Shown in pieces: positions 1 to 64,000 of a stretch of DNA of 64,000 nucleotides; position 1 is the first letter of the stretch, and each line of letters opens with the position of its first letter. The position numbers and the translations under genes were made by a program. Source of the DNA: Nymphaea colorata (taxonomy: Eukaryota > Streptophyta > Magnoliopsida > Nymphaeales > Nymphaeaceae); contig NC_045138.2 in NCBI RefSeq assembly GCF_008831285.2, positions 39,733,115 through 39,797,114 of the forward strand, written 5' to 3'. Below the pieces are notes generated by a model. That model searched no databases. It had not been told where the DNA came from and worked only from the letters and a program-made list of their open reading frames with translations.

Positions 1-955
1 AAGGCTTTAACTTTTAAGCCAACAGACTACCTTATGAGAGTTCCTCTTGCATCTACTCGACATTAGGATGAAAATGAAAGATAAATATTCAGTTGGTTAT
101 CTGCAACCTCCATAGAGAGAACTGTATTTACATTCCATTGCAGGAATTTTCTAGTTCATTTAGGAAATTGCTGTGCAGATGGGAACTCATAGTCCTTTTT
201 CATCTGCCAAAAAACATATCGACTAAAAGAGAGTTCTATTTTGGGGGGATTGACATAATTACATAAATATGTGTTATTTACAACAATCTAGCAACTTACT
301 GATCAAATTGGACCTGCCGAAACATGGCCAACAGTAAGCGCTGTATAGTTGCTTTCCTGTAGGCCCAATAGCTGCTGAAAAATGCTGCCTTCAGTGGGGA
401 CCCAAATTCAAAAGGCATCTCAAGCAGCATCCTTTTCCAGATAGCGCCATGCATGGTAGGTGGCGACTCCCTTTCATTGCCAAAATCCTTGTACTGGATG
501 GCGATTAGACCAATGTGGAGTACTTCATGATTATCTGATGAAGGGAAACTAATGTTGACGATTCAGACACTCTGAATGCCGCAGATGGTTGCTGCTGCAT
601 TGTTCGTGACTCCATTTCCAATGACAGAATGTACATTCCCGTCTCCGGTCGAGAGCAAAATATACCTCTCTTGCTCATCGGAAAGTTCTCTTCAACTGTT
701 TAAATTTTCACAACGAAGAACCTTACGTTGTATCATTCAATTTGCCCCATACTGAATCTAAACGGACCGCCTTGTCTAGTGAGCCGAGCGCTTGTGAAGC
801 TCACCATTTTTTTAAAATGGTTGGTAGGAATCTTTGACATTCCCTCTTCAGAGTCTACCATCGATGAGGAAGGCAAGCTCATACTTGACTTTCAGGCCTC
901 AATGATATTTGTTGATTAATCATTTTCCTACTAGGGCCATACCATATATACTCAT

Positions 956-998
<43 letters not shown>

Positions 999-1968
999 TC
1001 AGACCAACTTGTTCATTTTCCACCGAGTCTTCTTGTCTTTGTCCCAATTGACTTTCAGAGACGGACAGTTCTGTAAGGATATCTTATGGCCACTTGGGGA
1101 TAGCTTGGACTTGGAGTGCCAGGTTTTTGAGCAAATGCCCCTAAATCTCACCTGCTTTTTGGGCTAGGCACAATGTTGTAAATATGGTTTCCGACTCATA
1201 TCAGGGACCTTGGAAAATGATTCGTATCGGTGACCATCTCGGATCGGCCAACTTTTTCAAGGGGTTCATATCAGCCCCCATGTCGCATTGGGAAGGTGTG
1301 AACCGATGTGTGTATCGGCCGAGACGGCCTACATGAAGCAGGCTTAGATCATTTTAAGGTGTGCCTGGATGCATGGGAAAACTATTGCTTATGAAAGAGA
1401 TTCCTATCAAAGAAAGTATATTTTATCGTTTTCTTTAACTAAATGGAGCTATGAAATGGTTTCTGAATGAAAAAGTTCCCGCCACTTAGATAAACGATTG
1501 GTCTTAAAGATTTTCGAAGTTGAGAACAAAGAAAATCATGGAATTGATTTTGCATGTCAAGAAAACAATGGCATGAGCCGGGAAATTTTTCTTTATCCCC
1601 GCCTATATTCTCAGCTATGCTGTTTGTTAAACTAGGGAAAATTTGTCATTCCTTATCCTAATAAGTGTTCTAGGTAGGATGTGTGGAAAAAAAAAAAAGG
1701 CCAAAGGAAACTGAGATCTATTATTTTGCGACGGTTATGAAAAGAGGTTTTCTTACGAGAGAGGCAGAAACAAACGCCGTGAAAAGGCTTGATGATGAAA
1801 GGCTAAAGGAAACTCGAGACGACTGAGAAAATTTATTCTTTGTTTGGCAGGATTTTTTGGGAAAGCTTTATGCCGAAAACATCAAAACAGAACACGTTAA
1901 ACAGTTAATGCTCTTTTAACTATCAGCACCGGAAAAGAAAAAATGTAACGACTGAATCAGAAACTTAC
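1..1968. other. Left-edge region, intron or downstream of the ARM-repeat gene; no gene assigned
   Basis: This stretch lies 3' of the ARM-repeat first exon on the minus strand, so it should be intron 1 and possibly later exons, but I could not identify an ARM-like exon here. A minus-strand open segment at about 300-530 reads without stops for roughly 85 codons, but I do not recognise it. A run of CT then TA dinucleotides sits at about 953-998. A 1,180-1,340 stretch reiterates TATCGG-like words and looks like decayed repeat DNA. Confidence 0.4.
953..998. repeat. Compound (CT)n(TA)n microsatellite
   Basis: About eleven CT units run directly into about twelve TA units. This is a simple dinucleotide repeat in non-coding DNA. 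Confidence 0.9.
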
Positions 1969-2414
1969 GTGTAATTGCCATTGCCGATCTCGATCAACGC
2001 TTGCAACGCCGAAATCCGGTGGCCGGAAAACTTCGACACCAACATCGCCACAAGCGGAGGAATAACTCCCAGCTGGGCAAGCGACCTCCTCGTCTGAAGG
2101 CAACCGGAGGCCAGCCTCTTGATCGCCACGGCCGCTCTCTCCTTCTCCTCGGAACCGCCAAAATGGAGCTCTTTTACCGACCTCTGCAGAGTGGACAACA
2201 ACCCATCATCGACAGAAAGTCGCTCTGCTTCTTCTTCATCGCCTTCTGCCTTCACGTCTACCAACAATTCTTCGCTGCCATTATCTTCTTTCTCATCCAG
2301 GAGGACGGCCGCGGCCTTCTCGGCCATGGCCGGTTCATTGGTGCAATAGCTCTTCCCGGCCTGGCTTCTGATAAACCGGCGAATGCGTATGAAGAACCTT
2401 AGCTTGATATACAT
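1969..2414 (-). CDS. ARM-repeat protein, first coding exon (partial)
   Basis: This exon encodes the N-terminal part of an armadillo-repeat protein; the family acts in protein-protein interaction, often with ubiquitin ligases, but the partner here is unknown. From the first Met the exon gives about 148 residues: a basic N-terminus (RFFIRIRRFIRS), an acidic linker rich in E and D, then an ARM repeat ending in GVIPPLVAML and HRISALQALIEIGNGNY. The exon stops in codon phase 2 at a consensus donor (GTAAGT on the minus strand, plus coordinates 1963-1968). An internal Met at 2327 (MAEKAAAV) is an alternative start. The longer start is kept because related plant ARM proteins often carry a basic segment before the repeats. 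The remaining exons were not found to the left and probably lie outside the window. Confidence 0.7.
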
Positions 2415-5400
2415 CTCCCTGTATAGTTGCTTTCAGATCTTTGATCTTTCCCGGGAAGATTGGTCGCGCCAATAGAGAAGAATCTGAGAGAAAAATGAAA
2501 GGAGAGGTAGAGAGAGGTTTGATGGGGTAAGAGGGAGGGGAATCTAACACTTGAGCGGCAAAAGAAACATATATGCCTCAGATGAGGTGCGTGGTGTGAA
2601 CTGTGAAGGAGTTTGCTGCGGTTTCCGAGAGGGAAGAACAAGGCCCTCGCTCCGCGGACAGAGGAAACAGAGATTGCAGGAATCACATGCAGAAACGCAG
2701 TTTTTAATCTCTCAATGAGAAGTTTTATAATGAAAAGGAAGACCAGGCCTTCCCCACTCTATGCCTTGATAAATATAAAGTAGAGAGATAGAGAGAGAGA
2801 GAGAGTCATGTTCAGGCCCATGTTTCTAAAATGACCATCATATCCAATGACTCAAACTGTGGATCATTTTAGGTAAATGGGAAAGCAAAGGTGAATTCAC
2901 CATGGTCGAACTCTCATAAACGGATTTCTAGATTGCATTTTTCACTGGAAGTACGATTTCTTGTAAGATTACAGCCATCTATTTATTTATGGGAAACTGT
3001 AAGTGTAAATGTACTTCAATGACTTAATACCGATTCTAACCGAAAGTTTCATGCCACCATGGCGAATTCATTCCTATAACATGATTTAGTTGGTCAGGTA
3101 TGGGCACTACTATGTGGGCAATTGCCCACATAAACCAAAGAATACTTCTTTTCATATCAACACATTAGGATAATTTTTCTACTTTACATATTGGTGCTCT
3201 TTAAAATTTATAAGTGTATCCTTTAAAGATATTTGTTTAGTTCTCTTTTAGCAGGAAAGGGTCCCTCATTCATGATATCGAAAGAAATTTCTCAACTGAA
3301 TCGGTTGAATTTCAAAGGATTTATTTAGTCAGATTTTGGAAGCTGAATAATTGGCCGGTTATGATTGAAATTGGACTTTTTGTATTTGATTTCTACCTTC
3401 TTGAGATATAAATTTTGAATAAACCAATAAGGGAAAATAACCTCTCATCAGCTTCGAAATTGGTTCTCTTCTGTTATATTCAAATCTGAATCCGATTCAA
3501 AACCTGTTCTTTATGTATGGTATCTAGGAAAATGAATCCAACCTGTTTGCTTCTCTACATTTCATAGACTTCCAAAGGGGATCGGTGGGTCTGCAATCCT
3601 TAAACTTGAGCATTTTGTTGACCCGATTAAAGTTGGAATTTCTTTTCCTCTCTTATTGTTTTCATGGACCGTATGTCACACGACCGCTTTTAGGGCGTGT
3701 TTCAAGACGTCTCCTCTACGACAAGGGCCACCCATCACGTCTCAAAATTTCTGTCCAATCTCCACGGGTGCAACAGTACCATAGAAATAATGCCCTGAGT
3801 GACTCTCAGTCTCGTGTTTGTGTTTGTTTTCACCTTTGTATGACCAGAGTGTCGTGTTTATTCCAGACGTTGTCCACTCTAACGAATACACCTACACCTT
3901 CTTCGCCCCCCTTTATAGCTATAAAGTACAACTTATTTTGTGAACCCTAAAGGGTTTAGAGCACCTAGTGGGCCAACACAGTAGTTGGTTCGTCGGTTTC
4001 AATCAATGCGAAGTCAATGGAGCTAATAGGAGCTATGCATTCTCTCTTTTAAGTGATTGGTTGTCCTGATTCAACTTTACCGAAACAATATTAACCTAAA
4101 CAGTCAATTTCTCCACTTAAGCTAAAAATGATAGCTTTGCCCTTAGATTCAAATGCTGCCCAACTAGAGACAAAGTTTCTCAGATCAAACACGGTTTGAT
4201 TATGTGAAATGACAAAACAGATAATGCATTTCTTGATACAAATTAGATGAAAAGTACGAGACTTTCTTCCCTAGAAAGGGGAGCTAAAATTTTGGGCGAC
4301 GAGGGCTATAAAAGGCATTGTGAGGCGATCATGGAGGTCGCAGAAAAGCTGAACCACTTTTCCTCGAAAAGTAAAAGCAGATCTCAAGTAAATCCATCGG
4401 AGGCACTATTCTTTTCATGCTCTCTCACTCTCTCTCTCTCTCGAGTACGTCAAAGGATCCAACCGAACCCCGACCGGAATTTAGGTCCAGACCCACTTGA
4501 CCATTGACTTTCCGGTAGGCGCATTCGAGTTCGGGCTCACCTCCTTATGGGGGAAAACGACGCCCCTAATCCGTCGTTTCTTTCCGCCCCGAGGCCTGAA
4601 CCTTTTCCCGAAAGGACTGTCTTTTTACCTTTAATTGAAAAAGAGGCAGGTTCTTAAATTTTTTGCAGTGCAGGGCTTATGCTTTCCAGAAATTTAACTT
4701 TAGATGCCCCAAGTTCGTTGCTCAAACTTTGCATTACTTATTACAAGGTTTGTTCAAACTTTGCATTATTTATCACAAGGTCAAAGCAGTTAGAAGGACT
4801 TCAAATTGTAAACCAATAAATAATGTATGGTAATATTGCAATTGGTTGTTTTATAAAGCCAATATTATTTCTCTTATTATTGAGAGAGAGAGAGAAACAT
4901 GAACAGGTCCATGTTTGATTATAAGTAGTTATACAAATGGGCAATGCACATGACAATGGTTTGGACTCACTTTTTGTCCAAAATTGCATTTTCATTTTGC
5001 ACTTTTTTTAGACCTTGATTTGCGGATTTACTTTGTTGGGAACATGAAAATATTGTAAACATCCTGTTCCATCATTGCCTAAATAGCATAAACTTGTAAA
5101 TGTTATAAGGGGAGCTAAATTTTTTTTTAAAATTTGTATATAAAACAAGTAAAATTTTTATAAATAATTTACATGTAAATTTTTTTAAAAGATTTATTTA
5201 GGGGTGCCAAAGCCCGTGTGGGCCCCTAGCTCAGCTTTCAACACAATCTTGAAATAATAATATTTACCGAAAAAGCTCACCTTTTTGTCTCCTAAATTAT
5301 GGAAAGCAAGAAAAAGAAAAAATTGGACCTGTCGAGTGCTTGCCGCTTAGGGATGTTAATAGGTCGAGTTTGATGCAAGAACCGACCAAATCTCAGTTAA

Positions 5401-7274
5401 GTAGGTACATTCAATAAAGAAAACGGCTTAATCTCCTTCAGATTTATTTAAAAGTGTTGAATTTAAGCTGGCAGACCGATGATGTCAATGAACATTGACG
5501 TCCCCCATGTGCGCCGCTGACTCCAAGATATTTGAATTAGATCCCACGGAGGTTCCGGACACCAATTTAACTTTTTAAATTGGATCTTTGCTTCGTTATC
5601 AAATTCGTTATTGGATTCCTTTGCATTCTGGATCGAATTTGGATTCGGTTCCAAGAATTGAATTTGGTTGAGGTCGGACTTTTTCGTTTGAATTTGGGTT
5701 GTAGGTCCGGATCCAAATACGCTACTAACTAACCGGAGCCGAGACGTAATATAATAATAATAATCTCCCAATTCGTAGTTTGTGTAAACAAAGCACCTTT
5801 TAGTAATTTACCTAAATTGTGGAGGGGTTGCCTGAAGGCGGGTGCGACCTAACGCCACGAGATGTGGGGACGAAAAGTTGTGGCTGTGATTTCATGCCAC
5901 GTGTCGAGCACTTCCACAACATTCCCAGTCCCGGTCAAGCAATTGGCGCAACGAACAGATTTTTGGTCCCGTTTCTTCTCTTCTCTTGCCAGCCGTGTTT
6001 GACCGAGTATGATTATTTTTAACGATGTTATGGGAATCGGTTTTGAAGCCGAACCGGAAGCCTGACCGATTCGGGGAAAACCAGGACAAGGTCTAACTTG
6101 TTGTGTCGATGAGAAAAAGCACGCACTAAATGTATATGTATAGTTAACAAATTTTTAATTAGTCATCTTTTATCGAGTGGTTTTATATAACTAAACCTAG
6201 ATTCATCTAAATTAAGCCATTAATTTAAGCTTTCATAAAATAGGTTCCGCAAGATATACGCCCCACGAAGGCCCTACCTATTCACGCCCATGCCTAAGTC
6301 ACAACGTGCCTAATGATAGACCCACATTTGGTCTTATAGGCTTTGAACCGGCGTGTCCCGTTAGCTCAAAGTTTTTCATCCATTGACCTTAAAAGTTCAG
6401 GTTTAGGTTTTTCTTCCCTTGCGTGGTTAGGTTTTCCTCCTGGCCGGTCAACGAGATGCCACGGCTGGGTTCTTTGGTCAAAGTAAAAAGTAGCCAAGTA
6501 GCCAACCCCACTTCGGGTCCAAAAATCCCACCAAAGAAAGCGTCGAACCGGGTTGTTGTCTGAGAGTCGAACCGGAAGAATAAACTGGCCTATGAAGTAT
6601 TCATAGCGTGTCAGGCAAGCTCGGATCCCACTCACTCGTCTGACGTGGACCGCCTCGTTCCCACGCATTCGTTGTCGCGTAGCGCGTCGCGTGCGGGACC
6701 TTCTGGGTCGAGCCGACCCATGCGCGGCGGACCCCTTCGTAAATTGGATTTGGATCTCGAGAGATCCAAGACCCATGACACGAATATCGGACCCGGGTCA
6801 CCTGGGGGAGGACGTGAGCACGGGACCCTGCAGCTGCAAGAATGACCTCACGGCGGGCTGGATCCGGACGGTTTATCAGTTCCAAGACGGAACAATGTGG
6901 ACCCCAGCTTGGTTCTTATCCAGATCCGTTATCTTACGTGATAAACTGTCAGGTGCATACAGGACATGAGTCCAACGTAACGACCACTGGATTTTGTTAG
7001 CCATGACGAGTTCTTGAGATAATCGTCGATTTTTTTTTCTCGGAAAAGAGAAAATACGATTCTCGAGAAATATTGTTATGAGGTTATAGAGTTTTGATGT
7101 TCATTATTCATAAACACATACGTTTGTTTCAAAGTTCTTGTGTTTATGGAGTTATATGTGTAACACATCTATATTTTACTTGTTGATAGACCATCCATCT
7201 TTTGACGTATTTGGGAATGTCAAGGGTTCAAATCTATTCCGTTATTCAATTTGAATCCCAACTTTGAAGATAGT

Positions 7275-7309
<35 letters not shown>

Positions 7310-10080
7310 GACACACAAAAAAATTAAAATGAAAGCAACATTTAAATAAACAAGTGATATTAATAAGTATATTACATGTTAACGAACAGCAACTCTAAAA
7401 AAAAAAAAAAATGAAAACTGAGTAAAACAATAAATCAACTAAAATTCAATAGTTTTGATCACCTTAAAGGTAAAAAGTGTCTAACTGCGCCCAAGTATCC
7501 ACTTTAGATATGAGTATGGCGACATAGGTACATAGATCTTATTAAAACATCCATGTGATTTATATCTCAAATCCACTCTTTCAACCACCAAGCAGGGGAA
7601 CACAAGACAGCCAGATTTTCTCTTGGTGATAGCCAGATTTTCTCTTGGTGAGAATAACAAACTGCCTTCTAGGTGGAAGACATAATTATTAAACTTGGAG
7701 GTAATGATCTTTTGAGTCCTAAATAATTTTGAATCTTATAACTTCAATATAAAAATGTAGAACTCCAAAGTTTCCACCGGAAAATAAAATGGCTGGCAAA
7801 GCGGCAGCTTTAAATCATAACGTCCAAAGGAAGTAGCACTTTCGTGGAGAAAGTGCAGAAAACAAAAAAGCGAGCAGAAAAGTTGGTCACGTAATGCACG
7901 TTTTAATTGAACGAAGCATAATAAATGGATGCAATCATCGAGTGAACGGGGAACAGTTGAATGCTGAAAAGGCTCGTACCAGGATTCCATCATCTTAAAC
8001 AAATCTCTTTTTCTGGATCTGATTTCGTAGTCAAGTTTCAAATGAAGTACAAGTGCACTAGCCCGCCGAGTCGTGTTGCTAGCCAACCCATAAAGTCCCG
8101 AAGCAGGTTATATACGCCACTCATGTGCATTATTTTTTTCTTATATAGGGACATGCTGTAACCAAAATGTCCCCATTAAAATAAAATAAAAAATAAAACT
8201 TTCTTTTTATAAGGGTAAACAAAGATTGTGAAAAAAAAAAAGAAAAATTTAAAATGTCATCTACTTTATAAAACATTTTAAGATGCTCCCATCCCCCTTT
8301 TGGGGTAGTTTAGCACTAACCCGATAACAAATGAGTGAAGGCCGACCCCGTCGCATTATTTGAGTCGTGAGCAGAGGCCGATCCATTGATTTTTCAGTTG
8401 AGAACAGTAGTACTTAAGTTTTAGGATTTTTAAGAGGTGAGAATATGTAAATGAATAAAATGAATCTTAGATGTCGACATACAAATTACTAATGTTAGTG
8501 GGTCTGTGTGGGCATCTGCCCACACTTCTATCTGCCCCTGGTCATGGACTCACGGGCCAGACGAAATATACCAAGTCAATTTAAATCAATAAAGTCAAAT
8601 GGATGATTGAAATTATGACTCTAGTTATTTAGAGTCACCCAACTATTTAGTTAGAACCGTCTATATATAAAAAAAATGGATGATTAAAATAAAAACAAAA
8701 ATAAAAAATGTAACTAATACTAGATGATGATCATCCTCTCATGTATATGCATGCATACTGGTGATTTAATAAGACTAAATATTGTAATTGTAATTGTTGG
8801 AGGGTTCTTGGTTTGGGATAGAACTTATAGAGTTGTTTCAGTATACCCATTAACTAAAGTGTTATACAACTATAGTTTATATTTCAAATGATTAACGCCT
8901 AGAAATCAAATAGATGATTAGGCTCTCATAAGCATATCATTTCCACTAGCTACACTATACTTATGGGAGCCACACTTGACAATCATGAAGATACCACATT
9001 ACTGAGCTGACCATACTTACGGTGCAACTGTTTACAAAATGCCGATTTAGCTTCAAACTATCCATTTACAGTCAAACAGAATTACCAAGAAAATTTCCAG
9101 CTATTAAAATCGAGGCAAAAAAAAATAAAGAAATAATTTAAAATTAATCTTTAATTTATACTAAAACCCTGGAAACCGCCTAATTAGTTGGCATGCTCAA
9201 GGACGTCAATCCTATGCCAACTAAAAAAATATTTCCCAAACTTTGCTTTTATCCCACAAACAGGAATACTAAAATAATGTTACTCTATGTACTTGAATGG
9301 CACAAGAACATCCCTGTTTGGTTTAATGAGATTTTGGGATTGGGGAGAAATTTTATTGCTGCTCTCACTAGAGTTTGACATGAAAACCTTCCAAAGATGT
9401 TTCAAAACGTGTTGATGTCTTACCAGACCAAGATAAACAAATGATTTTGCTTGATTTTTATGAGATCACCAATAAAATCAACTCTAGTTGCGATATACAT
9501 TTATTTTTAAAATTACTGAAATTACCATCTCTAAAAAGGTAAAACACGGACCCGTGTTACATATAAATAACCGCAATTATATTGTACTAATTCCAATCTC
9601 ATAAGAACATGAATGAGATGAACAAGAGGCTATGTGTTATGTGTTATGAATTGAAAATGATTGATTATTGCAAGACGAAATAGAACTTGAATTTTTTTAC
9701 AATATACAATTTACCAAATGCTACTGCAGTAAAAGATGGACCATTCTCTTACGTTAACCTTTCGTACCCTCTCTTGGCATCCCACTCGTTAACCCTTTTT
9801 GGGCTTGATAGTTGGGTGCTTTTAAGCCTTAAGTGCGTTTTTGCTATTTTATCTAAAGTTGTATATTTTTGTAATTTTCTTTTTTTTTTATTAAGGCTGA
9901 ACTGAAGCCCAAACTCCAACCCGGAGTCGGACCTAAGTTCCACATTATCCGTCGGGTTGAAATCCAAATGCCCGGATCCGTTTGCATCGGCCACCGGATG
10001 AATCGGTTATGGCGGGAAACCAAAGGCTAACGTACGCGCGCTTCACTTCAGGAGGGAGCAACCGCACGCGCTGTCGACGG
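2415..10080. other. Gene-poor intergenic region
   Basis: I see no credible gene here. The DNA is AT-rich with poly-A/T runs, a (TA)n tract at about 7,280-7,308, and a GC-rich island at about 6,600-6,990 whose overlapping open frames on both strands resemble no family I know. Two related palindromes (TGTGGGCAATTGCCCACA near 3,112 and TGTGGGCATCTGCCCACA near 8,508) sit in AT-rich surroundings typical of old retroelement debris. The part just left of 2,686 should hold the ARM gene promoter and 5' leader. Confidence 0.5.
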
Positions 10081-10758
10081 CAGCCAACGCCGTTAGAGAG
10101 AGAGAGAGAGAATGACCGTGGGTCCCAAGGGGAGGAAGCCAGAAGGGATTGATTGGTCACAGTCGCTTCAGTTGCGCCAGAGAAGGGATTTGGAGCCTGG
10201 GTGCACTCAGGTGCGGGACCCACTTCCACTGAAAAAGAGCGGTTGCTCGCCGGCCGGCCGGTCGGCCTCATGATCTTCCGTCAGAAAAGGGATCGAGGCG
10301 GGAGCCTTCCCTCTCCCTCTCTTTCTTTCTCTCCTTGCCTCGGATGCTTGGCTCGTTAGTCGAGACAGAGAGAGGCAAAAGCCAAAACGAGCGTGCCTAC
10401 GTTTTGACTGCCAGTTTCTTTTCCGGCGACCAGCGTTACCTTGCCGGCGGGAATTGGATGTGCGTTTCTCTTTCTCCTTCTTCTCTTGTCCGCTCGATGC
10501 TTACTCGATCGCCGGAGGAGCCAAGGGAGCTCCGACTGGACGAGATTCTGGAACTGAGGCGCGTTTCTTGGGAGTCGGTACACGTGGTTTTCTCCCGCGA
10601 TCTTCTGGAAATTTAGCGCTTTGAGGACTCAGGTTGTCTTCGGTTATTCGAGAGATGAGTCGATGCACGGTGTAGGGGGGGAAGAAGGCGGGATCGCGTT
10701 GGCAGCGTGACGTTGATAGGGGTCCAGTGCGGGGAGAAGAGACGATTGTGTCATCATC
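10081..10758 (+). promoter_or_regulatory. Promoter and 5' leader of the AGD gene
   Basis: GC content rises sharply here compared with the AT-rich DNA upstream. A GA-dinucleotide tract (about 10,095-10,111) and pyrimidine-rich CTCTCTTTCTTTCTC stretches (about 10,310-10,335) are common around plant transcription starts. The leader runs into the ATG at 10,759. I cannot place the exact start site and see no clear TATA box. Confidence 0.5.
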
Positions 10759-12470
10759 ATGACGCATTTCGCGAAGCTCGATGACTCCCCGATGTTTCGG
10801 AATCAGGTTAGGGATCGATCGTTCTGGTTTGGCGTGATTGTGTCTTGTAGTTGCTGCTGATTCGTAATTTTTGGTGGTTTTGGGCGTCTGTTTTTCCTTT
10901 GAAAGGGCGACGAGATCCGTCATTTGCTCCTTCGTTAATGTCGAAGTTTTTTTTCCTTCGATTGGATTGCCCTGTGAATTCAGAGAAAGAGTGGGTTGAA
11001 CATTCTCTGTTGTCGTTTTGTTTTCCGAGAGCTGCTACCACTGTTGCCTTTTTACGTCGTTTTGTTTCCGAGGAGCTGCTTTTGCGGTTGCTCTTGTGAC
11101 GATCTATAGTGTAGTCCCTCATTCTTAGTTCTGGGAATAGGTTATGTCCTCCCAGTTGTATTCGTTTTTGTCTAATTCTTGCTAGTTCTGGACAGGCCTT
11201 TCAATTCAAGGTGGGAACTGGTGTTATAAATGTTGAAAAGTTAACGGGCGAAGGGGGTAACGTTATTTCTGAAATTCGTGTGTCAAGGTTTCTGAATTTT
11301 TTGGATGTACGCAGCTTATAGTTTTTGTCTAATAAGGGTCGAGCTCCCTGGTGGTCGGGGAACATCTGGATCTTACCGCCCAAGTTCGCTAGCAGACAAG
11401 GCATGGGTTAATCACTTTCATGACAAAATCAGTGTTTTCCTTTTCCCTTCCCCCTTTTCTTCTGGCCATCCTAAAAAAAAACAATATGTTTGATGTTCAT
11501 TGCGAAACAAAAATGTTTATCTTAGCTGCCTGCATGTTTGCTTTCTGCATGCGTTTATTACCGGTACTATTTGTACGTTGTTGTCTCTAAGGTATGTTAG
11601 GATTGCTTTCATACACTTCGCATATTCCGAAGTCTGATAGAAGCTTACAAATTGTAATTGTTTACTGACTTTGGTCACTCTCCTCTTCCTAACTTGAACT
11701 TGTATCTGTGTCTAATAGACTTTACTAATTTGATCAGATTCAGTTACTGGAAGAAAGTACAGAGTCTTTGAGAGAAAGAAGTCTGAAGTTCTACAAAGGA
11801 TGTCGCAAATACACGTATGTGTACTCTTATCTATCTCTTTTAACTTATTATGGTTTGTCGTGCTCAAGAAATTGCATCAGGACCTACGTGTGTGTGATTT
11901 GTATGTAGATTTTTTTTGTTTTGTTTATATAAATACCTATGTGATATATATGCATCTAGATACATGTACACTGTACACGTGTTTCTTTGTGCATAAAAAA
12001 TGGGGAACCATGGTAAATCAGAAAAGGAATATGCATCGCATGGAGGATTGAATGTTGCATCCTATTAAGTGAAAGCGGTGCATGTCTCCTTTTCCTTTAT
12101 TAGCATAATACCATTATATGATGCAAGCCCTCTTGGCCCATGGTCAAAAGTGTATATGGTTACTGTGTGGTGTGCATAACTATAGATAAATACACCTACT
12201 TCATAGTGAACTGTATAAATGCATGTGTGTACGTGTGTGCATGTATGAATTCTTTATGATTGATTAGTTTTTGGTGTTGACATCAGTGAAGGACTTGGTG
12301 AAGCATATGATGGGGACATTGCTTTTGCAAGCGCTCTTGAGATGTTTGGTGGAGGCCACAATGATCCGATTAGTGTTGCTTTTGGAGGTTTGCTTCTCTT
12401 AAATTTTTTCTGCACTGCTTCTCTTGTTACGAATTATTACACACAGGTCTTCTATGTACGGACTGTGGAT

Positions 12471-12535
<65 letters not shown>

Positions 12536-13298
12536 TTTGTCAGTATCTGTTTTGGTTCTTTGTCAGTTCAAAAACTTAACTTTTTCAATGTTCCCCACAC
12601 CCCCCTCTTAAAAAGTCCCGTTTTATTGTGTACTTTAAGTATATATTTTGTTCTTTTAAAATGTTTAAAACTAATCTGATTTTTTGTCAATATTATTTGT
12701 AAGGAATTAGTCGAAAACTTATAATTTCCATAATTTTTTCTATTTATATTTAAAAGCTTTTGATTTTTTTAAAGTTTTCGAGATTTTCCAACAAAAACAA
12801 AAATCTTAGAAAAACTTATGGGTACTAGAAGTTCCTATAGTAATATTTGTGATTATGGTTCAGGCTTGCTACCATTTTGTAAATTTGGCAGTTGGCACCA
12901 AGTTTTCATCTGTGTTACCATGCTGCTCTGTTGTAGTGGTTAGTGAAAGGGAATAACATCCTTGTCATTTTAGGCCCTGCTATGACTAAATTTACTATTG
13001 CATTGAGGGAAATTGGCACCTACAAAGAGGTTCTACGTTCTCAGGTAAATGGTTGGATCTAATGTCTACAATTATTAATTTTCACGTAGCTGTGATTTCA
13101 ATGGTGTAGATCTTACTTGATCAGACATACAACCATTTTCGTTAAACCTATTCTATGAGGTTTGATTGACTAGATCTATTAATTTCGTTATAGTTTTAGT
13201 GACTAAATGTTGCATCATGAGTTCTCGGTGGTAAAATCCTGATTGGAATTTGAAGACCTATGTCACATAGATGTGGGTGTGGATGCAAAGAGGATATA

Positions 13299-13337
<39 letters not shown>

Positions 13338-13985
13338 ATATATATATATTATATAATTGAATGTTGATCACTCAACCATCTAATTAGAACTGTCTGATCC
13401 ATCATGTTAGACGGTTAAGAGAAGCGGTAATTTTTCAGAACATTTTAAGAGAAGCAGGACAAAAATCAGAAACTAAAAAACTACATATCATGTTCTTTTC
13501 AGTACTGCTTACCTCAAAAAATTCAAGGCAAATCTGCAAATCTACTGAAAAAACCAAAGCAAATCCTACCTGCACAAGGACAGAGCACTAGAGATTTGCT
13601 GGGTGCCAGAAAATGTACCCAGCCATTGGAGGTTTCCTGTGGCTGCCTCTCAATGGACGCCGCCAATGTGCTCTGCCGGTAGGTTGGGAACGTCGCCATA
13701 AGTTGGAAATGTTCCTGTTTTGAGTTTCCCCAATTTTGAACAACAAAAACCCTAAATTGCATCGAGTTGTTTTCCCATCTATCAATGAAATGTTTCTAAC
13801 GTCTTACATTTTACATTTTAGTCCTTTTTTTTACAAATTTACCATTTAAGATTTTTAAAAATTACAATTGATGCCACCACCTGAAAAAAAAAATTGCTTT
13901 TAAAAAGGACCAAAAAATCATACATGTTTTTTTTTTACCTTTTTTTTTGAAAAAGAACGCTCTTTCTTCGCTTTTTTTCGTGACA

Positions 13986-14024
<39 letters not shown>

Positions 14025-17000
14025 GATTCTAAAGAGGAAAGCAAAGCTGCACATGCACCGGAGTCATGTCGACTGGGTCAGTAGCAACCTTTCTAAAGAG
14101 TGTCTTACATAGTTCAAGATAGGCGCTGAAGGTATGGATTGTGTTGCATGTTCTTTTGAAGATATCATAGTTATATATCTATGTCACATAGGTACGGGTA
14201 CGGGTGCGGGTACGGACCATTTTCAAAAATTTTGGGTACGGGGGTACGGCCGTACGCACGCAGATATATATATCAAAAAATTTCAAACAGAATAACATAA
14301 CCAATAGAAACAACCAAACATAAAGAATGAGCATATATGCTGCCAATTGCCATACTTTGAAGATTATGCCTTCAAGAGCATACAAGAAAAAGAAAGCAGA
14401 AACAACAAAAATCAAGAAGTATCGTCTCTGCGCACAAGAAACCACTGAAGCGATAATCACCATTGGAGCAAGCGTACACAGCGAAGCACCTCATATACTC
14501 TAATGAACAAAAATTTTGCTAACAGATCGAAAAAAACCGTTTCTCGTGCCAACAGTTTCTGATATATTCACTGTTAAAAGTTAAAACCTTTTCAACATCA
14601 AAATAAGAAATGATATATCACAACAATATGAGAAATGCATCAATACTAGAGATGATATATCACATCAAAATAAGAAAGGATATGTCTGCAATTTATAAAT
14701 CAATGAATCATTAAAACAAGAACATGGGTCAAAGCAGAAAACCCATCACACGGAAAACAGACAAAGAGAGAGATTTGAAACCCTCTCGGGTAGAGAAGGG
14801 GCGAGTAGAAAACCCATCGCATAGGCTTTCAGGCGATGGGTTTTCTACCGGCTGTCGCTGGCGGCGAAGGCAGGGGTGGAGCCGATGAAAATGAAAAGAA
14901 AAATGAAAAAAGCAACGTGACAGTCACCTCCTGCCGTCGCCGCTGTCGTCGCCGCCCCTGCCGTCGCCTGTTGCCGCTGCGTTTTGCCGCTGCCTTCGTC
15001 GCCGGACTCGTGAGAGACGAGAGGTAAGACAAACGAGAAAGGGTTTCGTAACATTCGTTTTAAGTTTTTTTTTTTAACATTAAAATGTTTTTAAAAGTTT
15101 AAATGAAATAAACGTTAAAAAAAAACAGACAAAATTGAACTCAGTCAAATTTGACCGTGTCCAATTTTGGACGGATACAGTCTCTGGTGCGTTGATCGTA
15201 CCCGGTACGGTCAACGCCGCACCGTACCCATACCCAGGCCCGTACCCGTACCAGTACCCGTGTCGTACCGGTATCGGCCGGGTACGCCTCCCCCACGTTA
15301 CTTAGTATATATGGTACTAAGTTACAAACATGACCATTTTTAGAAAAATCTAAGGAAGTCCTTGCAATAAGGCTCCATGCTCTTCTTTGTGTCATGATGG
15401 GCCTGTTATCATCAAAGCAATCACAATGCCCTTCCCTACCTATAGTTGCTAGTAACTGATATAGGATTATAGATTTATAGGTGTTGAAATGGTGCAAAAA
15501 AATGTACTACTGGCATAGAAGGTTTAAAAAATTTTGGGTAGTTGAAGATGAAGACTAATTTAGTTTCAGAAACATTTGCATCCACTGCTACCACTGCTAC
15601 CATAATTTCTTAAAAGTCACATAGAAAAACTCAGTTTAAGTAATGTCTTTGTATTATTGGTGTCTTTATGGTATTGATGGTTTCACACATATGAAAAAGC
15701 CATGCAGTTGAGATTCACTTAAATTGTAGTTGGGAAGAGCTTCTAGTACAGATGCAATGAGTTTCCAAATAATTAGGACAAATTTCTTGATCGTTTAATC
15801 CTTCTACTTATAGTTCCCAGTGAGCTTTTATGCCAGTGTTTAGTATGTTTCTTGTGACAAGATATGTACGGTATCTGGGTATGTGAGTACAAAAGCATTT
15901 TTAAGCTTATCTAGGTAACAAGATTGATTTTATTTACTTATTTTAGTAATGGAGGACACTTGTTTTCTTGGACCACTAGAACACGTTTCTGTTTATCACT
16001 TTCTCTCTAACATCCCCAGATTACCACTTTTCTTTTCTACCTCACTGCAAGGTTGGCCTCACCTTTGCAATAGCATAGGAACATGCTTGTGCATCTTAGG
16101 CCCAAAGGTCATGGTAAGGAAACCCCAGACAAGCATATTTTCCCCTGGCTGATGAACAGGCAGTGGTGTCCAAATGGCAACATTTTCATTCTCTGGGTAC
16201 GGTTATCGCCCACACTGGTTACATGCATGAATTTCTAAGAAAACTTAGATTGATGGTTTATTCCTGCAGGCATGTCATGTGAATGTATATGTGCACTCAA
16301 TTATTTTGGATAATGACTCATGATTTTGGTGAAATCTACGTACATGCAAGTGGAGGCACTCTGTGCATTCTAAAGCATTGTTCTTGCTGGTTTTTGTTGT
16401 TATTCTTGTTTCTTGCATACTGATATGTAGCCTCTTGTTTTGACAGGTTGAGCATATGCTTAATGATAGGTTACTGCAATTTGTAAATATCAATTTGCAG
16501 GATGTCAAGGTAATTCAGCCAAAGAATTTCATCACTGTGTTCCTAATTTCCTTTCCTATAATTAATGCAAACAATATATGTTGGTACCATTGTTAACAAA
16601 GAGAAATAGTATTGTTGCTCTCCTGAGTTTCTCTGGTTGTGAATGATGCTGTGTGGCCACTGACAGTTTAAACAGTATGAACTTACTGAGTTGTGATTAA
16701 AATATGTCAAAGCACCTAGATGGAAAAAGAAAATTATTTTATTGTGCATGTCTTCTCCATATGCATGAATGCATGCAAGTGCGCCTTATTTCAGCAGTTT
16801 GCTTAGTTGCTAGGAAGGCTTGTGGAGAAATCCATCACCCATAACTTCATTGAGCCAAAAGGCATCAACTCTTTCATGCAGGTCTTAGGAATGTATCATG
16901 ATCCAGGAATTCTAGCACATGTACAATGAAAAAATGTCTATGTACAAAACTTTCATAGACATTGTTTAATTGGGCAAAATGTTTATGAGAAGGAATTCTA

Positions 17001-20000
17001 GCACATGTACAATTTGTTTTCCCTTTTTATATAGTGCCAACCAAGCATATTAGTGGCTTACCATTGTTTGACAACTTGATTTGTATAATTGTGTGATATA
17101 CAGGTCCAGTAGAGGCAGTTTTTCTGTGCTTGTTGGCAGTTACCTGTTGTGGTAGAAAGCGATATGTCTGGTTGCATTCTTTTGAACTCAATAATTGTGC
17201 CCATTCCTCGTTTAAACTAACAAACAAACTACCTTGATCTTTGAACGTATTTCTTCCCTGTATTCTATCATAAAGAGTCCTTAATTTTGTAAGTATTCTA
17301 CCTGAGACCATTTTATTTCTTGTCTTCTTTGTGTAGACATCCTTGAACTATGTGGCAGATTTTTTTCTGTTTCATTTTTCGTGGGATATTCTCATGCAAA
17401 GTTTTGGGTGTCTCTTGAAGTACTAGAAGTAAGTTCATTGTTTCTCAAATATTAAAGGTGAAAATGAACCTAGCAACAAAAGTCTTCTTGAACAACATTC
17501 TCTTGCTTTTGTTTTTTCAAAAGTCTTCCTTACATCCCTTACAATTTCCTTATATAATGGTGGACCCACACCCTCACCCTAGACTTGCGCTCATGTTCCA
17601 AAGATGAAGTGGTAAATGTGATTTTTTTGGGTTGTTAACATGTCATACATATATTTCTTTCATTACAGGAAGCACGAAAGCGCTTTGATAAGGCAAGCCT
17701 CATTTATGACCAGGTGCAGTCTGAAGATTCTCTTTGATTTTACCTTTGCTGTCTATGTCTAACCAGATGTATAGTGTGAGGTGCCTGTCAAAATGCAATC
17801 CCTTAAGCTAATACAATGGCATGAGTACAGAGCACTGTGCTCAAATGAGCTACAAGGAAGCAATTATGCTCAAACACAAAAAGTTTACGATCTGGAGGGT
17901 TCTAAGGCACAAAACAAACATGAAAATGTTACTTCTATCAAATTTCAAGATGTTACTAAGAGCATGATGTAGTAAGGTGTTCAGGACCCTACATGCATTA
18001 TGTAGAAAAGAAAAATATGAAACATCTATTCTGCCAGTCCAGACTCCAGATTGCTAGAACTGTAGACGTTGGGATCAGTTGAACAGCAGGTTTGGTGATA
18101 AGACTTATGAGCAAACTACCCTTTACAAGGAAAAGTACAAAAAAATTAATGAAATACAAAAAAGAAAAAAGTAAGAAAACCAAAAATTGAAATGTACACA
18201 TATATATATATATAAAGTTTTCAAGTATGAGCACTTGCATTCACTAACCTCAACCATGTAACTAATATTTTTTTATGACAGAAATGAACATGTCTTAGAT
18301 GGTTTTCAAAAAGTCAACTAACAATTTAACTTTATTAGTTGATAGTTTCCTTTTGAGTTATGATGAAGACTTACAAGTTACAGCCGTAGATCTAGCATAA
18401 TCCAATGGTTGAGATTGGTGCACAACTAGTACTCACAGTGCCATCTTGGTCATCCGTCCTTTAACAGTGCAGTTGTTTGTATCTCCTTGGGTAGTCTGGT
18501 GATATGTTCTTTTGGTTGTCATTTTCGTCTTCTAATGTTGTTTCTCCTGTTTGTATTGGTGATGCTTTCAATTCCTTTATTCCATTTTTTGGATTGACCA
18601 ACAGAAAATGAAGTTTGAATTCCATTCATGTGTTGGGTTTTCTCAAAAGAGAATTTTGGTTTGCCTTGATCTCCCATTTTTCTCAAGCATTTTTCCTTTT
18701 TTCCTTAATATTCTTCTTGCTTATGTTACTCAGGAAACTGTGTCTGAAATAAAGCTCATCAGGGGCTTGAGCAGGTGCTTCTAGCTTGCTGTGAAGCCCC
18801 TTTCCTCCATTTGTTCATATTCATGACCCATTTGACCTCATGGAATTATCTAATTGAAAACCAAGCAGATATGACTAAAAAAAAATTGAAACTCTGGAAT
18901 GTGTATAACCAGGGAAACCATCTTCATAATGGTAATGTTTCTGTCTTGCTGAATGCAGCTTAAGTCCGTTTGCCTTTGATAGGAGGCAGGAAAATTCAGG
19001 AAAAAGGGGGTGAACTGAGTTGCATGAACAATCTGCTTTCACATGGTGTTTGTCTTCTGTTAATGCACTCTGCTACAGATGCTAATTTATTCAAATAAAG
19101 GCCCAGAATTATCCTTCTTTATCACAGTTGCTACTTTCTGGGCCTATTCTTTGTCCTTAAGATTGGTGAGATTCTACAACCTAGTGGGCATATACAAGCG
19201 TTTTCAGAAGCTGAAAATGGAAGTTATTGTTTAATCCCCATTTGTCCTAAATTCGAAAAACAAAGACTTTACAAAGACTTTATTTTTCTATTGGAAATTC
19301 CACAATTTGCTGAAATTTACTGAAGTTGCTCGTTTCCACCTGGAAGTAATCTTTGTCCTAAGGAGATCATGGTTTAATATTATTATTATTTTGAAAGTAT
19401 GTGATGTGGTCATGAGCGATAAGTCCCATAAGTAGCAATAGTGTCCAATAATTATCCACTGTGGGTGGGACCGTTAGGATGATTATACGCAATGGGCACG
19501 TATATGTTTTCTTATGTAAATGAAGTTTCTGAGTTTATTTGGGGGTGCTATGGAATTAGACGTGTTTTCTGTACTTCAATGTGATGATGAAGGATGTAGT
19601 TGTCTGCTAATTTTTCAGTATTTATGTTACATACTTATAGTGTCAGTTGGTAAAGAGTCTAGGTTGTCAGATGATAGATTTTTGCAGCTATTCAGGTTGA
19701 TAGTATAAATTATAAAAAACAATTCATCTGTTGACTTTGTCATTTATACTTTGGGTTCATTAATCCTAAATTCCAATTTTTTGCTACAGACACGAGAAAA
19801 GTTTTTGTCACTTAGGAAAAGCACCAAGATGGATATTGTTGCTGTTACAGAGGAGGTATTGATTCTATGTTAACCTTCAAATTTCTAGCAACTTATGCCT
19901 GTCTTAGTATAAGTTCTGATTTGGGTGTAGATGTATTCCAGGAACTTCACAGTGCAAGAGCTTCTTTTGAACAGGCCCGCTTCAATCTGGTATATATGAT

Positions 20001-23000
20001 TTGTACAGTATTTTGTTTATCAGACACCGACATTCAGGCAGCACATATACACACATGCACCAGTCACAAGTTATTACTATTAAACAGCGACTGGGAAGAA
20101 CAAGTGTTGAAGTTACTGCTTAGTGTGTCTCCTTCTTGAGTTTAACATGCCTTCTTTACAGGTCACTGTGTTATCAAATGTGGAATCAAAGAAAAGGTTT
20201 GAGTTCTTGGAGGCTGTTAGTTTAACAATGGAAGCTCATCTTCGCTATTTTAAGCAAGTGTGTCAGTCAACCTATTTTTATGAACATATGGTAGCTTAAG
20301 TGAAGCATTGAGTTCCTCATTATTTATATTTGTTTGCAGGGTTACGAGTTGCTGCACCAAATGGAGCCTTATATCCATCAGGTTGGCACTTTTTGATCTT
20401 GCAGTTATCTCTGGACATTCTCATAGACTGAAGCATCTCAGAAACATTTGCTGAACTGTATTTTTTGTGCCAAATTTTTATGGAGAAGAACTTTTCTGGC
20501 CTTTGGCTAAGATCAAATGTCAAAGCCTTGGAAAAATTTCATGTGAGGAATGGTAATTGTTTTGATGAATGTTGTTTTATCAAATTGCAGTTTAGACTAC
20601 TTAATTTAAGTGGCTCCAAGTATCTTGTCAATGACATCATCTATACAACATAACATTTACCAATCGCCCTGTCCTGAACTTTGATTCTTAGGACTGTTAG
20701 AGATTTGAGCATCCTAAAATAGCATAGTGAATTGAAAGGAGAAGTCATAGTCATTTTGGTATGGAAGCCAAAGTTAACAAACTGTCAGCAATTTGAATGC
20801 CCTGGGCAACCAAGGTTTAGCTGAATCATTTGAAGGATGAGAGTAAGAAAGTTTTATGAGGTGGAACCTGGAAGACAGTGGTACAACCAATCATCTACAA
20901 CATGAAAATGACACGTATCTAAGTAGATATTTACACTTGGCAAATAAAAATACACAACTATTTCTGTAATTTGTCTGAGACTGATGTGAAAGGTATTTTG
21001 TAAAATGTCTTTATGTATGCATTTTCCTGACTGTACTTTTTTCACTTGTCACTAAGTGTTCAGCTGTTTCTTTATTTAAAACATCTGTAGGTGTTGACTT
21101 ATGGACAGCAGTCAAGAGAAAAATCCAACTATGACCAGGCTGCTCTTGCTGAGAGAATGCAGGAATACAGAAGACAAATAGATCGTGAAAGTAGGTGGCC
21201 TTCTAGTGGCTCTCATGGTTCACCTACAAGGGATGGAATACAGACCATTGGCAGGAGTTCACATAAGATGATAGAGGCAGTTATGCAATCAGCCATAAAG
21301 GGAAAGGTGGCTTCTGAAGTTGAATTTATTTGGCATGAACATTTTTCCATTTTCCTAATTGATAGCTGTTGTGCATTCTGTGTTCAGGAAATTTTTTCAC
21401 TTGTCATTCTTCTATATGTTTCCTTCTAATGAATTCTGAAAATTTTGTTTTTGTTCCATTATGATTGTATTTTGTGACTCAGGTTCAAACTATCCGGCAA
21501 GGATATCTTTCAAAACGTTCATCAAACCTGAGGGGTGATTGGAAGAGAAGATTCTTTGTTCTTGATAGCCGAGGAATGTTATATTATTATCGCACACAAT
21601 CTGGAAGGCCATCTGTGAGTTGTTTACCATAAAATATGATAGAAGATTTCAGGCATTTGGTTCTTACTTTTGTTTACTCAAGTTTTTCTTTTTTTTCCCC
21701 AACACTCCATTATTTGTTTAGGGAGGTGGAAGCCAAAATTCTTATAGTTCCTCTGAACATGGTTCTGGGTTGCTGGGCAGATGGCTTTCTTCCCATTACC
21801 ATGGTGGTGTGCATGATGAGAAGTCTGTTCCACATCATACAGTTAATCTGCTCACGTCCACAATTAAGGTTGATGCAGAACAATCAGATCTTCGCTTTTG
21901 CTTTAGGATTATTTCTCCATCAAAGAACTACACATTGCAGGTAATAGTTTGTATCATTATGATCGATTGATTTGTGGTGCTGATCAGTGTGTTATTGATC
22001 TTTTTAGCAATCTTCAAGCATTGGACTTCTGCATCAAGATTCTGAAATTTGACCATTTCTGTCTTTGATATTTCCATTTTTTTTCTGCAGGCAGAGAGCG
22101 CACTGGATCAAATGGATTGGATTGAAAAGATAACTGGAGTAATTGCATCATTGCTTAGTTTCCAATCGCCTGAGTTGGTAGGTTGTCCACAAAATTTTTG
22201 TGCAAATAACTCTTTTTCAACTTCAAACTATACATGTGTCAATTCCTCTTCTTTCTTCCTTCTTTGATTTATTAGCTTTCCAGGGACTGCCTTCTAGCCC
22301 AATGGGAAGTGGTCATCATCATACTGCTAGTGAAAGCAGTTCTTTAGAAATCCCTTCTGATGCTGATGATGCAGCTTTGGGGGAATGTACTTCAGACAAG
22401 AACTTGATTACAGGAAATCATGAACATTCTACTAGAAGCATACAGCAGCACAGGTCCAGCATGAAACGCGAGAAGCCCATTGAAGTGCTGAGGAGAGTTG
22501 ATGGCAATGACAAATGTGCAGATTGTGGGGCTCCTGAGCCAGATTGGGCCTCTTTGAACCTTGGCATTCTTCTTTGCATTGAATGCTCTGGTGTCCACCG
22601 TAATCTTGGTGTACATATATCAAAGGTACATTCATAGTTATGTTCAGGAGTAGTTACTCAACCTATTGTTTCCCCTCATAAACAAGTAATTGGCAAATGA
22701 AAATTTGTTTTGAGTATTATACTGCGATGGGCTGATGGTTAAGTTTCCCGGACCTCTTTATCCCAGGTTCTCACATTTATGCTGCATCAGTTAATGTTTC
22801 GAGAGGAAAGCATGAGAAAAAGCATCAACATCCTCTTCCATCATTTGCATGCATATGTGCACTTGTGCTTACTTTCTGCAAAAATATGTATTTTACTAGT
22901 GGATCAATTTCAAGTCTTTCTAGTAGGAGCACTTATTTATGTGTGCATACAAGTAATTGAGCCATTTACTGGAATATAGTCGTGCACATGCCATGATTAA

Positions 23001-23958
23001 AAACCATCCCAGCTGATTGCTTCAGCTTGCAAAAACATGAGGAAGCAAAAAAGCAAACATGGATAATGTCCTTTCAGAGGCTTGGTTCATTACAATGTTT
23101 ATTTCCTTCAAAGAAACATGAGGAAGCAAAAAAGCAAACATGGATAATGTCCTTTCAGAGGCTTGGTTCATTACAATGTTTATTTCCTTCAAAGGTAATC
23201 TTGGTTGTGGCAGGCACACTGGCTGGCTGGAGGCTCGTATGAAGCAAATAGGTGTAAGAAAATTTCCTGCAAATAGGAAACTTGATTAGGAAATTGGGGT
23301 TATATCCAATTCCTTGCATGAAGGAAAGAACAGGGTCATTCCGAAACATGTTTTTTTAACTTAACAATCATTACTTACCAATCCCCCCATCATCAATATA
23401 TGAATGTTAGTTTCTGTGCGACGGACAGTGCCCTTAATGCTATCTCAAGATGTTGTATAAGGGAGAGAGTGAGATACTTTACAGTTTGTCTCCTAAGTCA
23501 CCTGGACGCTGCAATTTAACTGCCACACCCATGTCGACACGACTCGGGTGCGGCTCGGATTCGCACTCGACTCGGGTCAACAAGAGTTGGGTGCGGCTGA
23601 CCGTGCCCGATCATTTTTGTCCATTTTGGACGCACCCCCGACTCGCATCAAATGCAAGTCGGGTGCGGTCAAACCTCGTCAAGCCTATTTTTGCCCTTTT
23701 TTGATATTTTTTTATTTTAAAAAATTTTAACGTTAAAAGGAGGGTTTAACATTTTTTTTTCCATTTTTGTGTTCTGTTGTTTTTTGTTTACTTGTTTAAC
23801 GTTTGTACTTTGTAAGCATGTTAATGCTTAATATGTTACATTCATATACACAGTACATTATAACTTATAAGTATGTAATATATAATATTCATATATAATT
23901 TATAAAGTGTGTAGTGTAGAGTGTATAGACTATAGTGTATACTCTAAATTTCTTAATT

Positions 23959-23993
<35 letters not shown>

Positions 23994-26216
23994 TAACAAT
24001 AACAAATAAATATTCTTGCCGCACCGCCGCATTTTTTGGGATGTGCCGCACCGGCACCCCACACCTAGGTGACATAGTTTGTCTCTTTTAGCTTGGGAAA
24101 TTTTATGAAAAATTCAGAAAAGACATGGCCAACGTTTTGTACTTTATATGTCAATGTGTTTCTGTGACTGTGCGGTATAGTTGTGTTGGTCATCTCCTGT
24201 TGGAATAGGCCATCTTCTCAATCTTGGCTGGGAATTGCTGTGTGAATAGCTGTGTAGTCATCTTCTGCTATATATTTCTTATAGATGCTTTGGCTGTTAT
24301 TGATGTTCCATACACATTTTCAGGTTAGGTCTCTGACACTTGATGTCAGGGTATGGGAGTCCTCCGTAATCAATTTATTCCAGTCACTTGGTAATACATA
24401 TGCTAACTCAATTTGGGAGAAGCAGTTGTATTTCACAAATAAATTGAGTTCAGATGATGCTGACACGAGGTATAATGATAATTTGAAAGTCATTTCTCTT
24501 TTTTCTGTATCACGTGTCCTAATGTCAACTTGTGGAAACTTATTTTTTCCTTGTCTTTCAGCTCTAGTGAATCTGAGGAGAACCACCACCCAATCCTGAT
24601 GAGCAAACCTGCTCCTGGCGATCCAATTTCATTTAAGGAAAAGTACATTCAATCGAAGGTAACTGCAGCCAGATTTCTCAGTTTATTGAATAAATTGCAC
24701 AAGTTGGCTTACTTTCTCTTTGTTAATTGTGGTAACATCCAAGGCTGCACGAGTATATGCATGGCATATTCACTGGGGAGAATGGTTGTGAAGAGAAAAA
24801 AGAAAAAAAAGTGGGAAGAGAGAAAAGGTGACTCAGAGAGGAAAGAGGGGTGAAAAGGCCAGTCCTAAAATAGGACTGCTTGAACCTATATATGTATATA
24901 ATATTTTTATATTTATATATATATACACCCTTGCAGCACCTGCACCTGAAAAGTTGTATTTTTTCCCTTTAACTAATGAAATTAGTCTCCTTAATTGTAA
25001 CATTTTAATTTCTTTGTCATTATAGTTCCTAACTGACCCTTATCATCTGTTTAGCTCACAGAGTGCCTGAGATGGATATTGGACTAACTAAGAGTCTGGG
25101 AAGCCTAAATGTACTGTAAAATTGTAAACTCCTTATGCAATTGAAACATGTTGGTTGATACTTGATACAAAGAATGTCATCCTAGATGTGCTTTAATCAT
25201 GGAACTTGAACCACTGTATGCTTGGTATAGAAAGTAGGATTTTTTTCTGGAAAGGTGTACATTGACACTTTGACAGTATGAAAAAACTGAGATTTTAAGA
25301 TTGCTCTTCTCTAAAAATGAATATGTGATTTTATTTCGTTCTTAATTACATTAAACACAAGTAATCTTTCTTGCCAGAAAGTATATTTCATGATTCTTGT
25401 TAAGACTGAGAGTAAAAATTATTTCAGTACGCAGAAAAGCTTTTTGTTCAAAGTCCGAACTCAAGTCAGAACCTTGTATCTGTAGCTCAACAGATGTGGG
25501 ACAGTGTTCGTGCCAACAACAAGCAAGCTGTGTATCGCCTCATCGTGGATTCAAATGCTAATGTAAATGTTGTATATGGGAAGGGATCAATTAGTCCAGT
25601 CCTGACTCTAGCAAATGTTATGCTTTTGCATGACCAACATAATTTACCGCATGATTGTGAAACTCCACACATAGAATTGGATGCTGCTAATAAGTCACTG
25701 GCAGTAGAGTCCTTGTCAAGACAGACAACCTGGGGAACCTCTTGCTCTCACTCTGAGTGGGCACCGTCCATAAGCAATCTGAGCTCGATGGGTACAAATG
25801 AGAACAGTGGTGAGCTGGATGAAGATCTTGAAGGCTGCTCCCTCCTCCACTTGGCATGCCATACTGCAGATATTGGCATGATAGAGCTTCTCCTGCAATA
25901 TGGTGCTAAAATAAATGCTTCTGATGCTAAATGCCGAACACCTCTTCACCATAGCATTTTTGAAGGCCATAATGCAACTGCAAAGTTGCTTGTTTCTAGG
26001 TATTATATCAGTTTTTTCCCTTTTCTCATTTTTATTCACATTCATTGATCCTTTCTACCCAATGAATCTTAGTTTTGTGACACTTGATAATGCTACAGAG
26101 GTGCCGATACTTTGGCTGTTGATGGAGATGGAAAGACCCCTCTTCAGTTAGGTATGGATGCAGGAACCATCAACGATGAAGAGCTTTTCATTCTTTTATC
26201 TGATATGAACAGATGA
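10759..26216 (+). CDS. AGD1: ACAP-type ARF GTPase-activating protein (BAR-PH-ArfGAP-ankyrin), AGD1/AGD3-like
   Basis: It stimulates GTP hydrolysis on ARF GTPases and acts in vesicle traffic; plant class members work at endomembranes and the plasma membrane. I read 19 coding exons, all GT-AG: 10759-10806, 11738-11814, 12287-12387, 12974-13044, 16447-16509, 17669-17713, 19790-19855, 19942-19989, 20162-20257, 20340-20381, 21091-21306, 21483-21614, 21722-21940, 22091-22177, 22284-22625, 24324-24469, 24562-24658, 25428-25999, 26099-26216. They sum to 2,586 nt, an uninterrupted 861-residue protein. Residues 1-about 230 form the BAR domain, about 292-430 the PH domain ([21 protein letters not shown]), 515-538 the ArfGAP zinc finger (CX2CX16CX2C), with the arginine finger at R543 in GVHRNLG, and about 765-855 ankyrin repeats ([22 protein letters not shown]). 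The start [16 protein letters not shown] matches the conserved family N-terminus. Length fits the family (about 780-830 aa in Arabidopsis). AGD1 versus AGD3 is decided mainly by the neighbouring PPR gene. Confidence 0.93.
12470..12530. repeat. Compound (TC)n(TA)n microsatellite in AGD intron 3
   Basis: About 13 TC units are followed by about 18 TA units, shortly after the donor of exon 3. The same CT-then-TA arrangement occurs at 953-998. Confidence 0.9.
13258..14112. mobile_element. hAT-like non-autonomous element, copy A (degenerate)
   Basis: The left end CTATGTCACATAG-ATGTGGGTGTGG matches the terminal sequence of the better-preserved copies B to E. The right end is CTTACATAG. The flanking 8-mers TTGAAGAC and TTCAAGAT agree at 6 of 8 positions, as expected for an old target-site duplication. 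Inside lie a (TAAA)n tract (13,299-13,340), a (TA)n tract (about 13,991-14,022) and no credible gene. It sits in AGD intron 4. Boundaries are less secure than for copy C. Confidence 0.5.
13299..13340. repeat. (TAAA)n tetranucleotide microsatellite
   Basis: About ten TAAA units in AGD intron 4, close to the left end of element copy A. Confidence 0.9.
14179..15305. mobile_element. hAT-like non-autonomous element, copy B, with captured GC-rich segment
   Basis: The left end CTATGTCACATAGG is followed by tandem ACGGGT/GCGGGT words. The right end carries the complementary ACCCGTACC words and terminates GTTACTTAG. Both sides are flanked by TATATAT, a weak 7-bp duplication because it is low complexity. 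Subterminal text GTCCAATTTTGGAC is shared in similar form with copy C. The interior holds a GC-rich block (14,830-15,030) with a perfect 16-bp hairpin just before it, perhaps captured host DNA. It lies in AGD intron 4. Confidence 0.65.
14805..14848. repeat. Perfect 16-bp inverted repeat (hairpin) inside copy B
   Basis: Arms GTAGAAAACCCATCGC (14,805-14,820) and GCGATGGGTTTTCTAC (14,833-14,848) are exact complements separated by 12 nt. Confidence 0.9.
23033..23194. repeat. Perfect 81-bp tandem duplication in AGD intron 15
   Basis: Two identical 81-bp copies (23,033-23,113 and 23,114-23,194) lie directly head to tail, beginning AAACATGAGGAAGC and ending TTTCCTTCAAAG. The second copy is followed by GGTAATC, so CAAAG|GTAATC looks like a splice donor. 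The unit is a multiple of three and is open on the plus strand ([14 protein letters not shown] and onward), but it is not part of the conserved ArfGAP reading frame. Confidence 0.95.
23493..24077. mobile_element. hAT-like non-autonomous element, copy C (best boundaries)
   Basis: Ends are CTAAGTCACCTGG at the left and CCTAGGTGACATAG at the right, an inverted pair. The 8-bp direct repeat TTTGTCTC flanks both sides exactly (23,485-23,492 and 24,078-24,085), the target-site length typical of hAT transposons. Subterminal regions reiterate CGGGTGCGG or its complement. The interior is AT-rich with a TG/TA tract and a short TAACGTTAAAAGG segment resembling copy B. No transposase is encoded. It lies in AGD intron 15. 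Confidence 0.8.
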
Positions 26217-27239
26217 CTTGAGGGCGCCGAATAGTGCAGATTTATTCTGTAAGATTAAGGGTCTGTGCCAGTTCATTCCAGGATGAGGTGAGCGTCTCGA
26301 TCATTACTTTACTAGCAGTTGCCCTTGGTTTACTTATCTGGAAAAAACAGGAGTTGTTTTTAATACGTCAATTATATATGTCCAACTAAGGTGGTCCTCA
26401 TAGATTTATCCACTACGGAAGCCTTGAGCCTATTTTCATGGGTACAGTCGTGAAGTTTGTGATCGGGCCCTACCACCACCCGTTCAGTTACTATGGTTTG
26501 CGTTTTCAGTCTGTATACTTTCTCTTCGCCTGTAGCCTTGTCCTGTTGTCGGTTCTCCCACCTGTATTTTCTTCACAGATGGATCATTATTGTTCATATT
26601 TTTTTATTGTAAACTCGACTTGTGTTGAAATCCTCGATGGAAGAGTACTGGCGGTCTTTACTATATCCTTCTCTTAATGTATAAAGTAAAAAAGCTTTCT
26701 GTCAAAAAATATAGGTTGGGAGCCCATCTGCCAACATATTTCATTGGAAAGGTTCAGATTTTGGGCAAACTAGTAAATTTCAAAATAGTGAAGAGCAGTT
26801 GAGGATTAACCAACCACTATAAAGGTTTTTCTCTATAAGCGCCTCCAATTAGTTATGTTTGATTAGAAAAAGTGTCAAGATTTTGTATCCAGATTGAGCC
26901 GACTTTGAAGTTTGAACTTTTGCCACCACTGATACATAAATAGTCTGAAATGACAGAGCATCAATATGAATCAAGACCTACATGGATTGTTGTACCTACC
27001 TTGCTTACGGTTGCACAGGTTTCACACCTTGCTAACTTTACTTGACATGTAGACCCCATGCCTATAAAGGCTGAAGCTTAAACAAACTCTTTATCTAAGG
27101 AAAGGAGGTCTAGGATTGGACATGTGGTCTCTCCTCAGTCTAAACAAAAGGACTATTTTTGTGAAGCAAGAGATAAGTACCCAAACGTTTTACATCAGGG
27201 CATAATGGAAGCAGAGCATGATAGATGCACATCCTTAGT
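26217..27239. other. AGD 3' untranslated region and intergenic DNA
   Basis: The first about 470 bases after the AGD stop are likely 3' UTR; an AATGTATAAAG stretch near 26,675 could serve polyadenylation. Beyond about 26,700 I see no gene, only AT-rich sequence leading into the copia remnant. Confidence 0.5.
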
Positions 27240-28200
27240 GCCAAGGTGATGGTGGAGTAATGAGCAACTTCCAATTACTCTGTTGGTTCTATCAAACTTT
27301 CTAGTTGGAAAAAATATTTTACCTCTTAAGAATGTTTTGGTGGTACCTGAAATTACCAAAAAAAAAAAGGAAAAAAAAAACTTTCGTTAATCTTGCAAGT
27401 GACGTGCAATCACCTTTGAGTTTACTGCCGATTCCTCTTTATTAAGAACACAGTTGGTAGGGAATAGACGAGAAGATCTCTTTAAGCTTCAGTTGTCCAA
27501 CCAACCAAATGCATCCTATTCTCCACACGATTTCATATAGCCACATCTCATGTTTGGCATAACCGACTAGGCCGTTGTTACACTCGTGTTATTAAATTTC
27601 TTTCTAAGAACAAGGTCATTGATTAATTTAAAACCTAATGACACTGCTTTTTCTACTTGTTCAAGTTGCCAACTGGGCAAATCTAGTTGCTTACAAATAA
27701 ATAATGAAACTTTTCAAATGTTTTAAAAAATTCGTTGTGATTTATGGGGACCAGCCCCTATCAAGTCCTCTCTAGGATTTTGTTACTATGTGTTGTTTGT
27801 AGCTCATTGCACGAGATATTCATGGATCTACTTATTGAGAGGCAAGCACGATTTTTTTGGCGAATTTTTGGAGCTCCATAAAATGATACAAGCACAATTT
27901 GGAGGCACAGAAAAACATATTAAATAGACAAGGAAGGAGAATTTAACAGCAATCGTCATTGCAGATTTCTAGGTCCCAATTGCATTTTTTTGTGTTCGAA
28001 AACAACGCGTTGTTTGTTCATTCATCTTCCCAAACTGAATACCAAGCTTCTTTTTGTGCAACTGCGGAGCTTATGTAGCTTACCTTTCTTGTTCAAGACA
28101 TTGGCATTTACCTATCCAAACGAACTTTACCATTATGCATTATTTTTTCCGGCTTACAGGCAAATAACTAAACCAGCATATCGCTCCAGGTGAAGCATGT
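27240..28200 (+). mobile_element. Decayed Ty1/copia retrotransposon, GAG-pre-integrase and integrase remnant
   Basis: Conceptual reading on the plus strand, across frameshifts and stops, gives diagnostic copia pieces in the right order: LPLKNVLVVPEI (about 27,320), the pre-integrase motif VWHNRLG (about 27,555), the CSSCQLGK zinc-finger end (about 27,665), and the integrase core text CDLWGPAPIKSSLGFCYYVLF followed by TRYSWIYLL (about 27,740-27,840). Stops interrupt the frame several times, so it is not functional. I saw no long terminal repeats and no reverse transcriptase region. Confidence 0.8.
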
Positions 28201-28873
28201 TGAGCTGGATTTTCATTTTGTACAAGGAACTGTTGCTCCTGAATCTATTATCAGACCATGTAATAATAATTTTAATTCAGAAGATCATGATCTGTGAGAT
28301 TCTCCCCGTATTCAATTTTGTCTGAAACTCGTTCGTTCTCATACATCTAACTCCCCTGTCTAGACTGGGTTCTCAGACTAAAAATTTTCATTTGGTCGCT
28401 TTAAAAATTTTGCACATATTTTTAGCCCCAGAAAAGACTTCGAAAAGTATTAACAAAAAATTTTTTAGCTCTGCCCCTGTTCCCAACCATGCCTATCCAG
28501 GTGATATTTGGAGGGTGCATGGACATAATCGGTTGAGATCAGGCCAAATAAGGGTGGAGGCAAGGTGGGTCTGGCAAAGGACATGGCCTCCACTCAAACT
28601 TCTAGAAAATAATTTTTTTATTTGTAAATTTTAAAAATTTTAGTTTAAACATCTAAAACATTTTAAAAATTATATTTTTGGGCTCCTATTAAAATTTTGA
28701 AAGTATAGTTCCCACCAGCCAAAAGTTTCAAGTTGTTTGGTAGCACCAATGAATCTCTGCTGTCGTGACTTATCTAGCGTTACAGAAACCAGTTATGGCA
28801 ACTCAAAGAAGACAAGTTCTTGGTTAAACTTGGATGGGTCTTTCTCAATCACAACGTTCATGGGTCCCCCGTG
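28201..28873. other. AT-rich intergenic repeat debris
   Basis: No gene is seen. A1T-rich segments of the style TTTTAAAAATTTTAG with GGGCTCC and GCCCCTG words (28,380-28,720) resemble non-coding ends of old plant retroelements that also occur near 5,110-5,230 and 46,500-46,580. Confidence 0.35.
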
Positions 28874-28960
28874 AGATATCTTATCCACACAAGACAAACC
28901 TTACCATGTGGCTTCACCTAAACGGCAACCTCATCCAAGTCGCGTCATGGATTTATATAT
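28874..28960 (+). promoter_or_regulatory. Candidate core promoter of the LIR1 gene with I-box
   Basis: AGATATCTTATCC at 28,874-28,886 contains, on the minus strand, GGATAAGATATC, which matches the light-responsive I-box (GATAAG) of photosynthetic promoters. A TTTATATAT box follows at about 28,952-28,960, roughly 95 bases before the ATG. This fits a light-regulated plastid-protein gene, but function is inferred from motif and position only. Confidence 0.45.
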
Positions 28961-29053
28961 CTCCTGCACAGCCATTTCTATTTCAGCAGCAAAAGGAACT
29001 GAAGAACTCTTTGATTTCCTGATCTCGCAGCAAAGCCAAAAACTGTAACCAAA

Positions 29054-29720
29054 ATGCAGGCTGCTCTGAGTCTTTGCACGCCCATTTCTATCCCAAGAAA
29101 CAAGAACCCTCTGTCATGGACGACCGCCAAGCCAAGGAAGAACTCGATTCTACTGCGCCCACGAGTCACCTCTGCTGCTGAATCTGTCACAGCCGACTAT
29201 AGCTCTGCGACCTCGTGAGCTCTCATGTTCTTTCTCTTGTTTCTACTGTTTTTGTTATGGCATATACTTAATTATATACAGCAGCAACTGGGGGAAAACC
29301 CCAATTTTTTGACTAGGCTCAGTTCCTTTGTCATGTTCCTCTTGCAATCGCTGCGTTGGAGATTTTATATTTGTCTGGGACCTTTTGTAGCGTCTTTCCA
29401 GCAGAAGCATGTGATGTGGTAGGAGGAGAAGCATGTGATGCAGTCATGTATCCAGAGGTGAAGCCCACAGCAGAGATGGTCAGCAGCAGAGCAGGCCAAA
29501 ATGCCACTGAGGAAGTTGACCGAGAATACTTGGAGTACAATGAGCCCAAGACGTAAGCAGTTGCATTCTCTCGACTTTCCTCTGCTTATCCAAGTCCACA
29601 GAGATGGTAAACCTTCACTCACGTTTGTTTACGTGGTCCAGGGTGTTTCCAGATGAGGCCTGCGATGATCTCGGTGGGGAATTCTGTGAAGCAGAGTACC
29701 AGAAGGGAGTTAGTTCATAG
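29054..29720 (+). CDS. LIR1: Light-regulated protein LIR1, chloroplast
   Basis: LIR1-type proteins are light-induced chloroplast proteins that help attach leaf ferredoxin-NADP reductase to thylakoid membranes with TIC62. Three exons (29054-29214, 29391-29552, 29642-29720, all GT-AG) join in frame to a 133-residue protein. Residues 1-about 40 are rich in S, T, R and K and poor in acids, like a transit peptide. The hallmark motif occurs twice: VFPAEACDVVGGEAC at 55-69 and VFPDEACDDLGGEFC at 109-123, with the second near the C-terminus. The linker EEVDREYLEYNEP is also typical. Length matches rice LIR1 (about 128 aa). The Arabidopsis relative is CCL. A candidate I-box lies upstream. Confidence 0.93.
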
Positions 29721-30566
29721 ATGGAAAACTTACAGAGAATCGTTTCATGGCTTTCACTGTAGCATTATCTACCATGCCAACATGATGGATCATGAAATGT
29801 GAACAAGATGACGGGGCGTGTCTGTACGTGCTATTTCCTTTTAAAACTATCATATATAGCTTGTAGATGAACTGGTTTTGACAAAAACAAAAATATCCAC
29901 TGGTGTGTAAATCTCTAACTGGGACTTTGCTGTTTACAAACCACAAAAGCTCCTCGGGCTGGACATCAGGAAAAAAAAATGGGAGCTCTGAGAAAAAACA
30001 GAACAAGAGGAGGGAGTGTCCTCTCAAGCTCTTGCTTCACAGGCTATCCAACATCTGCAGGAAACTGCAGAAACTAGGTTCAATAGGAATCATAGGACAG
30101 GAGCTCTTGCCTGAACGTCAATGTCAATCATCATATGATTGTTTCCCCTAGACTTGAAGAGTTGCTGCAGGTTTTGATGCCTTAGATTCACACATGAAAC
30201 ACTAAGAATGTGCATAAGAATAATATCGCGTTAGAAATGGTGGTAGGAAATTATTGCTATTAAGCATTAAAACTTACCTGGAACATGCAAACACCTACAG
30301 AAGGATTTCAAGTCTGGCAAGCATTTCTTCCAAAAAAGAAAAAAAAAATGTTCACAAGGGAAAAAAAAAAAAACTTTGCTGCATGGTCAGAAATTTCGTC
30401 TTTCAAAATCAAAGCCCCCAGTATAGTAGTTGATGATCCCAGAAAGGCTGGGAATCCAACCCTGTAAAGCAGCAGCAGTACATTTGCCAACATGGTCTTC
30501 AAGTTCAGATATCAGGTTTTCCTTATCATTGCATTTTGGCTGCCCTGAGCAGTTGAACATATCCGG

Positions 30567-30620
30567 CTATGTCACATAGACATGCCTGGAAGAGCGCTGA
30601 ACTTAGCAGTACGGGTAGGA
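30567..30620. mobile_element. Solo end of the hAT-like element family
   Basis: CTATGTCACATAG matches the terminal sequence of copies A and B, and a GTACGGGTAGG word follows within 50 bases. I could not find a partner right end or a target duplication, so this is probably a truncated copy. Confidence 0.4.
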
Positions 30621-31499
30621 GACAAGGCAAAATTGTAATCTTTGTTTTTCTGGTCTATTTTCATGCTTTTTATTAGTAATTTATATAATGTTTAAATTAT
30701 ATGATCCTTATTGTATATTGGGAACTAGAGGTGAATTAAAAATTCTATTAAGCAATTTTTAGAAAGTCAGAAACTTGAGTACTTTTTAGTGCTTTAATAG
30801 TAAATGTCTTCAGAAGAGGAAGACTTGCATGAGTTCATCTTACCAATCAATTTTTCTAGAAAATTAAATATCCTTGGTATGTCGTCTGAGAGAAAGAGGG
30901 AGAGGGAGACCTTCCTAGTTAAGAAATTTCTGTATCGGAAACTTTTCTATTTTAAATAATTCATGCACAATGGAAATTTGCGTGACATTTTTTTCTCCTT
31001 CCCCATTTAATTGTGGGGTTAAATGCAAATAAATGAAAGTACATTTGGAGGCTGGAGCACCTTATCATTATTACCAATATGTGAGTGCTCGTATAGATGA
31101 ATAAGCATCCGGTGATGGCAGCGTGCACAGCACACATACATGCAATTGCAAGAAGCACTTCCTAAAAGTGATGCATAAAACCACAAAAAATTGTTTTCTT
31201 TTCTTCCAACTGAAATATAAAAAATAAAGCTTCAATTAGCAAGGAAATGCACAGCAGGACAAGGCAGGAAGACCCGCCACAAACAATTCGCAGTTACAGT
31301 GTAATATTTCCCAAGTACATGCGGTTCCAGTTAATAGATCTTATCATACCAAAGTTATCACAAGAATGTTTTACAGGAGGATTTTATCAACCATCACTTC
31401 TTATAGGAAGCCACTCTCCCACCTCCCTCTTCAAGTATCTTCTCCCAGCTGCTACATATGTACAACCTAGGTACTTCATACTTGGTTGACGTTCATCTA

Positions 31500-31970
31500 T
31501 TTTAATCCATTCTCATCCTATGATCAACAAATGATACGGCCAATAGAGCACAAGAATACCACATTAGTGCTTGTCATTCATCTACTTTCATCCATTAATC
31601 ATCTCTAACCGCAACAAATGGTACAGCCTAAAGAGAGCAAGGGGTAAGGACCCAAGATGCATCATGCATGTTGCCGCAGCATATTCACTGTTTTGCAATT
31701 GTACACCCTTGTGCCTTGTCTGAACCATTTCAGTGATGGTTCTGACATCTGCTTTAATCGCTTCTTGACCTATGATCAACGGATGGTACGGGCAACGGAT
31801 CACAAGAGTTCCACATTGGTTCTTGTCGTTCACCTACTTTTATCCATTAATCATCTCTGACCACAGTAATTGGAATAGCCAACAGAGAGCAAGGACCCAA
31901 GATGCATGTTGCGGCAGCAGTCAATGTTCTGCAATTGTACACCATTGTCTGAACCATTTTAGTGGCCATA
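31500..31970. repeat. Diverged tandem repeat, two units of about 250 bp
   Basis: The word CTATGATCAAC recurs at 31,518 and 31,770 (spacing 252). The order CCATTAATCATCTCT, AGAGAGCAAGG, ACCCAAGATGCAT, GCAATTGTACACC, GTCTGAACCATTT is then repeated in both units with substitutions and small indels. It is non-coding. Confidence 0.8.
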
Positions 31971-32837
31971 TTACTGATATAAGGATGAAGAGGACCAGGA
32001 GACATGAAGAGCAAATTCTCTTCCCATCCTTGAAACTCACTTAAGTGTAGAACTAATCATCCTCTAAACCTTTACGATCTCTCACTTACAGAAGATATTG
32101 ACCCTTAACCAACAGCCACGCATGGCTGTATGCAACCTGCTAAAAACAATGAAAAAGAAGTAAATTTATTTGAGAAATCAAGAAAGCAAGAGAAATTAAA
32201 AAATGCTGTAAAGTTTCACTTGTTTAACCTAAACAAAATTCTAGGTCTTACGGCGAGAATCAACCCCTAGTAGCTGGGATTCTTCTGAGGATACATATCC
32301 TAACCCCTATCTGTCTCCTAACTAGCTTCACAATAATGGCAGAACTTTGTCCCTGCCAGGACGTGTACATGAGCTCTTAAAGGGATTAAACAAGAATATG
32401 TGCAAGAAGCTACAAAAGGAATAAAAGTCGGGACACGCATAAATTTTCTATTTATTGGAGCTGCTTACATACTTGATCATCGCGTTGTTTAAGTTGAGCA
32501 CATCCACTCTAGATGCTAGAAAACTTCTGCCGACTAAATTACCATATGTACAGCTAACAGGTAATTCAAATGCCTGATATTTTCCATAGCCAGCAACTGC
32601 AATGGTCTCCAAATTATCTTCTGCGTTCTTTGCATAGCTAGGCTGACAAGTGGCAAATGAAGGTAGGATGACCACAATGATGTTGAAGAGCAAGTCGACA
32701 AAGTGTTATCTCCATGGCATACTTTCTAGGCTCCAAAGACGCTTGAGCTATTAGCTAGTAGATTTCCCAGCACATTATGTCGCCATGGTTGGGTACCAAG
32801 GTCTTCCAAATGCCATCCAAGCAGCAAGTGAACGGTG

Positions 32838-35800
32838 CTATGAGTTACCCCCGCAAGCAGCATCCTCTGTAACTTGCTTTGCTATATTCTCAGCTTCACT
32901 AATATTGCCCATTTTATGGTGACCATCAACCATTATGCTCAAAGTAGCTTCATCAGGTGTAAATCCTTGTTCTATCATTTTCTGGAAAAGTCCAGAGGCT
33001 TTAACCATATCACCTGCTTTGCAGAAGCCTTGAATCAAGGTTCTATATGCAGTCATTTCAGGATCGATTCCATGCTTCCCCATTCCATTAAACAACTCAA
33101 AAGCTTTGGAGATTTCTCCTATGCTGCAAAGAACACCAATGAATTGGTCATATAGAACCTTATTCAGTCTGATGTCATTTGTTAAGATCTCATTGTAGAG
33201 CATCAAGGCCTTAATGGAGTTTGTTTCCAGACATAAAGCACGGATAAGAACAGAACAAACAGCTTCATCGACTTTACAACCCTTAAGCAACATTTCATCA
33301 ATCAAACTAAAAGCTTGCTCCATGCTTCCAACCTTAACATATCCATCAATAAGGGAGGTATAGACAACAGCATCGGGCACTAATTCTCTCTCCTGCATTT
33401 CTTTAAATAGGCGATAGCCTTCCTGCATGTTGCTTGATTTGCAGTAGCCATTAATCAGAGTTCCGTAGGTCATTTCATCAGGTACAACCTGCTTCGTTGT
33501 CATCTCTTCGAGTAACTGTGCAGCCTCTTGAAGCTTCCCAAGCCTGCAGAAACCACCTATTAGTGTGTTGAAAGAACAAGTCGTCATTGCGAATCCTTTG
33601 TGCGACATGGCCTGAATCAGTTCATGAGCCCTCTCCATGTTTCCTTCCATGCAGCAGCCGTGAATAAGCGCGTTATATGCAAACTGGTCCAATTGTATGC
33701 CGTCTGATACAATCTCCTCATACAGCATCAACGCCTCTGAAAGATTTTTTAATTTGCAGTAACCTTCAAACATTATTGTATACGTCCGATTGTCTGGTAT
33801 TATGCCCTTTTCTTTAATGTTTCCTAATATTTCTTTAGCTCTTGCAATGTCACCTGACTTCATGAGGCCATCAATAAGAGCGTTATATGTGACGATATTG
33901 GGATATACTCCCTTGACAAGCATCTCATCATGCAACTGAAAGGCTCTCTCCATGTCACCCTGCTTGCAAAATCCAGATATCAGACCTGTGTAAGTGTAAA
34001 CATCAGGAGCGAGGTTTTTCTCATTCAGTTCAGCAAATATCTTCAATGCCTCATTCATCTTCCCAATCTTAGCAAGGCCATGTATCAAGACACTGTAGAT
34101 CTGCACTCCAGGAACGATGCCTCTGGCAAACATTGAACGGAAAATAGAAAATGCTTTTGTCATATTCTCCGATTTGCAGTGCCCGCCTATAATGGCAGTA
34201 TAGATAACTTCATTTGGAGATAATCCCCGAGCCATCATATCCTCAAATACTCCATCAGCCTCATCCATTTGCCCAGCCTTACAGTAACCATGAACTAGAG
34301 GACCATACGTATACACAGTGGGTGTCAATCCTCTTTGTACAATTTCTTTCAGATAAGCAACTGCTTCTTCCATTTTTCCCACTTTGCACAAGCCGTTGAT
34401 AAGAGCATTGAAGCAAAACACATCAGGGGGAACAGCGCTTCCAGGCATCTTACTAAAAATGTTCTGAGCCTCTTCGATTTTACCTTCCTTGCAATATCCA
34501 GCAATAAGCGTTGTGTAGGTAACAGCATTGGGCCTTACTGATGATCCCTCCATCGCCTCCAAAACACCACTAGCTAGTTTCGATTCCCCATTTCTGCATA
34601 GCCCATTGATTAAGATACTATAAGTTACCACATTCGGAGGAATATCCATCTTCTTCATTTCATCAAACACTTCAAGCGCCTTCAAAGAATTCTTCGTGTA
34701 ACAGTAACCCTCGATGAGGGAGTTATAAGTTAAAGTGTCCGGCTTGTACCCCTTCTCTATCATCTCGTTCAAGAGTTCCTGGGCTTCCTTCATTCTCCCA
34801 ATCTTACAAGCACTATTGATAATGATATTATATGTAACGCCATTCTTTTGTACTCCGGCTTCCCCCATCTCACGCCAAATCCTAAATGCCTCTTCAACGT
34901 CCCTATCTTTCATCAGTCCATCTATCAAGGACGTATAAACAACGGAATTCGGCTTCAGACCTATACTTTGCATCTCATTTAGGTAGAGTTTCGCTTCCTT
35001 CGATCTCTTCGCTTTACACAACCAATTCACAAGAGTACCATACGTGTAACCGTCAGCAACCAAACCCTTCTCCTCCATCTTCTTCTTCAGCACCACAGCT
35101 TCATTAATGGCGCCTGCCCGACACAAGCCGCCGATCAATGAATTGTAAGAAACTGCATTTGGTTCGATTCCCTTCCTTTCCATCTCCGCAAAAATCCTCC
35201 TGGCCTCATCAACTTGCCCAATCTTACAAAACGCGTTGATCAGAATGGTGAACGTATAGACATCGGGTTCCACCCCCAGGCCCACTATATCATCATAAAC
35301 CTTCCAAAATATGTCCATCCGATTAACCTTAAGAGTCGATCCCATAAGCGAATTACAGAAACGCAGACCAGGCGCGAACCCCCCCTTTCTGCACTCGTGC
35401 AGAGCTCGAGCGGCATCATCCATCCTACCAGAGCCCACATACACATCCATTAGTGTCTCAAACGCCACGGCGTTCAATCCGAATTTGGCGTTAGCTCCGG
35501 CGACAGATTCCAGGATCGCACCGGGACCGGCTCGCTCGTACGCACGGAGCATCCGTTCGGCGACGGTTCGCGCAAGACTGAACATAGAAGAACTGCTCAA
35601 GAAAACGAGAAGAAAGGAGAAGGAAGCCAAGGTTGGGGGGCAACCCATCGTCTGCTCGGACCAATTGAAAAAGTCGAGAAGGCGATAATGATCGGACACC
35701 TGGTTGCGAAGGAGTACGTTCTCGACGACATCCGGCCGAAGTCGCGATCGGATATTGGAGGAGGAATTCAGGAGGTCTTGCCATTTGCGGTGGCGGAGGA

Positions 35801-35975
35801 GATCGCAGATCTCATCAGCCCATTTCACGCCGTTTTTGGGATCCGACGCCGATTCGTCGCCGTCAAGGGCGCCGGAAGAATGGCAGCCGCAGAAACCTAG
35901 CTTTTTGGAGGCGCGGGAAGGAACGCACGGGTGTCTGAGCACGGAAGCGGAAGCTCTTGCTCTGAGAGTCCGCAT
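32838..35975 (-). CDS. P-class pentatricopeptide repeat protein, organelle-targeted (At5g61990-like)
   Basis: PPR proteins bind specific RNA in mitochondria or plastids and affect processing, stability or translation. The gene is one intronless frame of 1,045 residues. The N-terminus (MRTLRARASASVLRHP) is rich in R, S and A and fits an organelle targeting signal. From about residue 170 to 1,030 there are 24 consecutive 35-residue P-type repeats plus a partial 25th, with almost no gaps; typical units begin VTYNALIDG or YTYGTLV and end in PD or PN. No E, DYW or SMR domain follows; the C-terminus is a short tail ending AACGGNS. It has a pre-repeat region with FFNWSEQ, as in At5g61990. It faces the AGD gene across LIR1 in the same relative neighbourhood as in Arabidopsis, as I recall it. 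Localisation to mitochondria versus plastids is not decided by the sequence. Confidence 0.95.
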   Translation of the reverse strand: MRTLRARASASVLRHPCVPSRASKKLGFCGCHSSGALDGDESASDPKNGVKWADEICDLLRHRKWQDLLNSSSNIRSRLRPDVVENVLLRNQVSDHYRLLDFFNWSEQTMGCPPTLASFSFLLVFLSSSSMFSLARTVAERMLRAYERAGPGAILESVAGANAKFGLNAVAFETLMDVYVGSGRMDDAARALHECRKGGFAPGLRFCNSLMGSTLKVNRMDIFWKVYDDIVGLGVEPDVYTFTILINAFCKIGQVDEARRIFAEMERKGIEPNAVSYNSLIGGLCRAGAINEAVVLKKKMEEKGLVADGYTYGTLVNWLCKAKRSKEAKLYLNEMQSIGLKPNSVVYTSLIDGLMKDRDVEEAFRIWREMGEAGVQKNGVTYNIIINSACKIGRMKEAQELLNEMIEKGYKPDTLTYNSLIEGYCYTKNSLKALEVFDEMKKMDIPPNVVTYSILINGLCRNGESKLASGVLEAMEGSSVRPNAVTYTTLIAGYCKEGKIEEAQNIFSKMPGSAVPPDVFCFNALINGLCKVGKMEEAVAYLKEIVQRGLTPTVYTYGPLVHGYCKAGQMDEADGVFEDMMARGLSPNEVIYTAIIGGHCKSENMTKAFSIFRSMFARGIVPGVQIYSVLIHGLAKIGKMNEALKIFAELNEKNLAPDVYTYTGLISGFCKQGDMERAFQLHDEMLVKGVYPNIVTYNALIDGLMKSGDIARAKEILGNIKEKGIIPDNRTYTIMFEGYCKLKNLSEALMLYEEIVSDGIQLDQFAYNALIHGCCMEGNMERAHELIQAMSHKGFAMTTCSFNTLIGGFCRLGKLQEAAQLLEEMTTKQVVPDEMTYGTLINGYCKSSNMQEGYRLFKEMQERELVPDAVVYTSLIDGYVKVGSMEQAFSLIDEMLLKGCKVDEAVCSVLIRALCLETNSIKALMLYNEILTNDIRLNKVLYDQFIGVLCSIGEISKAFELFNGMGKHGIDPEMTAYRTLIQGFCKAGDMVKASGLFQKMIEQGFTPDEATLSIMVDGHHKMGNISEAENIAKQVTEDAACGGNS

Positions 35976-36191
35976 CTGCGCCGCACAGGAGGGAGAGAGA
36001 GAGAGGGAGAGAGATGTGATTCTGCGGGCTGCTCATGAGGAAGCGGGTCGGGTTAGGAAAAACGGTGCAAGTGATCTTATATCCGTTTTATTCTTTGTTG
36101 TACATTCGCACTCATGCGGACAAATTTACTTAATATTTCATTTCAGCCCCTCAACCTAATTTATTTTCTTTTAATAAATAAATGTCTCGAA

Positions 36192-36551
36192 CAGGGGTGA
36201 ATATGAGCCGAGCCCGAGTTAAGTCAGCTCGAACTCGACTCGGCAGTTATGTGTTGAGCTCGAGCTCGACTCGATTAAAGTTCGTCAATCTCGTTTCAAT
36301 AGAATTGATATTCATCGTTACGTGTTGAGTTCGAGCTCGACAAACTCGTTTAAATATATCGACTTGATTAAGGCTCGACAAACTCGACGAAGGATCGAGC
36401 TCAACTCGGCAGTTACGTGTTGAACTCAAACTCAACTCGATTATTTGAATGAGTCGACTCATGAACTTGAGCTCGACTCGTTAAACAAATGACTCAGCTC
36501 GAACTCGTTCACGAGTCGAGCTCGAGTAGCTCGGCTCATTGTTCACCCCTA
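36192..36551. mobile_element. Short foldback (MITE-like) element with GAGCTCGA-rich ends
   Basis: The left end AGGGGTGAATATGAGCCGAG and the right end CTCGGCTCATTGTTCACCCCT are inverted copies of each other. Between them the words GAGCTCGA and CTCGACTCG recur in both orientations. The element is about 360 bp and encodes nothing credible. Flanking 8-mers GTCTCGAA and CCCTCAAA agree only partly, so the target duplication is weak. Ends of the form YAGGGGTGAA are compatible with the hAT superfamily. Confidence 0.7.
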
Positions 36552-37439
36552 CCCTCAAACAAGTTTCTAGTGAGTGAGAGGGTTATTTGGGCGAGAGGGT
36601 TGAAACTTCATATTATTGTGATTCCTATTTATAACAAAATTTATGAAAAATTAAGTTATTTTAGTTGGTAATGTAAAATGCTAGTAGTTATTTTAATAGC
36701 ATTATGAGGTTGTAAAAAGCAAGTCGTTGGTCATCATTGAGGACCGTGTGATACTATAAATTGAGATGAATCTTATCAAAATGCGATTGATCAAGCGAAG
36801 TTGCTATTAGACTTTGCTATTTAATCTTTTTATTATGATTGTTTAAATTCATGACTTTCAAATGACTATTACCATGATGCGATTGTCTTTTGAATCTGAT
36901 TAATTTGTCGATACGAGAGAACCGTTTGCTTCTATAATCTAAAGATTTATAGTCAATGACGCAAACAACATATGTTAAAGAAGGGATATCTGATTACCGT
37001 AGACTGGTCAATTGTTGCGAACGTTGTTGGCTTTATAATTTTATTACTATTGAAATTATTTTCACAATTATGATTTTTTTCTCGCAAAGAAAATACTGGA
37101 TGTCTGAGTGAGCTTATAATATCCGATTGTTGTTAGTTTTTATCACTTGTTTTTTGTGCAATATTTTGTTAAAACAAATAAGGTTTAGATTTTGGGTCTG
37201 CCGGTACTATAGTCCCGCAGCATCGTCGTATATGGAAAGCAGCATCAATGGAAGCTCTTTTATGGTATTATGAGCAATGGTTGAACTACGGATGAAATTT
37301 CTCGAACCTTTTATTGATTTCTTATGCAGAAGGAAGCGGCTGTCGTCTGGGTCCATTCTGTCCGACCCGTTAAACGACTAAGGTCGGGACGGAACAGAAG
37401 TGTTCCGTTTTGGAGATGCAAAGCTTACAAGACACTATG
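36552..37439. other. AT-rich intergenic DNA
   Basis: No gene, RNA gene or clear repeat was recognised here. The right part probably includes the promoter for the GC-rich exon that follows. Confidence 0.4.
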
Positions 37440-37783
37440 TTCGTGCGTTCCTAATTGGCCCTTGTGTTTAACTCGGGATGGAACGCTAAGGGGCGATGGT
37501 GCTCTCACTCTCCCTCTCGCGTCTCTACTCGTTCCCTCCTTTCCTCTTCTTCCGTCACTTCTCATTTCCCGCTGCCGATCGCTGGGTGCTCCCTCCGCCT
37601 GCTGGGCCACCGCGTCCGAACGCCATTGCCAGTGCTCCGTCGCTACTCTCCCCTCCGAATCCCACTGGCAGAAACCGTCTGTCTCCGGCCGTCGGGAGCG
37701 ACTAATGAGAAGCCACTGTCGCCGCGTGTGAGGAGCCACTATCGCCGCCCATTTCTCTATCGTGGGCTACCCATCTGGTAAGC
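37440..37783 (+). other. Putative non-coding first exon of an unidentified transcript
   Basis: GC content rises abruptly, pyrimidine-rich leader-like sequence (CTCTCCCTCTCGCG) appears, and the block ends at a good donor, ATCTG|GTAAGC (37,780). What follows is T-rich intron-like DNA. All three plus frames are open for stretches but share no recognisable domain, so I read this as 5' UTR. It could belong to the small frame at 38,648 or, through a long intron, to the ribosomal protein L11 gene, whose own CDS has an acceptor-like AG 29 bases before its ATG. Confidence 0.35.
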
Positions 37784-38647
37784 TCATCTCTCTCTGCTTT
37801 TTTGTCTTTGATCCTCTGTAGCTTTCTCCACTCTCGGCGAGCCCATGAATCTCTTCATTTCTCCTAAGTCTTGTTCATCATTGTCGTGCCGCTTTGATTT
37901 CGAATGATTATGTGCATTTCTTCGATCTGGTTTCTGCTTCGGCATTTTGGTGTTTGACCGAGGGCTTTTCTAATCGGTTTCCGATATCTGTTTTCTGTTC
38001 GTGTTCCTTTCCTTTGGTTTTTGAGCTTTGATTTTTGTTTCGGTTACGTTGAGCCTGTGAAAGTTGCTTTTGCAATCCGATGATAGTTTTAGCTTTTTAG
38101 TCTTGAGAACGGCCATCCATTTCTTCTGGTTTGGCGCGACATGGTTGTTCTTCCAACCTGCTGAATTTCTGCCATATCTGAACATGGTGTTGAATCTGCA
38201 AGAGTGTTCATTGTGATCGGATGATTGATTTTAGTTTTTTAGTTTTGCGAATGAATGGTGTATGGTACACTTGTTTAATCTAGCTTGTTCTCGACTACAA
38301 TGTGATCATAGCTTCCTATCGTGGCAATTTATGATGGTCTAATATATTTTCTTGCAAATACAATCTATGCATCTATTGTTCATCCCTCGAAGCGCAAACC
38401 TCTATTATTAAGAGCCCTCGCTGCGAGACGCGCAGGCTCTGTTAGTTCTTCATTTCAACAAGGAAATTGTCCATATTACTTATTTTCCTCGTCCTACAAG
38501 GCCACAACCCTACTTTTCTCTTTTCCTGGTTCTGCAGCACGCGTTTTGCTCTCTCTCTCTCTCTCTCTCGGTTAAACAACCATTCTCAACGCTGCTGGAA
38601 GAGGGTTTGTCAACAACACCCGAAGGTTACTCTCTCTCTCTCTATCG

Positions 38648-38839
38648 ATGGAGGGCGGCCGACCTGCGTCGAGTAGCGCCATGGAGAAGTTGGCACTGCT
38701 GTTGAGCTTCTCCATGGCGTTCCGCTCTCTCTTTTCTCATCATGGCTCACACCCCTCTCTCTCTCTCACACGCACACACAAGAATGGAGGTTCGCCAGCC
38801 AGCAATGCCAGGCCGGCTTCTAGCAACAGCAGCACCTAA
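38648..38839 (+). other. Small open frame of 63 codons, doubtful
   Basis: The frame starts MEGGRPASSSAMEKL and ends PASSNSST. It follows an intron-like segment and a CAG acceptor-like site at 38,536-38,540 (TTCTGCAG). A perfect 12-bp inverted repeat, GCCATGGAGAAG at 38,678 and CTTCTCCATGGC at 38,707, lies inside. I recognise no peptide hormone or other family. It could be a real short peptide or part of a non-coding transcript. Confidence 0.2.
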
Positions 38840-41800
38840 ACCAGCGTCGATTGTTTGCATCATGAAGAATGCTCGGATATTTTAGGTTCTTGTTTTTTCC
38901 CTTTTTTGTTCGTGTTCTCAGTTGGACGGGAATTAAGGAAACGAATAACTTACGGCGATGGAGGGCAAGGAAACTGCAGGAAGAGTTTGTTTTCTACATG
39001 GAAATGAAAGTCATGTTTATAATGGTCGAGTGGGTGTGTCCGTATTTGTCATCATTCTTCTTCATGTTTGATTTTTTTTGTGTGCACCGAAGATCATCTC
39101 CTCTTATGTGTCTTTCTTTCTTGTCTTTTCTTTTTCCATTTTTCTGTTCAATGATGATCGTGATTAATGTATGATTATTTATAAAAGCAAATGGATGAGA
39201 CAATAATCAGGAGAAATCATTAACTGTTAATCTGATTGATATTTGCAACAAATCAAGTTTAATCATTACAAAGGCCAAGGTGCAGCCTCAAAGTTTATTA
39301 TTAGAGTAGTCATCAACCTATTCCAGAGGTAGCCCAGTAAACAAGAAATTCTCTTCTTGTACAATCACATAAAAACATTGTTAAGATTATGAGAGAACGC
39401 AAGTACCAAAAAAAATGTAGAAGCTAAAAGACGAAACAGAAAGGCATCTTCTTATATATGCGGGATCAAGTCCCAGAAATAACTGACAGAATTGCTCAGA
39501 GCCTGCATTCTTTGAAAGTCTGTTCTCAGCTCTGCATATGGATCCACATATGAAAATTTACCTTCCAGGCTACTTTCCGTGGAAGCCAAACTTGTTCAGT
39601 TTTATGAGTCTAGGAATCAAACTGTACTTGCATAGACTTTTAGACACCGTCCATGTACTCATGACTGATTCTCTTACAAGTTACATTCTGATTGATCTTC
39701 CTGAAATTCGCCAAGGAAGACCCTTTAACTGAGCAGTTGATATTTGTCATGGCTAGCCTTATCTATAACAAAACAAAACCCTGAGGTGACTATGAAGAAA
39801 ATCACCTATTTTCAAGATTGTGTCTAAAGAAAGTTAGCTGAACTGCTTGCCTGTTTCATCTTTATTGGTGAAGGTCATATTAATACTGATCCAGGGTACA
39901 CTTTTCTCATTAGGTTTGTAAATAAAAGCCTAAAACACTTGATTTCAAGCTTACGCTTCATACCGCCATGCCCTGAGCTTATGCCTTACCTCATGATAGG
40001 CTCAATGCCTCACTTTGCCTAATGCTTTTAACAACATTGCTTCTACCTTCTATTGTGCTCCTGTTGAAAGAAATTGTTCCAAACATGCTTTTGGCTAAAA
40101 CGCTTGAGCATTCTGTGCTTTGGAACACTAGGATGGGATATTCTATTGCTAGCATTCCTAGGACAAAGATTCAACTTTATCTAGGACAGAAGTAAGACAT
40201 GATTGGAGCTAAGTTTTGGGTCAATCAATTGTGGATATCCAAAACTACAAATGAAATTCAGTGATTTTGACTGAGTTTAGGTTAGTTCTTGCAAAAGACC
40301 TTGGAAGAATAATGCTTAAAATAAGGTGCTTTGGAATATGAGAAAAAAGGGAGGAAAGACAGCAAACGTGAATGATAAGGTATTATCCAAAGCAAGTGAC
40401 GAGAGATATGTGTTGTCTTAATGAAAGAGAACAAACTAGGCTGTTGGATCTGAAGTGTTCAAATTTGGAGGTTCTTGAGAAGTAAAGGAAGCAATGAAGG
40501 TAGAAGCAAAGCAAGGATCAAAACTTGCAAAGCCAATACTTGGTTAGCTTGCAAACCAAATATATCTTGAAGAATTGAGGCATCAAAACAGACCCAGGTT
40601 GGGACCATTCCAGAAGTTTCTCCTAATTGGGCCACAACAAAATTCTTTAGAAATATTTAAGGTATTGTAATTTTGTAAGTACTAAGTCTACAATCTACCT
40701 TAAAATATGTTGCTAAAGGCGGAAGTTGGACACAAGCTAATCAAACCACTAAAAGGACTACTAACTTGTTGGATCGACTAGCCACTGTTTTGACAACATA
40801 GACCTTAATTGAGGTCAATGACTTCTTAGTGGTATAGTGCCATGAACATGCAGATGAAGGAACTGCCAGCGATATTATTAAGTTGGGTTACCCAGGTTTA
40901 AGTTAAAGAAAGATAAGCATGCTCCATTTTCATGGTCTACAGTTAGAGTGATTTGCTTCTGGACCTTATGGTAGCATTGATTGGCTGAAAAATACATATT
41001 TATACTGAAAGCTATTAACAATAGTTCACTTAGAGATTAGGTTTTTCTAAGACTTCAAAATACGTTTGGTTCCTTAGAGCGAGGCATCTTCATGGTTTGT
41101 CTATGCTATAAATCTAGAGAAAATCCAACTTAGAGGAAGTAGAAAGCTACTTCACTAATTGTCAATCCCAAGAAACTGCTGAAAACATGTTGAAAAGAAA
41201 CTTAAATAGCATGAAACTAAAACCCTAGCTTTATAGCAGATCTTCAAAATCAAAGGTCCAGAAGCACATACTAAGGTCCAAATCCAGAACAAAATAAATT
41301 CAAATCATGAACCAAATTGAATTGAAATAAGCATCTAAATCCAAACAAATAGAAAGAAATTTTGTCTTCATTTTTCCCTTTCACAAGATGCTTTTGTGTG
41401 ATCCTTCATAGGTTGGGGATGGTTTGTCCCAAAGAAATTGACATCACAATCTTGCAGATGATTTTGTTGTTAATAACTATTTCCTTTAGTTCTTCATCAG
41501 GGCTTAATTGGCTCTAATCACAATCAACATGCTCCATTAGGCTCGTGCACTTGGCAATCGTGCTTCACTGGGAGACAATGTGTCCTATGTGAAGACATAG
41601 AACACAACATGGTCTGCCATCACAAATTTTCTTCAAATGCATTGTATATATAGGACTCATCGTTTATCACTCTAAGAGTTTAGTTTGACATGCATGAACA
41701 TGCAAGCATGCCTATGCTCGTATGGCTCATGATGGTGCTCCAGCCAAAAATTATTAACATCATTGTCCACAAACTTATGCACTTGTTTGCTTAGTGGTGC

Positions 41801-43312
41801 ATCTTGAGGTGGACAACTATGTTGGTCATGGCAACACCCCAGCTGTCTTTGGGCCATGGCGAAGCACCCTGAGGGCCTCCATTCTGCCTTGCAGGATGGA
41901 TTAGCAAAAATGTTCCCTTAACACTCTTGATTGAGGACGGTTGGTACTTAGTCCATAGTGTCTTAAACATGCAAAAAATCAATGTTGATAAATACTATAT
42001 GGTAATTATTGTTAAGTTAACAAAAGCTAAGCATGCCTACTTCGCTTGAAAGGCGTTTGGCACAGTGGGATTGGGCCTCCATTATAAGACAGAAGGTTGT
42101 GGTTTGAGCTATATGGGCATCAGTTCTGCACAAGCCAAACATGCATAGGCTCCAGAGGTGGGGCATGGTTCAAGCATGTTGATAAGAAGTAGACTCTATT
42201 ATGGCCCTGAATGTTCAAGTTAACTTGCCCATAGCCTCAAAAAGTTCATAAAACTAGCTTACTTGGAGGTGGTTAGATAGGACTAAGGTCTTCGTATTAT
42301 CGTATATTGTTTCCATTTTGGAGAGCAAGACATCCTCATGATCCACCCAACCTAGATGCCACAAGGAGGTTCAAACAATCATGCCAATCTACATAGTTTG
42401 CCACAAAATTGCAGTTATTTTGTGAAGCCTGGTTGGTTTTTGCATGTTATTGAGGTATTTTCAGCCTGCGTGCCGCATCGTATACCTGGTTTCCAGTCTG
42501 CATTTTTAGTCCCAATCCTTAAGATGGATTATTACATTCCAAGTGGGAAAGTGACTTGAGAAAAGACTTATGTTTAAGATTTTAAGAAAGACTGATGCCT
42601 ATATACTGAACCTCTTATTGTCTTTGTCCCGATTTATGCCTGTTTGCGTGTGAATTGAAGTATGCTGGGGGATGATTGGGATGAATCAGTCCACACATTT
42701 GGGTCAACTTTGGGCCAGATTGTCAAATTTGATGCAATTCCAACTATTTTAGGCAGAGCTGATCTTTCAGAAAGCATAAAATCTATTGCTTTAAGACATT
42801 TTTAGTAATCTCATGACTGACTTCTGCTGAAAAGTGTTATGCAATCTGTAATATGGTCGACAAGATGTTAGGTTGTTGTGTTCATTGTGGACTGTGGTGT
42901 ATAATGTTTATAATGCATTTTGAAATTTCCATGTGCATGATCAATTCATTTTTCCAAGTTGGTATGAAAACTTAAAATTGTTAAACAAATGAAAACTTAC
43001 TTAAAAAGGTATAATGTTCTTAACTTAATTATTTTAGTTGATAGGTAGGTGCATTTTGAGCTAGGCCAAGTAAGATATCACCGATGATCCAAGTCATAAC
43101 ATTTTCTAGAACATTTATCACTAAGTCTTTTGGTTATTCTGTTTTCATGATGATGGAGAAGGGCACAAGAAAATTAAAGGAATTTAATTTCTTGGGAGAA
43201 TGTATTGTGGACATCAAAAGCAAACTAACTCCTCTTTTATGGGCGTCAAACCATGCTAGTTACTTTTATCTATCATTTCACTGGTTCATCAGATTGTGGC
43301 ATTTCCTGCTAG
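38840..43312. other. Gene-poor region before the L11 gene
   Basis: About 4.5 kb without a supportable gene. It includes a tRNA-derived SINE head at about 42,048 and short, unrelated open frames. If the exon at 37.4-37.8 kb belongs to the L11 gene, this whole stretch would be its 5' intron. Confidence 0.4.
42048..42122 (+). mobile_element. tRNA-derived SINE head (degenerate)
   Basis: An A-box-like TGGCACAGTGG at 42,058-42,068 and a B-box-like GGTTTGAGCTAT at 42,101-42,112 have normal internal Pol III promoter spacing. The anticodon-arm part GCCTCCATTATAAGACAGAAGG resembles heads of plant AU-type SINEs rather than an intact tRNA, because the arms do not pair properly. The 3' limit of the element was not determined. 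Confidence 0.5.
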
Positions 43313-43341
43313 GTCTTTTGGTGGCCGAAGGTGAAAAAGAG

Positions 43342-43809
43342 ATGTCAACCCTCAAAGAAATATTGACAAGAAGGCCCGTTGCAGCAACAATTCGGTTAAC
43401 AGTGCCTGCAGGTGGAGCTCGGCCCGCTCCACCAGTGGGCCCAGCACTTGGTCAATATCGGCTCAATCTAATGGCCTTCTGTAAAGACTTCAATGCTCGG
43501 ACTCAAAAATACAAACCTGATACTCCAATGGCCGTGACAATTACTGCCTTCAAGGATAACACGTTCGAGTTCACGGTCAAGTCTCCATCTGTGACATGGT
43601 ACCTGAAGAAAGCTGCTGGCATAGAATCTGGTAGTAGTCGGCCTGGTCACATCAAGGCCAGTACCCTCACTCTGAAGCACATCTATGAGATTGCCAAAAT
43701 TAAGCAGTCTGACCCTTATTGCCAATATATGCCCCTAGAGTCAATCTGTAAATCCATTATTGGGACTGCAAGGACAATGGGGATTGAGGTTCAGAAGGAA
43801 CTGGACTAA
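43342..43809 (+). CDS. MRPL11: Ribosomal protein L11, mitochondrial
   Basis: This is the large-subunit protein L11 (uL11), which with L10 and rRNA forms the GTPase-associated centre of the ribosome. The 155-residue reading contains the family signature VPAGGARPAPPVGPALGQYRLNLMAFCKDFN region at about 21-51, where proline-rich PAPPVGPALGQ is diagnostic, and the C-terminal RNA-binding half with KKAAGIESGSSRPG and YEIAKIKQSD. Length and start (MSTLKEILTRRPVAATI) match the plant mitochondrial L11 encoded in the nucleus, which lacks a long presequence. The frame is open upstream to 43,084, but that extension is not L11-like; an acceptor-like CTGCTAG at 43,306-43,312 suggests a spliced 5' UTR. The CDS itself has no intron. 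Confidence 0.93.
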   Translation: MSTLKEILTRRPVAATIRLTVPAGGARPAPPVGPALGQYRLNLMAFCKDFNARTQKYKPDTPMAVTITAFKDNTFEFTVKSPSVTWYLKKAAGIESGSSRPGHIKASTLTLKHIYEIAKIKQSDPYCQYMPLESICKSIIGTARTMGIEVQKELD

Positions 43810-45406
43810 CTTTTTTCTGAGCTACTGTTACCTGGAAAACCCATTTTAAGTAAAAAATCTGGTAACTTTGCAGAAATGCCTCACAAATGCCTGTTAGTGA
43901 AAGACACTGTTATTGTTCCATATTTGATTAGTTCCTTTATGGTCGTGTCCCTTTTTTGTCTCCTCTCTGTAGATTTGCTTTTGATTGAATGACATGGTGC
44001 TTGGACATGTCGTGTTAACACATGTATGCTACCGTCCTCTTTCTTAAGCACCAAAGTTGAAAAATGTCATTCTTTGCTATGTTGTGTCTGTATTCTTTTT
44101 TTATCACAAGTGTTTTCTGGCATGTTGGAATACCCAAGTTTCTCTTGCTGATGCATGTTTAGAAAGAGAGGAAGAAGTGGATCAGAAGAAGGGAGGGAGC
44201 GGGCCGGGGGATGGTTTGATCTCTCACCCAGGTGATGGGGTCCCTCCTGCTCACCCAGAGGTGGTGGTACTGAAGAAATCACAGCTGCATAATGCAACGC
44301 CAAGCTACAGGTGTTCCAGATGAGATGTCTTCTGACATGATTCAATGGCACATATATTTGCCTACCAAATAGAGCGGAGTGTGATTGCAATGGTTTTAAA
44401 GGGGCTACTGGATAAACCTGGTCTCATGCGAATGGAGCATATATCACGTCTTTGGAAAAAGAGGACCAACCTTATTTCATTATATTGATCTGGAATTTCT
44501 TGTTTGACTTGCATTATCTCATGATCAGTTGACACAGCGATGCTACAAAATTTATTACTTTCATCAGTTGATATCATGACCAGCTTTTGTAAAAGACGTA
44601 AGAATATGTGACTAGGCGGACCAGTCGATTAGCCCTACCCTCTTACCACCATGATTCTTACTTTCTATCAACTGGTATTCTAACAACTTCGAACCTAAGA
44701 AACCCTGACAACTATTATGTTTCTCAATATTTACACCATAACAACTCTATTAATGTCCTTATATCACGGCCATCAAAAGAGGTGGTTTGGATTTTCTTCA
44801 TAACTTGTTTGAAAGAAAGAAAAAGACAGCACCAATTTGAAGTTTTCTGAGTTGCAAACCCCACAGGTCACAAGATGCTTGAAAGCATTTTTGGTTTTAA
44901 AGTAGTTATGGTAATTTTTGAAATTGATGCTACTTCCTAAAAACATGCATGAGCATTTAAACCACTTCAAAGCATTGCACGATAAATGATTATTCAAGAT
45001 GGTGTTGAATTATGGTCTTCTAATGGAATTGCACTAACAATCTGTTTACGGTATATGAGCGAATATTTCCCTTTTGCGCGGCTAATGTCTAGCTCGTTGC
45101 CCAGTTCTAAATGGCGAATACAATGAGTTAAGCAACCACGTGATACAGTGGGAACTTCAGCCTCACGGCCAAGCACACAACGCCATCAACCTAGTGACAT
45201 CCACAGGAGTCGTTGCAGATTTCGTTTCCAGACATATATCGCCTATGACACAAGCAATACCGAGATCGTCAACTGCATTTTATCAAGCAAGATACAGATC
45301 TACAATACCCTTGTTCATTTCACTGAGAGGATCCCGCAAATAGAGCTGGATAACGGAGGATCAGAAAGGAAAAAGATAAGAACATAGAAAGAAAGGGGAC
45401 CCATCT
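43810..45406. other. Intergenic DNA between convergent L11 and zinc-finger genes
   Basis: The two genes converge here, so the interval holds both 3' UTRs. No further gene was recognised; the short frames at 44,057-45,387 match nothing known to me. Confidence 0.5.
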
Positions 45407-45899
45407 TCAGGCATAACCCTTGCCAAGACAGTTGAGACATCTTTGCACCCTGAAGCCAGAAAAATTGCAACATAACTAAATCACATTCTTCTGGAGAAAA
45501 AACTATCGTTATGGTGAAAAAAATATTTGCAGAATTTGACTTACTTGTTGCCTTCACACGTTGGACAAAGGCATGGATTCATGACCACTGGATCAAACAG
45601 AGGCGACCATTCAATGGTTGATTTTCCTTCGCAGAGTTTACATGGGTAGAAGCCGCTTCCCTTGCAGGCCTCACATTTTGTAGCAATCTTTCTCTGCGCC
45701 AGCATAAAAAATGAAGAAACAGAGTTGGGGTTTCAAGAGAGAGAAGACATCGGGCAATGGATCTTACCTTCTTGGCGTCAGAAACAGACTGAAGTGCACG
45801 AATGGCAAGAGACGACGAGAGGGAGAGGGTGAATGCCCCACCGACAAACACGGCAGCCGTCGTTGCCAGGATTCGCAGTGGCCGAGGGATACCACCCAT
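45407..45899 (-). CDS. Small membrane protein with DnaJ-type cysteine-rich zinc finger (BSD2-like, no J domain)
   Basis: Three exons on the minus strand (45768-45899, 45545-45693, 45407-45449; GT-AG) join exactly in frame to 107 residues. Residues about 10-32 (LATTAAVFVGGAFTLSLS) form a hydrophobic segment, either a membrane anchor or part of a targeting signal. From residue 51 there are four CXXC units, CEACKGSG, CKLCEGKS, CPTCEGNK and CLNCLGKG, the zinc-binding pattern of DnaJ/Hsp40 and of plant J-less chaperone-like proteins such as BSD2. No J domain is present. Such plant proteins usually act in plastids in protein folding or assembly; the client here is unknown. The ATG at 45,899 is the first in frame after the upstream leader. 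Confidence 0.85.
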
Positions 45900-47940
45900 T
45901 TTTTCCTTCTCCTCACTACCAATGCCCCCTTACTGTCACAGTTGAGAGAGAAGGAGAGACAGAGTTCGTGAGAATGTCTAAAGGCGGGATTCCGAGAGAA
46001 CAAAGACAAAAATGCTTCAATTGACACCTACTGCTTCAACATTACCAACATGACACGAGAATGCTAAGTTTACACTCGAATTCTCTCGCGCGCGGTCTCT
46101 CTCTCACAAATGGAAAGATTCATTTAGTTGGTCACTTTTTGTCAATCATTTCGTCAAACAAGTTACGGGCACCACTGCCACGGTGCTACCCATCGAACAA
46201 TTGCAGTCTGAACGGTCTACCCAAACGAACAATAACCTTCCCGAACAACACTCGTTCGATCGAAGGCCATGGTTGGTTTCACAGATGAAATACAGAGAGA
46301 TAGAGAGGGAGAACCTGGTCACGAACCGAACAAGTTATCAGCATGGATGCTTGTCATGAAAACAAGCTCAGGTGCCTCACGAGACTCGTCGTCAAAAATT
46401 GCATTTCGGATCTTATTCCAATTCTCAGTTTCTTTCTGGAACCCTCTCCTAGCGAGTTCCACAAATTTGTCTAGACCCGTGACATTAGCATTTGAATTTT
46501 TCCTAAGGGGGGTCAAATTATATTTTTCAAAATTTTTAAAGGGTTTAAAATATATTTTACAAAATTTTATAGGGGTAAAACCAATTTTCGTATTGCCAAA
46601 TGCACACATAAAAAATACCATTAAGCAGTTTAATCTTTAACATATAATGTTTTAATGAGTTTGGATCAAGCTTTAGACACAGCAGGTTGTTTTTTATACG
46701 TAGTTAAAATGCTATACCCAACCTACTAAAAATTTAGGTAATTTGTGTATAAACTAGAAGAATGACAAATGAAAAAGCTACGGTTCTGTCATTTCATAAA
46801 CGAATGTTCCTTTTTAGCTTGAGTTTAGCTGTATGAAACAGTTTATATCATGTTTGAATCCAATCCGATTTCGGTTATCATTGCTTCTTATAAAAAGAAT
46901 TATCTTAAGACCTTTGCCACCTCTACTGGCCTCCCTAATAATACAAAACTTTCTGATCTTTTTTTTATTAGAAAAACATTACTTGAGAAGACCATCGAGG
47001 CTGAAACAGGTTGAGGAATCACCTCTATTCCATGAGGGTATATTAAAAATTGATAGGAGTAAAGATGGAAATTTATGATGCGAACATTGTTGAAAAAAAA
47101 AAAAGTAGCGAGCCTTCTTTCGGGTGAGCGGAAGGTTATTCCTACCACCCGAAGGCCGAAGCCTCCTCCATTCTCCTCATCCTCTCAAGGTTCAGGACTG
47201 CTTTCTGGTGTTTCAAAGTGTCATCTCCGCTATGTTTCAACTTGCATATTAATAATTTCATATTTGCAGCACAAAATATTGACATTACGGGAGTTCAACC
47301 TACCAGCCCTCGCCCCAACTATTGAACCAACCCCCTTAAGGATAAGAACAAGCTGTGTTCCCAATATAACGGCGCTCTTATTTGTAATTTTTGTGGAAAT
47401 ACACAGGTATCAATAACAAAACACAAATGGTGGTTTCGTTTTAGAGTTACAGCAAAAAAGCAAGCTCAAAACTGAAAATCTCTCATTTCGAATAATTTTC
47501 TACTTCATTATTAGTTAAGTTATTTAACATTTTTTCTATGCTTTATGTTCGTGTCTATCTTTGTTTAGATCTTGTCTGGTTTCGGTCGTTAAGACTTTTT
47601 CTAGCTCTGTCACTTGCTTGTGGAATAATCCAAAGAAAACATTGAAAAAGAGCAAATCTTGCAAACTAAATAGGCAAACAAAAAAGTGACAGATAAGATC
47701 CTTAAAACTCGAATGAAATCCCTTTACTTTTTTAAGGCTTATCAAATGTATACTTGCTGATATGTTCATGTTCCTCCATCCTCTCTTACTATAGTAAATG
47801 CCAATAATGTAAGCTTAGATTCTCCAAGTTTTAGAGAAATCAAATATGAATGGGCGCCAATAATGACAAACCAATTAACAATGGTTTATGATTCATAATT
47901 TTTTTAGCCATATGACAACATTACACATATAGCAGATTAT

Positions 47941-48038
<98 letters not shown>

Positions 48039-48735
48039 CCATACGACTTAGGTAAGGGACAACAACCAAACCCATTAAAATTAATTATTAAAATATTTTT
48101 TACAATCTAACCTTATAAACATGTTCTTAAAAGTAATTTGGTGAAAAATGTATATTAAGTTAGTCATGTTTTGACTTTCATAATGATTTTTTAATAATTG
48201 AAAATGAACGGTTCCTAAGATCCAAATTTTGATATTAGAAATTCAACTTTTGTATAAAAATAACTTAAGCTGAACTAAGACATTAAATTACTATTTATAA
48301 ACATATTAGGAGGTTCACGTTTTGCTTCAAATACTTTTTAACACAAATTTAAATGGTCGGGTATTCATTAACATATATATATATATATATATATACACAT
48401 ACAAAGAAAGTATATCAAACCATTGCATAATTTGATAAAAATCAAACCTACTAAAATTAATTACTAATTTTTTTACGATCTAACCATATAAATATGCTAG
48501 TAAGAGTGATTTAATCAGAAATATATATTAAATTAGTCATTTTATTATTTTAATAAATTTTTAATAATAAAAAAATAGTATTAATTTTTATGCCCGCCCC
48601 TTTGGCCTTTGCATGTCAAAAGCTTAACCTTTACCTTTATACTTTCCCTCCCATTGCAATTCCATGAAGCGTCTGCCTCACACTCCTTTCTAACTGGTTT
48701 TTCTTTAGCACTGGGCGTCCTGAAACTAGGCCTTC
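45900..48735. other. AT-rich intergenic region with long (TA)n tract
   Basis: The part next to 45,900 is the leader and promoter of the zinc-finger gene. No gene was recognised beyond it. A very long (TA)n array lies at 47,943-48,035, and shorter (TA)n runs occur at about 48,376-48,396. Confidence 0.5.
47943..48035. repeat. (TA)n microsatellite, about 46 units
   Basis: A 93-bp uninterrupted alternating TA tract. On the minus strand it is open and would read as Ile-Tyr repeats, which is an artefact. Confidence 0.95.
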
Positions 48736-48762
48736 TTGCAACAAACAACAGCAGCTGCCACC

Positions 48763-49419
48763 ATGGAGCAGGAGAAGCCGCCGCCTTCGGCGACCGTCCG
48801 ACAACAAGCCGGCCAATGCCTCTACAAGGAGGAAGGCCTGCTGCGGCCTCCGCGGAGGACGAACGCTGTCGTCTGGTGCTTCGCCATCTTCTGCTCAATC
48901 TGCAGCCTCCTGCTCATACTCGCCAGCGTCATCACCCTTATCGTCTTCCTCGCCGTGAAGCCCGAACACCCTTCTTTCGATATCGCAAACGCGAGCCTCA
49001 ACAGCATCTACATCGACTCGCTGAGCTTGCTCAATGGAGAACTCTTCATCCTTGCCAATTTCACGAACCCAACTCAGAGAATCGATGTTGGGTTCGAGTA
49101 TTTGAACATCGAGCTCCTCTTCCATGGCACGCTGATCGCTGCCCGGGCGATCAAACCTTTTGAGCAGAGGAGCGGGGGGTCGAGGCTGCAGACGATACAG
49201 ATGGTGTCGAGCGAGGTCCCTCTGCCGCCGATGGTCTTGTTGGAACTCCAGCGGCAGGTGAGGAACAACAGAATTCAGTATGAGATCAGGGGGAACTTCA
49301 AAACTAGAGCAGGGTTGGGGCTGAGCCAAATCACGTACTGGGTCAATAGACAGTGCTTGGTTGAGCTCACAAGCCCACCTAATGGAGTCTTGGTCGGCCG
49401 TAGCTGCAGAACGAATTAA
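48763..49419 (+). CDS. NDR1/HIN1-like (NHL) protein, LEA_2 domain
   Basis: NHL proteins are plasma-membrane proteins with one membrane segment and an extracellular LEA_2 domain; several act in pathogen or stress responses. This intronless frame gives 218 residues: a basic, proline-containing cytosolic N-terminus ending RPPRRTN (27-34), a membrane segment at about 35-65 (VVWCFAIFCSICSLLL), then a LEA_2 region at about 95-200 with the family landmark NPTQRIDVGFEYLNIELLFHG shortened to NPTQRIDVGF. N-glycosylation sequons occur at NAS (76) and NFT (99). I chose the Met at 48,763 because its context GCCACCATGG is optimal; an in-frame Met 27 bases upstream (48,736) is possible. Which of the many family members this is cannot be told. 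Confidence 0.88.
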   Translation: MEQEKPPPSATVRQQAGQCLYKEEGLLRPPRRTNAVVWCFAIFCSICSLLLILASVITLIVFLAVKPEHPSFDIANASLNSIYIDSLSLLNGELFILANFTNPTQRIDVGFEYLNIELLFHGTLIAARAIKPFEQRSGGSRLQTIQMVSSEVPLPPMVLLELQRQVRNNRIQYEIRGNFKTRAGLGLSQITYWVNRQCLVELTSPPNGVLVGRSCRTN

Positions 49420-50919
49420 TGGAAATTTTCTCTTTTTCTCTTCGTTTTTCTCATTTCCTCTTCTATGCCTGGGAATGCAGGGTATTTGTTTTGTACACAA
49501 AAGCTATAAAAATGGCGGTCAATGCAAAAGCCAAAATTCTTTGGTTGTAAGAGAAGAAAAGATCAACCAAAAGAAGAAGATGTTCAGGGCATGCAATCCA
49601 CATAGATTATTTCTGTTACAGTTGAAATTTATGATACCAAATGTATTTTTCTGCACATTGAAATGAAGAAAAATAATGGCAGCATCCAAGTCCCTGGTTT
49701 GGGATGCAATTGGTTGGGATATGATTTTAGGATTTTGGTTTTTTGGCTGTAGTTTGAATTCCACTAAATCCACCTTTCTTTTTTTAAGATTATCCGAATG
49801 ATTTAAAGTGCTTAGTACTTTGTAACTTGAGTTGAATAACAACAGATTGCCAAGGATGGAAACTTTATATACAAGAAACGCATATGGCTTTAGCTAACTT
49901 GTTTGTCTTCCTCTCCGCAATTTTTTGCATTGCAGCACCACTCTTTCCGGTGATATGCACTATAAGAAATCCTGAAGTTCTTGTAATATGCAGAACATGG
50001 TATGCTAGTAGTTGTTTGCAGAATCTCACAGAATGGGAAAATGATAAAGGGCTACTAAGAAATCAAAAGTTTCTTTTTCCCAATTCCATTTGGCACTACA
50101 CATCGAGAAAAAACAACTGCAAGAAGTCGAACCTTGCCGTGAACAGTTCTATCTTGCCTCTGGTCATATTGATTTTCAGACCTTCCACAGAGCCCGGGAG
50201 AATGAGATCTAGCATTAGATTGTTGCTTCTTTCCATGTTGATATTGTCTTTCCTAAAGCACCAGAGTATGAGCTTTAGGCCTTGTCATGCAATCACCATC
50301 TGATCCTCTTTTTCCCCCAAAAATATAATTCACTAGTTCAGCCAAATAACCGTGGATGCGCCGGTGGTACTCCGTTGGTTATAATTTTTTCACCGTTCAG
50401 GGCAACATTTGCTCGCCCTCGTCATGCTTCGCGCTTTGATCTCACCAACATAGCAGACACTTTGTGGATCCTACTGTCGTTTGAATTCCATATTTGAAGG
50501 TGAGGACAGAGGGCTTTCCATTATGCCTCAAGCATTTTTGCTATGAGCTTCTGCAGAACAGATTTCTTTCGGAAGAAAACCTCCCCTTCGAAAGGTAAGA
50601 GCTCCTAGCGCACCCAGAGAAAGAGGCCATCATCCGCCAACAAAGAAGTTAAAAAAACAAAATTAATTTGAAGAAATGGCTTGCATTTGCTTCTGCTGAA
50701 GAGAAGCCATCATCAAAAGCAAAACTAGATCCGAATAGCTTTAGTTAAAGATGAATTTGAAGGAAAAAGTTGCTACAAATGGCGGCATATAATTGATTCA
50801 TTGAAATATGAGATGGATCAGGCTTGAAATATTCAGGCAAAAGAGCAGCAGAAGCCGCGGCACCGTTTGCTCTTTTTATGCGGTTGTGTACGTGACGTTC
50901 TCTGTGGCTAGAAAAAATA
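49420..50919. other. Intergenic DNA leading into the U1 unit
   Basis: The left end holds the NHL 3' UTR. From about 50,150 the sequence is the first unit of a triplicated segment described separately. The open frame at 49,884-50,303 has no recognisable domain. Confidence 0.45.
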
Positions 50920-50970
50920 GTCCTGTATCGATGAAATGGGAAAGGGCAAAGACGAAAGGTGGCATATAAA
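50920..50970 (+). promoter_or_regulatory. Plant snRNA promoter of U1 copy 1 (USE and TATA)
   Basis: GTCCTGTATCG (50,920-50,930) is a variant of the plant upstream sequence element RTCCCACATCG, matching 8 of 11 positions. TATAAA lies at 50,965-50,970. The 34-base gap between them and the 32-base distance from TATA to the RNA start are those of RNA polymerase II-type plant snRNA genes. Confidence 0.8.
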
Positions 50971-50996
50971 AGGGATTGAACGGGCTTGGTTAAGGC

Positions 50997-51158
50997 ATAC
51001 TTACCTGGACGGGGTCTATCGATGATCAAAAAGGTCGATGGCCTAGGGCAACTGCCTCCATTGCACTTAGGAGGAGAGTTGTTCTACCATCTCCCCAAGT
51101 GGGAGAGTGGACGTCATAATTTGTGGTAGCGGGGGAACGCGTTCGCGCGGCCCCCACC
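50997..51158 (+). ncRNA. U1: U1 spliceosomal snRNA, copy 1
   Basis: U1 RNA pairs with 5' splice sites in the spliceosome. The sequence begins ATACTTACCTG, the universal 5'-splice-site recognition end. It then carries stem-loop I with the U1-70K-type loop TGATCAAAAAGG, the U1A-type loop ATTGCAC, the Sm site AATTTGTGG, and a closing hairpin GGGGGAACGCGTTCGCGCGGCCCCC. The 162-nt length is normal for plants. The promoter is complete, so the gene is likely active. Confidence 0.95.
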
Positions 51159-53743
51159 ATTCCCTAATTAAATTTTTTGTCTTTGTTTATAGCTTAATGA
51201 CTTTTTCATATGAGCTATGTAGGTCGATTAACCTGATTGGTTGAGTTCATCCAGGGACGCGGAATTTATTTATAGTTAGCTTTTTAAGAATATTGGAACA
51301 CGGTAATTCTTAACTAATTGGCATTGAGCCCTTTGAAATTGCTTTCCTTCAGATTTTCTCGTCTTATGCGTAAAAATCAAAACAACTCGCCTGAGGTATT
51401 TGTTCGTTGCATAGATGGAGGACCTCTTTACGTCTGCGTGCTGCTAATGTGATAATTAACAAAAACAAAAGACTTTCTACTCTCAAAAAATATTATAACT
51501 AATTCAATAATATTATCTAATCAAAGGTAATTAGCAAAATCCAAGGAACTTTTATCCAAATTCAAGATTGTGCTCCTGCATCGATTTCCCAGCCTTAAAT
51601 CCAAACATGAGATCTTATAGAGACTGTTCCCCCGCTCTCAAGGCCCAAAGGTGTTTCGCAAAGTCCAAGAAGTTTGTGCCTACAACATATTTTCAACAAC
51701 ATGAAAAATGATGACAGAAGCCTCACTCCGTTGATTATTTCATCCTCATTGGTCATGAATTGATTGAATTAATGAGAAAAAGCAAGAAAAGTTGTCGTGT
51801 TGGACGAGGACCCAATGTGCTGCAATCACATTCTGATCCTCTTTTTCCCCATGTAAAGCATGTTTCTCCATTACGGGCAATTCATCAATTCAGAAACCAA
51901 AGAACCGTGAATGAACCAGTAGCACCTCTGTTCGTTATAATTTTTTCACCATTCCTGGATCCATCTTGTCATATTGCATGCTTTGATCTACACCAACATA
52001 GCAGATACTTTGGATCCTACTGTCACTTCAGTTCCGTACTCAAGGTGAGGAAGGGCTCATATGACTTAAGCATTTATACTGTTATCTTTCTGCAGAACAG
52101 ATTTCGTTACGAAGGAAATCTGCCATTCTGAAAGAAAAGGGGCAGCTCTGAAGAGAGAGAAAGAGAAGGAGGTCACCATCCACCCACAAAGAGGTTGAAA
52201 CAGAATCAGAACCCTGAACAAATGACTTGTATTTCATTTCTGCCGTTGAGAAGGCATGATCGAAGTGATTCTTTCTATCTCTAGATGAGGAAAAGGTATA
52301 GCCTTCCAATAACTTAATTGGGGGGCCCTAATTGGGTAAAATGCCCAAAGATACGCTTAACATTGACAAATCTCATGCAGATTAGTTTCTGTGGGATATA
52401 ATATTAAGCTATATCGAAGTGATTCTTTCTTAGATTAAAGTTAGATAAGTAAACTTATGCAAGAAACTTAGGCGTATTTGTGAATTAGATATGTTCTTCA
52501 TATTCGTTTTGAGATAGTAGCAAAGTAGCTTTTCCTTTTTTTTTTTTTTTAACTGACAGTTTTCTTCACAGCCATGGTCCACTGATGTTGTGAAAGGGCG
52601 AATCATGACTGAAAATCGTAAACGGAGTTGCAGAACTTCATTCGCAAGAATAAGAAATCAAGGAAAAAGGAGAAGCTGACGAATATTCAAGGAAGAATTT
52701 CTTACTTTCAGCCAAGCTGCACAATAACAATTCCTATTTATCTATCTCTATCTGAGGAAACAGTGCACCCGATCAAGCAAATAAGGAAAGAACTTTTAAA
52801 AGATTGTAGATCTAAAAATGAATTTTGTGAACCCAAGTCTCATATAGCCTTTGGTCTCTCGCATCACAGATCTTCCAAAAGGTGATATGCCATTTACAGT
52901 ATCAACTGTGAGTACCAGTTCATTCTATCAAAAAGCAGCAGCAACAGAGTGCATCAGATGCACAAGTGTACTTCTTTGCAGCCTAGAACAACTGCAACAG
53001 GTCAAACTATTTATCGTGAGCAGTAACAGTTCAATCTTCCCTCTGTTCATATAGATTTTCACGCTATCCATGACACCGGAGTATGAAATCTACTGCTTCT
53101 TTCCAGATCGATTCCAGTTCTTCCTAAAACGTACGACAGAATATGAACTTTGGACCTTATCATGCAATCACTGCCTGATCCTTTTTTTCTCCATGTAAAG
53201 CATGCATATGTATTGACAATTCATTAATTCAAAAGCCAGCTTTCGTTATTATTATCTCCATTCAGACAATACTGGGTCTTCTTTGACACACTGCATGAAT
53301 TAACCTCTTCCAACATGGCAGGTGCTTTGTGGATCCTGTCTTGTACTTAAGTAGGAGGATCGTCTACGACTATTTGCTTTCATCACTTGCATGGTTAGTT
53401 TTCTGCAAAACAGATTTCTTTCTGGGGAAAACCCGCCATTTGAAAAGAAAAGGGACATCAGGGAGAGAGAGAGAGAGAAAGAGGCCATCAGACGCCAACT
53501 ACGGGGTTGAAACAGAACCAAAATTCTCAAGACGTTAATAGCTTGTATTTCACTTCTGCTGAAGAAAAGAAAAGGAATGATCAAAACCAAAACCAGGTCC
53601 GAATTGCTTAGTTAAACAAAGGATTTTCGGGTTGCATATGACTGTTTGATAATGAGACAGCTGAGGTTTGAAATATTCTGGTGAGTGGGGGTTTGCTGTC
53701 TTTATGCGGTTGTCCGTCGAACGCTATGGGGAAAGAAAAAATA
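51159..53743. other. Between the two U1 genes
   Basis: This holds the middle unit of the triplication, which lacks U1, and the upstream part of unit 3. A 67-codon frame at about 52,851 is open but unrecognised. I see no other gene. Confidence 0.5.
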
Positions 53744-53793
53744 GTCCTGTATCGATGAAATGGAAAAAGGCCAGCCGAGAAGAGAGGTATAAA
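53744..53793 (+). promoter_or_regulatory. Plant snRNA promoter of U1 copy 2 (USE and TATA)
   Basis: The same USE variant GTCCTGTATCG (53,744-53,754) and TATAAA (53,788-53,793) occur with a 33-base gap, and the RNA starts 32 bases after the TATA box. The USE is identical to that of copy 1 although the bases around it differ, which argues for selection. Confidence 0.8.
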
Positions 53794-53819
53794 AGGGCTT
53801 GAAGATGCAATGGAAACTC

Positions 53820-53981
53820 ATACTTACCTGGACGGGGTCTATCGGTGATCAAAAAGGCCGATTGCCTAGGGCAACTGCCTCCATTGCACTCAGGAGGAGA
53901 GTTGTTCTACCATCTCCCCAAGTGGGAGAGTGGACGTCATAATTTGTGGTAGCGGGGGAACGCGTTCGCGCGGCCCCCACC
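53820..53981 (+). ncRNA. U1: U1 spliceosomal snRNA, copy 2
   Basis: The copy is 162 nt and differs from copy 1 at four positions (26, 39, 44, 72). Changes 26 and 39 are A to G and T to C on opposite sides of stem I (ATCGA/TCGAT becomes ATCGG/CCGAT), so pairing is kept. The splice-site end, the Sm site and the last hairpin are identical to copy 1. It looks functional. Confidence 0.95.
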
Positions 53982-54644
53982 ATTACCTAATGAAAAATCT
54001 TCGTCCACCTTCATGCCGCCTTAGTCTATCTCAACACCTTCTCCGTGTTAGTAGGTGTGATATAATAACAATGTTTGAATATTTTCAGCACCGGCTTTCT
54101 AAGCTATCTATAATTTTGATTTCGGCTTATCAGATTTGAAGAATAGATGCTCAAGTTCATTCCGATGGACAATGAGAAAAATGTTGAAACTGCATTCATT
54201 TTAATGTAATTATAGTGAGGTACAATTTGTCTTCTGATGAATCGACCTTCTGGGTCCGTTTTGAGACCAAAATTCAGTAACAACCTTATGATATTCGTTC
54301 ATTGTAGAAATTTAATGTTTTTTCCTGCTCATATATATAGTGTTGAGTGACCTTCGGAGTTTGGAGAGGGGAGGGACCTCTAATAAACAGAAACTGAAGA
54401 CTTCTTCTACTCCCAAAACATTTTTGTAAACCAAGATAACTAATTAAGAAAATAATATTTAGGTAAATTAGTAAAAAAGCGAGGACTTTTTATTCTTAAC
54501 TAATCCAAGATCTAAATAGTATGTCCCTAAAACCTGACATGGTTCTGAGACAAACCAGCCAGCAAGCAAAAAGAACTATTAAACATCAATTCCTTCGCCA
54601 TACTATTTATTAGATAAAATTATCAAATGCCAGTTTATTAAGTA
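53982..54644. other. Intergenic DNA, U1 to tRNA
   Basis: No gene or recognisable repeat was seen in this AT-rich stretch. Confidence 0.5.
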
Positions 54645-54715
54645 GCACCAGTGGTCTAGTGGTAGAATAGTACCCTGCCACGGTACAGACCCGGGTTCGA
54701 TTCCCGGCTGGTGCA
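54645..54715 (+). tRNA. trnG-GCC: tRNA-Gly (GCC)
   Basis: The 7-bp acceptor stem GCACCAG/CTGGTGC with discriminator A, the D arm GTCTAGTGGTAGAAT, the anticodon arm GTACC-CTGCCAC-GGTAC with anticodon GCC, and the T arm CCGGG-TTCGATT-CCCGG fold into a standard cloverleaf. No CCA is encoded and there is no intron. A TTTTT Pol III terminator begins at 54,720. Confidence 0.97.
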
Positions 54716-55871
54716 TAAATTTTTGTTTTCTTTTTACCCTGTCAGACTTCTACTTCACCTTTTCACTTCTTTTCTTTGCTCGTAGGTTAAGGTGCCACTG
54801 CCGCAGTACCAAGAGTTTTGACATGAAAAAGGGGAAGCGGGGCGCCCATTAACACATTAGCTCTTGTTACACTTAACAGTTATGCACTGCAGCCGGCGTA
54901 TTTCCTGGTTGAACCTGAAGAAAACTGAGAAACGTTGAATGAACGGAAAGATCGAGAGTAATACAGTACAATTTTTAATCTTGAATAGAAAAAAAAGTAT
55001 GTCCATAATAATAGAAAACTCATACTTGCTTATCGAGATATATATTTCACAATGTTTATCGAGATACAACGGCGAACTAGGAAGCTCGCATCTATAAGAC
55101 AATTGCATTTTAGATCGCCTGGAATAACTTTCGTCAGATCTGTGATAGACTCATACTCTGAATTAAAATATAAATTGGAAGGTGCACATTTATAATTGAG
55201 TGTAGGTGTCGTTATGTGTTCCAGATTTTAAGGACTGCACCTAACTTTAGGCAATTCGCGAGAGGTAAAAGTCATCCCCCTTTTCCTTTATCTTCAGGGT
55301 TGAAGGCTGCTTCGAAACTTCTATTTACTTATGGTACACTTTTCCATTGAATATCGTGGGTTTGCACCTCAATTAAATAACACCGATAACAATCGTACTT
55401 TCGTTCAGGTTGTCACAAATCTGTCGGTTTAACCAACTATATTATGCCATTTCGAGCATCCACTTTAGCTCCCACCTAAATTGCATCATGACCGTCCAAT
55501 GTGTAAATCGGAGGCCTCATCTTTCCTGCTTCACTAATTCCCCAAAATTTATATTGGGCAAAACATTGTTTTTTTTTTTCTTTTCTAGTGAATTAAAAAC
55601 AAAGGACATTCTCAAAACTACAGTTTGGTAAAAAATGCTGTTGGGTGGCAAGTTGGTATGCTATTTCAACATTGTCATTTGGTTATTGGAGCTTTTTTTG
55701 GTTTTTTATTTTTATGTTTTCATTTTGTGGGTATCGTCATTCTAAAGCTTTTTTCTCTAGGAATCTAAAATAGGGAATTCAGGTTTTGACGTCCTTATCA
55801 TGGTGCTCGACGATTTAGCCTCATTAATATGCAAACGTTCATTTATATTATTTTTGACCATTTCAACATCG
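54716..55871. other. Spacer between the two tRNA-Gly genes
   Basis: No gene is seen. The immediate flanks of the two tRNA genes are not similar, so the duplicated part is little more than the tRNA itself. Confidence 0.5.
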
Positions 55872-55942
55872 GCACCAGTGGTCTAGTGGTAGAATAGTAC
55901 CCTGCCACGGTACAGAGCCGGGTTCGATTCCCGGCTGGTGCA
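55872..55942 (+). tRNA. trnG-GCC: tRNA-Gly (GCC), core variant
   Basis: Identical to the gene at 54,645 except for one base: the last variable-loop position before the T stem (canonical position 48) is G instead of C. All stems still pair. A long T-run that can end Pol III transcription starts at about 55,962, 20 bases downstream, further than usual. It may be a functional copy or an early pseudogene. Confidence 0.9.
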
Positions 55943-57073
55943 AAACTTTCCCCCTTTCATCTTTTTTTTTTTCCTTTCGATTTCCAGCTCACTTTCGCGT
56001 TTTCCTCATTTTTTTTAAGCGGAACAACCCAACTTCTCCTTTCACAATAGCTAGGTGCACACACACCCGAGCGCGCGAATTTTGATTATTTTGTTACTTA
56101 TTGTTGAACATTATGAAGCATGGATTTTGATCTCTTGCAAAATTTGATCGACATCATAATACATAGGTGCACACACGTAAAACCTGCCAACATGTGGCAG
56201 ATGAAACCATCTGATTCGAAAATATTCGTACCTCAAGTAATTTGCATATGAGAATATGTAAATAACATAAAAAGCCGTATATGTGACCATACATTTGCTC
56301 CAAACTAATGGTGAAAACTTTTTGGGAGTGTTTGTCCTCTTTTTTTCATTGCAATTTTTACTTTGAGACTTTAGTAGAGAGTAGTACACCTATAATGTAA
56401 TACATTCCGAACTTTTATTTGCTGTCTGATCAACGTTTCAAACAAACAAGAAATGTGTATTTATTGTCTTGAGGAACGTGTATTTGTTGTCTTGATAAGA
56501 ATTAGAGGCATGGTTTGTTCTATTAATACAAGCGGGATGACCTTGAAGAATATCTAATAATTAAAACATATTTTTATTGGAATTTAACATATGTAAATTG
56601 ACTTAATCAATTGTGGTAGTCTTTTTTTTTTTAGTACGCACTTGCGCACATGGACTTGACTAGAGTACGAGAGAGAGAGAGAGAGAGAGAAGAGATTGAT
56701 TTTTATTGGGGCTCACACGATGTTTATTGGTCGCAGTCAGAACTACCAGCCTTCGTTCCTGCTCCGTCATGGACCGCAGGTGAAAATTTCGAGGGTTTTC
56801 TTTTACTTATAATTTTAAGAAAAAAAAAATCTTGTTTGCGGGTCTTTAATGAGAGGTATGAACTTAATTTGGAAAACAGAAAGCTATTAGTTGAAAAAGA
56901 AAAAGAATTTAAAAAATTTCACTTCAGATCTTTATTTGACAGTTTCCATGGAAGTGAAGTGCTTACTAAAATCTCATAAAAGGAAAAAGTAGATGGAAAA
57001 AAGGAATTTCATGGCGGTGGGCTATAATAGTTCCGTGGGTGAATTTTCTCCCGCGTTGGTTAAGGCGGTAAAG
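55943..57073. other. Intergenic DNA before the NECAP gene
   Basis: No gene is seen. A GA-dinucleotide tract lies at about 56,671-56,690. The right end may include promoter sequence of the NECAP-like gene. Confidence 0.45.
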
Positions 57074-57101
57074 GTCTCTTCGGGGATATCCGATAAAATT
57101 G
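57074..57101 (+). pseudogene. U6 snRNA 5'-end fragment
   Basis: GTCTCTTCGGGGATATCC followed by GATAAAATTG matches the first 28 nt of U6 snRNA at 26 positions; the two differences are C to T. The match stops abruptly after ATTG, and the GAACGATACAG that follows in U6 is absent. No USE lies upstream at the expected distance. It looks like a truncated retro-copy fragment or a promoter element of chance origin; the first is far more likely given the match length. Confidence 0.6.
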
Positions 57102-57570
57102 CTTAGGCGGTAGAGGGCCCAAAATATAGCAGAGAAGGAAGTTTCTTCCCCCTTTCCTACGCTCTCAGGACGGGCCATCAGATTCACATCGGGGCCTCTT
57201 TGGAATTAAATTCACCTTTTCCACTTAATCTCTATTAACCCAAGCGCCAGCCCAATGCTGGTCGCTCGAATCTGTAGGCTCTGGGAGAAATGCCGGCTTT
57301 GGCCTATGTGTCTCTGTCTGTGTTGTGGCCTCTGACCGAACGGGAGGCGGCATCATTCCTATCCTGATTCCTTTCTCTTTCGCTGTCTCTTTCTCTGCAA
57401 CAAGTAACCGGATATCCTTCTCCATCTTGTCATTTTTTCTCGAACACCCATCTCCGATTCTACTATTTTCCCTTCGAAGTTCTGTTTGAGGATTCGATCG
57501 TTGGTGGTGTCCCTTTTCTGTCTACAAGGGACAAGAAGTTAACGTAATCTCGCCGCTTGTTGCTTATTTT

Positions 57571-58961
57571 ATGGAGGAAGAATTCGATCCCCGCAGCCAC
57601 AAGGACGACGAAGCAGCGGAGTCGCTGGAATTGGTGCTCTTTCATGTAAATGAGTGCTATGTATATCTGGTAGGCCTTGACACACGGCCTTCGCTTAAAG
57701 ATTAATTTCTTTGTTGATTAGCCTGGAGTTTTTTGGACTGCCGTCTTTGTTTTTTTTCTTTTAAAGATTTCGCTTAATTTGTGACTGTGGTGCTCATGAT
57801 GTTGCGATTGTGTGATGCGAAAGTGGGTATATTATTTTTCGGTGATTGAAGAGATTAGGTAATCGTGATTAATCGTATAAACGTTAAGGTTGGATCTAAA
57901 TCTGTTTGCCATCGATCACACAGATGAATTGGTTTTGTTGGTCGTTTTAGTTTGATATCCTGAGGGGATAAAGTATCTCGTATTTGATTTGAGGATATTT
58001 GCCACGCGATTTTTGCAATTCGGTGTTGAAAAAAAAGTCGCATTCCGTTGTCAGGAATACTTAACATCGCATTTATATTTCCATGCCAAGGATCTTTAGA
58101 ACGTTATAGAAGCAAATGTTCTCGACGGAGGACTTTCTTACCCACATTCAATTTTGATATCTTGTACATGGTTAAATTCACTGTCGGTTTCAAGTGGGAA
58201 CTGCATATTAAGCACAGACATCGTGGCATACTTATAATCCGCCCAAAAGTCACACCTCCAGTGCCCACTTCTAAAGGGACACACACCTGTGGGTGCGGTA
58301 CTACCGAGCTCCTGCAACTTGAATGTCTTAAACCAAACCACCGGAAAATGCCTCTTTGGGTTTCCATCATTGAGAAAAAAGCAAGGTGAAAAGTTGTAGC
58401 AAAACTTACACCATTTGGGATTCTTTTTACGGAAGCGCTTAGTTTCAAAGAGTTTCATGTACATACACATTGCTGAACTATTTGCTGGCAGCTACAAGAA
58501 TGCTGCATGCTTGCTTTTCCTGTTTTCTTTTCCTTTCCTTCTGTATATCTCTATGTGATTACTGTTCTGTTGGTGGGATGTCCAATATCTAGCAATTACT
58601 GTTCTTTTTTTTTTTATCTATATAAGTTGTAACTATCTTATTTATTCTGTATCAGGCTTGCTGTTGTTTGAGCATGGTACATCAGCATATATAGTTTCTC
58701 TTTGAACAGAAAATAATGCAAATTTTGGTTTTGGTATTAACAATGTAGTTTGCTTTCGGCCTTCGAAATTTACTCGGTCTTGCTGCTGATACCTGTGTAA
58801 AAAGTCCCAGCATATATGCTTCTTAGACACTTTTTTTTTGGCATGAATTTTTTAGTAAATCTCGTTCTTGTGGCTCAAGTAACTGCCCTTATCTTGCTGA
58901 AACTTATGTTTTTTTTTTTTTTTTGGTAGATACCTCCAAGAAAAAGTGCTGCCTCTTGCAG
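57571..58961 (+). CDS. NECAP-like adaptin ear-binding coat-associated protein, 5' part (two exons)
   Basis: NECAP proteins bind clathrin adaptor AP-2/AP-1 ears through a PH-like N-terminal domain and act in clathrin-mediated traffic. Exon 1 (57571-57669) gives MEEEFDPRSHKDDEAAESLE and then LVLFHVNECYVYL. Exon 2 (58930-58961) adds IPPRKSAASCR with the last codon split. The run from ELVLFHVNECYVYL to IPPRKSAAS aligns with the conserved start of the NECAP domain (strand, V.VY.IPPR). Both junctions are GT-AG (CTG|GTAGGC; TTGGTAG|ATACC; GCAG|GTAATA). I found no further exon up to 64,000, so intron 2 exceeds 5 kb and the gene continues to the right. A pyrimidine-rich leader lies upstream from about 57,230. 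Confidence 0.82.
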
Positions 58962-59710
58962 GTAATATTTTTTTTATCTGTTTTCTTTTGATCAGATGCT
59001 ATAAACATGCAGACTTTCTATTTGATTTTTTTTTTCTGCCGTCTTAGAGTAGTAAGTAGGCTCCAGATAGTCTTACGACTCTTATCCCCTAAACATTATA
59101 AATTTCTTTAAGGAGGACAATTTTAAATTTTTAACTGCTATACTGACATGCACTCACAAGTTTATTCTTGGAAGAATATTTAGCAGGAAAAGTATATTCT
59201 AACTTAAGCCATTTTGCTTTGCTGAATGTGTTTCTGGGGTGGCATAACCTCAACAAATCATTTTGCACTATAGTTTGATGATCAACAAAATCACATTTTC
59301 TGGTACTTAACTTCTAAGTTGTTAAAATTGAAAGTCAGAGACAAGTTATTGAAGCGACTTGTCAGTCCAATTCTGTTGACTAAAGTAAAAATCAATGAGG
59401 TATGAGCACACGTTTAAAATGCCAAAAGTAATAAGAAAACATAAAAATATCCTTATAAATCATAATAAATGTATACTTTGATATGTCAGAAATTTGAATT
59501 CATGAGATACGTAGACAAAATGTTTCACATATATATATAGAAAGGGAACTGGATCTTGACTTCTACTGATCCAGGCAACCTTGACTACTATTTCTATATC
59601 TCTTCATCTCCTCTCCTTCCTCTATTCAATCACATCAAGTAATGATAGAGATAGAGATCAAAGTGAGAGTTGCTAGGCTTGGTGGTTGTGAAGTTGCAGT
59701 GTCCTATATG

Positions 59711-60035
59711 CTATGTTACATAAGTGTGGGGTGTTGGTGCCGCTGCGGCTGTGGATGTGGGTGTTTACACAGCAATTTTTCAAAAAAAAAAAGGTGCGGG
59801 TGCGGCGAGGATGTATATACATGTGTGTGTATATATGTATATAAATCATTATCTATATTTAGATATAAACTTTTTGTACTAGCGATAGTTTAGTTATGTG
59901 CACATTTAAAATGGTCAGTTTTGGATTGGTCTGGCTGACCGAACCAGATGTGCTGTGTCGGAGAAGCACCAGCACCAGCATCGGTCGAGTGCGACATGGG
60001 TGCAGCAGACATTTAAAAGCACCGATGCGACATAG
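59711..60035. mobile_element. hAT-like non-autonomous element, copy D
   Basis: The left end CTATGTTACATAAGTGTGGGG and the right end CCGATGCGACATAG form the family's inverted ends. Flanking 8-mers CCTATATG (59,703-59,710) and TCTATATG (60,036-60,043) match at 7 of 8. G-rich words GTGCGGGTGCGG lie inside the left end and their complements inside the right end, with a TG/TA tract between. It is about 325 bp and non-coding. Confidence 0.7.
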
Positions 60036-60122
60036 TCTATATGTATGTAAATTTTTTGATAAATAATAATGATGATGATGATCATAATAATAACAATAAT
60101 AGAATGAAGAAAGGAAAATAAG

Positions 60123-60125
<3 letters not shown>

Positions 60126-60160
<35 letters not shown>

Positions 60161-60186
60161 CATACATACATATACACACACACACA
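60126..60186. repeat. (TA)n(CATA)n(CA)n compound microsatellite
   Basis: About 15 TA units grade into CATA and CA units. It lies about 90 bases after copy D. Confidence 0.9.
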
Positions 60187-60475
60187 CGCAGGAAAATTGA
60201 ATCGTGATTCTAGACCCCCTGACATTTGGGGACAACAAGCTATGGCCATCCATCATTTTGATTGGATGGCCCTGCCAATGCTTTTTTTTTTCTTTATCAT
60301 GCTATGCACTTACTGCACGACAGTGGAAGAGGGAGGAGTAACCCGCCAGATGATCGAATTGGGCGGCACCGGTGAGGGGCTGGGTGCTGCTGTCCAGTGG
60401 CTGAGGGGGGATGAATCCTCCCTTCCCCTACCACCAAGAGTGTGTGTGTGTGTGTGTATATATAGCCAATCCTTT

Positions 60476-60657
60476 GTGGGACTGGCTGAACCACTCCCCT
60501 CTTTCTCTTCTTCCTCTCTAGTCTCTCTCACTTCTCTCTCATTATCTCTCCCACCCCTTCCTCCCTCTCTTCTCATTTAGTATTCAATGGCCATTAACGA
60601 TGAGACGGGATTGTGAGAGGATAAAAATAGAATTAGAGGACTGGTTCAGCCAGTCCC
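60476..60657. repeat. Foldback with perfect 16-bp arms
   Basis: GGGACTGGCTGAACCA (60,476-60,491) and its exact reverse complement TGGTTCAGCCAGTCCC (60,642-60,657) enclose a pyrimidine-rich 150-bp loop. This may be a very short foldback element. I saw no target duplication. Confidence 0.75.
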
Positions 60658-62649
60658 AGTGAATGCCTTCCTAATAGATTAATGGGATGGATTAGGGAAT
60701 TGCATCTGGTAGAGCAAATTATGTAACTATTTCCAAAACTTGTACAAAAAGGGAAAACCCATAAACTTGTCTTTCTAAAACTAAATAACAGAAGACAAAG
60801 GAAACAGCTAAAAAAAATTACCAAATGCAAAGTTAATGGTTTCAGATTAGCTACTAGTTGGTCAACCACTAGCTGCTCAACCTGACCTATTAGTCCTAAC
60901 CTAGGGCTTGGGTATTTGGAGGCTGGAGGCTAGTTAGTATACTGGCGACCACCGACCAGAGCTGAAGCGACTAGAGTTGACAAGCAGTTAGTCAGGCCTT
61001 ACTAATTGTTAGTTTACTTTACCACATAACTTGACTTGATGTGTGAAGGAAGTGAGTAGGAGGTCTCCTTTCATTATCCATAGGCAGTGTTCTGAGTTTC
61101 ATAGCATGTTGGACAATATGTACCGTGGGAAATCAGTAAATTACACCCCTTGCTGAAACTGGTTTCAAAGGTTTAATGGTATTGTATCTGGTGTAACTTA
61201 TGATGCACTGCTTGTGTCTTATGTTATGGTACAATACAAGATGTATCTTATGTTACACCTTTACAGCACCAAAAGATGTCAAGGAGATTCTTTTGTGAAC
61301 TTAAATAAGTTTGTCATGAATGGCATCTGTATGCATTTAAAAATTTAAAAAATGGGCTGATTTCATGCAAAAAGTTGTGTGGTTTTCGAACGAGAGTCTA
61401 TCTCTATCCTCCAAAATGGAAAAAATAAAATAAAACACTCTAACAAGTCATAGATAAGAGATAAGACAATTTATTGTTTGATATCTCTTTAGATATTGAG
61501 AGTAATTTAAGTGGTCAATTTTAATTTTCTCTAGTAAAAATGTGCATGTTGTGAATAGCATATACTTGTTATTTTCTTATGTTTATGTAATCTATGCTTT
61601 CAAAGATACTTTATGTTTTCATTTCCACTTTTATTTTTTATATTATTTTTTGTGTTCTTTTCATATTAAGAAATAAAATTTGTGAAATTTTTTTATCTTA
61701 TATTATGCTATCCATGTCTCTAACTTTGGACCTGAACAACGTCTTTTACAACCCATAAGTTGAAGGTTGTTAATTTAGGATATTTCTCTTATAAGGTTAA
61801 TGACCTTTTCCTTTTCAAAGTGCAAAGTATATGTTGTTACAATTTCCATGGGAACAGAAACCAATTATGCTTTTAGTGTACGAAGACGAGTCTATTTTGT
61901 GGCAAGAAGCCAAGCTTTCAAAGTGCCTAACTCTGAAGTCGTAGCCGTGTGGCTTCCAAGAAACAACCTTCAGTTGATATGTTAAAGTGTGCAATGGCCA
62001 TAGTATTAATTGCTTTTAGAGCATGGTTTCAACTTTCTTTGCATTTTAAGTAGAACACATGCTTCATAAACTAAGTCATTTGCATTTATTTGAGTGCACA
62101 TACCTGGACATTTGTTTTGGTCTGGCAAAACTTGTTCATATGAAACATGATATGATGATATTATTGATAAATAATAACTTAAAGTCTTAAACCTTTTGGT
62201 TGAAGTCAGTTGTCAAGAGCATGTTATGAAACATGTTCTTGTACTTTCCAGTATAGCATGCACTGAAACACATTAAAAACCTATAAATAGCACAGTGCAC
62301 CTTATCAGGCTAGGGATGCCTCATAGGTGAGACACGCTATATTTCATCTGTTGCATTGTTTCTAAGTCTTTTGTAAACTTTATTTTTCTGTTTATTTGTG
62401 TCTTATTCAGTTAGTACTGTAGACTTTTTTATAATGCTATTTCCTATATAGTTTTTTTTTCTGTATATTAGTTTTGGATTGCTCCTTCTATACATTGTTT
62501 ATGATTTTTCCCATGTAAATTAACAATGAAAATAATATGGTACTGACAAGAAAATAACTGCAAACAATGTATAGGTATTGCTATATGGATTATGAACACT
62601 TTTTTATTGCCTTCAATTGCTGAGTAGTACGTAGTTGTGCTTTCAGGGG

Positions 62650-62963
62650 TGTGCATCTAAGTCACAGTGGTGAGACAACTATGGTGGCGCACCTGCACCC
62701 GCATCGGTGCAGGTGCTGGTGCGGCCTGACACGGCATCAAATGAGTTTTGGCCGTTCTGAAAAATGTTTTGGCTGAGTTTTTATTGATATATCGATTCAA
62801 AGTAACTGTGCATCTAAGTCACAGTGGTGAGACAACTATGGTGGCGCACCTGCACCCGCATCGGTGCAGGTGCTGGTGCGGCCTGACACGGCATCAAATG
62901 AGTTTTGGCCATTCTGAAAAATGTTTTGGCTGAGTTTTTATTGATATATCGATTCAAAGTAAC
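62650..62963. repeat. 157-bp tandem duplication at the left end of copy E
   Basis: Units 62,650-62,806 and 62,807-62,963 are identical except for one base (G at 62,754, A at 62,911). Each unit starts with TGTGCAT, the flanking target-site copy, followed by the element end CTAAGTCACAG. Confidence 0.95.
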
Positions 62964-63177
62964 CTTGATAAAAAAAAAAAAATTAACAATATAGACAAAC
63001 AAAAGTACTTATATGACAAATAACATATATATCTATATAAGATATGTGTATACATACACACACACACACACATATATTTATTTATTTATATGCTATCGCT
63101 GCACCCGTACTCAATTTTTTTTGGAACTTCCGCATCCCGCACCGGCACCCACACCCATGTGACATAGTGTGCATGCT
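62657..63177. mobile_element. hAT-like non-autonomous element, copy E
   Basis: The left end CTAAGTCACAGTGG and the right end ACCCATGTGACATAG match the family. TGTGCAT flanks both sides (62,650-62,656 and 63,178-63,184). Subterminal words GGTGCAGGTGCTGGTGCGG and the complementary CCGCACCGGCACCC occur inside. The interior has TA/CA microsatellites. The left 150 bp were tandemly duplicated after insertion. Confidence 0.75.
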
Positions 63178-64000
63178 TTCATGTGCTTATGTCCAATTCT
63201 CTGACTTCTGTTTATGTAGGTGCACAGTGCATGTGTCTCAATATTGCCATTACCCAGATCTGCACTCCAGCTTCATTCAGCAAATATAGACCATGGTTAT
63301 GCTCCTTTGGTGATTGTATGAAGTTGTGATTCAAGTGTGCATCACTAAATCTCCACAAATTAGGCTGGCCATTTCCTTGGCCTATCGCAGCATAGGTCAG
63401 CCAACCAAGGGACTGGTTGGTATATTTGTCATATTTTGCTGTTTAAACATCAAGGTCGAGCCCTCAGCTTTCCCAAGAATAAAGCCGTACTGCCCCTTTT
63501 ACATTGTGAAATGTTGTTGATAACTTAATCATCAAATTTGAAGATACTGGAAGTATAATGTTGCAATGTGCATTTGTCCTAAGCCATTGCAAATATTAAA
63601 ATGTTGTATTTTTTTTATGTTGACTAAAATAAGCCACATATTGTTTTATTTTATCATGATATTAATGATGTTATCTAGTTCTGTGTGGTTCGCAACAGCA
63701 TCGGTGACTCTGAGATGGTTCTCCATCTAATGAGTGTTCCTCGTGAAGAATGCACTTCCTTCCTTCTCTAGAAACTAAACTGTGATTCGTTAAGATAGGC
63801 AAACCTGTGAGGGTAGAACTTTTCTTGATCTCCATTATGCCAAGAGATTTCTTCACCAAGAGATTTCTTCAGTCTAAGCCAAATACAATAAAAAAGTGCC
63901 AATTGATTGCAGTCTACGTAAGGTGTCTGGATAATTTACTAGAATAGCATCATGTAGTCACATATGCTCTTTAAAATTTAAATGATTATTTCTTGATTTT

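Follow-up and report, generated by a model that had tools for sequence, protein, structure and literature searches.

The 64-kb window analyzed here, i.e., the whole stretch of DNA on which the positions below are numbered, contains several short sequences with similar tips and with short repeated words just inside them. This raises the question of whether these sequences are copies of one transposon family, to what kind such a family would belong, and how its subterminal words come to differ between copies. An initial annotation had taken them for hAT-like MITEs whose word arrays may change by slippage.

Elements, tips and flanking sequences

We scanned the window with two tip types, CTATGTCAC and CTAAGTCAC, and found that the tips of five elements (A to E) lie within 2 mismatches of one or the other. 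Short terminal inverted repeats of the form CTAWGTCAC ... GTGACWTAG are present in all five, with 0–2 mismatches. The scan re-found both boundaries of A to D as given in the initial annotation, together with the start of E and a solo tip (F) at 30,567; the end of E, which had been placed at 63,177, lies instead at 63,167. When the copies are oriented by their two different ends, termed L and R, C and E run opposite to A, B and D. The five elements together account for 5.3% of the window. The features are as follows:

13258..14112, + strand: element A, 855 bp, L end at left; flanks TTGAAGAC/TTCAAGAT, 6/8 matching in register
14179..15305, + strand: element B, 1127 bp, L end at left; flanks TTATATAT/TATATATG, 1/8 in register, with TATATAT matching 7/7 only at a one-base offset; AT-rich
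14179..14265, + strand: L end of B, in which the tip is followed by GGTRCGG words (13, 19, 25 and 31, counted along the element), a CAAAAA spacer and two more words (57 and 65)
23493..24077, - strand: element C, 585 bp, inverted, L end at right; duplication TTTGTCTC, 8/8 in register
30567..30579, + strand: solo L tip F, CTATGTCACATAG, the same as the tips of A and B
59711..60035, + strand: element D, 325 bp, L end at left; flanks CCTATATG/TCTATATG, 7/8 in register
62657..63167, - strand: element E, 511 bp, inverted, L end at right; flanks GTGTGCAT/TGTGCATG, 0/8 in register, with TGTGCAT matching 7/7 at a one-base offset
62650..62806 (copy 1) and 62807..62963 (copy 2), no strand assigned: tandem duplication of 157 bp at the R end of E, 1 mismatch

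Matching flanks, given in the initial annotation as direct repeats of 7–8 bp, are seen in all five elements, in register in C, D and A, and in B and E at the one-base offset alone. C has the sole perfect in-register 8-mer among the five. The chance level was estimated from 200,000 random pairs drawn from the window, in which matches of at least 6/8 occur at a rate of 0.0063, of at least 7/8 at 0.00076, of 8/8 at 0.000035 and of 7/7 at the offset at 0.000115. When 6/8 in register and the one-base offset are combined as limits, which were picked post hoc with the five flanks already known and somewhat flatter the excess, matching flanks are seen in 5/5 elements at a random-pair rate of 0.0069 (0.0098 near B). 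As a control, we collected 309 tip-like pairs lying 250–1300 bp apart with at most 2 mismatches, of which 8 have flanks matching at the same limits, with about 2 expected. These 8 are A to E themselves, the inner duplicated end of E (62814–63167), and the pairs 14655–15305 and 44343–45202, the last two of which are probably chance matches. The flank match of B carries little weight because its TATATAT sits in AT-rich, low-complexity DNA. That of E is most simply read as an 8-bp duplication of GTGTGCAT from which one G would have been lost at the right junction.

The tandem duplication in E and the 7-bp flank TGTGCAT begin on the same base, so that this 7-mer is present three times; a compact form of the element, using the inner duplicated R end, spans 62814–63167. 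The duplication is possibly a transposase-linked repair event. The L tip CTATGTCACATAG, identical in A, B and F (13258, 14179 and 30567), is a near-palindrome and hence tip-like in both directions. For F, no partner end was found within 12 kb on either side at up to 3 tip mismatches and at least a 6/8 flank match in register. A further sequence, CTAAGTTAC at 15317, 11 bp past the right end of B, is a possible remnant of another R end.

All five elements had been assigned to introns, an assignment that we could follow for A, B and C, which lie within an ACAP-type ARF-GAP gene. A and B are found between exon pieces at ~13.0 and 16.46 kb of this gene and C between its ArfGap piece at ~22.6 kb and ankyrin-encoding sequence from 25.4 kb, where the query pieces were joined by eye and the BAR match falls below the Pfam cut-off. 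As a host gene for D and E we considered a possible first exon at ~57.6 kb, which we had taken to be NECAP-like; we do not advance this candidate, as the 33-residue piece has no Pfam or PDB match and the expected later-exon motifs were not seen. The window also contains two U1 snRNA genes on the + strand (50997–51157 and 53820–53980; Rfam RF00003, 140 and 136 bits), and near them two tRNA-Gly(GCC) genes (54645–54715 and 55872–55942) 1.2 kb apart, perhaps a local duplication. On the - strand, 32838–36032 is an uninterrupted ORF of 1064 residues with pentatricopeptide-like repeats discernible by eye. This ORF, the ARF-GAP coding pieces and the U1 genes point to a plant origin of the DNA.

Two different ends and their subterminal words

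The two ends had been described as mirror-complementary; they are in fact distinct, as seen both in held-out profiles and in the orientation of the ends. Read by eye, the L end runs approximately as CTATGTCACATAGGTGTGGGTGCCGGTGCGG; next come an A-rich spacer and a further one or two words, and then an AT-rich repeat. The R end opens differently between copies: C and E have CTAAGTCAC, A and D have CTATGT, and B has CTAAGTAAC. Beyond the R tip the words occur in both orientations, whereas at the L ends they occur in one.

For the held-out test, each copy was searched with a profile made from the remaining copies, the tested copy being excluded (A was tested with the B–E profile). The L ends of all five were recovered from model position 1, with E-values of 2.2e-8 for E, 2.9e-7 for B, 1.6e-6 for C, 3e-6 for D and 2.5e-4 for A, the match in A spanning its first 29 bp. 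Among the R ends, two of the five were recovered weakly (that of E at 0.011 and that of A at 0.047, the latter not from the tip), and those of B, C and D were not recovered by profile at E up to 0.05. Since the held-out profiles recover the L ends, and the R ends weakly or not at all, the L end is the better conserved of the two.

There are 25 exact GGTRCGG words in the window, of which 21 fall within B, C, D and E; two of the 21 are one word present in both duplicated halves of E. We counted words with at most 1 mismatch in L arms of 100 bp and R arms of 160 bp, and compared the counts with 300 dinucleotide shuffles per arm. The L arms of B to E have 20 inward-strand words against 1 on the opposite strand, and 0/300 shuffles reach each inward count; their R arms have 15 inward and 10 opposite, the inward count being reached in 1 to 10 of 300 shuffles. 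Thus, in B to E short words are repeated near both ends, as in Ds. This Ds-like arrangement does not extend to A, whose arms have one L word (11/300 shuffles) and zero R words; the arm of F has one word (28/300 shuffles). With no exact GGTRCGG word and a 6/8 flank match, copy A is a weak member of the set, and both A and tip F remain weaker as transposon ends than B, C, D and E.

Family identity and proposed mechanism

A to E share their tips, have asymmetric L and R ends, cluster their words near these ends and are bounded by matching flanks. From these features, we consider A to E to be probably old copies of one non-autonomous hAT family (Ds-like MITEs) with two different ends, moved by a transposase from elsewhere. 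The hAT-like, non-autonomous reading of the initial annotation, with subterminal words of the type that a transposase would bind, is supported by the tip pairs, the flanks compatible with 8 bp, the word clustering, the conserved L end and the lack of a transposase match in the 10 of 70 ORF segments scanned (see below), and gives way with respect to the mirroring of the ends.

The elements are 325–1127 bp in size, and the longest stop-free segment in A to E has 103 residues. Of their 70 ORF segments of at least 35 residues, we scanned 10 (three from A, five from B, one each from C and E, and none from D), and in these detected no remnant of a transposase or of a captured gene (best Pfam E 0.12). 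An autonomous hAT transposase carries BED, RNase H-like and hATC parts. We infer that such a hAT-type enzyme bound the words and moved A to E: encoded elsewhere in the genome, it would bind the GGTRCGG words through a BED-type domain, bring the L and R ends together and cut at the tips, with insertion following by an 8-bp staggered cut.

We know of no named hAT family with the tip CTATGTCAC. Among open-access papers, TACGGGTACGGG and CTATGTCACATAG were without match, GTGCGGGTGCGG retrieved two papers unrelated by title, and CTATGTTGCTCGG matched one, on tobacco miRNA; Repbase and P-MITE lie outside the scope of that search. The pattern CTATGTCACATAGGTRYGGG gave 0 matches in a collection of viral, as opposed to plant, sequences. 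Within the scope of these papers, A to E would be a previously undescribed family of a well-known type.

One close parallel is with the maize Ac/Ds system. In the excerpted text of PMC3260210, Ac and Ds have common 11-bp tips, 8-bp duplications and hexamer words no more than 200 bp from each end, which are bound by the Ac/Ds transposase, and the interiors of Ds elements are often unrelated. A to E resemble these elements, and Ds1 and Ds-l4 in particular, in their short conserved tips, in flanks compatible with 8-bp duplications and in their apparently non-autonomous state, and likewise in having words within ~200 bp of the ends and unrelated interiors of variable size (PMC3260210). They are unlike them in having the tip CTATGTCAC/CTAAGTCAC in place of C/TAGGGATGAAA and the word GGTRCGG in place of AAACGG (PMC3260210). 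Taking the 11-bp tip C/TAGGGATGAAA together with AAACGG words as the mark of Ac/Ds membership, none of A to E belongs to that group.

Hermes is an insect element with the repeat AAGT/AAGC, from which the plant elements A to E with their GGTRCGG words differ. Its BED domains bind short subterminal repeats whose layout is asymmetric, and it is the left end that they engage, according to the available part of PMC10368747. The repeats likewise differ between the ends of A to E, where it is the L end that is conserved and has words in one orientation (PMC10368747), with end use in A to E being read from this conservation. A third comparison is offered by hAT-type CGG-binding domains, which in the excerpt of PMC8097297 mostly prefer CGG-containing motifs; for four hAT proteins, a match to the motif is seen in the subterminal regions of the protein's own element. 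A to E are alike in having CGG-containing motifs in their subterminal regions and unlike in that those proteins are animal and fungal, whereas A to E are known as DNA sequences only (PMC8097297). By analogy, the CGG core, the one-way L array and the L/R asymmetry would fit end binding of the Ac/Ds–Hermes type.

Two other accounts of the elements were weighed against their being a hAT family. They might belong to another cut-and-paste superfamily that merely resembles hAT, e.g., a Mutator-like one with 9-bp duplications or a different one with 8-bp duplications. The 10 ORF segments scanned out of 70 show no transposase, a perfect 8-bp duplication is present in only one of the five elements and the tip differs from the C/TAGGGATGAAA of Ac/Ds (PMC3260210), all of which would be compatible with such an origin. 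However, the flanks of C (8/8), D (7/8) and A (6/8) match in register at exactly 8 bp, the tips are short (~9 bp), and just inside them short words recur as they do in Ac/Ds (PMC3260210), making this origin improbable. That the arrays are ordinary GC-rich repeats, or the tips chance matches rather than transposon ends, derives some plausibility from the frequency of tip-like 9-mers in the window (141 heads and 121 tails at up to 2 mismatches). This account is very hard to sustain against the held-out L-end profile matches and the flank matches in 5/5 elements, and for B, C, D and E it is already contradicted.

How the words change

Within the hAT family that A to E probably represent, the words of B are mainly GGTACGG at both ends, as opposed to GGTGCGG elsewhere, and are largely spaced in 6-bp steps. 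Counted over the arms, the ratio of GTAC to GTGC is 14:2 in B and 2:20 in C to E (Fisher p 1.3e-6, with the caveat that the words are not independent), and the two ends of B agree with each other (6:1 and 8:1). The positions of the B words are near-regular, those of the L end (listed above) following one another at 6 bp and those of the R end lying at 54, 60, 72 and 78. The first three L words of B, C and E are in register (13, 19/20 and 25/26), and in both C and E they read, in order, GGTGTGG, GGTGCCG and GGTGCGG. In D, the L words lie approximately one 6-bp unit further in than in B, C and E: GGTGCCG lies at 26 in D and at 20 in C, and the following word, GCTGCGG in D and GGTGCGG in C, at 32 and 26, respectively. 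The one-mismatch words of all 11 arms comprise 11 transitions and 8 transversions.

The constant register of the first three L words across B, C and E, together with the variants common to C and E, makes the L words of these three copies look partly like the product of inheritance with point changes. Slippage, by which tandem 6-mers would be gained, lost and homogenized independently in each end, could account for the near-regular 6-bp steps and the predominance of one word type in B, and for the L words of D, which are shifted as if one unit had been gained relative to C. It is at odds with the matching positions and shared variants of B, C and E, which point to descent, and with the mix of transitions and transversions among the one-mismatch words; nor would independent slippage predict that the two ends of B carry one and the same variant, an agreement seen in one copy only. 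The slippage proposed in the initial annotation hence fits the arrays of B and the unit shift of D and not the register of B, C and E, and we regard it as a doubtful explanation. The word type may instead follow transposase specificity, such that in the lineage of B both ends would have gone from GGTGCGG to GGTACGG under a different transposase. This is suggested by the opposite GTAC:GTGC ratios of B and C to E and by the agreement of the two ends of B, and is in line with the varying specificity of hAT-type DNA-binding domains described in the excerpt of PMC8097297. Nevertheless, it concerns a single copy, for which slippage, common ancestry or conversion between the ends would give the same picture, and we entertain it only tentatively, as possible if on balance not likely.

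More speculatively, and in our estimation rather unlikely, the words would have switched in concert at both ends while the cleavage tips stayed nearly fixed, so that the word type would record which of two transposases of different BED specificity moves each sublineage, i.e., a case of coevolution between transposase and binding site.

As it stands, the set formed by A to E is one more plant hAT MITE family, of use for annotation. Should the asymmetry of the L and R ends and the paired change of word hold genome-wide, the family would constitute a natural experiment on hAT end recognition, and would show how non-autonomous elements keep pace with a changing transposase.
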